59,887 nucleotides of DNA from Ruminococcus sp. (GTDB lineage Bacteria; Bacillota; Clostridia; Oscillospirales; Ruminococcaceae). This document shows positions 1 to 59,887 of this stretch, one piece after another. The notes beneath the pieces were generated by a model that worked only from the letters and a program-made list of their open reading frames with translations, was not told where the DNA came from and searched no databases. Position numbers and translations under genes: made by a program. The DNA lies in the NCBI GenBank assembly GCA_017543335.1, contig JAFYGE010000004.1:1-59887 (forward strand), written 5' to 3'. Each line of letters starts with the position of its first letter. Positions within the stretch are counted from its first letter, which is position 1.

Positions 1-1040
1 CTTGCGAGGTATCCTGCGGCTGTTGCCGGCATCAGAACAGCATACTGCTTTTCACGGGTAAACACGAACATTCCTGCGTAAACGATGATGAACAGCGGTA
101 TTACTGTATATATCGATACATGATAGCATCCGAAAACCGCTACAGGGATTATAGACACCCATTTTTTATCCGGATTCTTGTCGTCTGTTATGAAGTACAT
201 GAAAGCTGCCGGAAGAAGTGCGAGGAATATCTCTGTAAGAGAGGATTTGGCTACCCAGATAACTACCGGAGCAAATGCTGCTGCCATACAGGCACAGAAG
301 GAAGTCCACTCCTTGAGCTTTATATTGCGGCATATAAAGTAAACAAGGAATATAAGGCATATATAGAATATCGTTTCAATATCCTGCATATGGTCGATAC
401 CGAAGATCGTTCCCCACATCGCAAGGAAAGCAGAGTAGGTAGGTATACCATGTATAACTCCGGCTACCGGACTGTCTTCAGTTCCCTTTATCGATACCGG
501 AAAATTTTCACTTTGTATATCATAGCCTTTCAGGTGATTATAGACTGCACTTGAATAAGCATCCTTTTGTTCTTTGGTATCAAGTTCATGGTATTCGCTG
601 AAATCTTTTACCTTTTTAGTATTTCCATGTATGAACATTATTGCCTGAGTCTGATATACACCCTCATCCTGTCCCATGCCGAAATACTCGTTCTTCACAG
701 ATACAAACGGAACAGCAAGCAATGATACTATTATAGGTATGAGCACCGGCTTTACCGAGAAATCACAGGTTATGAGCTTTTTCGACTTGAATCGCTCGGT
801 CTTTCGCTTGAAAACTATAGCTCCGAGTACCAGCAGGTCAAGTATCGCTGCACAAGCTGCTGCACGGAAAACAGTATATTTATCTATGAAGAAAAGTCCC
901 ATGCTCGAAAAGACGTGGGAAAAGAGCCACATGAGTACGCCAAGGACTGTTTCCTCTATGAAGTTTTTATTCCTGTACCATATCACAGTGCTCAGGACGG
1001 AAAAAAGAACTCCGCAAACGCAGGTAAACACAAACAGCAT
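1..1040 (-). CDS. Polytopic membrane protein, partial (cut by left edge)
   Basis: An open frame runs from an ATG at 1038-1040 to the left edge without a stop, so the C-terminus is missing. The ATG has GGAGTGAG about 7 bases upstream. About 346 codons are visible. The translation begins MLFVFTCVCGVLFSVLS and has several hydrophobic segments separated by loops, with a long polar loop rich in charged residues (around residues 110-180) containing GMGQDEGVYQTQ. This arrangement recalls membrane glycosyltransferases of the GT-C/PMT type, which often have an acidic first loop, but I cannot name the family. It starts 15 bases after the last GT4 gene and is the last visible gene of the polysaccharide operon, so a role in glycan assembly at the membrane is inferred from context. 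Confidence 0.7.
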   Translation of the reverse strand, partial: MLFVFTCVCGVLFSVLSTVIWYRNKNFIEETVLGVLMWLFSHVFSSMGLFFIDKYTVFRAAACAAILDLLVLGAIVFKRKTERFKSKKLITCDFSVKPVLIPIIVSLLAVPFVSVKNEYFGMGQDEGVYQTQAIMFIHGNTKKVKDFSEYHELDTKEQKDAYSSAVYNHLKGYDIQSENFPVSIKGTEDSPVAGVIHGIPTYSAFLAMWGTIFGIDHMQDIETIFYICLIFLVYFICRNIKLKEWTSFCACMAAAFAPVVIWVAKSSLTEIFLALLPAAFMYFITDDKNPDKKWVSIIPVAVFGCYHVSIYTVIPLFIIVYAGMFVFTREKQYAVLMPATAAGYLA

Positions 1041-1055
1041 TATATAAACTCACTC

Positions 1056-2237
1056 CTAACAAATTCCATTGATAAGTCCGCTGAATTTCTTTATTATAAC
1101 GTCCCAGCGGTAATTTTTTTCGATATAATCCCTGGCATTTTCACGCATTATGCCGTATTCCTTCTCGTGGGAGAAGATATAATCGACTATACCTTCAAAT
1201 TCAAAGTAATTCATATAGTAAAGTCCGCCGTTGCTTTTCAGACAGTGACCTTTGAGTACTTCGCATATGCCGTTTACTATTACCGGTACAGAAAGAGTCA
1301 TTGCTTCAAGTACCGATATGGACAGACTTTCAAATTTTGACGGGAGAACAAGTGCTTTAGCTCCGGAAATACCGCTGAACTTGTCCTCTTCGCTGACAAA
1401 TCCCAGCATAACAATGTCCTCGTGTCTTGGTATCTCGCATACAGGCTTGCCCATAAGGACTAATTTCAGCTTGCTTTCGGGACGGCGTTTCTTGTACTCC
1501 ATAAAGTATTTAAACATCATAGGGCAGTCCTTTCCCTCGTCAATACGTCCGACGTAAATGAGGTAATCGCCCTCTATGCCGAATTTCTCACGGAAAGCTT
1601 TCTCATCCGGCTCACATGGAATATCCACACCTGTTCCCATTACCTGACAAGGGATATTCTCAGTATGGAAAAGTCCCTGAACGAGAGCTTTTTCCTCATC
1701 AGTGAGGAACACGTAAGCCTTTGGCTTGCGGAAAATAGTCTCAAAGCTCTTGAAATGGATGAAAGGTTCTTCGTGAGCAGTCGGGATGAATATGGATTTT
1801 TCAGCGACCTCCGGCATACCCATTACAGTAAGGTAATAGAGATAGGTCACGAAGATGAAAGCGTCGTAATTGTCCTTATTTTCACGGATATAGTCAATAG
1901 CGGCAGGGCAGTTCGGTCCCTGTTTTTCAAACCACACTTTTTCATCAGCTTCGTCAGCCTGACCTGCGGAAAGTTTCGCAAGATAAGCTCCGTTATATTC
2001 ATTGAAGTCCTTTGCACGGCAGGTTACTACCGGAAAACGTCTTACGTGGACCCCGTTTATATCTTCCTCATTAGCTTTATAGTGATTTTCCCATGTTGTA
2101 TAGTCAAGGGATTTTGTGGTGATGACATCCACCTGAAATTCGCCTATGAGCCTTTCAGCGATAAGTCTTGTATAGTATTCCGAACCGCCGTTCACTTCCA
2201 GACCATAACGCTGATTTACCAATGCTATTCTTTTCAT
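1056..2237 (-). CDS. Glycosyltransferase family 4 (GT-B)
   Basis: 393 residues, the usual GT4 length. The N-terminus MKRIALVNQRYGLEVNGGSE has the glycine-rich start typical of the acceptor-side Rossmann domain. The C-terminal half has YLIYVGRIDEGKDCP (the donor-domain opening strand with the conserved R and K) and the E-x7-E region in LPSKFESLSISVLEAMT that contacts the nucleotide sugar. It would transfer a sugar to a growing surface glycan on the cytoplasmic face. Its ATG overlaps the TAA of the upstream gene by one base, so the two are translationally coupled. Donor and acceptor cannot be read from the sequence. It resembles the next gene throughout, and the two are probably an old duplication. 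Confidence 0.9.
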   Translation of the reverse strand: MKRIALVNQRYGLEVNGGSEYYTRLIAERLIGEFQVDVITTKSLDYTTWENHYKANEEDINGVHVRRFPVVTCRAKDFNEYNGAYLAKLSAGQADEADEKVWFEKQGPNCPAAIDYIRENKDNYDAFIFVTYLYYLTVMGMPEVAEKSIFIPTAHEEPFIHFKSFETIFRKPKAYVFLTDEEKALVQGLFHTENIPCQVMGTGVDIPCEPDEKAFREKFGIEGDYLIYVGRIDEGKDCPMMFKYFMEYKKRRPESKLKLVLMGKPVCEIPRHEDIVMLGFVSEEDKFSGISGAKALVLPSKFESLSISVLEAMTLSVPVIVNGICEVLKGHCLKSNGGLYYMNYFEFEGIVDYIFSHEKEYGIMRENARDYIEKNYRWDVIIKKFSGLINGIC

Positions 2238-3445
2238 TATTCGATCTCTCCGGAAATGTCTTGGAAAAATTTCTTATATTTATCGACGATAATATCCCAG
2301 TCGAAATTATCGTTTACGTATTTTTTACCGTTGCTTCCCATAAGCCAAGCGGTGTCCTTATGTTCGGTGATGTAGTCGGTACAGCCCTCGAACTCGAAGT
2401 AGTTGCCGAAATACAGACCTCCGTTGGACTCTGACACAAAGTTGCGTGTTACAGCACAGTCCTCGTGAACAAGTACAGGTCTTCCGCAGAGCCAGCTCTC
2501 CATGATGACCAGCGAGAAGCTCTCGTTTTTAGAGGGCTGACAGAGGAACTCTGCCGCTCCCTGAGCGTTATACTTATCCTGACGGTCAACGAAACCGAGG
2601 TCTAATATCCTGCCGTTATCGACAAGCTCCTTTGGAAGCTCTATTTCTCCGCCGCCGATGAGAACGAGTCTCAGGTCGGTATCACGGCGTTTTATATACT
2701 CAGAGAAGTACTTCACAAGAGTATGGACATTCTTTCCCTCGTCCTTGCGTCCGGCATAGAGTATGAACTGCTCCTTCACGCCGTATTTCTCACGAAAAGC
2801 GGTCGGGTCGGGGACTATATCGGTGTCCATACCGATTCCCATTACTATAGTTTTCGTGCCGCTTCCGGAGAATCCGTAAAGACGCTCTGCAAGCTCAGCT
2901 TCCGGACGTGCATTGAACACCATTCCGGCAGTTTTCGGGAAAAGCTCCTTGAACCGGCTCATATAAGCGTAAGCCTCATCGTGGAAGCATGGGATGAGCA
3001 CTGATTTATGCGGAAGTATCTTAGCTCCGTTATAGGTAGTTCCGAACATATACGGTATGAAGACGAACAAGGAGTAGTCCTCACAGTGTTCGCTCATATA
3101 GTTATAGAGGTCGGGACTGTTTACCATTTCGCTGAGGAAAACGTCCTCCTCCTCCGGACTTACCGGAGCTTTGCTCATAAGCTTTGCATTTACAGCATCG
3201 AAGGCTGCGGTATCTCTTTTTCTGACTTTGAATCGCCTTATAGTGATGCCGTTAACGGTCTTGTCGAGACCCTCTTTATAGTAATTCTGACTCCAGTCCG
3301 CACCGAATTCCTTGACGCAGGTAGTCAGTATCTCAAGGGACACTCCGGCACTGTGCAGATGACCGGTAACCTCACGAAGCTCCATTTCCGCACCGCCGGG
3401 GATGCCGTCGGCATACCACGGGATAACAAATCCTATTTTCTTCAT
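2237..3445 (-). CDS. Glycosyltransferase family 4 (GT-B)
   Basis: 402 residues. The start MKKIGFVIPWYADGIPGGAE carries the GGAE motif of the GT4 acceptor domain; FILYAGRKDEGKNV opens the donor domain; CQPSKNESFSLVIMESWL is the E-x7-E motif. It shares the same plan and many residues with the following gene, including FFHD/AHEE-type central segments and the closing SNGGLYFGNYFEFEG block, which recurs as SNGGLYYMNYFEFEG there. That supports duplication and divergence of donor or linkage. The start has AAGAGTAGGAT upstream on the minus strand. It is the middle of three GT4 genes in the export operon. Confidence 0.9.
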   Translation of the reverse strand: MKKIGFVIPWYADGIPGGAEMELREVTGHLHSAGVSLEILTTCVKEFGADWSQNYYKEGLDKTVNGITIRRFKVRKRDTAAFDAVNAKLMSKAPVSPEEEDVFLSEMVNSPDLYNYMSEHCEDYSLFVFIPYMFGTTYNGAKILPHKSVLIPCFHDEAYAYMSRFKELFPKTAGMVFNARPEAELAERLYGFSGSGTKTIVMGIGMDTDIVPDPTAFREKYGVKEQFILYAGRKDEGKNVHTLVKYFSEYIKRRDTDLRLVLIGGGEIELPKELVDNGRILDLGFVDRQDKYNAQGAAEFLCQPSKNESFSLVIMESWLCGRPVLVHEDCAVTRNFVSESNGGLYFGNYFEFEGCTDYITEHKDTAWLMGSNGKKYVNDNFDWDIIVDKYKKFFQDISGEIE

Positions 3446-3465
3446 TATATCCTACTCTTTTCCGT

Positions 3466-4536
3466 TTATCTTCCGATAAAACCTTTAAGCTGTTTCTCAA
3501 AAATATCTCTTATGCGGTCGTATGAGAAGTCCTCAAGTCTTTTACGCTGACCGGCGAGTATCTGTTCTCTGAGCGGTTCATCTTTCAGCACACGGTCGAT
3601 AACTCTTGAAACGAATATCGGGTCGTTGTCGTCAAGGAGAACTCCGCATCCGCCGAGCGTATCCGATATAGCACTTGTATCATAGGCTATTATCGGTACA
3701 TTGAAGAACATCGCCTCTGCAAGAGGAACACAGAATCCCTCGTGCTCGCTCATACAGACAAAAGCGTCAGCAAGACTGTACCATGCAAGTATCTCGCTGA
3801 ACTTTATATGACCTGTAAAGATGACATCGTCGCTCAGTCCGAGGGCGGCAGTATATTTCACAAGTCTCTGATAGTAGTTTTCCATACCTGTGTATGAGCC
3901 TACGAGTATAAGGCGTGAATCCGGATTCAGTCTCTTGTACTGATAAAAAGCTCTGATAACGTTCTCCTGCTTTTTGTTAGGAGCTATTCTTCCGACAAAA
4001 ATAAGATTCTTTTTGCCGTCATCGTACTTTTTCATCAGAGCCTTGTCCGGAGCCTGCTTATAGTCCTCGAACTTTATAAGTATCGGTCTTACGTCTATCG
4101 GACAGACATAACCCATACGTACAAGCTCCGCCTTGTTATAGGCAGAGTCCGCAAGACAGTACTCGACCTTGTCTTTAAGGTAGTCGACCCCCTTATAGCC
4201 GTACTCAGTAAGTGATGTAGCGGCAGTACTGTATGGGCGGAAGAACTCCGGAGGGGTTATGTTATGGTAGACCATTATTTTCCGGCACTTATACTGTTCG
4301 AGCTTAAAAGTAAGCTCAGTGCCGGTAGATTTATGGTAAATAAGTATATCGTCCGGTTTAAGACCCTTTAGCTTATCTATGTTTTTTGCAGTATCTGCGG
4401 GCAGTCTTTTGTCGATATTTTCCGCATATATATCGGTATCATAGCCCATTGCGGCGATAGCACCTTTCAGAGCGATAGTGTCATTTCCGATGGCATCGCC
4501 GAAAGACATTGTTGGCAGAAGCTGTATTACTCTCAT
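3466..4536 (-). CDS. Glycosyltransferase family 4
   Basis: 356 residues. The donor domain shows NLIFVGRIAPNKKQENVI, SRLILVGSYTG and the catalytic-site stretch CMSEHEGFCVPLAEAMFF, a clear E-x7-E. The N-terminal domain ends with the IMVYHNITPPEFF strand seen in mannosyl/rhamnosyl-type GT4 enzymes. This one differs from the two GT4 genes downstream and probably makes another linkage. Its start codon overlaps the stop of the small coiled-coil gene by 4 bases (ATGA). Confidence 0.9.
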   Translation of the reverse strand: MRVIQLLPTMSFGDAIGNDTIALKGAIAAMGYDTDIYAENIDKRLPADTAKNIDKLKGLKPDDILIYHKSTGTELTFKLEQYKCRKIMVYHNITPPEFFRPYSTAATSLTEYGYKGVDYLKDKVEYCLADSAYNKAELVRMGYVCPIDVRPILIKFEDYKQAPDKALMKKYDDGKKNLIFVGRIAPNKKQENVIRAFYQYKRLNPDSRLILVGSYTGMENYYQRLVKYTAALGLSDDVIFTGHIKFSEILAWYSLADAFVCMSEHEGFCVPLAEAMFFNVPIIAYDTSAISDTLGGCGVLLDDNDPIFVSRVIDRVLKDEPLREQILAGQRKRLEDFSYDRIRDIFEKQLKGFIGR

Positions 4537-5033
4537 GCTTCGTCCTGCTTTCCGAGTGCTTCACGGAGAGCTGTATTCTCACGTTCAAGGGCGGAAAGAC
4601 GGTTCAGAAGCTCCTTCTGAGCAAGTTCAAGAGTCTCGATGCGGTTTTCAAGCTCGCTGTTATCCTGAGCCTGAGGCTGTGAGTTGATAGAGCCACGGAA
4701 GGTATTCAGCACGCTTACTGTATTTGCGTTGAATTCATTCTGCTCGAACACAACAGGCTCTACATAGAACTTCATAAGCTTGCGGAGCACCTTTTTGATG
4801 AACACCTTTATTGAGCTTCCGGCAAGAGGCTTATATGGCTGGATATAGTAATGTGCGTTCATATGAGCGAGAGCCTCATCCGCATCGGAAAGTGTAGCAT
4901 TTCCCTCACGGGTGACCTGTACAGGCTTGCTGTACGGAACATCCTCGAAGCTGAGCATATCCGGAGTAAGTCCTTTTTCTCTTATGTCACGCTTTATCTG
5001 TGCCATTATCTCTTCAATGTTAATATTTTCCAT
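4533..5033 (-). CDS. Small coiled-coil protein of the polysaccharide locus
   Basis: 166 residues with no enzyme motif that I recognise. It begins MENINIEEIMAQIKRDIREK, has a proline-bearing middle and ends in a long heptad-rich coiled coil (about residues 120-165). Just before the coil is FRGSINS (residues about 113-119). The neighbouring methyltransferase has FRGSIDS directly before its catalytic domain, so the two proteins share a small interaction or sugar-site motif. It lies between the methyltransferase and the first glycosyltransferase, with 17 bases to the former and a 4-base overlap to the latter. I infer a scaffold or chain-length role for the glycan-building enzymes; that is not proven. 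Confidence 0.75.
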   Translation of the reverse strand: MENINIEEIMAQIKRDIREKGLTPDMLSFEDVPYSKPVQVTREGNATLSDADEALAHMNAHYYIQPYKPLAGSSIKVFIKKVLRKLMKFYVEPVVFEQNEFNANTVSVLNTFRGSINSQPQAQDNSELENRIETLELAQKELLNRLSALERENTALREALGKQDEA

Positions 5034-5050
5034 TTTATTATCCTTTCAAA

Positions 5051-6181
5051 CTATTTTACGGCAACGACAGCATAATCCTGACTGCCGTAGAGCAGCTCTG
5101 AGACCTGTTTCATAGCCTTATTGAATTCTTCCGTATTCTCTCCGCCTGCGACTTTAAGTTCAGGTATCTCATAAGGCGGACGGCTTGCATCGGTATAAAT
5201 TATCTCGATACTGCGGAAACCGGCTTTTTCGAGGTAGTATTTCATAGTAAGAGGGTGTACCGGTTTTATATGTGAAGGGTCGATATAGAATGCGTTGGTA
5301 TATATTGCAAGTGAAGTCGGGTTCGGAGTTTCCAAGATTATGCATCCTCCGTCTGTGAGCTTCTCATAGGCAGTATTGCAGAGGCGGATTATCTCATGCG
5401 GCTGAAGGTGCTCAACGACCTGTCCGACAAAAATTCCGTCTACATTTTCCTGCTTTGCGAGATATTCGGAACCGTCGCCGCAAGCGGCTTTAAGTCCCTT
5501 CATATTGCAGTAATCGGCGTAAGGCTCATAGATGTCCACGCCGCAGGCATTTATGCCGTTATCCTGCATGAGCGAGAGGAATTCTCCTCTGCCGCAGCCT
5601 ATATCGATAACATTTTTCTTGTCTTTGAAGTATTTTAAATAGAAAGCCTGAGCTTTTTTGATGCTGTCTATAGAGCCACGGAAGTGATTTTCAAAATCAA
5701 AATAATCTATGCTTTCGTAATCAGAGTCGTTATTTTCAGCTTTCACCGTTACGGGAGCTGCTGCTGTCTCGGACTGCTGCACTGTCTGCACAGCCGCCGG
5801 AGCGTTTTTCAGCTTCTTTTCAATGCCCGAAAGCTTCAGTTTCAGGAATTCATCGTCTGCCGAGAGCTTTTCCAGAGCCGCATTGTTGTTCCTGAGGTTG
5901 ACACTTATATTATCAAGTTCATCTTTAAGGAAAGCAACTCCCCTGCGGTTATCCTCGATGACTGCACCGTGTGTTGCGAAAAGTGCGTTCATCTGGTCGA
6001 GCGATGCCTGTATAGCAGAGAGGTCTTTGCAGATATTGTTTATCTGTTCCTGTTTTTCGTTGAGGTCAGCGTCAACCGCTTCAAAACCGTCGATAACAGC
6101 TGAGAACAAACGATTGCGAAGCTTTGCCTTGAATCCGCCGGCTTCTTTAAGATTATTTATAAAATTTCTGATATTGCTCAT
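5051..6181 (-). CDS. Coiled-coil SAM-dependent methyltransferase, WbdD-like chain-terminator candidate
   Basis: 376 residues. Residues 1-115 are charged and helical with heptads (QEQINNICKDLSAIQASLDQ region). The catalytic domain starts after FRGSIDSIKKAQAFYLKYF with NVIDIGCGRGEFLSLM (SAM motif I), GVDIYEPY (acidic residue for the ribose) and VGQVVEHL, followed by a YIDPSHIKPVHP loop. In Wzm/Wzt-dependent O-antigen systems, a methyltransferase tied to a coiled coil (WbdD) caps the chain and measures its length, and the Wzt C-terminal domain recognises the cap. The order here (Wzm, Wzt with an extended C-terminus, coiled-coil methyltransferase) fits that model in a Gram-positive setting. The enzyme family is certain; the ruler role is inference. 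Confidence 0.85.
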   Translation of the reverse strand: MSNIRNFINNLKEAGGFKAKLRNRLFSAVIDGFEAVDADLNEKQEQINNICKDLSAIQASLDQMNALFATHGAVIEDNRRGVAFLKDELDNISVNLRNNNAALEKLSADDEFLKLKLSGIEKKLKNAPAAVQTVQQSETAAAPVTVKAENNDSDYESIDYFDFENHFRGSIDSIKKAQAFYLKYFKDKKNVIDIGCGRGEFLSLMQDNGINACGVDIYEPYADYCNMKGLKAACGDGSEYLAKQENVDGIFVGQVVEHLQPHEIIRLCNTAYEKLTDGGCIILETPNPTSLAIYTNAFYIDPSHIKPVHPLTMKYYLEKAGFRSIEIIYTDASRPPYEIPELKVAGGENTEEFNKAMKQVSELLYGSQDYAVVAVK

Positions 6182-6196
6182 TGATATTTCCTTCCG

Positions 6197-7477
6197 TTAA
6201 ATGCTCCAGTTATGAGTGATACGAGCGATCCCCACATCACCTGCTGCAGAGATCATTTCTATGGTGTATGCTTCACGGTAATAGTCAACAGGGATGCCAT
6301 CACCGGTCTCTATAGCGAAATCTATAAGGTATTCTCCGGGCAGCAGTCCGACTTTTTCGAGAGTTATCTCAGCTGCACCGTTTTTATCAAGGTCAAATTC
6401 CGGATGCTTGTCTATTCTCGTGTTAGTACCGTAGCACTGAACTCCGTCACGGTTGAAAATGCCGATACCGAAAACAGCGTCTTTTACAGTTTCTTTGACC
6501 GTATAGTCAAGGCGGAATTTTATATCCTCACCTGTACGGAAAATACGCTGTTCAGCACCGTCGGAAGTGAAAGCTTTTATCCTCTTTATGCGGGCAGCAC
6601 CGCTTCCCCAGCGTTTTTTCTCCTCCGGAGTTTCTTCCGCTTCGGTATTTTCCTCTGTCTCCTGCTCGCTTCCGGACTTTTCTTCCTCTTCCTGCTGATT
6701 TTTTTCTTCAAGCTCTTTACGGGTACTTTCCTGTAATTTCTGTCCCATAAAGTCGAGATATTCGAGGTCTATCTCTTTCGGCGGACCTTCTGCACGGATA
6801 AGACCTTCGTGTATCCATATTGAGCGGTCACATATCTGCTCTATCTGTCCGAGGGAGTGTGACACGATAACTATAGTAGTACCGTGGGACTTTATTTCTT
6901 TGAGCTTATTGAAGCACTTCGCCTGAAAGTTTGCATCTCCGACAGCAAGTATCTCGTCTATGAGGAGTATATCCGCATCGACATTGATCGCTACTGAGAA
7001 TGCGAGTCTCATATACATACCGGATGAGTAAGTTCTTACCGGATTATCGATGAATTCTTCGAGTTCAGAGAAGTCGACGATGTCTTTCAGACGTGCGTCT
7101 ATCTCCTTTTTGGTAAGACCGAATATAGAAGCGTTAGTGTAGATATTTTCTCGTCCGCTCATATCCGGATGAAAGCCTGCACCAAGCTCGATAAGACTTG
7201 AAACTCTGCCGTTCATGGTGATACTTCCGGTATCTGGGTACATTATTTTGGTCAGCAGTTTCAGAGTTGTGCTCTTACCGCAGCCGTTATGACCGATAAG
7301 ACCGACAGCCTCGCCTTTTTTCACCTGAAAGCTTATTCCACGAAGCACTTTTCTTTCTTCATATCTGCTGCGTTTGCGGAACAGCAGTCTTTCTTTAAGC
7401 TGAGAGCCTTTATCAAGGAACACCTTGAAGCTCTTGGTTATATTATTTACATCTATTGCGATTTCATTCTGAGCCAT
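6197..7477 (-). CDS. Polysaccharide ABC exporter ATP-binding protein with C-terminal glycan-binding domain (Wzt type)
   Basis: 426 residues. ATPase domain (1-240): Walker A GHNGCGKST, signature YSSGMYMRLAF, Walker B ADILLIDEIL and switch histidine in VIVSHSLGQ. A charged, glutamate-rich linker (about 250-290) leads to a C-terminal beta-rich domain (about 295-426, KAFTSDGAEQRIFRTGEDIK onward), the position of the carbohydrate-binding domain of O9a Wzt. It energises export of the lipid-linked glycan through the permease upstream. The ATG overlaps the permease stop by one base. Length and domain order match Wzt; shorter TagH-type ATPases lack such a domain. Confidence 0.9.
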   Translation of the reverse strand: MAQNEIAIDVNNITKSFKVFLDKGSQLKERLLFRKRSRYEERKVLRGISFQVKKGEAVGLIGHNGCGKSTTLKLLTKIMYPDTGSITMNGRVSSLIELGAGFHPDMSGRENIYTNASIFGLTKKEIDARLKDIVDFSELEEFIDNPVRTYSSGMYMRLAFSVAINVDADILLIDEILAVGDANFQAKCFNKLKEIKSHGTTIVIVSHSLGQIEQICDRSIWIHEGLIRAEGPPKEIDLEYLDFMGQKLQESTRKELEEKNQQEEEEKSGSEQETEENTEAEETPEEKKRWGSGAARIKRIKAFTSDGAEQRIFRTGEDIKFRLDYTVKETVKDAVFGIGIFNRDGVQCYGTNTRIDKHPEFDLDKNGAAEITLEKVGLLPGEYLIDFAIETGDGIPVDYYREAYTIEMISAAGDVGIARITHNWSI

Positions 7478-8253
7478 TACAGTTCCTCCGCAAAATGCCG
7501 CTGGAGCTTATTGAATACCAGACAGCCGATAATGAGAAAAGCTACTCCCAGACCTGAGGCAAAAAACAGAGTTGACAGGTCCGGCATTGCCTTGTTATAG
7601 AGCACAGTTCTGTAGCACTCGATGACATGGGTCATGGGGTTCAGGTTGAAGAAAGGCATCAGCCTGTCGGGAACTATGGATTTATCGTACATAATAGGTG
7701 TCATATACATCCACATCATTGAGAGTATTCCGAGGATATGTTCAAGGTCTCTGAAATAAACCGTTACGGCTGATGTCAGCAGAGCCATACCCAGTGCCAT
7801 TACGTACTCAACGCCCATGATTATAGGCAGGGTCAGCAGGGCGGCGAAGTTTATCCCGACTCCCGTGACTATTATTACCGCAAATATGACTATGAAACAC
7901 AGCAGCATATTTACAAAGCAGCTCGTAACATAGGATATCGGTATGACCATACGTGGAAAGTATATCTTCTTTATCAGGTCTTTCTGAGCGACAACGGATG
8001 AAGCTCCCACCGTGATTGACGATGAGAAGAATATCCACGGTATCAGTGCTACGAAAAGGTAGAGGTAATAGCGGTCGATATTAGCTTTCAGGATGTAAGA
8101 GAAAACTACGGTATAGACCACAAGCTGTAAAAGCGGGTTGATGAAAGTCCACAGGAATCCCAGGACTGAACCTTTGTATCTGCCTCGAAGGTCTTTTTTT
8201 ACGAGGCTGACTATCATTTGTCTGTATGCATACAATTCTTTTATGGTGTTCAT
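7477..8253 (-). CDS. Polysaccharide ABC exporter permease (Wzm type)
   Basis: 258 residues, typical for ABC-2 type glycan permeases. It opens with a cytoplasmic helix (MNTIKELYAYRQMIVSLVKKDLRGRYKGS region) carrying the family pattern DLRGRYKGSVLGFLW, followed by six hydrophobic segments. It forms the membrane channel for the Wzt-like ATPase encoded next. It is the first gene of the polysaccharide operon; AAGGAG lies before the ATG and a near-consensus promoter lies at 8298-8326. Confidence 0.92.
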   Translation of the reverse strand: MNTIKELYAYRQMIVSLVKKDLRGRYKGSVLGFLWTFINPLLQLVVYTVVFSYILKANIDRYYLYLFVALIPWIFFSSSITVGASSVVAQKDLIKKIYFPRMVIPISYVTSCFVNMLLCFIVIFAVIIVTGVGINFAALLTLPIIMGVEYVMALGMALLTSAVTVYFRDLEHILGILSMMWMYMTPIMYDKSIVPDRLMPFFNLNPMTHVIECYRTVLYNKAMPDLSTLFFASGLGVAFLIIGCLVFNKLQRHFAEEL

Positions 8254-8297
8254 TTATATCTCCTTAAAATAAGCACAATTTTCCATTGTATCTTTTA

Positions 8298-8326
8298 ATT
8301 ATATCACAGGCAATATACACTGTCAA
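8298..8326 (-). promoter_or_regulatory. Sigma-A-type promoter of the polysaccharide operon
   Basis: On the minus strand TTGACA (8321-8326) and TATAAT (8298-8303) are separated by 17 bases, a full consensus match, about 45 bases upstream of the permease start. Confidence 0.85.
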
Positions 8327-8390
8327 GGGTGATAATGCCGAAAAATCACGACATTCCGGCGAAAAACTGGTGCTTTGGCTATAACGAAAA

Positions 8391-8424
8391 AAGCCTTTCT
8401 GTTCAAAATACAGAAAGACTTTTT
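8391..8424. terminator. Terminator downstream of rlmH
   Basis: AAGCCTTTCTG pairs with CAGAAAGACTT around an 11-base loop, with T-runs on both strands. It ends the minus-strand cysE-rlmH operon, just after the rlmH stop. Confidence 0.75.
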
Positions 8425-8435
8425 GTGGATCTTCA

Positions 8436-8909
8436 TTACTTATGATACTTTCCGCCTGTTGAGATCTGGAACGAGCGGTATATTTGTTCAAGGAGCATAA
8501 CTCTTGCGAGCTGGTGAGGGAATGTCATTTTAGACATAGAAAGCCTGAGAGTTCCCATTGACTTTATCTCCGGGTCAAGACCGAACGAGCTTCCTATTAT
8601 AAAGGTGACAGTACTTGTCCCCTCAACACCGGCAGAGCTTATTTTCTCCGATAATTCCGGACTTGTAAGCTGTTTGCCCTCTATGCACATTGGGATTATC
8701 ATACCTTTGGCAAAGCGTTTTATCTGTTCGGCTTCTTTTTTCAGAGCAGCAGCTATCTCCTTTTCGGACGGAGCGTCGCTCAGACGGCACTCATCAAGCT
8801 CATGCAGTTCAAATGTACAGAATCTTGAAAGTCTCTTTATGTACTCTGCACAGGCATTTCTGAGGTAGTCCTCTTTAAGTTTGCCAATGACAATAAGATT
8901 TATGTTCAT
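8436..8909 (-). CDS. rlmH: 23S rRNA (pseudouridine1915-N3)-methyltransferase RlmH
   Basis: 157 residues, the exact family length. It shows the SPOUT signature IGSSFGLDPEIK (SAM-binding knot) and the invariant C-terminus MTFPHQLARVMLLEQIYR followed by GGKYHK. It methylates the pseudouridine in helix 69 of 23S rRNA. Its start overlaps the MBL gene stop by one base. The yycJ-rlmH neighbourhood is common in Firmicutes. Confidence 0.97.
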   Translation of the reverse strand: MNINLIVIGKLKEDYLRNACAEYIKRLSRFCTFELHELDECRLSDAPSEKEIAAALKKEAEQIKRFAKGMIIPMCIEGKQLTSPELSEKISSAGVEGTSTVTFIIGSSFGLDPEIKSMGTLRLSMSKMTFPHQLARVMLLEQIYRSFQISTGGKYHK

Positions 8910-9694
8910 CAGAAAATAACAGCTCCTCCCTGAGTTTCCACCGGAGCAACTCCGAGCAGGTAGTCCTTGCAGCGAGTGTACTGCGGAAGGCTGTTCTGCA
9001 CAGTACTGTCTGCAATATGCGGACGGTTATTGTCCTGACTGAGATGTCCGAGTATAAAATGGGTAGTTCCACGTTCAATAAGTCTGCCTACCTGCACAGC
9101 ACAGTCGTCATTCGAGAGATGACCGTTAGGCGACAGTATACGCTCTTTAAGGTACAGCGGATACGGTCCTGTACGGAGCATATTGTCGTCATAGTTAGCT
9201 TCTATGAGCACGAGCCGGCAGCCTGTAAGAGCCATATCGACTTCCGGAGTAACGTGTCCGAGGTCAGTGCAAACGGCACAGTGCTTATCATCAGAAGTAT
9301 GTATCCTGTATCCGCAGCTCTGTATGGTGTCATGAGGTGTATTGAAGCAGCTCACTTCACAGTCTGCACAAGCTATCGACTTGCCTGTCATATCTATCAC
9401 AGGCGATATGGGAGCTATCTTTCCGGTATCACTGAGCCGCTGGAGAGTTCGTTTTTGTCCGTATACCGGCAGACCGGTCTTTTTTGTCAGCATAGCGAGA
9501 CCGGCTATGTGGTCGGAGTGTTCGTGTGTTATGAATACAGCCTGAACAGCCGACAGAGGTATATTGTTCACGTCAAGTGCTTCGGAAAGCCTTTTGAAGC
9601 TCACTCCGCAGTCTATGAGTATTCCGCCTTTTTCAGTTCCGATGAAAGTGGAATTGCCCTTGCTGGAGCTGAAAAGAGGGTATATTCTTGCCAT
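8909..9694 (-). CDS. MBL-fold metallohydrolase, YycJ/WalJ type
   Basis: 261 residues. The metal-binding motif THEHSDHIAGL sits at about residues 55-65. Further conserved metal ligands are in CFNTPHDT, CTDLGH, LIEANYD and LGHLSQDN. The N-terminus MARIYPLFSSSKGNSTFIG is the WalJ/YycJ start, a group linked to cell division and exonuclease-like activity in Bacilli. Placement beside rlmH supports the assignment. The substrate is unknown. It is fourth in the cysE-led operon. Confidence 0.88.
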   Translation of the reverse strand: MARIYPLFSSSKGNSTFIGTEKGGILIDCGVSFKRLSEALDVNNIPLSAVQAVFITHEHSDHIAGLAMLTKKTGLPVYGQKRTLQRLSDTGKIAPISPVIDMTGKSIACADCEVSCFNTPHDTIQSCGYRIHTSDDKHCAVCTDLGHVTPEVDMALTGCRLVLIEANYDDNMLRTGPYPLYLKERILSPNGHLSNDDCAVQVGRLIERGTTHFILGHLSQDNNRPHIADSTVQNSLPQYTRCKDYLLGVAPVETQGGAVIF

Positions 9695-9719
9695 TTATGA
9701 TTCTCCGTTCCTGAAACTA

Positions 9720-11147
9720 TCAGCCTATCTTGTTTATCTCAGTACCCTGACGAGTTTCTTTTACCTCATATCCGAGGGCAGCTATCTTATCACGGAGCTC
9801 ATCAGCAAGTGCGAAATTCTTGTCTTTACGTGCAGCCTTACGCTGTTCAACAAGCTCCATGACCTCAGCAGGAATATCGGATGAAGCTCCATTTGCGGCA
9901 TTTGCCTTTTCTGTAGCTTTCTTGATAAGGTCAAGTCCGAGCACCTTGTCGAATTCAGCGATGAGATTGAGCTTTGTGGAGGCATTTGCCTTTGATTTGA
10001 GCACATCGTGCAAAGCAGTTACAGCGAGTGAAGTATTTATATCGTTGCCGAGTGCTTCGTCGAAGGACTTGTAAAGTCTGTCGTACTCAGCTGTGTCTAT
10101 CTCTGCCGGAGCTTCCTTTGTCAGCGGAGCTATCTTGTCTATGAGCTTATTGAATGATACAACTGCGTTATCGAGGTTCTCCCAAGAGAATACAAGTGAC
10201 TTTCTGTAGTGTGAGTTGAGGCAGAAGAAACGATATACCAGTGGGTCATAGCCTTTTTCTTCAAGAAGCGATACTGTAAGGAACTCTCCCTTGCTCTTGC
10301 TCATTTTGCCGGAATTGGTGTTGAGGTGGTGTACATGGAACCAGTAATTGCACCATTCGTGACCAAGATATGCTTCAGACTGAGCTATCTCGTTGGTATG
10401 GTGAGGGAAAGCGTTGTCGATACCGCCGCAGTGGATGTCGAGGTACTCACCGAGGTTCTTCATACTGATGCATGAGCACTCGATATGCCAGCCGGGGTAA
10501 CCAACTCCCCACGGACTTTCCCATTTAAGCTCCTGATCGTCGAATTTTGACTTTGTGAACCAGAGTACAAAGTCAGCTTTATTACGCTTGTTTCCGTCAG
10601 CTTCAACACCCTCACGCACTCCGACTTCGAGGTCTTCCTCGTTGAAATCTCCGAAAACGTAGTACTTATCGAGCTTTGAGGTGTCGAAATAGATATTTCC
10701 GCCGGCTTCGTAAGCGTAGCCTTTTTCCATGAGTGAGGATATAACTCGGATAAATTCATCGATATAAGTAGTTGCAGGAACTACTACATCCGGAGTTTTT
10801 ATATTGAGCTTTTTGCAGTCATTGAAGAAAGCGTCTGTATAGAACTTAGCTATCTCCATTACTGTCTTATGCTCACGCTTGGCACCCTTGAGCATCTTGT
10901 CGTCACCTGTATCGCCGTCGCTTGTAAGGTGACCAACATCAGTGATGTTCATAACACGCTTGACGTCAAGACCGGTGAATCGGAGATATTTTTCAAGAAT
11001 GTCCTCCATTATGTAGCTTCTGAGGTTTCCGATGTGAGCGTAGTGATACACTGTAGGTCCGCAGGTGTACATACTTACCTTGCCTGCTTCTCTTGGGACG
11101 AAGTCCTCTTTTTTATGTGAAAGTGAATTATATAACTGCATTGTCAT
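9720..11147 (-). CDS. cysS: Cysteinyl-tRNA synthetase
   Basis: 475 residues. The class I signature appears as YAHIGNLRSY (HIGH box) and GKMSKSKGE (KMSKS loop). Zinc-ligand cysteines include YTCGPTVY near residue 28 and WHIECSCIS, followed by DIHCGGIDNAFPHHTNEIAQ. It charges tRNA-Cys with cysteine. It lies downstream of cysE behind a T-box leader, so cysteine synthesis and charging can respond together to uncharged tRNA-Cys. Confidence 0.98.
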   Translation of the reverse strand: MTMQLYNSLSHKKEDFVPREAGKVSMYTCGPTVYHYAHIGNLRSYIMEDILEKYLRFTGLDVKRVMNITDVGHLTSDGDTGDDKMLKGAKREHKTVMEIAKFYTDAFFNDCKKLNIKTPDVVVPATTYIDEFIRVISSLMEKGYAYEAGGNIYFDTSKLDKYYVFGDFNEEDLEVGVREGVEADGNKRNKADFVLWFTKSKFDDQELKWESPWGVGYPGWHIECSCISMKNLGEYLDIHCGGIDNAFPHHTNEIAQSEAYLGHEWCNYWFHVHHLNTNSGKMSKSKGEFLTVSLLEEKGYDPLVYRFFCLNSHYRKSLVFSWENLDNAVVSFNKLIDKIAPLTKEAPAEIDTAEYDRLYKSFDEALGNDINTSLAVTALHDVLKSKANASTKLNLIAEFDKVLGLDLIKKATEKANAANGASSDIPAEVMELVEQRKAARKDKNFALADELRDKIAALGYEVKETRQGTEINKIG

Positions 11148-11173
11148 TTCTCCTTATAAATGTTGTAAACGCC

Positions 11174-11557
11174 TCAGAAGTCCCAAATATCGGGCGGAGC
11201 GTTTTTTATTTTGAGCTTCGAGAAGTACCCGAACATCACAAGAAATTCCGGTATCATTCTCAGACCGTCGTTATAATATGCGGACATACGCATTTTTTCG
11301 TCCGATATATTTTTATATTTTGGCGGACAGAAAAAATTCCAGTCCGCATTATTGCTGTTGAAGTGTATGCGGAAGTAATTTTCCACATTCAGATCCTGCT
11401 GACCGCAGAGCATCAGAAGTATGCTATGCTCACCGGCTTCTTCTGCCGGAGCGACCAAAGCAGTCTCGCCGTCATAGGATACAGCGGCTATAAGCGGAGC
11501 ATCAGTCCTTACCGCCTCGTTTATGGCATCTGCTGAAGGGTATTTTATAATATCCAT
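11174..11557 (-). CDS. Unknown protein between cysE and cysS
   Basis: 127 residues, acidic, no signal or membrane segment. It begins MDIIKYPSADAINEAVRTD and ends PPDIWDF. I recognise no motif. The composition and spacing (17 bases after cysE, 26 before cysS, same strand) indicate a real gene co-transcribed with them. A role connected to cysteine or translation is only suggested by position. Confidence 0.65.
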   Translation of the reverse strand: MDIIKYPSADAINEAVRTDAPLIAAVSYDGETALVAPAEEAGEHSILLMLCGQQDLNVENYFRIHFNSNNADWNFFCPPKYKNISDEKMRMSAYYNDGLRMIPEFLVMFGYFSKLKIKNAPPDIWDF

Positions 11558-11574
11558 AATATCCCCCCTGACCG

Positions 11575-12243
11575 TCAGATGCCTGCACCCTGAGTAAGGT
11601 CTGCGATCTCTTTTTTGAGCTCAGCGATCTCAAGCTGCATACGGCAGAATTCAATATCAACAGGGTCCGGAATGTTGACCTGATCGATGTCCTGAGTAAC
11701 GATATGTTCAGGTGCTTTGCTTGTTTCGGTCTTCTTTACGACCCTTGCCGGAACTCCCACAGCGGTAGAATTATCCGGCACCGGGTGGAGCACTACTGCA
11801 TTTGCCGCTATCTTTACGTTATTGCCGACTTTAAACGGTCCGAGCACTTTTGCTCCTGCACCTACAAGAACATTGTTTCCGAGTGTAGGGTGACGCTTGC
11901 CCTTGTCCTTACCTGTACCGCCGAGAGTTACTCCCTGATATATAAGGCAGTTATCGCCGATAACCGTTGTTTCACCTATTACAACACCCATGCCGTGGTC
12001 GATGAACAGACCCTTGCCGATGCGGGCACCGGGATGTATCTCTATACCGGTCTTTTTTCTGGCTCTCTGAGAAATTATCCTTGCGATAGTGTACATCTCA
12101 TTTTTATAGAACCAATGAGCTATACGGTAACTTCTTATAGCTTTCAGAGTCGGATAAGTCAATAATATCTCCAGAGCATTTCTTGCAGCAGGGTCACGCT
12201 CTTTTATCAGCTTAATATCTCGTCTGATCTGTTTAAACAGCAT
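11575..12243 (-). CDS. cysE: Serine O-acetyltransferase
   Basis: 222 residues. It shows the left-handed beta-helix hexapeptides ([37 protein letters not shown]) with the catalytic histidines of the family and the PALIAHRL-like helical N-domain in shortened form ([20 protein letters not shown]). It acetylates serine with acetyl-CoA, the first step of cysteine synthesis. It is the short Gram-positive form. It is the first gene after the T-box leader, with AAAGGAGA before the ATG. Confidence 0.96.
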
Positions 12244-12269
12244 AGGTATCTCCTTTCATGTGGGGAGCA

Positions 12270-12511
12270 ATAAAAAACCTCCGGAGCCGAAAAAGCTCCG
12301 GAGGTGCAGTTTGCACGGTCCCACTCCGATTTATTACTCATTGACCCGTAACGAGGGATACGCCGGAGAATACTTGCCGCTGAAAAGCGGTTTCCTCGCC
12401 GGAGCTGACAGCCGCACTTCACATATCCCGTCTGCACCGTCACACCGCCCCGATGCTCTCTGAAAGACTAAAGATAAGCTACTCTGACTGCTACGCCTTT
12501 AATATAACCTA
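12270..12511 (-). promoter_or_regulatory. T-box leader, probably cysteine-specific
   Basis: On the minus strand the leader holds AGTGGGACCGTG (TGGGACCG at 12316-12323), the T-box core that pairs with the NCCA end of uncharged tRNA. It is followed by a terminator: CTCCGGAGC (12295-12303) pairs with GCTCCGGAG (12279-12287), then six T. Upstream is a complex stem region with a candidate specifier TGC (Cys) at 12414-12416 in GTGAAGTGCGGC. Together with cysE and cysS downstream this is best read as a tRNA-Cys-sensing transcription attenuator. The class is well supported; the specifier position is tentative. Confidence 0.88.
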
Positions 12512-12517
12512 TAACAT

Positions 12518-12547
12518 ATTATATACCAAAGCTATCGGTTTTGTCAA
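12518..12547 (-). promoter_or_regulatory. Promoter of the T-box/cysE operon
   Basis: Minus strand TTGACA (12542-12547) and TATAAT (12518-12523) with an 18-base spacer, giving a leader of roughly 240 bases before the terminator. Confidence 0.8.
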
Positions 12548-12582
12548 GAGTCTTGAAGGATTCATTTTTCTGCCGGAAGAAA

Positions 12583-13566
12583 TCATTTTTTCACACGGCA
12601 GAGACTTGCCTCTCCGGAGCCGAGATGTCTTATCTCGCCGTCGGGGAGTTCTATCATGAGATTTGCATTATTATCTATCCCAAGTGCATTGCCGACCAAA
12701 GTTTCTCCGCCGACATTAGCTGTTATGAGTTTGCCGGTAAGGTACTCTCTGCGGCGGTATTCAAACAGGAATTCATGACTTTCTATCTTGTCCAGCCAGT
12801 ATTCAAGTCTGTTGAGCACTTCTGCACAAAGCTCATTGCGGTCGACTGCAATGCCTGTCTCGTCCTCAATGGAAGTAGCTATAGATGAAAGCTCCTCCGG
12901 CATCACGTCTTTGACACTGCGGACATTTATGCCTATACCTATTACCGCCATATCCAGAGACTTCATTTCAAGTCCGAGCGATGCCTCTGTAAGTATTCCG
13001 CATATCTTGCGTTCGTTCATGTACAGGTCGTTTACCCACTTTATCTGCACTTCTCTGTCGATGAGCTTTTCAACAGCTTCTGCAACGGCTACTGCGGCTG
13101 TTGAGGTGATAAACCCTGCGTCCTCCAGATTTATTTCCGGACGTATTATTATACTCATATAAAGTCCCGTACCGGAAGGCGAAACGAAAGTCCTGCCGAG
13201 TCTGCCTCTGCCCATAGTCTGTTTTTCCGCAATTATAACAGTCCCGTGAGCAGCTCCTGCTGTTCCCATTTCCTTAGCGGCTGAATTTGTGGAGTCTATC
13301 TCGTCATATACCTTTATGCTTTTTCCGAGAGACTTTGCAGTCAGTTTTGCGGAAATGAACTTCTCCGAAAGACGGTTATTATCAGCCGAAAGACGATACC
13401 CCTTTGAGGTCACTGATTCTATCGAATATCCGTCGGCTTCAAGCGACTTTACCGCTTTCCATACCGCATTTCTGCTTACTCCGAGCTTACCGGCAAGTGC
13501 CGCACCGGATGAGTAACTGTCTTTATTTTCTGCGAGAGTCTTTAAAAGAGCTTCTTTCACACTCAT
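12583..13566 (-). CDS. birA: Bifunctional biotin ligase / biotin operon repressor
   Basis: About 327 residues from the ATG at 13564-13566. Domain 1 is a winged helix (ALAGKLGVSRNAVWKAVKSL) that would bind a bio operator. The ligase core has the GRGRLGRTF adenylate loop, KWVNDLYMNERKICGIL (catalytic lysine region) and a small C-terminal SH3-like domain. It attaches biotin to carboxylase carrier proteins and can repress biotin genes. An in-frame ATG at 13602 is rejected: it falls on the likely -10 box of the gene and has no ribosome site, whereas GGGGAC precedes 13566. Confidence 0.95.
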   Translation of the reverse strand: MSVKEALLKTLAENKDSYSSGAALAGKLGVSRNAVWKAVKSLEADGYSIESVTSKGYRLSADNNRLSEKFISAKLTAKSLGKSIKVYDEIDSTNSAAKEMGTAGAAHGTVIIAEKQTMGRGRLGRTFVSPSGTGLYMSIIIRPEINLEDAGFITSTAAVAVAEAVEKLIDREVQIKWVNDLYMNERKICGILTEASLGLEMKSLDMAVIGIGINVRSVKDVMPEELSSIATSIEDETGIAVDRNELCAEVLNRLEYWLDKIESHEFLFEYRRREYLTGKLITANVGGETLVGNALGIDNNANLMIELPDGEIRHLGSGEASLCRVKK

Positions 13567-13592
13567 ATTTCTGTCCCCATTTTTACCTGTAT

Positions 13593-13621
13593 ATTTTATC
13601 ATAAGTATACAAAAAAGGCAA
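13593..13621 (-). promoter_or_regulatory. Candidate birA promoter
   Basis: Minus strand TTGCCT (13616-13621), 17 bases, TAAAAT (13593-13598). This places the transcript start only about 20 bases before the chosen start codon. Confidence 0.5.
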
Positions 13622-13675
13622 TAGGAAACTGTAATGCATTTTTATTGAGACATAAAACCTGTAAAAAACATATTA

Positions 13676-13708
13676 CCATTTTTTGTCATATTGTCCATTT
13701 TTTGGCAT
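13676..13708 (+). repeat. Two 14-bp direct repeats upstream of the T7SS-like operon promoter
   Basis: CCATTTTTTGTCAT (13676-13689) and CCATTTTTTGGCAT (13695-13708) match at 13 of 14 positions with a 19-base period. They end 5 bases before the -35 box, a good place for a regulator. No known operator is recognised. Confidence 0.6.
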
Positions 13709-13713
13709 TTCTA

Positions 13714-13742
13714 TTGCATATTTGTAAGCTATGTGTTATAAT
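13714..13742 (+). promoter_or_regulatory. Promoter of the T7SS-like operon
   Basis: TTGCAT (13714-13719), 17 bases, TATAAT (13737-13742) with an extended TGT before the -10. It lies 67 bases upstream of the FHA gene, which has AGGAGG at 13794-13799. Confidence 0.78.
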
Positions 13743-13809
13743 TATACTGATTTTATATACTTGTTAATTATATACTTTAAGTCTTATATATTCAGGAGGT
13801 CTTTTCTGA

Positions 13810-15330
13810 ATGAATAATCTAAAGAAAATGTTTTCATTCAAAACGGTTTATTCCGAAAACAAAACCTTTCTCGTTTTTTCTATCGGAAGAAAAGAAGAGA
13901 TAAATTATTCACAGGTACAAATGCTTGAAAGTGATACTTTCCGCAGCTATTTCCTGCCTTTTCAATGCACTAAAACTGCCAGCACAAATAAAATCAGTTT
14001 CAATATAAGCGGTCTTACTTCACTATCAGAATACCTTAAAACTGAAATGAAACAGGAACAGTATTTTGAAATGATTGCCGGTATCCAGAAGATCATTTCT
14101 TTCTGCCAGAAATCCTATCTTTCCTACGATAACCTGATATGTGACCCTAAATATATGTACTATCACAATACCCTTAAAAGGATCATGATGATATATATAC
14201 CGCTAAAAAATCCGCACTACGTCTGTGATAATATCCCCAAATGCCTTAAAAAGCTCCACAATACTGCTAAAAGCGTTATAATCACTGACGGCAACTACAT
14301 GAATAAATACGAAAACTATCTTGCCCGATTCACAAATTCCGGAAACAAAAAAGGTACAAACTCTTTTTCACCTGATTCACTGCTGCATTTCTTCAACGAA
14401 AATGACGTAATAAACAGCAATAATCCTCCGCCTGCTCCTGTAAACTATGAACCGGAGCCTGTACCGGCACAGAACGATTTCTCTATAAACAGCCAGATAA
14501 TACCTGTTATCCCATCCGGAGAGCTCAATAACGATATACGCTCGCAAATGACCGGTCAGCAGGAACGCTTCGACTCTGATATTGAGAGGACTTCCAGTGC
14601 AACTGTAGTAAGGTCACGCAGAGATGAAGTCTCACTCACAGACCAGTCCGGAAATAAATTCGTTCTCCGCAACTTCCCGTTCACTATCGGCAGAAGCCGT
14701 GATAAAGACTTGGTTATCCCACAGAATACAGTTTCCGGTAACCATGCAACCATAACTTCCGAAAACGGCAGATACTTCATAAAAGACCATTCCTCCAACG
14801 GTACATACCTCAACGACGAAAACAACAAGATATCATACTGCGAGATAAACAACGGCGATAAGCTTTTCTTCGACAGCTTCTGCTACCTGTTCTCAGTCGT
14901 AAAGGCAAACAGCGGCAATGAGGAAGATGATTCTTCAAGAACTGTAATGGTTTCAAGAAGACGACAGCCTGAACAGCAGCAGCAGCCTGCTCCGGAAGCT
15001 CAGGCAGTCCAGTCTGCTCCGGAACCTAATGAAGTTCCTGCCGTTCAGGAAGCTCCGGAATCCCAGAAAGCTCTTGCTTACCTCAAACGTATCTACGATG
15101 ACCGTTTCATACGTATAATGCAGTATCCTTTCAGGGATGACGAGATCCCCGGCGTTACCTTCTTTACTGAGGTCGTTAACAACCGTACTGCTATATTCCT
15201 TGAAAATGTCTCCTGCGGCACACTTGTATTTGAAAACGCTCTCGTCGCAAAAGGAACAACAGTCGAGATCTTCTCAGGCTGTACATTATTCATAGACTGT
15301 GTAAAGTATACTTTCATAATCGAAAACTGA
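13810..15330 (+). CDS. FHA-domain protein with DUF6382-like N-terminus
   Basis: 506 residues, no signal peptide. Residues 1-175 match my recollection of the DUF6382 region that precedes FHA domains in Clostridia. A Pro-rich linker follows (205-235), then an FHA domain (283-365) with GRS (294-296), NHATI (311-315) and SSNGTYLN (328-335), the residues that bind phosphothreonine. Residues 425-506 look like a second, beta-rich domain without the FHA signature. Two near-identical segments flank the FHA domain: SSATVVRSRR (262-271) and SSRTVMVSRRR (375-385), possible kinase target threonines. It is first in an operon with a PP2C phosphatase and a membrane kinase, so a phospho-dependent adaptor role at the secretion machine is inferred. 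Confidence 0.88.
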   Translation: MNNLKKMFSFKTVYSENKTFLVFSIGRKEEINYSQVQMLESDTFRSYFLPFQCTKTASTNKISFNISGLTSLSEYLKTEMKQEQYFEMIAGIQKIISFCQKSYLSYDNLICDPKYMYYHNTLKRIMMIYIPLKNPHYVCDNIPKCLKKLHNTAKSVIITDGNYMNKYENYLARFTNSGNKKGTNSFSPDSLLHFFNENDVINSNNPPPAPVNYEPEPVPAQNDFSINSQIIPVIPSGELNNDIRSQMTGQQERFDSDIERTSSATVVRSRRDEVSLTDQSGNKFVLRNFPFTIGRSRDKDLVIPQNTVSGNHATITSENGRYFIKDHSSNGTYLNDENNKISYCEINNGDKLFFDSFCYLFSVVKANSGNEEDDSSRTVMVSRRRQPEQQQQPAPEAQAVQSAPEPNEVPAVQEAPESQKALAYLKRIYDDRFIRIMQYPFRDDEIPGVTFFTEVVNNRTAIFLENVSCGTLVFENALVAKGTTVEIFSGCTLFIDCVKYTFIIEN

Positions 15331-15346
15331 TACAGGAGCCAACAGT

Positions 15347-16129
15347 ATGTTTATTTATTCTTATGTCACTACTGAGGGAATTGTCAAGAAAGTAAATCAG
15401 GATGCTCTTATGATAAAAGTAGCCCGCCTTCACGGAAAAGAGATACTGTTCGCCGCAGTCTGCGACGGTATCGGAGGTCTTTCCGGCGGAGAGGATGCAA
15501 GCTCCTGCGTAATAAAGTCTGTGTCCGACTGGTTCGAGACAGAGTGTGCGGAGCTCATAAAAAACGACAGCGATATACTCGAAATAAGAACAAGCCTCGA
15601 TGAAAGACTTCATAAGATCAATGACGCTATAAACGATGAATGTGCAAGAGGACGGGAAATGGGTACTACATTCACTTCTCTCCTTATAGATATGATCCAC
15701 AATTCTGTACTTGTTGCCCATGTCGGTGATACAAGACTTTACAGGATATACGATAAAAAGCTTGAGATCATCACCTCTGACCATTCAATTGTTGCAGAAG
15801 AAGTAAGAAGAGGCATCATCTCAGCGGAATCTGCAAGATTCGATAAGCGTCAGAACCAGATAACCAACTGCATCGGTGCAGGAGAAACAGGCAGAATATA
15901 CGATTTTGCCATACAGTCCCCTGAGCAGAACTGCGTTTATATGCTCTGCTCTGACGGATTCAGAAAAATGGTATCACCGGAGGAACTGCATCAGACTCTT
16001 ATGCCTTCGGCAAATCCGGATCAGAACGCTCTGCATTCTTCCCTGAATCACCTCCTGAGCCTTAATATCGACCGAAAAGAAAGCGATAATATAACCGCTC
16101 TTGCAGTAATTCTTAAAGGAGATCGATAA
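15347..16129 (+). CDS. PP2C-type Ser/Thr protein phosphatase
   Basis: 260 residues, cytosolic. It has the metal-binding motifs of the family: VNQDA near the start, CDGIGG (39-44), HVGDTR, TSDHS, CSDGF and the C-terminal ESDNIT. It would remove phosphate from Ser/Thr on targets of the kinase encoded 3 bases downstream. The gene starts 16 bases after the FHA gene. Length fits the small bacterial PrpC/Stp class. Confidence 0.94.
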   Translation: MFIYSYVTTEGIVKKVNQDALMIKVARLHGKEILFAAVCDGIGGLSGGEDASSCVIKSVSDWFETECAELIKNDSDILEIRTSLDERLHKINDAINDECARGREMGTTFTSLLIDMIHNSVLVAHVGDTRLYRIYDKKLEIITSDHSIVAEEVRRGIISAESARFDKRQNQITNCIGAGETGRIYDFAIQSPEQNCVYMLCSDGFRKMVSPEELHQTLMPSANPDQNALHSSLNHLLSLNIDRKESDNITALAVILKGDR

Positions 16130-16132
16130 AAG

Positions 16133-17818
16133 ATGAGCACAAAAGCCAGACTTTTGGCAAATCGCTATGAAATAGAAAAAATTGCTGGTCGTGGCGGTAC
16201 ATCCGTTGTCTATAAAGCATACGATCTTCAGGCTGAAAGAGCCGTAAGAGCTATCAAAGAGATCAGCAAATCAAAATACGAAGAATACGATATGGCTAAG
16301 CAGGAATCAGCTCTCATAAAAGAACTCTATGAGGCTGACCAGTCTAACGCTTTCTTCCCGAATATCATCCACCGTTTTGAAACTGACCACTACTTCTATA
16401 TCGTTCAGGACTTCCTTGACGGCGAATCTATGGGATATATGCTCGAAGCAGGTCCTATGCCGTATAAAATGTTCATTGAGGCGGCTAAACAGATATGCTC
16501 TTTCATGAAGTTCTTCCACAGCACCGGACGTGTCCACAGCGATATGAAACCGGAAAATATCATGGTGCTTAAACCCGGAAAGACCATGCTCGATAACGAT
16601 GCGAAGATCAAGCTGAAATTCATAGATTTCGGTACAGCTATACGTAATGCTACCGGTGTTACCGGATATACTCCGGAATACGCCGCTCCGGAGCAATACC
16701 GCCAGTCTGAACTCGATGAACGTACCGATATTTTCAATATGGGTGCGACCTTCTTCCACATGATACAGGGAAGAAAACCACTTAAAGTCCACAGCGATAA
16801 CCGTATGCTCACAACTCAGGAAAGATTCAAGTTCGATAAGAATGTGAGTGCGGATATAAAGAGGATAATCCTCAAATGCGTTGCCGAAGACCCGAATAAA
16901 CGCTACCGCTCGTGCGACGCTTTATACAGAGACCTCTGCCGTGTTGAAAGACACTCAAATATCCGCTGGCTCTCTCTTTCAGCTTCACTCTGTATACTCT
17001 GTTTTGTCGCTGCCGGAATATCCTCGCATATGGCAAATAAGCTCGACAGACAAAACATAGCGGAAAAATACGCCTCCAACGTCAACAAAGGCAACTACGC
17101 CGAAGCCATAAAGCTCGATCATACCAACAGGGACGATATTTACTCTAAACTCATTCAGGACTTCACTCAGGACAGTAAACTCGACCATGATGAGGATAAT
17201 TTCATAATCAATGAGATAAAAAGTCCGGATTCTATAAAGTCAAGCGACAGCAATTACGGTAAATGTATGTATGAGATAGCCAACGCTTACTGGCTTTATT
17301 ATCTTCCTTTCGACGACAGTTCAAAAGAACATACCGAGCTTGAACTCGAAAAAGCAAGAATAAATGCCTCTTATGAATGGTTTGAAAAAGCTGTTTCCAG
17401 CAGCGACCTCAAAGAATCTATGCCGGACGCTTATAAACGTGCCCAGATATTCCTTAACATAGGAAAATTCTACATAGATATAGACCGCATGGAAAAAGAG
17501 GGTACTGACAGCTCGGAATTCTATACCGAAATGTGGGACAATGTCGAAGAAATGTCAAAATATATTGATGAATCCAACGAAGTGGTCAGCGTGCGTGTTT
17601 GCCAGACTCTTATGAGCCTTATTTCAAGGTATTCATCAAAGTTCCACCAGAACGGTGTTGAATTCAGAAGTCAGGAAAAAATAATCGATAAAATAAACAA
17701 AAAAGTCTATCTCAACGGCGAAATAAACTACAACAACGATTACGCAAGAAGTCTTGCGGAAAGCTTTGATATAGAGGCTGTGAGACTAAAGCTTGAGATG
17801 GCTTACGCTGATGAATAA
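16133..17818 (+). CDS. Membrane Ser/Thr protein kinase, EssB-like layout
   Basis: 561 residues. Kinase domain 10-270: glycine loop GRGGTSVV (19-26), lysine K42 in RAIK, catalytic loop HSDMKPEN with D137 (the R of HRD is S136), DFG at 165-167, APE at 185-187. One membrane segment lies at about 277-298 and is followed by a 260-residue outer domain rich in helices with TPR-like spacing. There are no PASTA repeats, unlike the housekeeping PknB/PrkC. This order (kinase fold, single membrane segment, helical outer domain) is that of EssB/YukC of type VII secretion, whose kinase fold is inactive; here the catalytic residues are present. The gene lies within a locus with EssC and WXG100 proteins. Confidence 0.93.
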   Translation: MSTKARLLANRYEIEKIAGRGGTSVVYKAYDLQAERAVRAIKEISKSKYEEYDMAKQESALIKELYEADQSNAFFPNIIHRFETDHYFYIVQDFLDGESMGYMLEAGPMPYKMFIEAAKQICSFMKFFHSTGRVHSDMKPENIMVLKPGKTMLDNDAKIKLKFIDFGTAIRNATGVTGYTPEYAAPEQYRQSELDERTDIFNMGATFFHMIQGRKPLKVHSDNRMLTTQERFKFDKNVSADIKRIILKCVAEDPNKRYRSCDALYRDLCRVERHSNIRWLSLSASLCILCFVAAGISSHMANKLDRQNIAEKYASNVNKGNYAEAIKLDHTNRDDIYSKLIQDFTQDSKLDHDEDNFIINEIKSPDSIKSSDSNYGKCMYEIANAYWLYYLPFDDSSKEHTELELEKARINASYEWFEKAVSSSDLKESMPDAYKRAQIFLNIGKFYIDIDRMEKEGTDSSEFYTEMWDNVEEMSKYIDESNEVVSVRVCQTLMSLISRYSSKFHQNGVEFRSQEKIIDKINKKVYLNGEINYNNDYARSLAESFDIEAVRLKLEMAYADE

Positions 17819-17828
17819 GGTGAGATAA

Positions 17829-18281
17829 ATGGATTCTAATACATGGCGTAATATATCTTATATACTTCTTATATCCGGTATCGTCTTTCTGATACTGACC
17901 ATTATTCTGGCTATTAAATTTCAGCTGCTATCTATGATAAAAGCTGAACTTAACCATAAAAAGAAAAAGACAAACTCAGATAACAGAGATTACTTTGAAT
18001 ATGTTGAAAACAAAAACAGAAACAATATCGAAGCTATCTCCGGCTCTGAACGTACAGGCTTCACTGAAAAAACAACAGCCGCAAGAAAAGCTGTTCCGCC
18101 GCCGGTAGTTGATGAAACTCCGGCAACGGTAGTTATATCGTCGGCAAAGAAAAAAGTGCAGCCTGCTAACATCGCCGCTACAGTTTTGACCAGACGAAAT
18201 ACTGAGCAGGATGAAAATGAATTCATAATAACCGAAAATATCATCGTTATACACGGTGATCCCGACATCGTTTCTGTCTGA
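17829..18281 (+). CDS. Small single-pass membrane protein with threonine motifs
   Basis: 150 residues. A short polar N-terminus, a hydrophobic segment (about 10-32) and a long charged tail, probably cytoplasmic since KAELNHKKKKT follows the membrane span. The tail has PATVVIS (T100) and AATVLTRR (T118), close to the SSATVVRSRR and SSRTVMVSRRR segments of the FHA protein; these could be phosphothreonine docking sites. It has no named family that I recognise. It lies 10 bases after the kinase gene and is likely a membrane partner or substrate of the kinase. Confidence 0.75.
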   Translation: MDSNTWRNISYILLISGIVFLILTIILAIKFQLLSMIKAELNHKKKKTNSDNRDYFEYVENKNRNNIEAISGSERTGFTEKTTAARKAVPPPVVDETPATVVISSAKKKVQPANIAATVLTRRNTEQDENEFIITENIIVIHGDPDIVSV

Positions 18282-18345
18282 TATACCGCAAACAGAAACT
18301 CGCTTATCAAATCATATATCACTTAAAGGGTGGGTGTATTTATTT

Positions 18346-21300
18346 ATGGAGCAAAAAAAACATATGCTTAGAAAGACCGCTGCTTTTGCTGCTGCACTTT
18401 CTTTTCTGTCTGCAACCAATCTGAACATATTGAATTCAGCTGCTGAATCATCAACTGTTAAAAAGCAGGCAATAGCTTCAACTGTAAAGGAGCTTAACAA
18501 TAATGTGTCATCTGCACAGTCAGAGCAGACCCCAAGTGCAGGCACTACAAAATCTACTACTACTACAACAACTACTACCAGCACAACTACCACTACAACA
18601 ACTACTGTACCGGTCACAAAGTCGGCTGAAATTCATGTAGATATTGATGTAAACGGCGATTTCAACACTAAAAATAATACTATAAATAATCTTACAGATC
18701 ATTATGCATCAGAACTGCAAAAAAATATTGCAGGTTTATCACCATATATTTCTGTCGGCACAAAAAGCAGCTCATGGATTGGCTATCCTCATGATACTGT
18801 CACCATTACTTATCCTGAAAAACTTGAAGGCACAATTAAGAATAGGATAAACAATTTAAAGGTCGAAAAAATTGAGAATGAAACATATTATGCATACGGA
18901 TATAGCATTGAACATGAACAGTGGGAGTATAAACGCTATTATAAACTTGACGACCATTCTGATTATGTAAGCTTTAATATCCCTAACACTAATTTAAAGA
19001 TAAAAGATAATGTCTCTTATGTCAGCGAGGACTATGAATTTTCAAACAACTCTTTCACTGTCGAAAAAAGAGAATATTATCTTGATGATTTCCACGGTAT
19101 AAAACCGACCGGAAAAGTTACACTAAATTACCTGACTATAAATCTTAACGGAAAAGACCATAAGGTAAAGGCAGCAAAAGTTACTATCAATATAAACCTT
19201 AAAAACTGCAACATTGACAATAAAGATAAAATGACCTATACATTTGAGTGGCAGGAATTAGGCTCGAAATATGTCACTATAACAGCTGATAATGCCAACA
19301 ATCTTATTATAAATGATAAATGGGATAATCCTACTAAACTAAACGGAAATAATGTTACTGCCTCACTTTTTGACTTAATAAAAAAATATACCGATTACTA
19401 TGCAGACACAAATACCGATCCGCTGCCTAAAAATGGTGATATCACCTTTAATATTTACGCATCACCAAGCGAGATAGGTGCTCAGCGTATATTCCAGAAT
19501 AGTAAAGGTGTAGAAGATACTTCATTAGAAGATACATATTCCTACAAGGTCAATCAGAATGACAAGATAACCGTTCCATATGTTGTTAACAAAAAAGGAA
19601 AAAATTACTACTTAACGAGAGAAAGATCATATATCCTCAAAAATGTCAACCTACCAGACACCGGTGAAGATTCTCCAAATCGTGAATATCTTTCATCAGA
19701 AACTTTTTCGGCGACAGAAATATGCAGCAATTTATTTTCAAATGACAGCCAAAGCTACTGTACTATAGATGCTCACGAGGATAAAAACAACTTTTTTGTT
19801 GAACTCCAATACAGAGAATTCCCGGATACAGAAAGTATAGATTCTGATCCTCTGATAGAGTTATTCGCAAACAGTCTGAACGGTACTATCAATGATGATG
19901 TTATCTTCGCAAAAAGACCTGCTCCGACCGGTGATGATAATAAAAGAACAATATCTTTAAATCTTCCGGGATATGCCGGTCATGAAATAATAATAGTGGA
20001 CGATGACAATAACAGCTCATCTGTAACGGTAAAGGCTGATGCAACTGATGCTGCTGTCGGAAAAGCTGTATATGAAGTTAAGGACGATACTAAATTCGTA
20101 AAAGTTGTCCTCGTAAAGAAGATCGGCAATAAAGACGTTCCTGTCGATACTCAGCCTTTCTTCGTCTACTTCGATGACCACCAGCCTGAAATTAAAATAA
20201 AAAACAATCCTAATAAATGGTCAAATGAAAATAATTACAAAATCGATTTCACTGTAAATGATGAGGACGACCTCTCTTCTGTGCATCCGCTTTTCTATGC
20301 AGATGCAGAAAAAATAAAGAAGCTCGAAGAACTAAAAGCTATCAAATATATCAGCATCCTCGAACAAAAAGGCCGTTCTGACGATCCGCTGATAACCTAT
20401 GAGCATAGATTCAATATCCCTGACGGTATAGATGATACGGTAGGTCAATATACTTTATCTGAAGCAGCATCTCAGGAAGGTAAAAATGAACTCAATGTAA
20501 AGCTCATAAAGCAGCTCGACGAAGACGAAAAGCCATATTTTACTGCCGAATTTTCTATGGCAGACAGTGAAGCCAAAGGTTACAGAGGTCATGTATATAT
20601 CTATGCAGCATCTGATTCCGGTATCCCTGAAAGCTTTGTGACCTCGGACAAAAAAACAGAACAGCAGGTAATGATCGATATCGCTGCCCCTACAGTTACA
20701 AGCATAACCGCAGCTGTTGAAGATAGTGACGAAAACATAGAAAAATATATAGAAAACGGTAAGAATATCAAGATAAAAGCTATAGCGACAGATAAATATG
20801 AAGACTATCCATACTGCGGTGTTGATAAGATAACCTATCACTTCAATGGTCAGGATATTATTAAAGAAAAAGATAAAATTAATGAAGAAGCAAGATTTAT
20901 TGTCAACACCGATAACTGTAACGATATTATAACGATAACAGCAAGTGACGGTGTCGGAAATTCTGATGTTTTCTATTACTGCAATGATCCGGAAAACGGT
21001 AATGTTACAAAGGATATATCAAAAGCTGAAAGAATAGTAGTTGATAACATTTCTCCTGCAAAGCCGGAATTAAAGGCAAAAAATGCCGATTACTCAGATA
21101 ATGGCAAAAACTGGTATAAAGAATATACAAATATACTCATCAAAGCAGAGGATGAAGGCGAAACCGCAAATATTTCAAACATAGCTGAACTCAGATTCAT
21201 TTTCAATAACATTGAAAAGAACATCACTGCTGCTGAACTTTGTGATCCGGATAATAACGGTTTCTCTTCAGCTGATATACTTGTAAGTGAACTCGCAAAA

Positions 21301-24300
21301 GAGGATTCCTGCTATCTGCACTTTGTTCAGGATGAAAATAACAGCTCAAGATACCTGCCATACCTCAGAGACAATAATTATCCTTCAGTAAATATCAAGC
21401 TCACCGATTCTCCTATTGATATTTATAATGACGGAAAATTTGAGTTGAAAATGAAGACCGTGGATAATGCCAAAAACGAAAGCGAATTTTCTTCTATAGA
21501 ATTCTTTATCGATAATAACGCTCCGACTTCCGACGGAATTTTTGAAAAGGGAAATGAAGAACACAGCGAAAATGTTGACGGCTCGATACATATGTATAAA
21601 TACGGTACTTTCAGCAACCACAGAATACAGATAAAAGTCCCTGTTTCTGACGGTCAGGGTACTGTACCTACATCAGGCTACCGTGACGCCTGCCTCACAG
21701 TAATCAAAAAAGACGGCTCTCAGGTATCATTCTTCTCTAAGAGATTTGACCATGATTCCGTTATCTTTGAACTGCCGGATACTCTGAATGAAAACGAAGT
21801 TTTCTCCGGCACTATGGAAATGTACGTTACCGATAATGTCGGAAACCGCTCAGTTTCAACTAAACTTGTATCACCTGAGCCTGACAGCAGCGAAGTTCTC
21901 ATACTCGAAAGAGTTGCTCCTGTTATCCCTGATGCTCCTGAGCTGAAAGGCAATGACCGCTATATAAACAGCGAAGGTCAGATATGGTTCAGCAGTGACA
22001 TTACTCTAAACTATAATATTTCCGATGCTGATTCAGGTCTTGCAAGAGTGAATATAGTGAGAACTCATGAGGGCGAAGCTCCTGAAGCTCATCTGACTAA
22101 TGAGTATATCCACAAAGCTGTTATCACACAGAGCAATGTCCATACTGCATCTACTGCTGACGGCAAAGACGGAAAATTCGACTTCAATGTCTACGCAGAG
22201 GACAACGCAGGCAACCGCTCGGAAAATTCATTCACTGTATATAAGGATACTTCAACACCTTATATTTACTCGTTCAGCTTCTCAGGACTTGTAAAGAACA
22301 GCGACAGCGAGATATGGTTCAATAAAGCTCCGGCTAAATACGGACACTTCCATAACAGCGATTATATAATGACCGTAACTGTAAAAGATGACCTCGGAGC
22401 AAGCTCCGGTATAAAGAATATTTACTGCGAGCTCTATAATGATGACGGTTCATTGTTCAGGTCTTATGTATTCGATGCTTCATCATTCAGAAGTACAGGC
22501 GAGGCTGATACCTATTCTGCTGATTTCATAGTACCTGAGGGATTCAAGGGCGATATAAGAGCATGGGCTGTCGATAATGTAGCTCATGAATCACAGAAAG
22601 CTTCACCTAACGGATTTATCTCAGAGAACAAAAATAATCACGATAACGCTTCATACAGCCATGTGACTATAACTCTGCCTTCAACTGCAAAACGTGATAC
22701 AAGCGGCAGACCTCTCTATAATCAGAACGTTGAAGCTAAGATAGAGATCACCGATCTGCACTCCGGTATCGAGCAGATACGCTGGAGAACTTCCGATTCT
22801 CAGAACTGGATGGACCTTAGAATAGACGCTAACGGAAATATCAGCGGAAACACTGAGGGCTGGGAAATACAGAAAAACGACAGGAATATCATCCAGAGCA
22901 TTTCTAAAAATATCATCGTATCAAAAGATGCTAACGACGATTTCATTCAGGTCGCTATGAAGGATAATTCCCAGAATATATCCGAAGCAGAGGCAAGATT
23001 CAGCATTGATAAGCATAAGCCTGTCATAGCAGTTTCCGGAATCGAAAAGTCGGATCAGGTAAAATATTACAACACCCATAAAACTGCTCATGTTGTTATT
23101 TCTGAGCGAAATTTCGATTCTCCTTCTGTAAACGGAACTGTAGATACAAGATTTGCTGACGATAATAGTACTGATAAGAATTCAGACCAGTTCAGACATA
23201 CAAGAGACCTTCCATTCAATTCCGACGGACGTTACAACCTTAACATAACTGATACTGACCTCGCAGGAAATACCTCAGATACCTATGCATCCGGTACATT
23301 CGTTATCGATACTATTGCTCCGAAAGCATCTGTAACTGTAAGAAAAGACGACGGAGTCATAGTTGCAAACGGAAAGAATACCTACATTGAAAGTCCGGCA
23401 CAGGCAACTGTAGTTATCGATGAAGTTAATTTCGACCCGAATCTCGTCAGCATAACCATAAACGGCAAAGCGTTCGCACCAAGCGGTTGGAGCGGTACAA
23501 ATTCTCATTCCGCTTCTATTCCTGTAAGCTACTTTACAAATGACGGCTCATACACTATCTCTGTATCCGGTAAGGACCTCGCAGGAAATACTCTGAAAAC
23601 TACTGCCGTTTCGTTTACTGTAGATAAAAAAGAGCCTGAAATAAATATCACAGGCGTATCCTCAGCTAATAAGGACACTGTTGCTCCTGTTGTCAATATC
23701 AAGGACAGCAACCTTGATTCTCAGAACGTAAAAGTATACAGAAATGGTCAGCCGCTGAAGCTCACTACAGAAAATAACGGTCAGACAGCTAAATACGATG
23801 TCGACGGCAGCGGCAGCTTCATCACTGCTAACTGGGTAGAGGAAAAGGACAACAAGGATATCAAAAAGAAACTCGTATTCGATAACTTCCCGACTGATGA
23901 GGTTTTCGACGGCTCTTACAGAATTGAAGTTGAAACTGCTGATAAAGCTGAAAACACATCTTCTGAAAAGCTCGAATTTACTGTAAACAGACACGGCTCT
24001 GTATTTGCGGTGCAGAATGCGGAGGATATAAACGGAAAATATCTCAATAAAGCTCCAACTATCGTCATAACAGAGCGAAATGTAGACAAGCATAACTCCG
24101 ATTCTGAAATAATCATAATAGTCGATAAGGGCTCAAATACAGTAAAGCTCACAGGCAGTCAGTATGAAGTTTCCGAGCCTGTAGCTTTATCGGATAATTC
24201 AGGATATGAGTACACATACACTATCCTTCCGGAAGTATTCGATCAGGACCTTAACTACAACATCTCTATACAGTCAGTCGACGCTGCCGGAAATAAGAAC

Positions 24301-24741
24301 GTAAGCTCCGGAAGAGGTGCTGAGGTAAGCTTTGACCTCGATACTCAGGAACCTGAGTTCAAGTGCGACGGTCTCTCGGATAAAGCGGAATTCAGAGAAT
24401 CCGAAAAGGAATTCAGAATCAATGTAAACGAGAGAATAAAGCATATCAAAGTTACTACAAGCAGCGACGAAGTTCTTCTTGATATAGATCCGGAAGACGG
24501 AGAAAACAGCTATGTATTCAAGATACCGGCTTCAAACAGCTCCCGTGACCTTACTATAGAACTTACAGACCTCGCCGGCAATACTACCGTAAAAACATAC
24601 AGCGATCTGCTTATTACAGAAAATGTCGCTCTTTATATGATGCATAAATCATGGGTAAAGATCACCGGTATATCAGTACTCGCAGGTCTTGGTGCAATAG
24701 GCGGACTGCTGTTCGTAAGAAAAAAGAGAAAGAATAGATGA
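18346..24741 (+). CDS. Giant Ig-like repeat surface protein
   Basis: About 2132 residues from the ATG at 18346; an in-frame ATG 90 bases upstream overlaps the previous gene and has no signal sequence. The chosen N-terminus MEQKKHMLRKTAAFAAALSF is a signal peptide. A Thr-rich stretch follows, then many beta-rich repeats of about 90-110 residues that close with D-x-AGN-type motifs (VDAAGNKN, TDLAGNTS, KDLAGNTL), the hallmark of bacterial Ig-like modules. The C-terminus has one membrane span (about WVKITGISVLAGLGAIGGLL) and a KKRKNR stop-transfer tail; no LPxTG is seen. It would reach across the cell wall. Its place within a secretion operon suggests a wall conduit, receptor or effector display arm (inference). 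Confidence 0.88.
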   Translation: MEQKKHMLRKTAAFAAALSFLSATNLNILNSAAESSTVKKQAIASTVKELNNNVSSAQSEQTPSAGTTKSTTTTTTTTSTTTTTTTTVPVTKSAEIHVDIDVNGDFNTKNNTINNLTDHYASELQKNIAGLSPYISVGTKSSSWIGYPHDTVTITYPEKLEGTIKNRINNLKVEKIENETYYAYGYSIEHEQWEYKRYYKLDDHSDYVSFNIPNTNLKIKDNVSYVSEDYEFSNNSFTVEKREYYLDDFHGIKPTGKVTLNYLTINLNGKDHKVKAAKVTININLKNCNIDNKDKMTYTFEWQELGSKYVTITADNANNLIINDKWDNPTKLNGNNVTASLFDLIKKYTDYYADTNTDPLPKNGDITFNIYASPSEIGAQRIFQNSKGVEDTSLEDTYSYKVNQNDKITVPYVVNKKGKNYYLTRERSYILKNVNLPDTGEDSPNREYLSSETFSATEICSNLFSNDSQSYCTIDAHEDKNNFFVELQYREFPDTESIDSDPLIELFANSLNGTINDDVIFAKRPAPTGDDNKRTISLNLPGYAGHEIIIVDDDNNSSSVTVKADATDAAVGKAVYEVKDDTKFVKVVLVKKIGNKDVPVDTQPFFVYFDDHQPEIKIKNNPNKWSNENNYKIDFTVNDEDDLSSVHPLFYADAEKIKKLEELKAIKYISILEQKGRSDDPLITYEHRFNIPDGIDDTVGQYTLSEAASQEGKNELNVKLIKQLDEDEKPYFTAEFSMADSEAKGYRGHVYIYAASDSGIPESFVTSDKKTEQQVMIDIAAPTVTSITAAVEDSDENIEKYIENGKNIKIKAIATDKYEDYPYCGVDKITYHFNGQDIIKEKDKINEEARFIVNTDNCNDIITITASDGVGNSDVFYYCNDPENGNVTKDISKAERIVVDNISPAKPELKAKNADYSDNGKNWYKEYTNILIKAEDEGETANISNIAELRFIFNNIEKNITAAELCDPDNNGFSSADILVSELAKEDSCYLHFVQDENNSSRYLPYLRDNNYPSVNIKLTDSPIDIYNDGKFELKMKTVDNAKNESEFSSIEFFIDNNAPTSDGIFEKGNEEHSENVDGSIHMYKYGTFSNHRIQIKVPVSDGQGTVPTSGYRDACLTVIKKDGSQVSFFSKRFDHDSVIFELPDTLNENEVFSGTMEMYVTDNVGNRSVSTKLVSPEPDSSEVLILERVAPVIPDAPELKGNDRYINSEGQIWFSSDITLNYNISDADSGLARVNIVRTHEGEAPEAHLTNEYIHKAVITQSNVHTASTADGKDGKFDFNVYAEDNAGNRSENSFTVYKDTSTPYIYSFSFSGLVKNSDSEIWFNKAPAKYGHFHNSDYIMTVTVKDDLGASSGIKNIYCELYNDDGSLFRSYVFDASSFRSTGEADTYSADFIVPEGFKGDIRAWAVDNVAHESQKASPNGFISENKNNHDNASYSHVTITLPSTAKRDTSGRPLYNQNVEAKIEITDLHSGIEQIRWRTSDSQNWMDLRIDANGNISGNTEGWEIQKNDRNIIQSISKNIIVSKDANDDFIQVAMKDNSQNISEAEARFSIDKHKPVIAVSGIEKSDQVKYYNTHKTAHVVISERNFDSPSVNGTVDTRFADDNSTDKNSDQFRHTRDLPFNSDGRYNLNITDTDLAGNTSDTYASGTFVIDTIAPKASVTVRKDDGVIVANGKNTYIESPAQATVVIDEVNFDPNLVSITINGKAFAPSGWSGTNSHSASIPVSYFTNDGSYTISVSGKDLAGNTLKTTAVSFTVDKKEPEINITGVSSANKDTVAPVVNIKDSNLDSQNVKVYRNGQPLKLTTENNGQTAKYDVDGSGSFITANWVEEKDNKDIKKKLVFDNFPTDEVFDGSYRIEVETADKAENTSSEKLEFTVNRHGSVFAVQNAEDINGKYLNKAPTIVITERNVDKHNSDSEIIIIVDKGSNTVKLTGSQYEVSEPVALSDNSGYEYTYTILPEVFDQDLNYNISIQSVDAAGNKNVSSGRGAEVSFDLDTQEPEFKCDGLSDKAEFRESEKEFRINVNERIKHIKVTTSSDEVLLDIDPEDGENSYVFKIPASNSSRDLTIELTDLAGNTTVKTYSDLLITENVALYMMHKSWVKITGISVLAGLGAIGGLLFVRKKRKNR

Positions 24742-24754
24742 TACAGGTGATATA

Positions 24755-25687
24755 ATGTTAAATTTCAATAAACTGAAAAATAAAGAAATGATTACCGGAC
24801 ATGATGTCGGAAAATTGATAATCTGCAATGATATATATTCATATGCCGTACAGTCCGGAGCCGATCAGTACAAGGAATTTACCCCTGTAACTCAGGAAGA
24901 ACTGGATGTACTCATAGATAGGATAGATACCTATGAGGAGGCAGATATACTTGAATGCTATGTGCAGCTGCAAAATTTTATCAAATATGCTCAGGCTATG
25001 TCATATGCTTACAATCAGCAGGCACAGAACGGCTTCTGCCGTCTGCTGATGTATATGACTCAGGCACAGCAGGTAGAACACGCAAGACGTATGATAGAGC
25101 TTCTGCCTATGATAATGACCAACTCACAGTTCAGCGAAATGAAAAATCCCGGTGAACTCGCAAGACTAAGGGGAGTGGCTGTCGTTGCGGACAGCTTCCC
25201 GTGCCGTCCTAAGTGCCTTGATGCTGACGACCACTTCATCGAACCGGAAATAGACTGCTTCCAGGAAATGATGAGCCTTGAACATTCGGAAACTATGGAA
25301 AATAAAATAGCTTATTTCCGCAACGACCTCATGCTTAAAGGTCTGGAGTATCAGAATGCCTATAATAAGCTGTTCGAGCTTATCGCAGAAAGAATAGATA
25401 TACCTGAGTTCACGGTCTTCTGTACCGATACCGGCGAGATCATTAAACAGATCGAAGAATTCAATGCTCAACGTGCTGATATGGAAAACGAGATCTCCGG
25501 TGAAGGTGAAGAATACGAAAATAAAAAAAGAATACTGAAAAAAGTGTTCATGCCTATCGACCTGAATGAAATAAGAATAACGGAAGAAGCTGTAAAAAAA
25601 GTCAGAGAAAAGCTCGACGATATTAGAATATTCCGTACTTCTGTAAATGACCTTGTAAAGCTTCTCCTGCCTGATAGGAGGACATGA
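24755..25687 (+). CDS. Unknown protein of the T7SS-like locus
   Basis: 310 residues, acidic, without signal peptide or membrane segment. It is mainly helical, with coiled-coil propensity near 230-260 (AQRADMENEISGEGEEYENK). Features include MITGHDVGKLIICNDIYSYA near the start and a Q/M-rich helical middle (AQQVEHARRMIELLPMIM). I recognise no family. It begins 13 bases after the giant surface protein and its stop overlaps the start of the Rep-like gene, so it is part of the operon. A cytosolic chaperone or adaptor is possible but unproven. Confidence 0.8.
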   Translation: MLNFNKLKNKEMITGHDVGKLIICNDIYSYAVQSGADQYKEFTPVTQEELDVLIDRIDTYEEADILECYVQLQNFIKYAQAMSYAYNQQAQNGFCRLLMYMTQAQQVEHARRMIELLPMIMTNSQFSEMKNPGELARLRGVAVVADSFPCRPKCLDADDHFIEPEIDCFQEMMSLEHSETMENKIAYFRNDLMLKGLEYQNAYNKLFELIAERIDIPEFTVFCTDTGEIIKQIEEFNAQRADMENEISGEGEEYENKKRILKKVFMPIDLNEIRITEEAVKKVREKLDDIRIFRTSVNDLVKLLLPDRRT

Positions 25688-26658
25688 TGGGATACACAAA
25701 AGGTATCGACGGAACTTCATCGACCATCGGACAAGTTCTTGAAACTAATCTACAAGTAAATTCGGTTTCAAGAAATGCCTTTCGTATCATGAAGCAGTCC
25801 TCTGCTATGAACAAACTTTCAACTTTGAAAATAACAAAGAAAATGGCTTCCGGTACGGAAGATGAAGTTTGCATAGAAAAAGACAATCTGAAAATATCAT
25901 TTGAAAATCTCGCCGGTCTTGGAAACGGACTAAAAACTACTACTCACCGGCTCGCAGATGCACTTATGATAAAATTCACGGAACTCGGCTCAAAAGAACA
26001 GATAGTAACTCTTTCGCTCGACGAGTATATGAGACTTTGTGAGCTGAAAAATACTACAGAGATGCGAAAGCAGGTAAACTCCGACCTGAAAACGCTCCTC
26101 AATATGCGTGTAAGCTTCCAGAAATCTTCAAACAGAGAACAGAGTATGCAGGACATCAGATTGTGTACCAATGTGAAGATAAAAAATAATATCATCTTCT
26201 TCACCTTCAGCGACGAATTCTTCATTATTATGAAGACTATGCCGGTGATGCCTTATCCGGAAAAACTATTCAGGATAAATCTGAAAAAGAATCCTAACAG
26301 CTATTACTTCCTGAAAAAAATTTCCGAGCATAAGAAGATGAACTATTTCAAGAAAAATGCCGATACTCTCAGCGTGAAAACTCTGCTGAGCTGTACTCCG
26401 GAGCTTCCCTCCTACGACGAGGTCGTCAATACCGACAGAGCTGTGGGAAGACGCATTATCGAACCGTTTGAAAGAGATATGAATGAGCTTTCTGACATCC
26501 TCAGGTGGGAATACTGCCACTCAAACGGCACTAAACTAAGCGACGATGAGCTCGTTAATTTCAATTACCACATCTTCTATGGACTGCTCATCAAGATAAA
26601 ATGGCGTGAATATCCTAAGCTTGAACGCAAGAAAAACAAAGTATCAAAAAGCAAATAA
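25687..26658 (+). CDS. Plasmid replication-initiator-like DNA-binding protein
   Basis: About 323 residues from the ATG at 25687, which is 5 bases after AGGAGG; the ATG at 25684 is too close. The core resembles winged-helix replication initiators of Firmicutes plasmids and mobile elements: a first block with DALMIKFTELG and LSLDEYM, then RINLKKNPNSYYFLKKISEH (about 196-215), LLSCTPELPSYDEV and RRIIEPFERDM (about 256-266), then ILRWEYCHSNG. The Arg/Lys-rich C-terminus KLERKKNKVSKSK fits nucleic-acid binding. No plasmid functions lie nearby and it sits inside a secretion operon, so use as a regulator is likelier than replication. Family assignment is from memory of the motif pattern. Confidence 0.6.
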   Translation: MGYTKGIDGTSSTIGQVLETNLQVNSVSRNAFRIMKQSSAMNKLSTLKITKKMASGTEDEVCIEKDNLKISFENLAGLGNGLKTTTHRLADALMIKFTELGSKEQIVTLSLDEYMRLCELKNTTEMRKQVNSDLKTLLNMRVSFQKSSNREQSMQDIRLCTNVKIKNNIIFFTFSDEFFIIMKTMPVMPYPEKLFRINLKKNPNSYYFLKKISEHKKMNYFKKNADTLSVKTLLSCTPELPSYDEVVNTDRAVGRRIIEPFERDMNELSDILRWEYCHSNGTKLSDDELVNFNYHIFYGLLIKIKWREYPKLERKKNKVSKSK

Positions 26659-26664
26659 GCTGTA

Positions 26665-26741
26665 AAGAACCTGTCAGCATGGCGTATCCGAAAGGCTTAG
26701 AACCTGTCTTCACAAGTAAGGTTCTTATCGCTGCTGACAGA
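26665..26741 (+). repeat. Structured intergenic element sharing a repeat with 46611-46676
   Basis: CTGTCAGCA (26671-26679) pairs with TGCTGACAG (26733-26741). Inside, AGAACCT (26699-26705) pairs with AGGTTCT around a 13-base loop. The 19-base AGAACCTGTCTTCACAAGT (26699-26717) recurs, with two inserted bases, upstream of the regulator gene at 46706. A T-rich run follows. It may be an attenuator or processing site between the Rep-like and YukD-like genes. Confidence 0.55.
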
Positions 26742-26765
26742 TTTATTTTTGTGAAAGGAGCTCTT

Positions 26766-27017
26766 ATGAATAAAATAATAGTTCAGGTCTATCTTCCTGC
26801 AAACGGAAAGACCTATGATATAAGACTTCCCGAAGATATGTATGTCCACGATGCTGCGGACATACTCGGCGACCTTTTTGCCGATGCTGCAAAAGGTCTT
26901 TACTGCAAGGGCGATGTAAATATACTCTGCTTCCTTGATAAGGGTGAAAGTCTTCCTCAGGACAAGACTCTTAAAGAACTTAATATCTGCAACCGTACAA
27001 AATTAATGTTCGTATAA
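26766..27017 (+). CDS. YukD/EsaB-like ubiquitin-fold protein of type VII secretion
   Basis: 83 residues from the ATG at 26766, preceded by AAAGGAG. An in-frame ATG at 26679 lies inside the structured element above and is rejected. The sequence MNKIIVQVYLPANGKTYDIR begins a beta-grasp, followed by a helix (ADILGDLFADAAKGLY) and the closing TLKELNICNRTKLMFV strand, matching the 80-residue YukD/EsaB ubiquitin-like proteins. It sits directly before EssC as yukD does before yukBA in Bacillus. It probably acts in the cytosol to regulate or assemble the machine. Confidence 0.85.
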   Translation: MNKIIVQVYLPANGKTYDIRLPEDMYVHDAADILGDLFADAAKGLYCKGDVNILCFLDKGESLPQDKTLKELNICNRTKLMFV

Positions 27018-27039
27018 TTCAATGTAAAGGAGTGAGATA

Positions 27040-30000
27040 ATGCTTCTTATTACTTTTTTGCAGAACGAATTTATAAACACAACTGTTCTGCCCGATAAGA
27101 AAAAAGGTCACTATAAACTCAATCACGGCATAAGCAGCCTGACAGAGGATATAAATATCGACGGTATCGACAATAAATGGATAATATCCGGCGGTACGGA
27201 ATACAGCATATACCGCTATTCAGATGACGATAATGCCGAGCTCGTACAGCAGGCTGAGCTGACAAGTGACGATGTGCTTACTATAGATATTGCCGGTACA
27301 AGATGTATCCTTATAGTCGAGACTATAAAAGATGAGAAAAACCGCTTCAATAAAATATGCTTCAATAATCCTTCTTCTCAGAAATTCAGTATCGGAAAGA
27401 AAAGCGACAACGATATAGTCCTCGATGATACATATATATCCGGTTATCATGCTCTTATATCCAAAGAAAACGGAGTATGGAAGGTCACCGACCGTCAGAG
27501 CAGAAACGGTACTTATGTAAACAACCGCAGAATAGACGGTGAACACGAGCTTAATATCGGTGATGTAGTTTTCATCGTCGGATATAAATTCATAATCTGT
27601 GCCGACTTCATAGCCGCTAATATCGATTTCGATAAGAACGTAAAAGGAAGCGGTCTGAGCAAAGTTGTATTCCCTAAATTTGTACGTCCGGTCAAGAAAA
27701 GCGAAAGTCATGACGACTATTTCTACAGAACTGTCGACCTCGGAGAAAAAGCTCCGGAGCTGCCTGAAATAAAGCTTCTTCCGCCTGAGCATATGCATAA
27801 GCTTGACGAACAGCCTGCTATACTCAGTATGGGACCTGCAATGACAATGAGCACTGCTACAGTCCTCGTATCCGGTTACTCCGGTCTTGCCGCATATTAC
27901 CGTGGCACAAATATATCCTATGTAGTACCTTCTTTTATCATGGCAGGAAGCATGGTGCTTTCATCTATGATGTGGCCTAATCTCCTTAGAAAACGCCGCA
28001 AAAAGGTACAGAAGAAAAACGAAGCTCAGCGTATAAAAGAATATCAGGACTATATCATGGACCTGAGAGCTGCTGTAAACGTAATGCTCGATAACGAAAA
28101 AGAGTACCTATGCAAAAAATCACTCACCGCAGAGCAGTGCCTGACAAGAGTAATAAACCATGACCGTTTCCTGTGGAGCAAAAGTATCAACGATGAAGAT
28201 TTCCTCAGTGCTGCAATAGGTACCGGAAAAAAAGAATCCCAAATAACGGTAAAGTACACCGAAGATGCTGACACTTTCTTCAAGGACGACCTGCGTTATG
28301 ACATGATGCAGTTTGCTCACGATGAAAGGATACTCTACGATGTGCCGATAACTATATCGCTCAATAAGGGCTGCATATGCGGTATCAGCGGAGAAAAAAC
28401 TGCTGCATATGACCTCATCAAAGAGATAGTAGTACAGCTTACTTCACTGTACTCATATGACGAGCTGAAGCTCATCTTCATTTGCGGTGAGGACGAGGCT
28501 GAAAAATGGGACTATGTAAAGTGGCTTCCGCATACATGGAACAGCGAAAACTCTTTCAGATACTTCTCATCCTCTGCCGATGAACTGAAAGAACTTGCTG
28601 CCGAGCTTGAAAAAGAGATCGATAACCGTATGACTCACCCACAGAATGATTTCCCGAAAATGCTCGTTATCGCCTCTAACAAAAAATATATGGACAGCCT
28701 TGATATCATGTCCGTGATAATGAAGAACAGAGAATCACTGAATATAAGCATACTTACAGCGTTCGGAATGTACAACTATAACAATTCAAATATCATAATA
28801 GAGATATCCGCCGAGGGTGCTAAGGTCTATGACCGCAAAAACAGCGATGTATCTGAATTCAAGCCATATACAGTGCCTACTGCATTTGATTCACCTGTTA
28901 TAAACTTTGAAAATTATCTCGATTCTATATCAAATATAAAGCTCGATATAACCAACGAAAAATATCAGCTCCCTAAGATGATAACATTCCTTGATATGTT
29001 CAAGGTATCTAAAGTAGAGCATCTGAACAGCCTTACAAGGTGGGCTGAGAACAATCCTATAAAGTCGCTTAAAACTGAGATAGGTGCATCACCGTCCGGT
29101 GACGTTTTCTTCATCGATATGCACGAAAAATATCACGGTCCTCACGGTCTTATAGCCGGTACTACAGGTTCAGGTAAGAGTGAATCTATCATCACCGTGA
29201 TACTCTCACTTGCAGTAAACTACAGTCCGGAGGAAGTCGCATTCGTTATCGTCGACTACAAGGGCGGCGGTCTTGCCGACGCTTTCAACGATGTCAAAGA
29301 AGAAGTTATAGACGGCAAAACAGTTGAGGTAAGCTATAAGCTCCCGCACGTTGTGGGCACTGTTACAAACCTCGACGGCTCAACTATCGAAAGAGCCTGC
29401 ATATCCATTGAGACTGAGATCAAACGCCGTCAGATACTTTTCAAGAAAGCACGTAAGATCTCCAACGAAGGTACTATGGATATTTACAAGTATCAGCAGC
29501 TCAGACGTGAAGGTGCCGACCTCGAAGTGCTCCCTCACCTATTTATAGTTTGCGACGAGTTTGCTGAGCTCAAAGCCGACAGAAGCGACTTCATGGACCT
29601 TCTCGTAAGTGCGGCACGTATCGGACGAAGCCTCGGTGTACACCTCATACTCGCTACACAGAAGCCGGACAGCGTTGTAAGCCCTCAGATATGGAGTAAC
29701 TCACGTTTCAAGATATGTCTTAAAGTTCAGGGAAAAGAGGACAGTAAGGCTGTTATCCAGTGCCCTGACGCTGCCGAAATATCCACTACAGGACGTTTCT
29801 TCTTCCAAGTTGGATACAACGAAGTTTTCAGCATGGGACAGTCTGCATGGTGCGGTGCAGATTATATCGAAGCAGAAGATTTTGTCAAGAGTGATATAGA
29901 GTCCGCTGAGGTCATAGGCAATACCGGAAATATCATTTACGAAAAAGTGAGAAAACCCGAAATAAAAGTAAACAAGAACAAGCGTACAGTTTCTCAGCTC

Positions 30001-31731
30001 ATAGCTGTAAGAAATTACCTTATAGATATTGCAAAGGATATAGATGTAAGACCACTATGGCTCGACCCTATCCCTGCGAAGCTCTCTCTCAAAGCACTCT
30101 ACAGCGAGCTCGGCGAGCGTAAATACAGGGACAATTACGTGCCGCTTGACCCTGTTATCGGTAAGCGTGACGACCTGTACAACCGTATTCAGGAGATAAT
30201 GACAGTGCCGTTCTCTGAGAAAGGAAATCTCATAATTTACGGAGCTGCCGGAAGCGGACTTGATATGTTCTTCATTTCCTTTGTTTACTCTCTCATCTAT
30301 GCCTATAATGCAGAACAGGTAAATATCTATATACTTGATTTTGATGCAGGATTCCTTAAAGTATACGACAAAGCTCCGCAGGTCGGAGATGTTGTGCTCG
30401 CAGAAGAAGAGGAGGACGTAAAGAACATTATAAGCTCCGTAAGTGATGAGATAAACAGAAGAAGCAAGCTCTTCTCGGAGTACAGAGGTGAATATTCAGA
30501 ATACTGCAAGTACTCCGGAAGCACTCTGCCTAACATCGTGCTCATCCTCAACAACTACACTGCCTTCATGGAGAAATTCAACGAGGCAATAACATCTCAG
30601 CTTATATTCATCGCAAGAGAAGGCGTTAAAAGAGGTATATATGTCGTTATCGGAACTCCTTCTATAAATACCAATTTCCGCCTGAGACAGTATATCCAGC
30701 AGACTTTTATGCTGAAAATGAACGATGTAAACGATTATGTCGGAGTACTCGGACGTACCGGCGGTATCACTCCTTCCGACTGTGCAGGAAGTGGTATCGT
30801 CAAAGAGAGCGATATAACATATAAATTCCAGACCGCCGATATTTTCGATATTATCCCTTCAGATGACGAATCCGACGAAGTTATCCTCGATTCCGCTAAG
30901 GAGATAAGAGACCTCTGCGAGAACATCAATAGAAACTGGAACGGCAGGTCCGCACAGTCATACAAGCAAATAGAGGTCAACGCTGAAAATGTACTTTCCG
31001 AAAGCATATCATGGAAAAACGTACCGCTCGGAACAGTAGATGAGACCGTCTTTACCTATGATATGAGCGATAAGTACATAACATTTGTCTCATCTGTTTC
31101 TGAAAATCAGCTTACACGTTTTGCCGGATATATCACAAAGGCTCTTGCTAAGGACGACTCTATATCTGTAGTTCTGCTCGACAGCTCCGGAGAACTAAGA
31201 CCGGATGAAGATGTAAATTATAAGTATTACTCAACAGTTGAGGAGTTCAATGAATGGAACAAATTCTACAAAGCAGATGCCGAAGCAAGATGCAGTAAAC
31301 TGATAAGAAATGAACAGGGCGAGATAGTCATGAGCGAGGACGCTAAACACGTATACGTCGTGATAAACTCCTTCCAGAAAGCTTCAAAAATAGCCGATCT
31401 CAACGTAACATTCAATAACTTCAAACTCATTATCAACGAACTTCCTGAGGTACACTACCACTATGTTATCCTTGACACTGAAAATAATATGAACGCCGAC
31501 AGAGGTGCGTATGTTCATATCGTCAAAAACCTTGAAGATATTACTTCTCTTGAGAATTTTGACACTGAAAATAACAGAGAATGGTTCGATGCTTCAGGTA
31601 TATGGCTCGGCGGAAGCTTATCCCAAAACGGATTATTTACTATTGAAAACTCACTTCCTATGCTGACAGAAAGTGAAGCAGTTTTAATAAGAAATAAGAA
31701 CGCTGAGAAGAAATTCCGTTATTTCGGATGA
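27040..31731 (+). CDS. essC: Type VII secretion ATPase EssC (FtsK/SpoIIIE family)
   Basis: 1563 residues, the usual EssC size. N-terminus: an FHA-like domain (about 115-190) with IGKKSDNDIV and SRNGTYVNNR. Two membrane spans lie at about 265-312. The first ATPase domain has GTTGSGKSES (Walker A, about 707) and LPHLFIVCDEFAEL (Walker B, about 830). The second domain has GAAGSGLDMF near 1067, where the P-loop Lys-Thr is missing, and the third (about 1330-1500) lacks a P-loop. Active D1 with degenerate D2/D3 is seen in many EssC proteins. It drives export of WXG100 substrates across the membrane. RBS AAAGGAG precedes the ATG. Confidence 0.95.
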   Translation: MLLITFLQNEFINTTVLPDKKKGHYKLNHGISSLTEDINIDGIDNKWIISGGTEYSIYRYSDDDNAELVQQAELTSDDVLTIDIAGTRCILIVETIKDEKNRFNKICFNNPSSQKFSIGKKSDNDIVLDDTYISGYHALISKENGVWKVTDRQSRNGTYVNNRRIDGEHELNIGDVVFIVGYKFIICADFIAANIDFDKNVKGSGLSKVVFPKFVRPVKKSESHDDYFYRTVDLGEKAPELPEIKLLPPEHMHKLDEQPAILSMGPAMTMSTATVLVSGYSGLAAYYRGTNISYVVPSFIMAGSMVLSSMMWPNLLRKRRKKVQKKNEAQRIKEYQDYIMDLRAAVNVMLDNEKEYLCKKSLTAEQCLTRVINHDRFLWSKSINDEDFLSAAIGTGKKESQITVKYTEDADTFFKDDLRYDMMQFAHDERILYDVPITISLNKGCICGISGEKTAAYDLIKEIVVQLTSLYSYDELKLIFICGEDEAEKWDYVKWLPHTWNSENSFRYFSSSADELKELAAELEKEIDNRMTHPQNDFPKMLVIASNKKYMDSLDIMSVIMKNRESLNISILTAFGMYNYNNSNIIIEISAEGAKVYDRKNSDVSEFKPYTVPTAFDSPVINFENYLDSISNIKLDITNEKYQLPKMITFLDMFKVSKVEHLNSLTRWAENNPIKSLKTEIGASPSGDVFFIDMHEKYHGPHGLIAGTTGSGKSESIITVILSLAVNYSPEEVAFVIVDYKGGGLADAFNDVKEEVIDGKTVEVSYKLPHVVGTVTNLDGSTIERACISIETEIKRRQILFKKARKISNEGTMDIYKYQQLRREGADLEVLPHLFIVCDEFAELKADRSDFMDLLVSAARIGRSLGVHLILATQKPDSVVSPQIWSNSRFKICLKVQGKEDSKAVIQCPDAAEISTTGRFFFQVGYNEVFSMGQSAWCGADYIEAEDFVKSDIESAEVIGNTGNIIYEKVRKPEIKVNKNKRTVSQLIAVRNYLIDIAKDIDVRPLWLDPIPAKLSLKALYSELGERKYRDNYVPLDPVIGKRDDLYNRIQEIMTVPFSEKGNLIIYGAAGSGLDMFFISFVYSLIYAYNAEQVNIYILDFDAGFLKVYDKAPQVGDVVLAEEEEDVKNIISSVSDEINRRSKLFSEYRGEYSEYCKYSGSTLPNIVLILNNYTAFMEKFNEAITSQLIFIAREGVKRGIYVVIGTPSINTNFRLRQYIQQTFMLKMNDVNDYVGVLGRTGGITPSDCAGSGIVKESDITYKFQTADIFDIIPSDDESDEVILDSAKEIRDLCENINRNWNGRSAQSYKQIEVNAENVLSESISWKNVPLGTVDETVFTYDMSDKYITFVSSVSENQLTRFAGYITKALAKDDSISVVLLDSSGELRPDEDVNYKYYSTVEEFNEWNKFYKADAEARCSKLIRNEQGEIVMSEDAKHVYVVINSFQKASKIADLNVTFNNFKLIINELPEVHYHYVILDTENNMNADRGAYVHIVKNLEDITSLENFDTENNREWFDASGIWLGGSLSQNGLFTIENSLPMLTESEAVLIRNKNAEKKFRYFG

Positions 31732-31738
31732 AAAAATG

Positions 31739-31804
31739 GTGGATTTTCACAGCAAAAAGAGTGGATTATCTCAGCAATAAAAAGGGTAAAAAACAGCAAA
31801 AAAA
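31739..31804 (+). repeat. Three tandem 22-bp repeats (iteron-like)
   Basis: CAGCAA occurs at 31750, 31772 and 31794, exactly 22 bases apart. Units 1 and 2 (31739-31760, 31761-31782) share GTGGATTnTCnCAGCAA; unit 3 keeps the CAGCAA half. The array starts 8 bases after the essC stop and lies about 110 bases before the WXG100 promoter. Tandem 22-bp direct repeats are the classical form of Rep binding sites. Confidence 0.7.
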
Positions 31805-31913
31805 TTTTTTAGCCTCAAAATTTGCAGATATACCGTGAATAATTGGGCATCCAAAATTTAAAATAACTAAAATTTTAACTCGTGCATTTTTAAAATACCC
31901 CAAAATGCAAATG

Positions 31914-31922
31914 TGGTATAAT
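31914..31922 (+). promoter_or_regulatory. Extended -10 promoter of the WXG100 pair
   Basis: TGGTATAAT, an extended -10, with no good -35 at 17 bases. The WXG100 genes thus likely have their own strong transcript, with AGGAGGAA before the first ATG. Confidence 0.65.
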
Positions 31923-31988
31923 GTATTCAACAAAGCAAGAGATGCTTTGAAAACGATCAAATTTATTTATTAATAGGAGGAATTTAAA

Positions 31989-32309
31989 ATGGCAGGCAAT
32001 TCAATTCGTTACAGTGAAGGTACAGATTCCATCATAAACACTGCAGCAGCTATCTCTGAGCTCGGAGATGAATTTTTCAACGAGTACACACAGCTTTACA
32101 ACTTAGTTGAAGGCGAGCTTTCAAACGTTTGGAAGGGCGAAGACTCTGACGCTTTCAAGAACAAGGTTAACGAAGAAAAGCGTTACTTTGAAACAATGAG
32201 AGACATCATCAACGAGTATGCTACTTTCCTTCGTAACACAGCTAATGCTCACGAAGCTCGTATGGAAGACAGCAGAAGCCAGGTTGATTCAAACTGTGCT
32301 TTTGATTGA
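31989..32309 (+). CDS. WXG100-family type VII secretion substrate
   Basis: 106 residues, no signal peptide, all helical. The central turn is VWKGEDSDAF with W48-K49-G50, the WXG motif between two amphipathic helices. ESAT-6/EsxA-type proteins form helical hairpin dimers exported by EssC. The ribosome site AGGAGGAA is strong and the gene has its own promoter, fitting high expression. It pairs with the similar-size gene 65 bases downstream. Confidence 0.92.
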   Translation: MAGNSIRYSEGTDSIINTAAAISELGDEFFNEYTQLYNLVEGELSNVWKGEDSDAFKNKVNEEKRYFETMRDIINEYATFLRNTANAHEARMEDSRSQVDSNCAFD

Positions 32310-32373
32310 TCTTAACTCAGACACAAGTAACTGAATTATAATAGAATAATCGTTTTTTAGGAGGAATATTACC

Positions 32374-32688
32374 ATGGCTAACAAAGAATTGTTCGTAAAC
32401 CCAGAAGAAATCAGAAGCTGCTCTAATCAGCTCACTACTTACGCTGATCAGATGAAAGATACTCTTGACAACCTCGTTGTAAAGATGGACAGCACAGAGG
32501 CTTTATATCAGGCACAGAGTGCTACAGATATGAGAGACAAATTCACAGAGCTCAAGCCTCAGTTTGAAAAGTTCACAGCTTACGTTAAGAAGGTAGCTAC
32601 ATACCTCATTCAGAACGTTGCAGAGCCTGCTGAAGTAACAGACCAGGTTGCTTCTCAGAATGTTGCAAACATAAAGAAGCCTCTCTAA
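32374..32688 (+). CDS. WXG100-like partner lacking the WXG motif
   Basis: 104 residues, helical, no signal. It has the WXG100 length and hydrophobic pattern (EEIRSCSNQLTTYADQMKDT helix, a turn, then DMRDKFTELKPQFEKFTAYV), but the turn reads LYQAQSATDM, with Y45-Q46-A47 where WXG is expected. WXG100 heterodimers such as EsxA/EsxB-type pairs often have one degenerate partner. TTAGGAGGAA precedes the ATG. It is probably co-expressed and co-exported with the gene before it. Confidence 0.8.
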   Translation: MANKELFVNPEEIRSCSNQLTTYADQMKDTLDNLVVKMDSTEALYQAQSATDMRDKFTELKPQFEKFTAYVKKVATYLIQNVAEPAEVTDQVASQNVANIKKPL

Positions 32689-32708
32689 TAAAAACTCATG
32701 ATACAGTA

Positions 32709-32753
32709 TGCCGGATACGGTCATTTAACCGAAATAAAATGACTGTTCCGGCA
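32709..32753 (+). repeat. Imperfect 45-bp inverted repeat between WXG100-like and lipoprotein genes
   Basis: TGCCGG (32709-32714) pairs with CCGGCA (32748-32753) and GTCATTT (32720-32726) pairs with AAATGAC (32737-32743). There is no T-run after it, so it is more like a transcript-stability or partial attenuation hairpin than a full terminator. Confidence 0.6.
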
Positions 32754-32787
32754 AAATCAACAATTAAATATTTAAAGGTGGTTTAAG

Positions 32788-34836
32788 ATGATATTTAAAC
32801 GTGTAATATCAGCGATGACTGGTGCCGCCTTGCTTACATCTTATATGTCCGTTCTTTCCGGATGCAGCTTGAAGGAATTCTTCAACAATTCCAGCTCAAG
32901 CACATCAGAGTCCAAAGCTGATGACGGAGTTCTCACAAACGGTGAGTGGCTTTCAATGGTCAATGATGCATTCGGTATGCAGGTCGACGAAGAAGCAGAA
33001 GACGGTGAACTTGATGCAGCAAGGGATTGGGGAGTTATCGGTGAAAGTGAAGAAATCGACAAGAATGCTCCTGTAGATGATAAATTCGTTACCACTACTT
33101 TGATGAGAGCAGCCGGATTTGCTGATGAGAATTCTACTGACGAAGAGGTCATCAATGCCGCTATCGAACACGGCGTTCTGAAAGATCCAAATACTCCTCT
33201 CACTGACCCTGAAGCAGCTGCTGAGTCTCTTATCAAAACTCAGGACGAATGGGCTAGTCAGGAATTTGAAGAGCATCGTAACGTTGAACTCGTAGAAGGA
33301 GTTCAGAACTTTGACGAAAAACTGAAAACTACAGATTTTGAGATCAAAGACGATTTTATCGTACTCCCGACAGAGTACGCTCAGACTCTTACCAAAGACA
33401 GCGTATTTATCCTTCCTAAGGATGATGAAACCGGCAAGGGCGGTGCCTATAAGGTAGTTGCTACTGTTGATAACGGCAACGGCACAACAAATGTTAAGGG
33501 AGTTGCTGCTAAGCCAGAGGAAGTTTACTCAAAACTTGATATTTCCGGTAGATTCGACGCTGATCTTAGCTCTTTTGAACCAGCAAATGATCCAAGAATA
33601 ACTGTCTATAATGGACAGTCTACAGGCGTATCTTATAACGAACCTAATAATTTTTCTATTAAACCTTTAAGCTATACCGGCTATGATAATGATGAAGGAA
33701 TCAAGGAAATGGCATCTGTTGGTGTTAAATCTATCGATTTCGGAATCGATCTAGGCGAAGGTATGAAAATTAACGCAACTGTTCGTGATATTTCACTTAA
33801 TACAGATGTTGACTGGGATTTCGGTGTATTCTCAGGACTTGATATAAACAGAGTATATATGGCTCTTGATTATACTTCTGAGGTGTCGATCGAACAGGAA
33901 CTCTTTAATGCTGATCCTGATGAAAAGCTTCAATGGGAAAAATTCCTTGCAAGAAAATACGTTGACGAACCGGAAATTGAACTTGGTAAAGTCGCTGTAT
34001 ATATCTGCCCGGGAATATCTGTAAATTTCAGAGTTAAATTCTCCCTTGAAGCAAGCGGAAAACTTACACTCTCTCTTGCTACTACAAATACAAAGGGATT
34101 TGAACTTAAAGGTTCAAACTTCCGTTCTATAAACAAGACATCCAAGAGTGCTGAAATAGTACTTTCTGGTGAAGCTGGTGCTTACATGACTTTGACTCTC
34201 GCTTTAAGTCTTGATTATGTTATCGGAGTATTAGACCTTCTCAGCCTTAACCTCAAGCTTGGTCCTACAGCTAAGGCAGAAGCTAAGATACACTCTCAGG
34301 AAGGCAAAGACGATATGCTGTGTCTGGATATCGGAGTTACATTTAAGATCGAACTTAAACTGATACTAATGGAACAGATAATGGAAGCCTTTGATCTGGA
34401 CGCTTCATTGACGCTGATAGATGAGGATCTTCCACTCTGGACACGACATTTTGAGAACCTGAAGCAAGTTCCTAAGTGTACAGCTGATGAAGAGGCTACT
34501 ACAGAAGCTGTAGAAACAACAACTATCCCTGTAGGCAGCTTTGAGTTAGCTGATGCATATGTTTCCCTCGAAGTAGGTCAGTCAGGAAGAATCGGAGTTA
34601 AATCACTTCCTTCCGGAACTTCTGTAAATGACCTCGTATGGTCTTCAAGCGATACATCCAAGGTAACTGTTGACCAGAACGGTAATATACAGGCAGTTTC
34701 AGGCGGTACTGTCAGCATCACAGTTAAAACTAAGGATGGAAAGAGTACAAGAACCTGTGCTGTTAACGTAAAATCAAAAGTTAACCTCGCAGACAATGCA
34801 GGACAAAATAATTCAGTACAGCTTTTAGCTGCATGA
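32788..34836 (+). CDS. Lipoprotein with SLH-like N-region and C-terminal Ig-like (Big2) domain
   Basis: 682 residues. Signal peptide with lipobox LSGC and lipid cysteine C26. Residues about 48-160 (LTNGEWLSMVNDAFGM, AARDWGVI, EVINAAIEHGVLKDPNTPLT) follow the pattern of degenerate S-layer-homology repeats that bind wall polymers. A long beta-rich middle has no family that I know. Residues about 600-665 (VGQSGRIGVKSLPSGT, LVWSSSDTSKVTVDQNG) are a Big2-type Ig domain. It would be anchored outside the membrane. It follows the WXG100 pair without its own clear promoter and ends at a strong terminator, so it is probably part of the secretion system or a partner of the secreted proteins. Confidence 0.82.
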   Translation: MIFKRVISAMTGAALLTSYMSVLSGCSLKEFFNNSSSSTSESKADDGVLTNGEWLSMVNDAFGMQVDEEAEDGELDAARDWGVIGESEEIDKNAPVDDKFVTTTLMRAAGFADENSTDEEVINAAIEHGVLKDPNTPLTDPEAAAESLIKTQDEWASQEFEEHRNVELVEGVQNFDEKLKTTDFEIKDDFIVLPTEYAQTLTKDSVFILPKDDETGKGGAYKVVATVDNGNGTTNVKGVAAKPEEVYSKLDISGRFDADLSSFEPANDPRITVYNGQSTGVSYNEPNNFSIKPLSYTGYDNDEGIKEMASVGVKSIDFGIDLGEGMKINATVRDISLNTDVDWDFGVFSGLDINRVYMALDYTSEVSIEQELFNADPDEKLQWEKFLARKYVDEPEIELGKVAVYICPGISVNFRVKFSLEASGKLTLSLATTNTKGFELKGSNFRSINKTSKSAEIVLSGEAGAYMTLTLALSLDYVIGVLDLLSLNLKLGPTAKAEAKIHSQEGKDDMLCLDIGVTFKIELKLILMEQIMEAFDLDASLTLIDEDLPLWTRHFENLKQVPKCTADEEATTEAVETTTIPVGSFELADAYVSLEVGQSGRIGVKSLPSGTSVNDLVWSSSDTSKVTVDQNGNIQAVSGGTVSITVKTKDGKSTRTCAVNVKSKVNLADNAGQNNSVQLLAA

Positions 34837-34848
34837 TATAGTTTTTTG

Positions 34849-34880
34849 ATCGGAAGCTCGTTTCGGGCTTCCGATTTTTT
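34849..34880 (+). terminator. Terminator ending the T7SS-like region
   Basis: ATCGGAAGC pairs with GCTTCCGAT around a short loop, followed by TTTTTT on the plus strand. It abuts the 3' end of the convergent spoIID-like gene. Confidence 0.88.
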
Positions 34881-35919
34881 ATTGCTTCAGATCGCACCTT
34901 TTTATATCACAGCCGGAGTAATAATGTTCAAGTATCTCACGCCAGTTTTTGCCGTCCTTAGCCATAGCGTCCGCACCGTACTGACTCATGCCGACGCCGT
35001 GACCGAAACCTCTTGTAGTGAAAACAGCCTCATCGCCCTCGAATCTGACATCAAAACAGGCGGAGCGTAAGGTAAGGGCTGAGCGGAGTTCGCTTCCCGA
35101 TACCGTCCTGTCACCGGCAGAAACTGTGAGAACGGTACCGGAATCCGAAACATCCCCGACTTTTATCCACGAGCTTATATCGTCACCAAGCTTTATATCC
35201 GGAAAAGCTGTTTCAAGCTTATTTTCCAGTACTTCCCTGTTATAGCGTATCTCGTCCATATATTTTGGGGCAGAGCGGTCATAGCTGCTGTCAACGGGGA
35301 CAAGATAGTCTACAGAAGCTCCCCACGCATTTTCCGCACTCTCCGTCTTGCCGGAAGACATAGAGTGGAATGCAGAGATTATCGGTTCGTCATTATACAT
35401 TATTATATAGTCGAGCACCTCGTCGGCTGCATCTGATATTTTTTTATAATTCGGCTCAAAATTATCTCCGAAGAACTGCTTTGCCTGTTCCTCAGTAAAA
35501 TAGCCCTGATATTTCGAGGTATCGTTTGAGAAATCAGCACCTTTCAGCTCAGAAGTCGGAGAAGCTTTTTCCCTCATACGCTGTCTTTCTGCATATGTAT
35601 GAGCTGCAACCGCCTGTGCTTTGAGAGCTTCCTCGCTGAAAGATGCCGGCATCTCCGCACATACAGCTCCTATGACGTATTCTCTTACCGGAACTTCAAT
35701 TACCTCTCCGGACGCCATATCAAGCACTTTATATGGTTCATCTGTTACTGTGCCTGCGGTTTCCTCAGGCTCGTCCGGAGCTTCTTCTGCCGCCTCCGTG
35801 ACCGCCCTTTCCTCCGCTTCTGACGGTATGTCTGCCTTGCCTGAAAAATAGACCGGTATCGCCGGAAGTACTGCCGCTGCGGCAGAAAGTATAAGAACTG
35901 TAGAAAAATACTGTTTCAT
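34879..35919 (-). CDS. SpoIID/LytB-domain protein
   Basis: 346 residues. An N-terminal hydrophobic segment (about 5-25) is followed by an acidic Ala/Glu linker (35-65), then the SpoIID domain: REYVIGAVCAEMPASFSEEA with the catalytic-type glutamate, ALKAQAVAAHTYAERQR, FHSMSSGKTESAENAWG and the closing GFGHGVGMSQYGADAMAK. SpoIID is a lytic transglycosylase acting on stem-peptide-free glycan during engulfment; related proteins also act in vegetative cells. No spoIIQ or other spore gene lies next to it, so I do not insist on a sporulation role. GGAGGT precedes the ATG. Confidence 0.88.
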   Translation of the reverse strand: MKQYFSTVLILSAAAAVLPAIPVYFSGKADIPSEAEERAVTEAAEEAPDEPEETAGTVTDEPYKVLDMASGEVIEVPVREYVIGAVCAEMPASFSEEALKAQAVAAHTYAERQRMREKASPTSELKGADFSNDTSKYQGYFTEEQAKQFFGDNFEPNYKKISDAADEVLDYIIMYNDEPIISAFHSMSSGKTESAENAWGASVDYLVPVDSSYDRSAPKYMDEIRYNREVLENKLETAFPDIKLGDDISSWIKVGDVSDSGTVLTVSAGDRTVSGSELRSALTLRSACFDVRFEGDEAVFTTRGFGHGVGMSQYGADAMAKDGKNWREILEHYYSGCDIKRCDLKQ

Positions 35920-35957
35920 TGTTTACCTCCATTAGTCTTTTTTTAACTCGATTTCAT

Positions 35958-35986
35958 TTGACATAGCACAAAATATGGTGTATAAT
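35958..35986 (+). promoter_or_regulatory. Promoter of the citrate synthase gene
   Basis: TTGACA (35958-35963), 17 bases, TATAAT (35981-35986), a full consensus match 35 bases before the start codon. Confidence 0.85.
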
Positions 35987-36020
35987 TATTAGTGTATATT
36001 TTCAGAGGAGAGTGATTGTG

Positions 36021-37379
36021 ATGCCATCATATATTTCAGGTGCCAATATTACAGATTTATGCAGGGAACTGGCAGAAAATTCCGTTGTCGATCCCACATT
36101 GTACGATAAATATCATATAAAAAGAGGACTCAGAAACAGTGACGGTACAGGTGTAAAAGCCGGTATAACCAAAATATGTAACGTTCATGGCTACGTTATC
36201 AACGAAGGTGAGGTAGAGCCTATCCCCGGACAGCTGATATACAGAGGCTACAGCATCAATGATCTCGTTGAAAATGTTGAAAAGGAAGACCGCTATGGCT
36301 ACGAAGAAACTGCGTTTCTCCTGCTTTTCGGTCACCTCCCTACAGAAGAGGAGCTTAAAACCTTTACTACTTACATATCATTGAAGAGAGACCTCCCTAA
36401 CGGTTTCGTCGAGGACATGATACTCAAAGCTCCTTCAAAGAACATAATGAACAAGCTCGCACGTTCTGTACTCGCACTTTATTCCTACGATGATGAATGT
36501 GAGTCAAAAGGACTTGAAAATGAGATGCGTACAGCTATAAGCCTTACCGCAAAACTTCCGGTCATAATGGCTAACGCTTATCAGGTAAAAAGACGTGTAT
36601 TCGATAACGCAAGCATGATAATGCATCCTATAAACTACGAGGAGAATACCGCTCAGTGTATCCTTTCTCTGCTTCGTCCGGACAGACAGTACACAAAGGA
36701 TGAAGCTCAGATGCTCGACCGTCTGCTCATGCTTCAGGCTGAACACGGCGGCGGAAATAACTCCACATTTACCTGCCGTGTCCTCACATCTTCCGGTACA
36801 GACCCATACTCAGCATATTCATCTGCAATATGCTCACTTAAAGGACCTCGTCACGGCGGTGCAAATCATCAGGTAATAAATATGCTCGATAACTTCAAGG
36901 CTAACATAAAGCATTGGGAAAATGAGGGCGAAGTTGCTGACTATATGCGTCGTGTAATAAGGAAGGAAGCTAACGACGGCTCCGGACTTATCTACGGTAT
37001 GGGTCATGCAGTATATACTATCTCTGATCCTCGTGCAGTTATCCTGAAAAAGAAGGCTTTCGAGCTCGCTAAGGGCAAGGAGATAGAAGCTGAATTCAGA
37101 CTTCTCGATACCGTTGAAAGACTTACTCCGGAGATATTCAAGGAAGTCAAGGGAAGCACAAAGGCTATGTGTGCTAATGTTGATATGTACTCCGGACTTG
37201 TATACCGTATGCTCGGTATACCTGATGAACTCTTTACACCGCTCTTTGCTGTTGCACGTATGGCAGGCTGGGCTGCTCATCGTATGGAAGAGATCCTTAC
37301 AAGCAACAGAATAATCCGTCCTGCTTATAAGGCTATAGCTAAGGAAAAGGACTACGTTAAACTCAGCGACAGAAAGTAA
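36021..37379 (+). CDS. Citrate synthase
   Basis: About 452 residues from the ATG at 36021, with AGAGGAGAG 8 bases upstream; the GTG at 36012 lies too close to this site. Conserved stretches include IPGQLIYRGYSINDLVE, LQAEHGGGNNSTF (active-site His region), SAICSLKGPRHGGANHQV (second catalytic His) and IYGMGHAVYTISDPRA (third His region with Asp downstream). It joins acetyl-CoA and oxaloacetate to citrate, feeding 2-oxoglutarate and glutamate synthesis in anaerobes. A methylcitrate synthase cannot be fully excluded. No aconitase or isocitrate dehydrogenase gene is adjacent. Confidence 0.93.
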   Translation: MPSYISGANITDLCRELAENSVVDPTLYDKYHIKRGLRNSDGTGVKAGITKICNVHGYVINEGEVEPIPGQLIYRGYSINDLVENVEKEDRYGYEETAFLLLFGHLPTEEELKTFTTYISLKRDLPNGFVEDMILKAPSKNIMNKLARSVLALYSYDDECESKGLENEMRTAISLTAKLPVIMANAYQVKRRVFDNASMIMHPINYEENTAQCILSLLRPDRQYTKDEAQMLDRLLMLQAEHGGGNNSTFTCRVLTSSGTDPYSAYSSAICSLKGPRHGGANHQVINMLDNFKANIKHWENEGEVADYMRRVIRKEANDGSGLIYGMGHAVYTISDPRAVILKKKAFELAKGKEIEAEFRLLDTVERLTPEIFKEVKGSTKAMCANVDMYSGLVYRMLGIPDELFTPLFAVARMAGWAAHRMEEILTSNRIIRPAYKAIAKEKDYVKLSDRK

Positions 37380-37413
37380 TTTCTGATAACGATATTTCTG
37401 AACAGGAGGAACA

Positions 37414-38733
37414 ATGCGTTTAAAATATCTCAGCCTTGCAGCGGCAGTTACGACTTTTTCACTCAGCAGCTGTTCCTTCGGTTCTAATATAGACAATCTT
37501 ATGACTCCGCCGAAGCTGAGTGTCGAACAGGAACAGATATATAAGGCTCTTACAGAAGGAAATAATACCTCTATCAGCCTTAAATACCCTAAATCCGGAA
37601 AGTACCTCTCGGCTTTCATCATCGAGGACCTCGACGGTGACGGCGGCAGCGAAGCTATTGTTTTCTACGAACATAACGGTATCGTTGCCGAGGAAAATTC
37701 TCTGCGTCTGAATATCCTCGATCAGGAGGACGGAAAATGGCGTTCTATCGGTGAGACCTCTGTTGCCGGTACAGAGATCGAAAAGGTCATGATCTCTAAA
37801 CTCGGAACAAATAACAGAGTTAACATAATAATAGGAAGCAGTCTCATAAACCGCTCTGAGAAAAATGTCACTGTCTATACCTATGACAGCGAAGAGGGTA
37901 CTATCGACTCCGATTTCTCTCAGGCTTACGCTTTCATAGACGTCACAGACCTCGACAGCGATAACGAAAATGAATTTCTTCTGCTGACCGGTGCATCAAA
38001 CAGTGCTCCGGCAACAGCCTCGGTGTATGAACTCGATGAAAACGGCAGATATATTTGCTTCCCTATCGAACTAAGCGGAAGCTTCACCGAATTCAACAGC
38101 CTTACCTACGGTAATATCGGCGGCGGCAGAAACGGTCTGTGCATCGACGAGCTTTCTGGTACGGGTGCTATACAGACCGATATGATATATATGAACGATT
38201 CTCAGCTGTATAAGGTGTTCAATACTCCGGACGAAGCTGCGGCTACACTGCGTCCGGCAGGCTACAGCTCGGCTGATATAGATAACGACGGTACTATAGA
38301 GATACCGCTTCAGACCATAGCTCCCGGATACGATAACGTTCCGGAAAGCGAACAGATGAGCATAACTCAGTGGAAGGTACTCAACAAGGATAACCGCCTC
38401 GTACAGAAATATTCTTCCTATTACAGTGTATCTAACGGATATACTTTCATTTTTCCGGAAAGGTGGCACAATAATGTCACCGTAAGGCGGGATGCTGTAA
38501 ACGACGAGATAGTGTTCTGTGAGTACTCCGACGGAGAGGTCGGAGAAGAGCTTATGAGAATATTCTGTGCGGATGACGCTCCGTCCCGTGAGGACAGACT
38601 CTTCAACGGTTATATGCTCATGGGAACTAAAGGCGGCACCTCCTATCTTGCCTATATCCCTCAGCACAATAAAAATGACGTGCCCCTTGCTCCGACTGCC
38701 GGTGAAGCCGCTGTCGGATTCAAGCTTATATAA
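37414..38733 (+). CDS. Lipoprotein of unknown function upstream of a two-component system
   Basis: 439 residues. Signal peptide with lipobox LSSC (lipid Cys at 20). The mature part has repeated D-x-D-x-D-type turns (EDLDGDGGSEA, VTDLDSDNENE, SADIDNDGTIE) spaced 100-130 residues apart, as in FG-GAP/VCBS-like beta-propeller blades. It is thus likely an extracytoplasmic propeller. It starts 34 bases after citrate synthase and ends 25 bases before the response regulator, so it may belong with the two-component pair, possibly as a sensor accessory. Confidence 0.8.
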   Translation: MRLKYLSLAAAVTTFSLSSCSFGSNIDNLMTPPKLSVEQEQIYKALTEGNNTSISLKYPKSGKYLSAFIIEDLDGDGGSEAIVFYEHNGIVAEENSLRLNILDQEDGKWRSIGETSVAGTEIEKVMISKLGTNNRVNIIIGSSLINRSEKNVTVYTYDSEEGTIDSDFSQAYAFIDVTDLDSDNENEFLLLTGASNSAPATASVYELDENGRYICFPIELSGSFTEFNSLTYGNIGGGRNGLCIDELSGTGAIQTDMIYMNDSQLYKVFNTPDEAAATLRPAGYSSADIDNDGTIEIPLQTIAPGYDNVPESEQMSITQWKVLNKDNRLVQKYSSYYSVSNGYTFIFPERWHNNVTVRRDAVNDEIVFCEYSDGEVGEELMRIFCADDAPSREDRLFNGYMLMGTKGGTSYLAYIPQHNKNDVPLAPTAGEAAVGFKLI

Positions 38734-38758
38734 ATTTACCTGACCTGAAAAGGAGTGA

Positions 38759-39466
38759 ATGATAATGAAACGTATACTTATATGCGAGGACGAAGCTACT
38801 ATCCGTGAATTCGTAGTCATAAACCTCAAAAGAGCCGGCTATGATGTAGTCGATGTAGACTGCGGCGAGGCTGCCCTCAAAACCTTTGAGGACGAACACG
38901 GTAACTTCGATATCGTACTTCTCGATATAATGATGCCGGGTATCGACGGATTCACGGTATGCAAAAAAATAAGAGAAAAAAGCTCTACTATCGGAATAAT
39001 AATGCTCACAGCAAGAACTCAGGAAATGGACAAGGTCAGCGGACTTATGATAGGTGCTGATGACTACATCACAAAGCCTTTCTCACCGTCAGAGCTAACA
39101 GCCCGTGTCGACGCTATTTACCGCAGAGTCTGCATGAGCTTCATAAAGAACGAAAAACAGTCCGTTATAGAATCCGGACCTTTCGTGCTCAACCTGAAAA
39201 GCCGTACCGTTACCAAAAACGGCACTCCTATCGAACTTACTCAGGTTGAATATCAGATACTCGAATTCTTCATGAATAACAAAAATACCGCCCTCGACAG
39301 AGCAAGTATACTAAATCATATATGGGGCGAAAGCTACTACGGCGACGATAAGATAGTCGACGTTAATATCCGAAGGATAAGAATGAAAATTGAAGAAGAG
39401 CCTTCAAGTCCTAAATATATCATCACGATATGGGGCTATGGCTATAAATGGAATGACGCTCAGTAA
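38759..39466 (+). CDS. OmpR/PhoB-family response regulator
   Basis: 235 residues. The receiver domain has the acidic pair in ICEDEA, the phosphoacceptor D56 in VLLDIMMPG, T in MLTART and K in DYITKPFSP. The C-terminal winged helix (about 135-232) has LTQVEYQILEFFMNN, VDVNIRRIRMKIEEE and GYGYKW. It binds DNA once phosphorylated by the partner kinase, whose start overlaps its stop by one base. Targets are unknown. AAAGGAG stands 5 bases before the ATG. Confidence 0.95.
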   Translation: MIMKRILICEDEATIREFVVINLKRAGYDVVDVDCGEAALKTFEDEHGNFDIVLLDIMMPGIDGFTVCKKIREKSSTIGIIMLTARTQEMDKVSGLMIGADDYITKPFSPSELTARVDAIYRRVCMSFIKNEKQSVIESGPFVLNLKSRTVTKNGTPIELTQVEYQILEFFMNNKNTALDRASILNHIWGESYYGDDKIVDVNIRRIRMKIEEEPSSPKYIITIWGYGYKWNDAQ

Positions 39467-40875
39467 TGGCTAAAAAAAGTATAACCAAACGCTGGATAGT
39501 GAACAATCTCGGCGTTATCATACTCGCACTCATCGTCATAGAAATGGCGATAATCTATGCGATACAGACCTATTTCTACAGCTCAGCCAAACAATACCTT
39601 TTCTCTAAAATAAATGCGGTAACAAGCGTGCTGAGTCTCCATTCGCAGGATAATTCAACGAATTTCTCCGCAGAAATGAGAAATATGCTTGAGACCTTCA
39701 ACGAAAAGGATAAGATCGAGCTTATGGCTATCAACTCAAAGGGAAGAGTTGTACTTACTTCCTCCGGATTCTCTCCGGATTCCGATATGCCTATGCCCGA
39801 TTACGAAGAGGCTATGGCTGAGGGAGAAGGCTCGTATATAGGCAAACTCGACGGCAGCAGCGAAAAAATACTCGCTGTTTCTGTCCCTATCTCGACCCTC
39901 AACAGCGAATACAGCTCCGTAAGAATGGTAATATCTCTGAAAGAGATAGACGATACCATTAAAACGTATGCAATTATAGTAACGCTCATCTCAGTTGTGA
40001 TAATTGTCATCATCATCTCTACCGGACTCTATTTCGCAGGCTCTATCGTAAAACCTATAAGACAGATAAGCGGTATCGCCCGAAAATTCGCTATGGGTGA
40101 CTTCTCTGTCCGCATAAAGAACAACAGCAACGATGAGATAGGCGACCTCTGTACCGCTATAAACCATATGGCGGACGAGCTCTCTAATGCGGAAGCTATG
40201 AAAAATGAGTTCATCTCCTCTGTTTCACACGAGCTCAGAACACCTCTGACTGCTATAAAAGGCTGGGCAGAAACACTAATGGTGGACGGCGGCGAAGACC
40301 CTGATACCATGAAAAAAGGTGTCGGAGTTATTGTTAATGAAACAGAACGTCTTTCCCAAATGGTAGAGGAGCTTCTCGACTTCTCACGTATGCAGAGCGG
40401 TCATTTCACTCTTCAGGAAGCTAATATGGACATCCTCGCTGAGCTTGGCGACGCTGTGCTCATATACAGCGACAAGGCTAAGCGTGAGGAAAAAAGTATC
40501 ATATACCACGAACCGGAAATGCTGCCTTTCGTTTACGGCGATAAAAACCGTATACGTCAGGTCTTCATAAATGTCATAGATAACGCTATAAAATACTCGT
40601 CTCCCGGTGATACGATAACTATAGATACCTATGAACAGGATGACAAAATAATCGTATCTGTTGCAGATACGGGATGCGGCATCAAGGAATCAGACCTCGC
40701 TAAAGTTAAAACTAAATTCTATAAAGCAAACCACACCCGCCGTGGTTCAGGTATCGGACTGGCTGTGGCGGATGAGATAATCGCAATGCACGGCGGAAAT
40801 ATGGACATCGCCAGTGAAGGTGAAGGCAAGGGTACTACCGTGACCATAACCCTTCCGGCTAAGAAAGATAACTGA
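39466..40875 (+). CDS. Sensor histidine kinase (HAMP, HisKA, HATPase_c)
   Basis: 469 residues. Membrane spans at about 13-36 and 167-190 enclose an outer sensor domain of 130 residues. A HAMP linker follows (KPIRQISGIARKFAMGDFSV), then the dimerisation/phosphorylation helix SSVSHELRTPLTAIKGWAE with the active His at about 255, and the ATPase domain with NVIDNAIKYS (N box), DTGCGI (G1) and GSGIGLAVADEI (G2). The sensor domain has no recognised ligand fold. It pairs with the regulator just upstream. Confidence 0.95.
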   Translation: MAKKSITKRWIVNNLGVIILALIVIEMAIIYAIQTYFYSSAKQYLFSKINAVTSVLSLHSQDNSTNFSAEMRNMLETFNEKDKIELMAINSKGRVVLTSSGFSPDSDMPMPDYEEAMAEGEGSYIGKLDGSSEKILAVSVPISTLNSEYSSVRMVISLKEIDDTIKTYAIIVTLISVVIIVIIISTGLYFAGSIVKPIRQISGIARKFAMGDFSVRIKNNSNDEIGDLCTAINHMADELSNAEAMKNEFISSVSHELRTPLTAIKGWAETLMVDGGEDPDTMKKGVGVIVNETERLSQMVEELLDFSRMQSGHFTLQEANMDILAELGDAVLIYSDKAKREEKSIIYHEPEMLPFVYGDKNRIRQVFINVIDNAIKYSSPGDTITIDTYEQDDKIIVSVADTGCGIKESDLAKVKTKFYKANHTRRGSGIGLAVADEIIAMHGGNMDIASEGEGKGTTVTITLPAKKDN

Positions 40876-40926
40876 AAAGCCGTGCAGTACAGTACATAAT
40901 AAACACAAGCGAAATCAGGAGAAACT

Positions 40927-41964
40927 ATGAGCAAAAACAATAACGATCCACAGTGCTGTGAAAAATTCAAATCAAAGATCGGCGGACAGGCTCTTATAGA
41001 AGGTATAATGATGCTTGGTCCTAACACCGGAGCTATGGCTTGCCGAATGCCGGACGGCTCTATAGACCTCGAAACATGGGAGGAAAATAACGGAAAAAAT
41101 GCTCCGTGGTATAAAAAAACTCCGCTGATAAGAGGCTGCACAAACTTTGTAACATCCCTTGCTAAAGGCTATAAGTACATGATGAAATCAGCTGATAAAC
41201 AGCTGGCTGCCGAGCTTAAATCTCAGGAAGAAGAGGAAAAGAAAAAGGAATCCGAAAATGCTGAGGACGCTCCTGAGACAAATGCCGCAGAAGAAAAGTC
41301 CAAAGCTCCGGAAAAATCTGATAAAAAAGGCGAAAAAGAGGGCTCCGGATACGATATATTCATGTACATAGGTATCGTTGTGGGAGTTGTCCTCGCTATA
41401 GGACTTTTCGTGTTCCTGCCAAAATGGATAGTCGGATTTATTCCGGGTATCAAGGAAAAAAGAATACTCCGCTCTATAGTTGAGGGAGTTGTGAAAATTG
41501 CGATATTTGTAGGATATATGGCTCTGGTAAGTCTGGCAAAGGACATAAAGCGTCAGTATATGTATCACGGTGCAGAGCACAAAACTATCGCCTGCCATGA
41601 AGCTGAACTTCCGCTGACTGTGGAAAATGTCCGCAAACAGACAAGATTCCATAAAAGATGCGGTACAAGCTTTATATTCATCGTTCTTCTGGTGAGCATA
41701 TTCGTTATGTGCTTCGTACCATTCACTGTTACATGGCAGAGAATAGTCGCATCACTCATCCTTCTTCCGCTTGTCGTAGGCATTTCCTATGAGTGCATCC
41801 GCCTCGCCGGAAATAAGGACAATCTCTTTACAAGAATCCTTTCTGCACCCGGTCTTGCTATGCAGAGAATAACCACTAAAGAACCGGATGACAGTATGAT
41901 AGAAATTGCTATCGCAGCCCTTACTCCATGTATCCCGAAGGATAAGGAGGAGGACAAGTGGTAA
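40927..41964 (+). CDS. yqhQ: DUF1385 (YqhQ) membrane protein
   Basis: 345 residues. The N-terminus KIGGQALIEGIMMLGP is the DUF1385 signature, and YHGAEHKTIACHEAELPLT with the RCGTSFIF segment are its conserved core. Four or five membrane spans lie between about 140 and 310. An unusual insert of about 60 charged residues (EEEEKKKESENAEDAPETNA onward, about 97-140) separates the first block from the membrane part. The cellular role is not firmly known. It precedes prmC, a common arrangement in Clostridia, and overlaps its start by 7 bases. Confidence 0.9.
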   Translation: MSKNNNDPQCCEKFKSKIGGQALIEGIMMLGPNTGAMACRMPDGSIDLETWEENNGKNAPWYKKTPLIRGCTNFVTSLAKGYKYMMKSADKQLAAELKSQEEEEKKKESENAEDAPETNAAEEKSKAPEKSDKKGEKEGSGYDIFMYIGIVVGVVLAIGLFVFLPKWIVGFIPGIKEKRILRSIVEGVVKIAIFVGYMALVSLAKDIKRQYMYHGAEHKTIACHEAELPLTVENVRKQTRFHKRCGTSFIFIVLLVSIFVMCFVPFTVTWQRIVASLILLPLVVGISYECIRLAGNKDNLFTRILSAPGLAMQRITTKEPDDSMIEIAIAALTPCIPKDKEEDKW

Positions 41965-42851
41965 ACCGAAGTCAGCTTTTTTCTGAATGCCGTACCGCTC
42001 TTGAAAACAGCGGTATAGATACGGCTCATTTTGATACTCTATGTATCTTTCAGGATATGCTGGCAGATAAAAATCCGCTTTTCAAACCGCAGGAATCAGT
42101 TCCGGATGATGCCGAAAAACGCATCCGTGAGCTTATTAAAAAACGCAGCGAAGGCTATCCGCTGCAATATCTGCTCGGAGAATGGGAGTTCTACGGATAC
42201 CCCATAAAAGTCGGTGAGGGAGTGCTGATACCACGTCCCGATACCGAAACTCTCGTAGATCAGGTACTGGAGATATGCCGAAAAAACGGTATGACCGCTC
42301 CAAAAATCGCCGACCTGTGCAGCGGAAGCGGATGTATCGCTATCGCATTGAAAAAGCAGCTCCCCTCTGCTGAGGTGTACTCCGTAGAGCTTTCGGATAA
42401 GGCTCTTGGCTACCTCAGAGAGAACATAAAGCTGAACAATGCGGACATAACCGTGATAGAGGGAGATGTGCTGAAAAAAGAGACACAGCAGCAGCTCTCA
42501 CACCTCGACATTATCGTGAGCAACCCGCCTTACCTGACCGGCGAGGAAATGCGTGAGCTTCAGGCAGAAGTCTCTCATGAACCCGGTCTTGCACTTTTCG
42601 GCGGAAACGACGGTCTTGGTTTTTACCGTGCTATCACAGAGTTGTGGAGAAAATCGCTTAAACTTGGCGGATATATCGCCTATGAATTTGGTGAAGACCA
42701 GCATGAGGCAGTAAAAAAGATACTTACTGCAAATTCATTTGATAATATACAGTTCTGCCGTGACGGCGGAGGGATAATAAGAACAGCAGCAGCACAGAAA
42801 ATAGCAGACGGTATTCCGAGATTTATCGATATCTCAATGCAGTGCGGCTGA
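41958..42851 (+). CDS. prmC: Release factor glutamine methyltransferase
   Basis: 297 residues. The catalytic NPPY appears in IVSNPPYLTGEEM, SAM motif I in IADLCSGSGCIAIALKK, and the helical N-domain ends in LQYLLGEWEFYG followed by GVLIPRPDTETLVD. It methylates the GGQ glutamine of RF1/RF2. The start is GTG with AAGGAGGAGG upstream. It shares a transcript with yqhQ and recA. Confidence 0.96.
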   Translation: MVNRSQLFSECRTALENSGIDTAHFDTLCIFQDMLADKNPLFKPQESVPDDAEKRIRELIKKRSEGYPLQYLLGEWEFYGYPIKVGEGVLIPRPDTETLVDQVLEICRKNGMTAPKIADLCSGSGCIAIALKKQLPSAEVYSVELSDKALGYLRENIKLNNADITVIEGDVLKKETQQQLSHLDIIVSNPPYLTGEEMRELQAEVSHEPGLALFGGNDGLGFYRAITELWRKSLKLGGYIAYEFGEDQHEAVKKILTANSFDNIQFCRDGGGIIRTAAAQKIADGIPRFIDISMQCG

Positions 42852-42870
42852 CCATATGGAGGGATAGTTA

Positions 42871-44058
42871 ATGGCAAAAAAAGAACTTGCTAAAAAAGCT
42901 ACCGTGGTGCGTGTTACCACTAAAGAGGATAAAAAGTCGGCTTTGGACGGTGCTCTGAAACAGATAGAGAAAAAATACGGTGCAGGAGCTGTAATGCGTC
43001 TTGGTCAGACAAAGGCTCTCAACGTTGATGCTATACCTACAGGCTCTATGACACTTGATATGGCTCTGGGTATCGGCGGTGTTCCGAGAGGACGTATCGT
43101 TGAGATATACGGACCTGAAAGCTCCGGTAAGACCACAGTTGCACTTTCAATAATAGCTCAGGCACAGAAAATGGACGGCGAAGTCGCTTTTATAGACGTT
43201 GAGCACGCTCTTGACCCTGTTTACGCTAAAGCACTTGGAGTAAATATCGATAACCTCCTCGTTTCTCAGCCGGACAGCGGTGAACAGGCTCTCGAAATTG
43301 CTGAGGCACTTATCCGCTCCGGTGCTATCGACGTAATAGTACTCGACTCAATTGCCGCTATGACTACCCGTGCTGAAATAGACGGCGAAATGGGAGACCT
43401 TCACGTAGGTCAGCTCGCAAGACTTATGTCACAGGCTATGAGAAAGCTCACAGCAGCTATCTCAAAGTCCAACTGCGTAGCTATTTTCATAAATCAGGTA
43501 CGTGAGAAGATAGGCGTCATGTATGGCAACCCTGAGACTACTCCGGGCGGAAGAGCTTTGAAATTCTATGCATCTGTCCGTATCGAGGTAAGAAAGGGCG
43601 AGGTAATAAAGTCCGGCAACGAGATAATCGGTGCTGATACAAAGTGTAAGGTCGTAAAGAACAAGGTAGCTCCGCCATTCAAGGAGTGCCATTTCGATAT
43701 GATGTACGGTCAGGGAATCTCCAGAACAGGCGAAGTCCTCGACCTTGCCGTGGAACTCGACATAATCAAGAAGGGCGGCTCGTGGTTCAGCTATAAAGAC
43801 CAGAAACTCGGTCAGGGACGTGATAACGTCAAGGAGCTTCTCAAAAACGACGAGGCTCTCATGAAAGAGATAGAGGAGCAGATACTTGCTCGTAAAGATG
43901 AGATATTAAATGCTCCCGTAAAGAAGGACAAAAAAGCTAAGGATGCGGCTGATGATAGTACTTCCGGAGAAGAAATCACTGAGAAGCCTGCATCATCCGA
44001 CGACATCCTTGCTGATATAGATGAGGATTTTGAGGAGTTTACTCCTGCTGAAGAATAA
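42871..44058 (+). CDS. recA: Recombinase RecA
   Basis: 395 residues. Walker [14 protein letters not shown], Walker [11 protein letters not shown], and the L1/L2 loops ([30 protein letters not shown]) are all present. It carries an acidic C-terminal tail of about 50 residues. It forms filaments on single-stranded DNA for strand exchange and induces LexA cleavage. No LexA box is visible in the 19 bases before the gene; it is probably transcribed with prmC and upstream genes. GGAGGG precedes the ATG. Confidence 0.99.
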
Positions 44059-44684
44059 TGGAGATAACCTCTCTTACCAGATACAAAGGCTCTACATTTG
44101 AGGTCGAGCTGGACTATCAGCGAAAAATATATCTTCACGCCGATATTATCCACGACCATTCACTGCGTCAGGGCACTCAGCTTGAACGTGATGAACTTAA
44201 AAGGATAATATACGCTTCTAACTTCCGGCGAGCTTATCAGAGGGCTCTGTATCTGCTCGACTACAGAGATCACTCAAGAAAAGAGATGTACGATAAGCTC
44301 ATAGACACCTATAAGAGCGAGGCACTTTGCTCTGCGGTGCTTGATAAGCTGGAAGAAAACCGCTTTATCGATGACGAAAGATATGCCGAGAATATGGCGA
44401 GAAAGCTCGTAGTTTCAAAGAGATTCGGCAGACGCAGAGCTCTCCGTGAGCTTGTGCAGAAAGGCATCGGCCGCTTTACCGCTGAGGACGCTTTAGCTGA
44501 GTATGACGATACTTTCTCTGAAAATCTCAGCGAAATGCTCGAAACAAAGTACTCACGCTATCTCGGCGACCCTACTGACAGAAAATCAATAGAAAAAGTA
44601 AAAAGCTCACTTGTACGGTACGGCTACAGCTTTGATGAAATAAACCGTGCCGTAAAGGGATATTTTGAAAATATGGAAAGATGA
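44058..44684 (+). CDS. recX: Regulatory protein RecX
   Basis: 208 residues, three-helix repeat architecture: LYLLDYRDHSRKEMYDKLID (repeat 1), LEENRFIDDERYAENMARKL (repeat 2, the most conserved) and LVRYGYSFDEINRAV (repeat 3). RecX blocks RecA filament growth. Its ATG overlaps the recA stop by one base, the standard arrangement. Confidence 0.95.
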   Translation: MEITSLTRYKGSTFEVELDYQRKIYLHADIIHDHSLRQGTQLERDELKRIIYASNFRRAYQRALYLLDYRDHSRKEMYDKLIDTYKSEALCSAVLDKLEENRFIDDERYAENMARKLVVSKRFGRRRALRELVQKGIGRFTAEDALAEYDDTFSENLSEMLETKYSRYLGDPTDRKSIEKVKSSLVRYGYSFDEINRAVKGYFENMER

Positions 44685-44698
44685 TGGAGGAACAACAA

Positions 44699-46027
44699 AT
44701 GCCTATAAAGGTTGGAATGGTTTCACTTGGCTGCTCTAAGAATCTTGTGGATTCCGAGAGAATGCTCTTCAAACTCAAAAGCAGAGGGTATCAGCTGGTA
44801 ACAGAACCCGGACTTGCTGATGTTGCAGTAGTCAATACCTGCGGCTTTATAAAGTCGGCTAAGGAAGAAGCTATAGAAACTATACTTGAACTTGGAAAGC
44901 TGAAAGAAGACGGAACTCTCAAAAAAATCATTATCACCGGCTGCCTTGTCGAGAGATACAAGGAAGAAACTGCCGAGCTTTTTCCGGAGGCTGATGCCGT
45001 TATCGGAATAGGCAATAACAAGGACATTATTGACGTTCTCGACCATGTCCTTGCCGGTGAAAAATATATAAACTTCGCTCCTAAGCTCGACGCTGAGCTT
45101 ACCGGCGAGAGAATAATATCAACTCTGCCTTTCTTTACCTATCTTAAAGTAGCGGAGGGATGCAGTAACTGCTGCACCTACTGTGCTATACCTATGATAA
45201 GAGGTAAATTCCGCAGCGTTCCTATGGATGATGTGGTAAAAGAAGCTGAATTCCTTGCTGAACACGGTGTTACTGAGCTTGTTGTTATAGCTCAGGATAC
45301 TTCCAGATACGGTGAGGATATTGAAGGCAGCTCACAGCTCCCTGAGCTTCTCAGAAGGCTCTGCAAAATAGACGGCCTTAAATGGATAAGAACTCTCTAC
45401 TGCTACCCTGAGCGTATCACTGACGAGCTCCTTGATACTATCGCTTCTGAGGAAAAACTGGTCAAGTACCTTGAAATCCCTATCCAGCACTGCGACGGCG
45501 ATATACTCCAGAGAATGAACCGCTGGGGTGATGAAGAAAAACTCGAAGCTCTGTTCAGCCATATCCGTGAGAAGATTCCGGGAGTAGTCCTGCGTACTAC
45601 CCTTATTACCGGCTTCCCGGGCGAAACTGAGGAGCAGTTCAATAAGCTCGCAGAATTTATACAGCGTGTCCGCTTTGACAGACTCGGATGCTTTGCTTAC
45701 TCCCGTGAGGAGGGTACTAAGTCTTACGATTTCCCTGACCAGATAGACGAAGAAACTGCTGCTCACAGAGCTGATATAATAATGGAACAGCAGATGCTCA
45801 TAAGTGCTGAAAATAACGAAAAGCTCCTCGGCAAAGAGTTTGAAGCCGTTGTTGAGGGCTTTGATAAATTCGGAGAGTGCTGGTTCGGAAGAACTGTTCT
45901 CGATGCTCCGGATATTGACGGAAAAGTATTCTTCACATCATCTGAACCGCTTGAAATAGGAAGCTATGTAAAGATCCGCATAAGCGATACACTTGATTAT
46001 GACCTGATAGGAGAGGTGATAGAATAA
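44699..46027 (+). CDS. rimO: Ribosomal protein S12 methylthiotransferase RimO
   Basis: About 442 residues from the ATG at 44699, which has GGAGG 7 bases upstream; two in-frame ATGs at 44681 and 44684 lie before that ribosome site and are rejected. It has three domains: MTTase N-domain (VGMVSLGCSKNLVDSERM, cluster cysteines), radical-SAM domain with C-x3-C-x2-C in EGCSNCCTYCAIPMI, and the C-terminal TRAM domain. It adds methylthio to Asp88 of S12. It is co-transcribed with recX and pgsA. Confidence 0.96.
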   Translation: MPIKVGMVSLGCSKNLVDSERMLFKLKSRGYQLVTEPGLADVAVVNTCGFIKSAKEEAIETILELGKLKEDGTLKKIIITGCLVERYKEETAELFPEADAVIGIGNNKDIIDVLDHVLAGEKYINFAPKLDAELTGERIISTLPFFTYLKVAEGCSNCCTYCAIPMIRGKFRSVPMDDVVKEAEFLAEHGVTELVVIAQDTSRYGEDIEGSSQLPELLRRLCKIDGLKWIRTLYCYPERITDELLDTIASEEKLVKYLEIPIQHCDGDILQRMNRWGDEEKLEALFSHIREKIPGVVLRTTLITGFPGETEEQFNKLAEFIQRVRFDRLGCFAYSREEGTKSYDFPDQIDEETAAHRADIIMEQQMLISAENNEKLLGKEFEAVVEGFDKFGECWFGRTVLDAPDIDGKVFFTSSEPLEIGSYVKIRISDTLDYDLIGEVIE

Positions 46028-46611
46028 TGAATCTTCCAAATAAGCTTACATTGTTAAGAGTGCTTCTGATACCATTCTTCCTGCTGTTTATGTATATCGA
46101 TATCCCGTTCCATTACGGACTTGCTCTGATACTCTTTGCAGCAGCATCGATTACAGATGCACTCGACGGAAAAATCGCAAGAAAACATAATCTTGTAACT
46201 AATTTCGGCAAATTCCTCGACCCTCTTGCTGATAAGGTGCTGGTCATCTCAGCTCTTACTGTGTTCGTAGAGAACAAGGACGTAAGAATGAGTGCTATAC
46301 CGCTCATTATCATAATCGCAAGAGAATTCATGGTATCCGGTCTGAGACTTCTTGCTGCTGACAGCGGAATAGTCGTTGCAGCCGGTATCTGGGGAAAGCT
46401 GAAAACCGCATTCACAATGGTGACTATAGTCGGTATACTCTTCTGGCTCTGCATCTACCACGACTTCGACCTTGGTATCTCATGCTCAGTAAAGGATGCT
46501 GTAGAAAAAGTCATCGAACCTGTTCTTATATGGATATCCACAGCACTGACTATCATTTCAGGTGCTATATACCTCAAAGGATATTGGCACCTAATTGATT
46601 CAGATAAGTAA
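46027..46611 (+). CDS. pgsA: CDP-diacylglycerol-glycerol-3-phosphate 3-phosphatidyltransferase
   Basis: 194 residues. The CDP-alcohol phosphatidyltransferase motif is complete in DALDGKIARKHNLV followed by GKFLDPLADK. Four to five membrane spans. N-terminus MNLPNKLTLLRVLLIPFF is the PgsA start. It makes phosphatidylglycerophosphate, precursor of phosphatidylglycerol. The ATG overlaps the rimO stop by one base. Confidence 0.95.
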   Translation: MNLPNKLTLLRVLLIPFFLLFMYIDIPFHYGLALILFAAASITDALDGKIARKHNLVTNFGKFLDPLADKVLVISALTVFVENKDVRMSAIPLIIIIAREFMVSGLRLLAADSGIVVAAGIWGKLKTAFTMVTIVGILFWLCIYHDFDLGISCSVKDAVEKVIEPVLIWISTALTIISGAIYLKGYWHLIDSDK

Positions 46612-46676
46612 GAACCACTGTCTTCACAAGTGAGCTGATCGGTTCTTCAGGCAAAATTTCGTTGAAGACAGGTTCT
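46611..46676 (+). repeat. Structured intergenic element, second copy of the AGAACC/TGTCTTCACAAGT repeat
   Basis: AGAACC-AC-TGTCTTCACAAGT (46611-46631) is paired by TGAAGACAGGTTCT (46663-46676), giving a 13-bp stem with a 2-base bulge. A second pairing, AAGAACC with GGTTCTT, is also possible. The same core occurs at 26699-26717 between the Rep-like and YukD-like genes. No T-run follows. It sits between pgsA and the regulator gene. Confidence 0.6.
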
Positions 46677-46705
46677 AAGTCCCCGACCTTTGAAGGAGGT
46701 TAAAA

Positions 46706-47089
46706 ATGAAACACTGTGCCGGACAGATAAAATATCTGGTTGCTATCAAAGAACTCATGGATGTGGACGAATATGTCCGCTGCGTAAACATCTCAAGACA
46801 TCTTGGAGTCTCAAGACCAAGCGTCAGCAAAATGCTTCGCTGCCTTGCCAATTCCGGACTTGTTTATGAGGATTTCTGCAACAGCGTTGTCCTTACACCA
46901 GAAGGCGAAAAAGCTGTAAGGGATATATTCTCATCCTATAAAGAAGTGTACACCTTCTTCCATAACTTCCTGAAGCTTCCGGAACATGAAGCTCACGAAG
47001 AAGCTATAAAGTTCATTACGGATTTCCCGAAAGAGACCTGTGAACGTCTTAAAGTTCTTGTAAAAAGAACTCTCAAAAAGAAAGCATAA
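46706..47089 (+). CDS. Small DtxR/MarR-like winged-helix regulator
   Basis: 127 residues. The N-terminal helix-turn-helix reads VNISRHLGVSRPSVSKMLRC followed by the wing GLVYEDFCNSVVLTPEGEKA, as in the DNA-binding half of DtxR/MntR regulators. The C-terminal helices hold EHEAHEEA and CERLK, which could be metal ligands, but the full dimerisation domain of MntR is short here. Metal dependence is thus uncertain. AAGGAGGTT precedes the ATG; a strong terminator follows. Confidence 0.82.
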   Translation: MKHCAGQIKYLVAIKELMDVDEYVRCVNISRHLGVSRPSVSKMLRCLANSGLVYEDFCNSVVLTPEGEKAVRDIFSSYKEVYTFFHNFLKLPEHEAHEEAIKFITDFPKETCERLKVLVKRTLKKKA

Positions 47090-47090
47090 G

Positions 47091-47131
47091 AAAAACTCTC
47101 CTTTCAGTTGATTTGAAAGGAGAGTTTTTCT
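47091..47131. terminator. Bidirectional terminator
   Basis: AAAAACTCTCCTTTCA (47091-47106) is perfectly complementary to TGAAAGGAGAGTTTTT (47114-47129), with T-runs on both strands. It separates the plus-strand regulator from the convergent sigma-factor operon. Confidence 0.95.
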
Positions 47132-48048
47132 TAGTATTTATATCCATATGCATCATATAATATAGAGCTTATAGCAGCATCTATCTGCATTTGGTCAGAC
47201 TGCAATGCAAGAAGAAGCTCACGAGAGTTTCCTGATTTATCTTTGAACCTTTGTCTGTTCCCGTTTCTGTCAGTAATATCGAGTATTCCGAACTGGTCAT
47301 AGAGCTCATATTCCATGAAAGAACCGTCCTTATAGTATACTCTTAATATGAATCCACCGCCTTCAAATCCGATTTCTTCGTATTCATCTGAAAGCTCAAA
47401 ACTGTCTACCATGTCAAGATTTCTATCGGACTGTTCTTTATCACAGTTTATCCAGAAGGAAAAACGCTCTTTTAAAAACGCATTACCATATTTTACATAG
47501 GCTATATCCGGATCACCGGCATAAGAATAATCTTTAAGAACCTGAAACAATCCATCCTCTAAACTATAATAGTATTCAAACGGCAAAACAGTTTCATCAG
47601 GATATGTTTGATCTGTCACTGTTTGTTCAGTCTCATCTGTTTCAGTTGTGGTTACTATTACCGATGAAGTAGTTTCAGTTAACACAGCAGGAGTTGTTGA
47701 AGCTTTAGTGGTCGTGATATTTTTGCTGCTGACTGTAGTTTCAACTACTTTATCATTTTTTCTGTTCTCATAGGTAATAGACGTGCTTACTATTGCAGCT
47801 TCATTCATCTGAGTAGTAGTCTCAGGCGGAACTATCAAATTATCATCTCCGTCATTATTGTTGTTTTTTTCGTTATAGAAGTGAATAAGCATAGCCGCAG
47901 TTATCACCGTTGCCGCAGCTGCACCTATAACAGCTGTCCGTATAAGACGTATCTTTGCTCTATAGCTTATTACAGACACTGTTGCAGCTTCATTAATAAG
48001 CTCGTCATCAATATTTTCAAGTCCCTTATCAAGCAATTCTTTTTTCAT
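47131..48048 (-). CDS. Membrane partner of the ECF sigma factor (putative anti-sigma protein)
   Basis: 305 residues from the ATG at 48046-48048, which has AAAGGAGA upstream. A longer frame from a TTG at 48069 includes that ribosome site and is rejected. Cytoplasmic N-terminus of about 35 residues, one membrane span (about AVIGAAAATVITAAMLIHFY), a Thr-rich linker (about 75-165) and an outer domain to the end. It starts one base after the sigma-factor stop. Order and topology are those of an anti-sigma factor, but the short cytoplasmic part shows no zinc-binding ZAS motif, so the mechanism is open. Confidence 0.7.
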   Translation of the reverse strand: MKKELLDKGLENIDDELINEAATVSVISYRAKIRLIRTAVIGAAAATVITAAMLIHFYNEKNNNNDGDDNLIVPPETTTQMNEAAIVSTSITYENRKNDKVVETTVSSKNITTTKASTTPAVLTETTSSVIVTTTETDETEQTVTDQTYPDETVLPFEYYYSLEDGLFQVLKDYSYAGDPDIAYVKYGNAFLKERFSFWINCDKEQSDRNLDMVDSFELSDEYEEIGFEGGGFILRVYYKDGSFMEYELYDQFGILDITDRNGNRQRFKDKSGNSRELLLALQSDQMQIDAAISSILYDAYGYKY

Positions 48049-48049
48049 A

Positions 48050-48601
48050 TCATAAACTCTCCTTTTCAAGAAATTTCCGCAATTTCTCCCTCATACGGAA
48101 TAATATCTGCTTTACAGAGCTTTCGCTCAACAGATATTTCTCAGAGATTTCCTGCACTGAATCATAGTACCAGTATCTGCGTATAAACACTATCCTGTCA
48201 CGCTGTTTCTGAGTACGGAGAAAACGAGATATTATTTCTCCAAGCTCTTTTGCGTCACATATATCCTCAACATTTTCGTCGGAAGAGATACAATCCGCAA
48301 GCTCATCCAAAGAAACAAGCACCTCAGGATTTCTCTTCTTTGCGTTGTTATACTCATACTTTTTTAAAGCAAGATTACGCATTATTCGGCAAATAAATGC
48401 AGGGAAATATTTAGGCTTATGCGAAGGCATGGAATTCCATGCAGCAAGGTAGGTATCATTAAGACATTCCTCTGAATCAGAATGGTCTTTAAGGATGTTA
48501 TCTGCAATATGCAAACAAAGAGACTTATATTTTATATCAGTCTCAGATATAGCTCTTTCGGAACGTTCCCAGAACAGATCTATTATCTCATTATCTTCCA
48601 C
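48050..48601 (-). CDS. ECF RNA polymerase sigma factor
   Basis: 183 residues. Region 2: LHIADNILKDHSDSEECLND with YLAAWNSMP, the -10 recognition helix. Region 4: RFLRTQKQRDRIVFIRRYWY and the helix-turn-helix VQEISEKYLLSESSVKQILF. No region 3 lies between them, as expected for ECF factors. It directs RNA polymerase to stress or surface-signal promoters, under control of the membrane protein encoded next. Confidence 0.92.
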   Translation of the reverse strand: MEDNEIIDLFWERSERAISETDIKYKSLCLHIADNILKDHSDSEECLNDTYLAAWNSMPSHKPKYFPAFICRIMRNLALKKYEYNNAKKRNPEVLVSLDELADCISSDENVEDICDAKELGEIISRFLRTQKQRDRIVFIRRYWYYDSVQEISEKYLLSESSVKQILFRMREKLRKFLEKESL

Positions 48602-48622
48602 ACTGTTCCCCCCTTCATAAAT

Positions 48623-48642
48623 ATAATACGGAATTGTATTAT
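48623..48642. promoter_or_regulatory. Inverted repeat upstream of the sigma-factor gene
   Basis: ATAATAC (48623-48629) and GTATTAT (48636-48642) are perfect inverted halves around 6 bases, lying between the candidate promoter (TTGACA at 48682-48687, TAATAA at 48659-48664, minus strand, 17-base spacer) and the gene start. Possible operator. Confidence 0.45.
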
Positions 48643-48690
48643 ACAGGTTACAAATTAATTATTACTCACAAAGCTAAACTTTGTCAAGAG

Positions 48691-48727
48691 AAAAACCGCT
48701 CCTGCCATTTCTGACAGGAGCGGTTTT
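48691..48727. terminator. Bidirectional terminator upstream of the ECF operon
   Basis: CCGCTCCTG (48696-48704) pairs with CAGGAGCGG (48715-48723), flanked by A/T runs. It ends the minus-strand transporter operon before the sigma-factor promoter. A second inverted repeat, ATCCGCT...AGCGGAT, lies between it and the transporter stop at about 48774-48823. Confidence 0.82.
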
Positions 48728-48837
48728 CCGCTAAGGAGGTTTGGTATTTATTTGCGAAGACAACTTGAGTTAATACATCCGCTCCGCTCTGAAATGGGAA
48801 GGGAGTTTTTGGGCGAAGCGGATAGGAGTGAGGAAAA

Positions 48838-51201
48838 TTAAGCCTGCTCACTAAGGAGAATAGAAGCTCTGCTCTGTATCATTTCAGCAGCAGCCTGAGC
48901 TGTTTTTTCTCCGGCAAAATAAGCCTTGGTTTCTTCCTTCAATATATTGTAAATATCTATTGGAAGATCGCTCATGATATAATCTATATTCTTTACATAG
49001 TCTATAAGACTATTCTTTTCCTCTTCTGTAAGAGGCGGTATAATTATCTCTTTATCACCGACATATGAAGAACGGTCGTATTCTTCTTTCTTACCTTTGT
49101 CATCTATGGAGTAATCCTTTTTAGTGGAGTCGTCAGCTTTTTTCTCAAAAGCAGAAATTAATGAAGGGAATGCCCCGTATAAATCTTCATTCTGTGCTTC
49201 TTCATTAAAGAATGTCTTTAAGAATTTCCAGCACTCCTCCTTTGCAGGTGAATCTTTAAGTATAGAATAATAATTTGAAGCCTGTACAACGCCGCCATTA
49301 CCATTTCCGGAAGTAGGGAAGCCAACTAAAGATATATCTTCATTAAAAATAACTTTTTTCAATTCGTTATAGCCTTTAAGGTCGCAAAGATCCCATGTAT
49401 AAAGCATTGCTTTATCATTGATGTATTTAAGCTGATCTTCTTTATCAAATTTTTCCCATTCTTCGGCAGTAAAGTTGTCGATATCCAATTGACTGATTAA
49501 AGACTTTTCCGGAAATTGATTGCAGAATTCAAGTATTTCTACAAACTCAGGATCGTCGAAACTGCAAGTACCTTTATCAGTGTCGATAAATTTATTATCT
49601 GCTGAATACATTAATATATCAAATACACTCTCTTTTGAATCATCATCTGTAAGCTGAGCACCCTTAGGGAGTTTTTCATAAGCTGCTTTTATATCTTCAA
49701 AAGTCCAGCCCTGCTTATTAGCATATTTGCTCTTGCAGACCATAGTCATAGCGTAGAATGAAGGAACAAATCCTACGAGCTTTCCGTCTGATTCACCTAT
49801 TCTAAGGGCAGAAGGCATTATCTTATCTTTTGTTATTTCAGGATCATTTTCCATTAATTCGTAAAGATCGACTAATGCATCTTTTTTAGCAAGCAATTTA
49901 AGAGTGCTCCTTGAATTTATTATCATCATATCAGGAGCTTTACCGGCAATAATATCCTTTTTAAGCTGTTCTTCGCCTGTATTTGAAATGCAATTATCTT
50001 CCTTACTGTAATCGTTGTATTTCTCGTAATCTACGAGCTTTATGCGATAATCTTTGCTTGACTTGTTATAATCAGTTACCTTCTGTACTATATCATCAGA
50101 AGAGTTCATAACTGCTAATGTAATTACTTTTGTATCTTTGAGTTCAGCTGCATCACGCATTGTAAGTCGGCTGATCTTATTATCCTCATCAAAAATTATA
50201 AAATCGCCGTTCTGTAGAGGTATGATATTACTAACTTTGTTTCCATTGATGTCGGAATCGACCCAGTTTAATACTTCTTCTGCCTTACCGTCTTTTATTT
50301 TCAATATACCGTTATTATTTTTAGCATAGATCGTATCAGGTTCGCTGCTTATGAGCTCATGTACACCATTTTCAATATCGGTTACATCTATAGGTTCGCC
50401 CTCTGCTTCTAAAGTACTGCTGTTATATTTATATATTCTCAATTTTTTGTCTTCATCGTATTTCAGAATATCTATCATGCCGCTTTCGTCTACTATCATG
50501 CTGTTGATGCTGCTATTCTCCTGAAGCTTCTGATCTTTTATTACTTTTCCGGACTTATCCATAATTATTACATATGAAGAAGAATTTATAAGTATATTTC
50601 CGTCATTAAGAGCGTCAATGCTATATACGCTCCACCACTCTTCATCTTCTGTATATTTCTTCACATCAAGCTCTTTAGCTTCAACTGTCACATTGCCGCT
50701 TAAATCAAAGGTATACATCTTATAGTACTGTTTTGCAGCCTTTTCCATAGCCTCAAAATCATATTTATCGTAATCAAAATCAGGGTCTTCATAGTCCGGC
50801 AATTTAAAGTCACCGTAGTCTGTTATGTGAGCCAGAACAGTGATATTACCGTCATTTCCGGCAGTAAACACAGGTGTTACATAACCATTTTTAGGTTTTT
50901 CTATTTTAAGATCTAATTCTTTTGCACTGGACATATCCTTGTCGATCAGATAGTATTTATCCTCATCGTCCTTGCGGCCTGCTACAAGCACCTCTCCTGA
51001 ACTGCTTAAATACTTTATTTCATCGATATAATTAATATCAAGAGTAAGATCGATGTCTACCGAACGATAGGAGTTATGGATAAGCTGGTCTGCTGTCTGG
51101 AGTTCTTTAGCTTGTGTGGATTTTCCGCATGATACTGCTGTTGTACCTATAGCCATAGCTGAGGCGATTACTGAGATCCTTTTTAATAAATTCTTTTTCA
51201 T
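48838..51201 (-). CDS. Solute-binding lipoprotein with an added N-terminal beta-propeller-like half
   Basis: 787 residues, far longer than the usual 420-550. Signal peptide with lipobox VSCGK (lipid Cys 25). Residues about 50-345 are beta-rich with repeated short units (GEVLVAGRKDDEDKYYLIDK, GNITVLAHITDYG, DGNILINSSS), like propeller blades. Residues about 350-787 follow the family 1 extracellular binding-protein pattern (ITLAVMNSSDD; DIIAGKAPDMMIINS; FNEEAQ near the end). It would deliver a ligand, probably a glycan, to the two permeases of the operon. It is last in the operon. Confidence 0.85.
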   Translation of the reverse strand: MKKNLLKRISVIASAMAIGTTAVSCGKSTQAKELQTADQLIHNSYRSVDIDLTLDINYIDEIKYLSSSGEVLVAGRKDDEDKYYLIDKDMSSAKELDLKIEKPKNGYVTPVFTAGNDGNITVLAHITDYGDFKLPDYEDPDFDYDKYDFEAMEKAAKQYYKMYTFDLSGNVTVEAKELDVKKYTEDEEWWSVYSIDALNDGNILINSSSYVIIMDKSGKVIKDQKLQENSSINSMIVDESGMIDILKYDEDKKLRIYKYNSSTLEAEGEPIDVTDIENGVHELISSEPDTIYAKNNNGILKIKDGKAEEVLNWVDSDINGNKVSNIIPLQNGDFIIFDEDNKISRLTMRDAAELKDTKVITLAVMNSSDDIVQKVTDYNKSSKDYRIKLVDYEKYNDYSKEDNCISNTGEEQLKKDIIAGKAPDMMIINSRSTLKLLAKKDALVDLYELMENDPEITKDKIMPSALRIGESDGKLVGFVPSFYAMTMVCKSKYANKQGWTFEDIKAAYEKLPKGAQLTDDDSKESVFDILMYSADNKFIDTDKGTCSFDDPEFVEILEFCNQFPEKSLISQLDIDNFTAEEWEKFDKEDQLKYINDKAMLYTWDLCDLKGYNELKKVIFNEDISLVGFPTSGNGNGGVVQASNYYSILKDSPAKEECWKFLKTFFNEEAQNEDLYGAFPSLISAFEKKADDSTKKDYSIDDKGKKEEYDRSSYVGDKEIIIPPLTEEEKNSLIDYVKNIDYIMSDLPIDIYNILKEETKAYFAGEKTAQAAAEMIQSRASILLSEQA

Positions 51202-51232
51202 GATAAATTCCTTTCTATAATTCTTTCTTTTG

Positions 51233-52411
51233 TTATTTATTCCGGACTCTGTCCGGAGTTTTTCTGATGTTCTTCAAACGTTGCCATAGTCTGTCTGTTT
51301 TTATAGCTATGGCACGCTTGATATGTGGCTTTTTGCGTCTGTAGTTTCTTGCAAGAAGGAAGATGAACCACGCCGCAGTAAGCAGTGGTATCATCATAAT
51401 GATCCTTCTTGCAAAAAATATATATGAAAGACGGAATTCGGCAACTCTGGAAGCATTCTCCCAGAACGGATAAGCTACCGAATCGTCTATTATCGTTGAC
51501 TTATAAAGCTTACTGAAATTCTTCGCCATTTTCTTAGGCTCGAATCTGCCTGTATTCCGGACTATTTTCATAGTCTTATCCTTGACATAAGTCTCTTTGA
51601 ACAATTCCTCGACGTAGTTTATAGCAAAGTTTTCAACAGGGTCTGGTATAATAAGTTCATAACAGGTGACCTTTGAAAAATTATCCTGTTTATTGGTTTT
51701 AGGCAGTTCACTATCCTCATACATACTGTCACTCATAGTGAAGTCAGCCGAAGCATCAGAGCCTTTTATAAGTCCGGCAGACTCATAGGATACATAAGCC
51801 ATAGGCTTGCTTCCGATGCATTTTTTCTCCGGCTCAGTCGAGGGAGTTTCTATAACTCCCGAAATATACATCTTGACATCGTTTATGTATATATTCATCC
51901 CGACTACATTATCTGAACCATAAAGCTGCCATGCAAGCTCACGGTCTATTACAGCACCGTCCTTCATAATGTCATCATCATCGAAAAAGCATCCGTCAAG
52001 CAGTCTGAATTCGTGAAACAGGAAGAAATCTCCGCCGACCGCCGTAACATCAGCTTCGGCTTTACGCTCCATATCGCACCCGACTCTTTCCACTCCCAGC
52101 GGTGCACTGTATGCCTGAGTTATCCAGCGGTGTTCTCCGCTGAAATCATATGAAGCATCCACGAGCTTATTCTGTATCTGATAAAAGGTAGTTTTTGCAT
52201 TGTTTATATTAAAATCAGCTTCATTTGAAATGAAACAGCTTATCTGTGAAAAAGACTCGTCACTGTCGCCTTTCCAGCGTTCAGCAGCATAATTATAGTA
52301 CTGAGACTTCGCAAGAGCATTCCCACGCATCGTAAGTACCCTCGCACTCAGCAAAGCTGCGGCATTAACAGCGGCGATAATAATATATCGCTTCTTGATC
52401 TTATATCTCAT
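51233..52411 (-). CDS. MacB-like periplasmic-domain protein without the FtsX membrane core
   Basis: 392 residues. One N-terminal membrane span (about 10-27), an outer domain (about 30-325) with GGDFFLFHEFRLLDGCFFDD and GAVIDRELAWQLYGSDNVVG, the pattern of the MacB_PCD domain (a residue block around 'L.G..F...D......VVI......LFG...VG'), and one C-terminal span (about 335-352) with a basic tail. True MacB/FtsX permeases have three more spans after the domain. So this is either a reduced permease or a stand-alone outer subunit. It lies 14 bases after the HlyD-like gene. Confidence 0.7.
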   Translation of the reverse strand: MRYKIKKRYIIIAAVNAAALLSARVLTMRGNALAKSQYYNYAAERWKGDSDESFSQISCFISNEADFNINNAKTTFYQIQNKLVDASYDFSGEHRWITQAYSAPLGVERVGCDMERKAEADVTAVGGDFFLFHEFRLLDGCFFDDDDIMKDGAVIDRELAWQLYGSDNVVGMNIYINDVKMYISGVIETPSTEPEKKCIGSKPMAYVSYESAGLIKGSDASADFTMSDSMYEDSELPKTNKQDNFSKVTCYELIIPDPVENFAINYVEELFKETYVKDKTMKIVRNTGRFEPKKMAKNFSKLYKSTIIDDSVAYPFWENASRVAEFRLSYIFFARRIIMMIPLLTAAWFIFLLARNYRRKKPHIKRAIAIKTDRLWQRLKNIRKTPDRVRNK

Positions 52412-52425
52412 AAAGCGGCACCGCC

Positions 52426-54150
52426 TTACTTATCTTTCATACGAACCTGATCGCCCGGAGATATAGATCTGCTCGATTCGGTGATAACGTAAGTACCCTG
52501 AGAGATATTGCCCTGAACCGCCTTTGATACTTCGTCGGCAGCCAGTACGTCAACCTTCACTTTCTCGGCAAAATAGCGATTCCCAAGAGGTGAATTCTTT
52601 GATTTCAGAGTAAGCACAAAATCTCCGTCGTCACCCTTTCTCACCGCACTCTTCGGCACTATAGCGTCATATGTACCTGAGCCGCATGGTATGGATACTT
52701 CAAGCTGTGACCCTACCTCAACTTCGCCTGTTACATCAAATACCAGCATCTTATTCTTAGAACCGGATGTTGTATCAGCCTTTATCTCCTTGAGAGTCGC
52801 TTCGGTAGTGCCGCTCCAGTTGTTGAGCACCTCAGCTTTTACTCCTACTTTTATCTTTCTTGCTTTTTCCGGATCAACACCGTTTACTTTAAGTGTATAT
52901 CCCTCATCAGCAAGGTCTACCATTGCAAGAATCTCGCCCTCAGTTACATCAGCGTCCGGCTGAGCTATTATTTCTCGCACGATACCGTCATACTTTGCTT
53001 TCAGCTCAACTTTGCCGGTATTTTTCTTCAGATTCTTTATTTCAGCCTTCTGAGCTTCTATACTTTTCTTCTTAGCCTCCATATCGAGTGCATTCTTTTT
53101 GCCTGTTACAGCGTCCTCAGCCTGAGCGTCAGCAAGAGCTGCCACAGCATCATCAAGAGCTGCCTGCTTTTCGTTTACGTCATCAACGTATGATTCATAG
53201 GACTCCGCTTCACTGCTCATATTACTCTCATAAGCTGCAACTCTGTCTGAGACAGGCTCTAATTCTTCTTCAATGCCCATAAGCTGGTCTGTGAGATTAT
53301 TTCTGAGAGCCTCCTTAATGCTGTTATAATGCTCGGATTCCTTATCTCTTGCGGCACGTTTTTTCTCCGCATCATTGTAAGCTGAGTTTACTATATCTGC
53401 TCCTGCACCATTAGCAACCGCCTGTGTATAGTTAGCATAGGCATTGCTGTAGTCATCGGCAGCTTTCATGTATCTGTTATAGGCACTCGCAACGGAATTT
53501 GTATATTCCGGAGCAGCAGTTGAAAGGTCATCAGTATCAAGAGCACTTATAGTCGCCGAAAGCTTCTCCTTTATGCCCTGAAGTCTTCTTTCCTCGGACT
53601 TGTCAGAGCTGTACTGCTCTTTTTCCTGAGCTGCATCAGACTGCATACTGTAAGCCTTGTCACGCTTTTTTATAGCAGCATCAAGAGCTGCTCTTGCGTC
53701 CTTAACAGCCTTTTTTTCCTCTTTGAAGCTGTTTGGAGTATCAAGCAGAGCTTTTTCGTATTCAAGCTCAGTTTCCTGTAAAGCTTTTTCAGCTTCTTTA
53801 AGGGTCGCATCAGATTCTGCTGTAAGAGTGAAGAGTACATCGTCCTTTTTTATTTCCTGACCCTTTTTAATATTTATAGAAACAATGGTCATTGCTTTTT
53901 CTGCCTTGACCTCATATGTCTGATTTGATTCAACTATACCGCTTCCTCTTACACGCTCTGTAAGCTTTCCGGAATTCACGGCCTCAGTGGATATTTCCGG
54001 CAGATGCCTGTTCATTATAGTGTTCGAGAAAAATGTGAGTATAAGCATTCCTGCAAGAAAGATTATAAGCAGAGTTTTTATTATCTCTCGTTTTCTTATC
54101 GGGGAACGTTCTTCTTTTTCAGTATTTTTTATATTGATTTTTTCGTTCAT
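52426..54150 (-). CDS. HlyD-family membrane-fusion (adaptor) protein
   Basis: 574 residues. A cytoplasmic basic N-terminus, one membrane span (about 24-45), a biotinyl-lipoyl-like segment split by a very long alpha hairpin (about 100-380, coiled-coil with many Ala, Glu, Lys), the second half-lipoyl NTGKVELKAKYDGIVREI, and beta-barrel parts to the end. In Gram-positives such adaptors work with ABC exporters of the MacB type. The gene is between the sugar permeases and the MacB-like gene. Confidence 0.85.
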   Translation of the reverse strand: MNEKINIKNTEKEERSPIRKREIIKTLLIIFLAGMLILTFFSNTIMNRHLPEISTEAVNSGKLTERVRGSGIVESNQTYEVKAEKAMTIVSINIKKGQEIKKDDVLFTLTAESDATLKEAEKALQETELEYEKALLDTPNSFKEEKKAVKDARAALDAAIKKRDKAYSMQSDAAQEKEQYSSDKSEERRLQGIKEKLSATISALDTDDLSTAAPEYTNSVASAYNRYMKAADDYSNAYANYTQAVANGAGADIVNSAYNDAEKKRAARDKESEHYNSIKEALRNNLTDQLMGIEEELEPVSDRVAAYESNMSSEAESYESYVDDVNEKQAALDDAVAALADAQAEDAVTGKKNALDMEAKKKSIEAQKAEIKNLKKNTGKVELKAKYDGIVREIIAQPDADVTEGEILAMVDLADEGYTLKVNGVDPEKARKIKVGVKAEVLNNWSGTTEATLKEIKADTTSGSKNKMLVFDVTGEVEVGSQLEVSIPCGSGTYDAIVPKSAVRKGDDGDFVLTLKSKNSPLGNRYFAEKVKVDVLAADEVSKAVQGNISQGTYVITESSRSISPGDQVRMKDK

Positions 54151-54166
54151 TGTATTCTCCTCCTTA

Positions 54167-55117
54167 TCAGCCTTTTATACCGCCGGCATAGGTTATGCCC
54201 TCTACGAGGTAATCCTCGCCATACAGGAACATCAGAATCGTCGGTATCATGTACACAACGCCTACCGCAAATGCAAGTCCCACATCGCCGGTATTGACCT
54301 GTGAAAGGAACACTGAAAGCGGATGCATTTCTGAGTTTTTCATGAGTACCAGCGGCTGTTCTACCATATTCCAATAATCTATAAACACCAACATTCCTAT
54401 CGATACAAGAGCACTCTTGCAGAGCGGAAGGTATATCTTTGTCATTATCTGAAATTCTCCTGCACCGTCAAGCTTCGCCGCTTCAACGTATGATATTGGT
54501 ATTCTCCGCATTACCTTTGTAAGCAGGAAGATGCTGAACGGTGAGAATATGCTCGGCAGCAATACAGCTCTCCTCGACCACATCATGCAGAATACATTCA
54601 GCGGAGCGGCGGCTCCCTTAAATACTAATTTCTCAGATGTTTCCAGCATACCAAAGTGGTCGGCAACAAGGTAATTAGGTACAAGAGTTACCTGATAAGG
54701 CATCAGCATCAGTATTATGTAAGCAAAGAAAATTATGCTCTTTATCTTTCCCGGATACCTTGCAAATCCATAGGACGTTACTACTGCAAGCATCAGCTGA
54801 AACAGTGTTATCGGTACTGTAAGTATTACCGAATTCCAGAATTTCAGAAGATAATCTGAATTAAGTATCAGTACCGACTTGTACTGCGAAATAGTGACCT
54901 TATCCGGAATGAATTTCAGGTTAACGTCCTTTGAAATAACAACATTTTCTTCACCGCTCATATTGTTGAACATCGCACCGTAATTGGCTGATATTTCTTT
55001 GGATGTCATGAATGAGTTTGCAATGGTCAGCACTGTGGGAAGAATGAACAAAACTGCACAAAGGAATACAAATACTGCAAGTGCTATATCTATAGGTCTG
55101 TATTTCTCTTTCTTCAT
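54167..55117 (-). CDS. Carbohydrate ABC transporter permease (MalG type)
   Basis: 316 residues, six membrane spans, with an outer loop after span 1 (about 35-75). The EAA loop that contacts the ATPase reads YVEAAKLDGAGEFQIMTKIY. The end LVEGITYAGGIKG is typical of MalG permeases. It forms the importer channel with the permease upstream. Its ATG overlaps that gene by one base. Confidence 0.92.
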   Translation of the reverse strand: MKKEKYRPIDIALAVFVFLCAVLFILPTVLTIANSFMTSKEISANYGAMFNNMSGEENVVISKDVNLKFIPDKVTISQYKSVLILNSDYLLKFWNSVILTVPITLFQLMLAVVTSYGFARYPGKIKSIIFFAYIILMLMPYQVTLVPNYLVADHFGMLETSEKLVFKGAAAPLNVFCMMWSRRAVLLPSIFSPFSIFLLTKVMRRIPISYVEAAKLDGAGEFQIMTKIYLPLCKSALVSIGMLVFIDYWNMVEQPLVLMKNSEMHPLSVFLSQVNTGDVGLAFAVGVVYMIPTILMFLYGEDYLVEGITYAGGIKG

Positions 55118-56070
55118 CAGTTCTCCACATCCTTTCCGAAAAAGCTCTCAGCAATCAGGAGAACCGCTATTACCACTATCATCACAAGCGAGAATAATAC
55201 CGCAGCAGCTGATAATTTCTGATAATCAAGACTCTGGAACGTGTTGTTCATAAAGTGCTGGAGCATATACAGCTTCGCAGGATAATTTCCGGTAAGAAGA
55301 TACACTTCACGGAATATCTTGAACGAGTTGATAAGAGAAAGTATGAAAACGAAAAGTATAGTCGGAGAAAGATACCTCAGCTTTATGTGTACGAATTTGT
55401 AGAATGTGCTTGCTCCCTCAAGATCGGCTACTTCTATTATATCTTTAGGAATACTGCAAAGAGCTGACATATAGAGTATCATATTATACCCCAGATTCTT
55501 CCATAAGAACATCAGTATTATAACTACCTGTCCCTTTGAAGTTTTAAGCCAGTCTACAGGCTCTCCGCCGAACATCTCCACTATCTGGTTGACTGTACCA
55601 TGATTATGGAAAAGCACCTGCCATACAAGCACTACAGATGCTGTCGGCACCATTAGCGGACTTAGAAAGAAAGTTCTTACAAGACTTTTTCCCGGTATCT
55701 TCCTTTCAAGCATCACCGCAAGCATCAGTGAAAGCACGGTCGCAAGTGGAACTGCTATACCTGTGAATATCGCCGTATTCTTTGCAGCTGTCTTAAATGC
55801 CATATTATCCATCAGCTTTGAGTAGTTCTCTGTACCGACATACTCCTTGCTGATAGCATTATTAATAGTCGAGTAATAAACAACTATAATAAATGGGATT
55901 ATAAAGAAAATAAGCACTCCGATAATGCTCGGTATAAGACAGGCATTGCTGAATAATCGCTCACGCCGTCTGCCGCACTGATTTCCTGACCTTCTCCTTA
56001 TCAAATGTATCACACCTCTTGCTCTGTATTTTATATCTGCTATCCTGAATCTTTCTTTAATACATATCAC
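55117..56070 (-). CDS. Carbohydrate ABC transporter permease (MalF type)
   Basis: Up to 317 residues; N-terminus uncertain because no ATG exists near the start. The frame begins with GTG at 56070 without a good ribosome site; a TTG at about 56007 has AGAGGT before it and would give a 296-residue protein. A basic stretch (RRRSGNQCGRRRERLF) precedes six membrane spans. EAA loop: IIEVADLEGASTFYKFVHIK. It is first in the transporter operon, with a promoter at 56185-56213. Confidence 0.88.
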   Translation of the reverse strand: MICIKERFRIADIKYRARGVIHLIRRRSGNQCGRRRERLFSNACLIPSIIGVLIFFIIPFIIVVYYSTINNAISKEYVGTENYSKLMDNMAFKTAAKNTAIFTGIAVPLATVLSLMLAVMLERKIPGKSLVRTFFLSPLMVPTASVVLVWQVLFHNHGTVNQIVEMFGGEPVDWLKTSKGQVVIILMFLWKNLGYNMILYMSALCSIPKDIIEVADLEGASTFYKFVHIKLRYLSPTILFVFILSLINSFKIFREVYLLTGNYPAKLYMLQHFMNNTFQSLDYQKLSAAAVLFSLVMIVVIAVLLIAESFFGKDVEN

Positions 56071-56184
56071 AGACTCTGAAAATGATCTTCATATATTAGT
56101 GTCCTGAAAACGTAAAAAAGACGATGCTGAAAAATATTTTTTTATTTTAACTTTAGCTCCTGTTTTTGTCCTGAGTTCTCTAAT

Positions 56185-56213
56185 ACTATAATCTATTGAT
56201 AATTCATTGTCAA
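56185..56213 (-). promoter_or_regulatory. Promoter of the transporter operon
   Basis: Minus strand TTGACA (56208-56213), 17 bases, TATAGT (56185-56190). The leader before the first permease is 110-170 bases and has no clear structure that I can assign. Confidence 0.7.
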
Positions 56214-56491
56214 TGGATTTTGCAGTTATTTTGCATTTTGCTTATCACATTTTTGATTTTTTTCCTTTTTATTTCTTTTTGCTGTCAGCAATATTGTTTT
56301 TATATCTCATTTCTTTTGTAGACAATAATTATTATACTGTCCCTTTATTACATTACGATGACTTCTGCATAACAAAAACGTCATTTTTCTATCCTTCATT
56401 GTGTTTTAAAAGCCGAATATAGCAATTGTCACTTAGTAAATCAAATATCAGAGCTTTTTTTGTGAATTGTGACTTTTTTTGTTTTCAGCTA
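56214..56491. other. AT-rich intergenic stretch without a supported gene
   Basis: Between the divergent promoters of the transporter operon and the tRNA cluster. It is T-rich on the plus strand. Short open frames here lack ribosome sites and one runs into tRNA-Gly. I see no gene or structured RNA that I can support. Confidence 0.6.
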
Positions 56492-56520
56492 TTGACAAAC
56501 CAGCTTTTTTGTGGTAGAAT
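56492..56520 (+). promoter_or_regulatory. Promoter of the tRNA cluster
   Basis: TTGACA (56492-56497), 17 bases, TAGAAT (56515-56520) with an extended TGG. It lies 20 bases before tRNA-Gly. Confidence 0.85.
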
Positions 56521-56540
56521 ATTTACTGTTGAAACGACAT

Positions 56541-56614
<74 letters not shown>

Positions 56615-56652
56615 TTTTAATTTTAGCAGCTTTGGCTGCTGATTTTATCTAT

Positions 56653-56729
56653 GCGCCTTTAACTCAGCTGGATAGAGTAACTGCCTTCTAAGCAGTAAGC
56701 CGCTGGTTCGAATCCAGCAAGGCGCGCCA
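56653..56729 (+). tRNA. tRNA-Arg (TCT)
   Basis: Acceptor GCGCCTT/AAGGCGC, anticodon stem ACTGC/GCAGT with loop CTTCTAA, T arm GCTGG/CCAGC, G discriminator and CCA encoded. Confidence 0.97.
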
Positions 56730-56794
56730 TTCCGAAACTCTCCGTTATATACTCCTATTTAATGGAGAGCTTCCTTTTTATTTACCATATTGAT

Positions 56795-56872
56795 GGTGGG
56801 TGTAGCTTAGCTGGTTAAAGCGTCGGATTGTGGTCCCGAAGACCGTGGGTTCGAATCCCATCTCCCACCCCA
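56795..56872 (+). tRNA. tRNA-His (GTG)
   Basis: Anticodon loop TTGTGGT, the extra 5' G(-1) opposite C73, T arm with TTCGAAT and encoded CCA. There are two mismatches: T6-T67 in the acceptor stem and A31-C39 in the anticodon stem. It is the last tRNA and lies next to integration-scar features. Confidence 0.93.
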
Positions 56873-56881
56873 GAAGAACAG

Positions 56882-56910
56882 GCACTTTCGAGAGATTGGA
56901 AGTGCTTTTT
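56882..56910 (+). terminator. Terminator of the tRNA cluster
   Basis: GCACTT pairs with AAGTGC around TCGAGAGATTGG-type loop, followed by TTTTTT. Confidence 0.8.
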
Positions 56911-56916
56911 TCGTTG

Positions 56917-56936
56917 TTTTCCTACATTTTTCCTAC
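56917..56936 (+). repeat. TTTTCCTAC direct repeats next to tRNA-His
   Basis: TTTTCCTAC occurs at 56917-56925 and 56928-56936, an 11-base period (one helical turn). Short repeats like this beside a tRNA and a dead integrase resemble arm-type integrase sites. Confidence 0.5.
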
Positions 56937-57040
56937 GCTATTTTGCGATACCTGCAAAATCAGGGACGAATAAAGGCAATAAAGAATCAGCAGAATAGTT
57001 CTTTCGTTCATCGGGCTGACGGTTCTTCTGTTAACGCGTC

Positions 57041-57069
57041 TTGACTAATATTTTATAGCTTGTTATAAT
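57041..57069 (+). promoter_or_regulatory. Promoter of the fic gene
   Basis: TTGACT (57041-57046), 17 bases, TATAAT (57064-57069). The transcript starts about 15-20 bases before the ATG, which has AAGGAGG upstream. Confidence 0.82.
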
Positions 57070-57094
57070 ATTATAAAAGATAAGGAGGTTCCTT

Positions 57095-57865
57095 ATGTCA
57101 GATACAAGAGAACTACTGCCTGTTCTGCTTTCTGAGAAGAGCAGAAAAATCAAGGGCAGCATATACAATAGGATGCAGGTTGATTTCGCTTATAACTCCA
57201 ACCACATCGAAGGCAGCAGACTTACCCACGATCAGACCAGATATATCTATGAGACTCGCACTATCGACGGTACTGTTCCTGTCAACGATGTATTTGAAGC
57301 GGCAAACCATTTCAGATGCTTCGACTATATCCTCGACACCGTCAATGAGCCTATAACTGAGGACTATATAAAGCAGCTCCACCGTATGCTCAAAAACGGC
57401 GTTATGGAGGATGACACGGATTATGCGGTTATCGGCGACTATAAGAAGTACCCAAACGAGGTAGGCGAGATAGAGACGGCCTTACCGGAAGATGTATCCG
57501 GTCTTGTGCAGAAACTGCTCCGCAAATACGAAAGCAAGCCTTCTCTCGATCTGTATGACGTTGCTGAGTTCCACGCAACATTCGAGAAGACACATCCCTT
57601 CTATGACGGAAACGGCCGTATAGGTAGGCTTCTGATGTTGAAACAGTGCCTTGCTAACAACATTGTACCTTTCTTCATCAACGAAGATGTCAAGCACTTC
57701 TACTATGTCGGACTAAAGGAGTGGCAGTCGGACGAGAAAAAAGAACGGTTGATAGATGTATTCCTGTCCATGCAGGACGATATGAAGGCTATCCTTGACT
57801 ACTTCCGTATCGGCTATGATAAAACCGAGCTTACAGCAAGAGAACTCATAAACAAGCATATATAA
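57095..57865 (+). CDS. Fic-domain AMP-transferase, autoinhibited class II
   Basis: 256 residues, cytosolic. Fic motif HPFYDGNGRIGR with catalytic H167 and the nucleotide loop intact. An inhibitory-type motif SNHIEG (S35-E39-G40) lies N-terminal of the Fic core, which places it in class II, where the glutamate blocks ATP until displaced. Fic enzymes transfer AMP (or other NMPs) to Ser/Thr/Tyr of targets. No antitoxin gene is adjacent, consistent with self-inhibition. It has its own promoter and terminator and lies between tRNA-His and a dead integrase, so it may be leftover cargo of an element. Confidence 0.92.
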   Translation: MSDTRELLPVLLSEKSRKIKGSIYNRMQVDFAYNSNHIEGSRLTHDQTRYIYETRTIDGTVPVNDVFEAANHFRCFDYILDTVNEPITEDYIKQLHRMLKNGVMEDDTDYAVIGDYKKYPNEVGEIETALPEDVSGLVQKLLRKYESKPSLDLYDVAEFHATFEKTHPFYDGNGRIGRLLMLKQCLANNIVPFFINEDVKHFYYVGLKEWQSDEKKERLIDVFLSMQDDMKAILDYFRIGYDKTELTARELINKHI

Positions 57866-57871
57866 AACTTT

Positions 57872-57905
57872 GTCCCCGCAGCTGCGGGGACTTTCATTTT
57901 TATTC
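57872..57905 (+). terminator. Terminator of fic
   Basis: GTCCCCGCAG/CTGCGGGGAC (57872-57891) is a perfect 20-bp palindrome, followed by a T-rich run. Confidence 0.82.
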
Positions 57906-58211
57906 ATCATCATCGCCATTGAATAAGGCGGTGAAGCAGTTTGTGATATAGTCCATTTCAATTTTCTTAGCTGAATCATTGGTGTGAATGTACACGTTAA
58001 AAGTTGTGAGGGAGTCTTCATGACCTGCATAGTCCTATATCTGCTTCATTGTAAACGCCGTGTTATTAGCGAGAAGACTGATGTGGAAGTGCATTAGTAC
58101 ATGAAATTGTAGATGCGGCAGATTGTTTACGTTAAGTAACTTTCTGAACGGAACAGTCACTGAGTCAGGCATAATATGCGTACCTACGGCATTTACAAAA
58201 ACAAAGTTCAT
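57900..58211 (-). pseudogene. Remnant of a tyrosine integrase, C-terminal part
   Basis: The minus-strand frame from about 58211 to the TAA at 57900-57902 translates to an integrase C-terminus: VNAVGTHIMPDSVTVPFRKL, NNLPHLQFHVLMHFHISLL, then TMKQI, a TAG stop at 58035-58037, DYAGHEDSLTTFNVYIHTND and AKKIEMDYI. The pattern matches phage-type integrases (usual ...HDLRHTxxSLL...MKQIQxxLGHxxxxTTxxxYxH...). The catalytic Arg is replaced by Met (LMHF), one stop interrupts the frame, and the N-terminal two thirds are gone. Only the catalytic-tyrosine region is intact. Confidence 0.82.
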
Positions 58212-58228
58212 ACATCATTTGGTCATGA

Positions 58229-59887
58229 TCATCTGTATACAGGTAATGAATCTATCAATCCTGCATCGTACTGCTGTATAGCAAGTGCGTCCATAGGTGT
58301 TATGCCGTCACCGGTATTATATACGTCAGCTTGTTTTATTGCTTCCTCACTTAGTGGATATTTGCTTGAATTGGCAATATACTGAAGTATAGCCAGAGCA
58401 TCACCCAGATCAAGCTTACCGTTTCCGTTTACGTCACCTGACGGTACAAATTCTTCCTGCGATGCAACGTATGATGACATATCCTCGGGTTTGGCGTTGA
58501 ATATGACATTTGCATTGAATATGCTGTCGTTAAAGTTAAATTCGCTTGTATAATAACTATTGCTTGATTTTACACTCTGTTTCTTCTTTAAAGCTTCCCA
58601 TTCTTCTTCAGTACCGCCGTAATAAACTTTGCCTTCATTACTGAAAGTATCATTTATTACAACTCCAAATGTATAATTTGCAATTGTCTGTAAGCTACGT
58701 GGAATATATATTTCTTTTAAACTATTCCATTTTCCATCTGTAGGATTACCTTCCATTTTCGTAACACCTTCAGGAAAAACAAATGTTTCGAGCGAAGAGC
58801 AACCAGTGAAGCATCTGGATGGAATTGTTTCTACGGTGTTAGGAATGGATATTGTTTTTAAAGATGTACAATTCTCGAATGCATGTTTTCCGAGTTCTAC
58901 AATGGATTTAGGAATATCTATGGATTCAAGTGAAATACAATTTTCGAAGCATTGAAATGGTATTATTTTTACATGATTAGGAATAGTAATATTTTTAAGT
59001 GAAGAACAGTTAAAAAATGCATTATTTCCAATTTCTTCAACTGTTTCAGGTATTTCTACTGTTTCTAATGATGTACACCCATTAAAACTGCCTTCTTCAA
59101 TTATCTTAAGTTCTTCTGGTAATATAATTGTTTTAATGTTATTCATATTTCCGAATGTTCCAATAATTGTTTTTTCGTCATCCTTCAAAATGATTGTTTC
59201 TAATGAATCAGGAACATAATAATTAAAGAAAATACCGTGTAAATGTTTTGCAGGAGCATAACCTCCACAACTACATGTTGATATACTATTTAACATTTCT
59301 TCTACATTATAAATAGTAAGTTCTTCAAGACCTGTAGATTTATCAAAGATTTTGCTCAGGCTTCGGTTTGATACCATACCTTCCTCACAATTAATAATAG
59401 CTTTGGTTAATGATTTACAGTTTCCAAATTGTGCGGTTTCAAACGAAATCTCAGTCGGAAGCGATTTAATATTATCTGAAATTATAAGACTATTTATTCC
59501 TGTACCATAAAATGCTCCCGCACCTATTTCTTCGAGATATTGATAATCGCTTAAATCAAGTGCGCATTCAAGAGCAATACAACCTTTAAATGCATGACCG
59601 CCAATCTTTTTGATTGCAGGAGGTAGATCAATGGCTTTGTCTTTATTGGGTGAGCCTTCGTATGTTATGGATTTCAGGTTTGTACATCCGCTGAAGGCAA
59701 ATGAATCTATTGTTTCAATAGTTGCCGGAAGAACTACTGTTTCAAGATTTTCGCAATCTTTAAAGAGGTTTGCTCCGATATTGGTAATAACTTGTCCATT
59801 GTCAGGATCAAGATCTTCAATTACAACCTCTTTCAGATTATTTTTAATTATATCATTTTTAGAAAGCTGATTACTTTTCATATTACC
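58229..59887 (-). CDS. BspA-like leucine-rich-repeat protein with C-terminal dockerin, partial
   Basis: At least 553 residues; the frame stays open to the right edge, so the N-terminus with its signal peptide is missing (an ATG at 59881 is probably internal). Residues to about 440 are LRR_5 units of 22-23 residues with the pattern 'F..C.SLE.I.IP..V..I', e.g. NCTSLKTISIPNTVETIPSR. The C-terminus is a type I dockerin with two calcium loops, GDVNGNGKLDLGDALAIL and ADVYNTGDGITPMDALAI. Dockerins bind cohesins of scaffoldins. BspA-like repeats mediate binding to proteins or cells. So this protein would be docked on a cellulosome-type surface complex as a non-enzymatic part. Confidence 0.92.
   Translation of the reverse strand, partial: GNMKSNQLSKNDIIKNNLKEVVIEDLDPDNGQVITNIGANLFKDCENLETVVLPATIETIDSFAFSGCTNLKSITYEGSPNKDKAIDLPPAIKKIGGHAFKGCIALECALDLSDYQYLEEIGAGAFYGTGINSLIISDNIKSLPTEISFETAQFGNCKSLTKAIINCEEGMVSNRSLSKIFDKSTGLEELTIYNVEEMLNSISTCSCGGYAPAKHLHGIFFNYYVPDSLETIILKDDEKTIIGTFGNMNNIKTIILPEELKIIEEGSFNGCTSLETVEIPETVEEIGNNAFFNCSSLKNITIPNHVKIIPFQCFENCISLESIDIPKSIVELGKHAFENCTSLKTISIPNTVETIPSRCFTGCSSLETFVFPEGVTKMEGNPTDGKWNSLKEIYIPRSLQTIANYTFGVVINDTFSNEGKVYYGGTEEEWEALKKKQSVKSSNSYYTSEFNFNDSIFNANVIFNAKPEDMSSYVASQEEFVPSGDVNGNGKLDLGDALAILQYIANSSKYPLSEEAIKQADVYNTGDGITPMDALAIQQYDAGLIDSLPVYR

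Follow-up and report, generated by a model that had tools for sequence, protein, structure and literature searches.

In a 59,887-nt stretch of DNA from Ruminococcus sp. (GCA_017543335.1, contig JAFYGE010000004.1, positions 1-59,887, forward strand; assembly 85.9% complete), here called the window, a preliminary description had reported a run of FHA, PP2C, kinase, small membrane, giant Ig-like, orphan, Rep-like, YukD-like, EssC and WXG100 genes. Checking open reading frames and protein families, we found all of these genes on the plus strand with short gaps, thereby confirming the run as one operon, which is flanked by opposite-strand genes for BirA (12583-13602) and SpoIID (34879-35919). The features are as follows.

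13810-15330, plus strand: DUF6382 and FHA protein (P0001, TseJ-like), by family match
15347-16129, plus strand: PP2C/PPM phosphatase (P0002, TseF-like), by family match
16133-17818, plus strand: membrane Ser/Thr kinase with TM (P0003, TseD-like), by family match and catalytic motifs
17829-18281, plus strand: small membrane protein with one TM helix (P0004, TseH/TseK-like), by sequence
18346-24741, plus strand: giant Ig-like envelope protein (TseI-like), with signal-like N-terminus and C-terminal TM
24755-25687, plus strand: the 'orphan' P0006, a helical protein, by homology to the gene upstream of repB
25684-26658, plus strand: P0007, a Rep_3/RepB-family initiator homologue, by profile match and homology
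26766-27017, plus strand: YukD/EsaB-like protein (TseB-like), by weak family match, size and place
27040-31731, plus strand: EssC ATPase with N-terminal FHA domain (TseC-like), by family match
31732-31797, plus strand: three tandem 22-bp iteron-like repeats, by repeat search
31861-31878, plus strand: conserved AT box AAATAACTAAAATTTTAA, by comparison of relatives
31912-31922, plus strand: extended -10 TGTGGTATAAT with no clear -35, by comparison of relatives
31989-32309, plus strand: WXG100 protein A1, by family match
32374-32688, plus strand: WXG100 protein A2, by family match
32788-34836, plus strand: lipoprotein-like secreted protein with Big_2 domain, by family and sequence

For two of the genes the likely start lies inside the open reading frame. 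The frame of the giant Ig-like protein opens at GTG 18256, with ATG 18346 in our reading the likelier start, and that of the YukD-like gene opens at 26679 with a likely start at 26766, many relatives having 83-88 aa. The first gene has two direct repeats in its promoter region, and position 13676, where the preliminary description had let the locus begin, belongs to the first of them; among seven relatives compared, these repeats (13676-13708) were present in G001 only. The Big_2 lipoprotein-like gene comes next after the WXG100 pair in most of the relatives that cover this region.

The family matches support, as had been proposed, type VII secretion combined with kinase, phosphatase and FHA components. 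EssC scored 832 bits against TIGR03928 (cut-off 778), both WXG100 proteins fell just below the Pfam cut-off (E 1e-5), and the YukD-like protein was also below it (E 0.026), with fitting size and place. It had further been claimed that EssA, EssB and EsaA are not recognisable, and genome searches bore this out: EssB was found in 0/1 genome (that of the window), EssA in 0/8 genomes over the cut-off (best E 0.011), and EsaA in 0/8 at E <= 1. A membrane protein of about 330 aa, additionally present in most relatives and absent from the window, gave sub-threshold EssA matches with E 0.016 and 0.085, the latter in G020. As no search gave a match over the cut-off, we rejected a T7SSb with hidden EssA, EssB and EsaA, and likewise DUF6382 as a disguised EssB, its profile having no PDB match at E <= 10. 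The proposal that the kinase, the small membrane protein and the giant protein do the jobs of EssB, EssA and EsaA stays a conjecture; the DUF6382 profile matched nothing in the PDB. Two findings had been named as speaking against the preliminary description, namely standard essA, essB and esaA genes elsewhere in the genome and a gene order confined to one strain; since gene order proved largely kept in other species and none of the three genes was found, neither turned up. The locus layout largely matches T7SSe, described in 2024 by Garrett, Higginson and Palmer (PMC11217815, main text), and the main claim of the preliminary description is thus not new.

The idea of a phospho-controlled variant remains plausible as a prediction. 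The catalytic motifs of the kinase (AIK, HSDMKPEN and DFG) are intact, as also read in the near-identical L037 protein, T-V-[LVI] motifs recur in the tail of the small membrane protein, and in the DUF6382-FHA protein the motifs ATVVRSRR and RTVMVSRRR flank the FHA domain. The T-V-L/V motifs of the small membrane protein are possible phospho-threonine docking sites for FHA domains. The kinase and PP2C pair would set the phosphorylation state of such motifs in both the small membrane protein and the FHA protein; the motifs would then be bound by the FHA domains of EssC and of the FHA protein, and the machine would assemble.

New for this locus is that P0006 and P0007, judged by homology, are a plasmid replication pair. 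The Rep-likeness noticed earlier held for P0007, while it had been missed that the 'orphan' and the Rep-like gene belong together. P0007 aligned over 294 columns with RepB of the Streptococcus sp. plasmid p29887 (hhalign 99.8%, E 5e-29) and with two proteins of Smac51 plasmids at 84-92% coverage (tblastn 5e-36 and 2e-29). Its Rep3_N match was barely over the cut-off (22.7 vs 22.4), the domain being matched by 13/14 members of its family (here REP) at E <= 0.1; this domain together with near full-length homology places P0007 in Rep_3/RepB. Its profile had no match in the PDB at E <= 1, and its structure model was too poor (pLDDT 50) for a structure search. On p29887, pSMQ308 and the G046 contig alike, the P0006 profile matched the gene that immediately precedes rep (E 7e-15 to 1e-17, with the database size fixed at 10,000); its homology to the genes upstream of rep on the Smac51 plasmids was not significant. 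P0006 has a conserved C-x3-C...C in the T7SS loci, the C-x3-C being absent from three plasmid-type homologues, and its gene overlaps that of P0007 by 4 bp. We also considered P0006 as an EspG-like chaperone; its model (pLDDT 82.7) gave no PDB match at E <= 0.001 (best E 1.6), there was no PDB profile match below E 0.13, and the plasmid-partner reading was preferred. A weak match to the P0006 profile, of 139 aa with E 3e-4, was seen in L093. No relatives of REP were confirmed in viral contigs.

In the gap between essC and the WXG100 genes lie, in this order, three tandem 22-bp repeats, the AT box and the extended -10, with TATAAT beginning exactly 38 bp after the AT box and a clear -35 absent. 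This iteron-like array at 31732-31797 had gone unmentioned in the preliminary description. The iterons of the T7SS loci repeat every 22 bp or so, with a run of A preceding GG...CAGC; A occupied positions 1-4 in 29-33 of 34 iteron matches, the GG and CAGC being fixed by the search pattern. In 200 shuffles of the window we found 0 iteron triplets and on average 0.035 pairs. Tandem 22-bp arrays were also found in three of the five Rep-bearing plasmid-type stretches scanned, with 4.1 copies on p29887 (AAAAGCATATAATGCGAACAGC), five copies on Smac51 p_unnamed1 and 4.9 copies on the G046 contig, where the repeat differs in sequence; pSMQ308 and Smac51 p_unnamed2 had none. Iterons were seen neither ahead of the main operon nor ahead of rep, and no pieces of the element turned up in viral contigs. 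Tandem iterons, an AT-rich region and a Rep gene are the layout of an iteron replicon, binding of the Rep protein to these iterons being putative.

Plasmid-related genes, together with plasmid-style repeats ahead of genes whose products are predicted to be exported, suggest that secretion acquired its on-switch from a plasmid-copying protein. The reading that we favour, and consider rather likely, is that a domesticated plasmid initiator activates the esx genes, a T7SSe-type locus having captured a replication module as transcription switch. P0007, probably with its plasmid-derived partner P0006, would bind the three iterons between essC and the WXG100 pair and from there, with the AT box, activate the extended -10 promoter, so that the WXG100 genes and the lipoprotein gene are switched on. 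The sequences themselves show the homologies, the iterons, the constant spacing, the co-occurrence of REP with the element and the loss of both in one nested lineage, and purifying selection, while binding of P0007 to DNA, activation as opposed to repression, the part played by P0006 and the phospho-docking are inferences. There is also a fair probability, somewhat above even, that RepB, the upstream partner and the iterons were domesticated in rumen/gut Ruminococcus as a dedicated T7SS switch. Among the points against the favoured reading are that absence of a -35 is also typical of random sites, that four other REP-less loci likewise have no consensus -35, and that iterons with AT-rich DNA also have the look of an origin.

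This last point leads to a different reading, in which an intact plasmid replicon inside the T7SS locus still fires, the iterons and AT box being its origin and the locus amplifiable or excisable. The conservation of initiator pair, 22-bp iterons and AT-rich DNA would fit, but the distribution of the element in relatives makes this very unlikely. All 14 elements, in all 13 REP-carrying sources covering the region, lie before WXG100 genes, and the distance from AT box to TATAAT is 38 bp in 14/14, a spacing that may partly be due to descent since the promoters are homologous. Where WXG100 genes do not follow essC immediately, as in G020, in G017 and for the second pair in R. flavefaciens 007c, the element still accompanies them; it is duplicated in 007c, and in G020 and G017 its contig is not the one that carries rep. 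DnaA-box-like 9-mers with one mismatch occur in only about six of the 14 elements, at differing places, and the setting is chromosomal, with a 1.41-Mb contig in G002 and the BirA and SpoIID flanks here. Within this set the FD-1 clade has its iterons shifted by about 10 bp, and three of the 14 elements, L041 (with Ns), L044 and L047, have only two strict iterons, L044 having been missed by the chain search.

Wherever the presence of both could be judged, a source had either REP and the element or neither. G011 has REP and no exact iteron pair in its assembly, its EssC contig ending inside essC, and the iteron-pair pattern has a genome-wide background, matching in 6/11 REP-less genomes. G049, nested in the REP clade of an EssC tree made from relatives found in this analysis only, has a T7SS locus without REP and without the element, and carries a perfect TTGACA-17-TATAAT instead; this joint absence concerns a single lineage with a 90%-complete assembly, P0006 being sought at the locus only. 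Autorepression by Rep_3 proteins is established for plasmids, and REP could accordingly be a repressor that holds the WXG100 genes off until a signal arrives, a reading to which the same element and conservation data apply. We regard it as unlikely, as the iterons begin roughly 120-180 bp upstream of the -10 rather than over it, and as a consensus promoter in the REP-less G049 is what would be expected after loss of an activator.

The G049 locus without the pair, together with the largely matching T7SSe component list, could also speak for an ordinary T7SSe in which the orphan/Rep pair is a passenger of an old plasmid integration, with an unrelated regulator binding the conserved promoter. That seems quite unlikely, given the co-occurrence of REP with the element, the resemblance of the iterons to those of two RepB plasmids, and the slow evolution of REP, whose dN/dS of 0.020 was the lowest of 11 genes between the window and G001 and the second lowest of eight between G002 and G026. 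REP is by these sequence comparisons under purifying selection.

Should the activator reading be true, a plasmid would have passed its replication initiator to the host to run a secretion promoter on the chromosome, an unusual transfer of function. Since the DNA shows the probable regulator, the sites that it probably binds and the geometry of the promoter, regulation of a non-T7SSb system can be tested directly. For the kinase, phosphatase and FHA parts, which T7SSe and T7SSj have in common, the T-V-L/V repeats of the small membrane protein provide a concrete hypothesis of substrate and docking site. With regards to substrates, no LXG protein was recognisable in the genome of the window, nor any WXG100 protein beyond the pair with better than E 0.097. 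The Big_2 lipoprotein was considered as a type VII substrate and rejected, its lipoprotein-type signal, as read from the sequence by eye, arguing for Sec export.

Compared with known systems, the locus shares EssC, a probable YukD-like protein and WXG100 proteins with T7SSb (Ess/Yuk of S. aureus and B. subtilis) and differs in that EssA, EssB and EsaA were not found here. T7SSe, as given in the main text of PMC11217815, has two WXG100 proteins (TseA, TseA2), TseB, TseC, TseD, TseF, TseI, TseJ, TseH and TseK; in common with the window are the FHA-bearing EssC, probably the YukD-like protein, two WXG100 proteins, membrane kinase, PPM phosphatase, DUF6382-FHA protein, small single-TM protein, giant Ig-like protein and the absence of EssA, EssB and EsaA. 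The window differs in having one small single-TM protein instead of both TseH and TseK, and it has the P0006/P0007 pair with the iteron element in addition; 'replication', 'iteron' and 'Ruminococc' each have 0 occurrences in that main text. T7SSj has the kinase, phosphatase, DUF6382-FHA protein, giant Ig protein and a single small TM protein, as here, and one WXG100 protein in that text vs two in the window, which sets the locus apart from this single-WXG100 class. Rep_3/RepB plasmids (p29887, S. thermophilus pSMQ308 and the Smac51 plasmids) have a homologous initiator, with overlap of rep and the upstream gene in three of four; the streptococcal plasmids share the homologous upstream gene, and p29887 and Smac51 p_unnamed1 the 22-bp iterons. 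Unlike in these plasmids, the initiator homologue is here chromosomal and inside a secretion operon, and the iterons, in three imperfect copies, lie 5 kb away from rep, at the promoter of the WXG100 genes.

Open reading frame analysis and family searches confirmed the gene content of the operon at 13810-34836 proposed in the preliminary description, and the conservation of gene order that it had put forward as a check was borne out, with largely the same order found, as far as contigs reach, in 14 genome records having relatives of P0006, the gene directly upstream of the Rep_3/RepB-type gene P0007 (REP). These were 12 Ruminococcus records, one Clostridia bacterium and one Oscillospiraceae bacterium, and included R. 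flavefaciens FD-1 and 007c. Their common order was FHA protein, PP2C, kinase, small TM protein, a ≈330-aa membrane protein, giant Ig-like protein, P0006, REP, YukD, EssC, two WXG100 proteins and a lipoprotein. Exceptions were the window and its relative G001 (no ≈330-aa gene), the FD-1 clade (EssC upstream of YukD), locus L046 (FHA-to-small-TM half in opposite orientation), 007c (kinase, small TM and giant genes on a separate contig with a second FHA/PP2C pair) and genomes G020 and G017 (WXG100 genes on other contigs). EssC relatives were found in 12 of 60 genus genomes at E ≤ 1e-60, own genome counted, and in 31 of 391 genomes of the class at E ≤ 1e-80; the more distant G351 had EssC with FHA, PP2C, kinase and small TM genes nearby. 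No LXG protein, and no convincing WXG100 protein beyond the pair, was found in the own genome, which is incomplete.

The ≈330-aa protein of most relatives has a signal-like start, a T/S-rich stalk and a C-terminal TM segment; one domain resembles, by eye, a cohesin module, and the four proteins tested gave no Pfam match over cut-off. Genes for this surface protein, located between the small TM and giant genes, were:

L038, 2625-3701
L039, 2572-3627
L043, 2652-3650
L048, 2853-3857
L049, 2824-3795
L050, 2782-3753

The window also encodes, at 58229-59881, a BspA-type leucine-rich-repeat protein with a type I dockerin, which suggests cellulosome-type surface attachment in this strain. The promoter of the operon's first gene contains a direct repeat (CCATTTTTTG[TG]CAT) in two copies, 19 bp apart, at 13676-13708, shared only with G001 among seven relatives compared, and another extended -10 (TGTGTTATAAT) lies just downstream at 13732-13742.

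By homology, P0006 and REP are a plasmid replication pair. Rep3_N matched 13 of 14 P0007 family members at E ≤ 0.1 (best 6.9e-6), and tblastn of P0007 against 72,556 plasmids gave nine records (best E 5e-36), six of them spanning 80% or more of the query and four annotated as RepB family plasmid replication initiator; 50,697 phage records gave two partial matches. Comparison with RepB of plasmid p29887 using hhalign gave 99.8% over 294 columns. The P0006 profile matched the gene immediately preceding rep on three stretches, p29887 (E 7e-15), pSMQ308 (2e-15) and, in G046, a 4.1-kb contig (1e-17), with no significant match to the two Smac51 upstream genes (0.16 and 33), all E values being computed for 10,000 sequences. 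P0006 and P0007 overlap by 4 bp in the window and their homologues by 8 bp on p29887, pSMQ308 and Smac51 p_unnamed2; on Smac51 p_unnamed1 the corresponding genes lie 2 bp apart with no overlap. The G046 contig (4141 bp) carries P0006-like and RepB-like genes with 4.9 copies of a 22-bp repeat, and is probably a small Ruminococcus plasmid related to the ancestor of the module.

Of the 60 genus genomes, 11 have REP; in nine of them the match reached E < 1e-180, and all nine carry EssC, the other two (G046 and G055) having a divergent REP and no EssC match. Among 394 genomes of the order, REP was present in the own genome only, and P0006 there and in G633 and G643, both distant; the REP profile gave no ORF match at E ≤ 1e-3 in the 20 T7SS regions taken from 14 genomes of the class. 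C-x3-C...C is invariant among P0006 proteins linked to T7SS (14/14), and C-x3-C is absent from three plasmid-type homologues; that these cysteines serve metal or redox sensing is a guess. The predicted P0006 structure was helical (pLDDT 82.7), with no fold match. Two genomes of the order encode a distant P0006 homologue of 276 aa (L131, 9114-9944; L132, 4274-5104) that precedes a 368-aa protein, and the L131 protein, the one tested, had no significant REP match.

Between essC and the WXG100 genes lies an element of iterons, AT box and extended -10, beginning with:

31732-31797, + strand: three tandem 22-bp iteron-like repeats, directly 3' of the essC stop

The strict iteron expression (GG N7-8 CAGC at 21-23 bp) gave one triplet in the window, and 200 dinucleotide shuffles gave no triplets and a mean of 0.035 pairs. 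Across the loci searched, iteron chains were confined to REP-carrying T7SS loci (L044 missed), apart from a pair in L016, from the own genome. Genome-wide, the pair pattern matched 14 of 20 chosen genomes, 8 of 9 REP carriers (not G011) and 6 of 11 non-carriers, and a reversed control matched one; as the matches in non-carriers are mostly GC-rich and lack the A-runs, a pair by itself lacks specificity. The own genome has one iteron array. The AT box AAATAACTAAAATWTTAA, downstream of the iterons, matched 33 of 163 loci searched, all from REP-carrying genomes. Twelve of the 14 elements have it without change (L041 has one N, L044 one mismatch), and in all 14 a TATAAT, preceded by TGTG and then A, C or G, starts exactly 38 bp downstream of it. 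Relative to the AT box, iterons start at about -121/-99/-77 in the window clade and at -111/-89/-67 in that of FD-1, with three strict iterons in 11 elements and two in the remaining three. REP was seen in 14 T7SS loci, of which 13 are the element sources and the other, G011, ends inside essC; the L045 contig ends inside P0006, before REP. Strain 007c has a second copy upstream of its second WXG100 pair, and there (L040, 1621-3590) a minus-strand iteron pair, back to back with that array, faces a divergent lipoprotein-like gene. Arrays of 22-bp repeats were present in three of five rep-bearing plasmid-type stretches and absent from two.

Genome G049 provides a natural absence. It has the operon (EssC 61% identical), with no gene between the giant gene and yukD, where alone P0006 was sought, and no REP in the assembly (90% complete). 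Its EssC-WXG100 gap has no element, and genome-wide no iteron pair was found here or in the likewise EssC-carrying, REP-less G058 and G039. In a quick EssC tree with SH-aLRT support only, G049 was nested in the REP clade (44 rows, 12 with REP; two changes, with 0/500 shuffles as low), a pattern most simply explained by a single gain plus a single loss, with two gains as a possible alternative. The G049 gap has two TATAAT, the first with TTGACA at 17 bp (6/6) and the second with 4/6. A 6/6 match occurred in 10 of 5000 random sites, and the 14 REP-linked promoters had 2-4 matches to the -35, the level given by random sites. Of four further REP-less loci (300 bp each), L095 alone contained a TATAAT, with 2-3 matches.

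The fixed promoter distance, the element staying with the WXG100 genes, and the joint absence of REP and element in G049, the one such lineage seen, with a consensus promoter instead, together favour a role of the element in activation of transcription, as judged from sequence. That REP would repress the WXG100 genes we regard as unlikely. A live replication origin at the element appears likewise improbable: an origin should remain beside rep and needs no constant promoter distance, whereas the element tracks the WXG100 genes and keeps one.

REP had the lowest dN/dS of 11 genes (yukD excluded) between the window and G001, at 0.020, followed by values of 0.028 for the kinase, 0.067 for EssC, 0.069 for P0006, 0.22 and 0.16 for the WXG100 genes, 0.25 for the giant and 0.30 for the small TM gene. 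Between G002 and G026 (nine genes, the first WXG100 gene saturated), yukD gave 0.057, REP 0.065, EssC 0.085 and P0006 0.130, which are rough values with dS of about 1 or above for most genes.

In the small TM protein the TM helix is N-terminal and is followed by basic residues, and the tail beyond them carries T-[VM]-[LVIM] motifs. This motif, picked after inspection, occurred at least once per tail in 16/16 rows (13 distinct proteins) and exceeded shuffled tails at P < 0.025 in 14, the two FD-1 rows having one motif each (P 0.14-0.15). L044 carries DGATVLTSRK five times, L043 NTVLAPQQ repeats and the corresponding protein of the distant G351 repeated ATMVL motifs. Such motifs also follow residue 165 of the FHA protein in 8 of 9 rows. 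The motifs of both proteins may be phosphorylated or FHA-bound. Kinase motifs were present in 9/9 rows. EssC fitted a strict FHA expression in 7 of 11 rows, the four missed including FD-1 and 007c, and the window EssC has GK in place of the usual GR.

Garrett et al. (2024; PMC11217815) described T7SSe with this component list, and its passages on TsdH and TseK give these only as a single TM helix plus a short, unstructured region on the cytoplasmic side. T7SSe has two small TM proteins whereas the window has one, so that strict membership is incomplete. The operon layout itself is an already known part, matching T7SSe by its component list.
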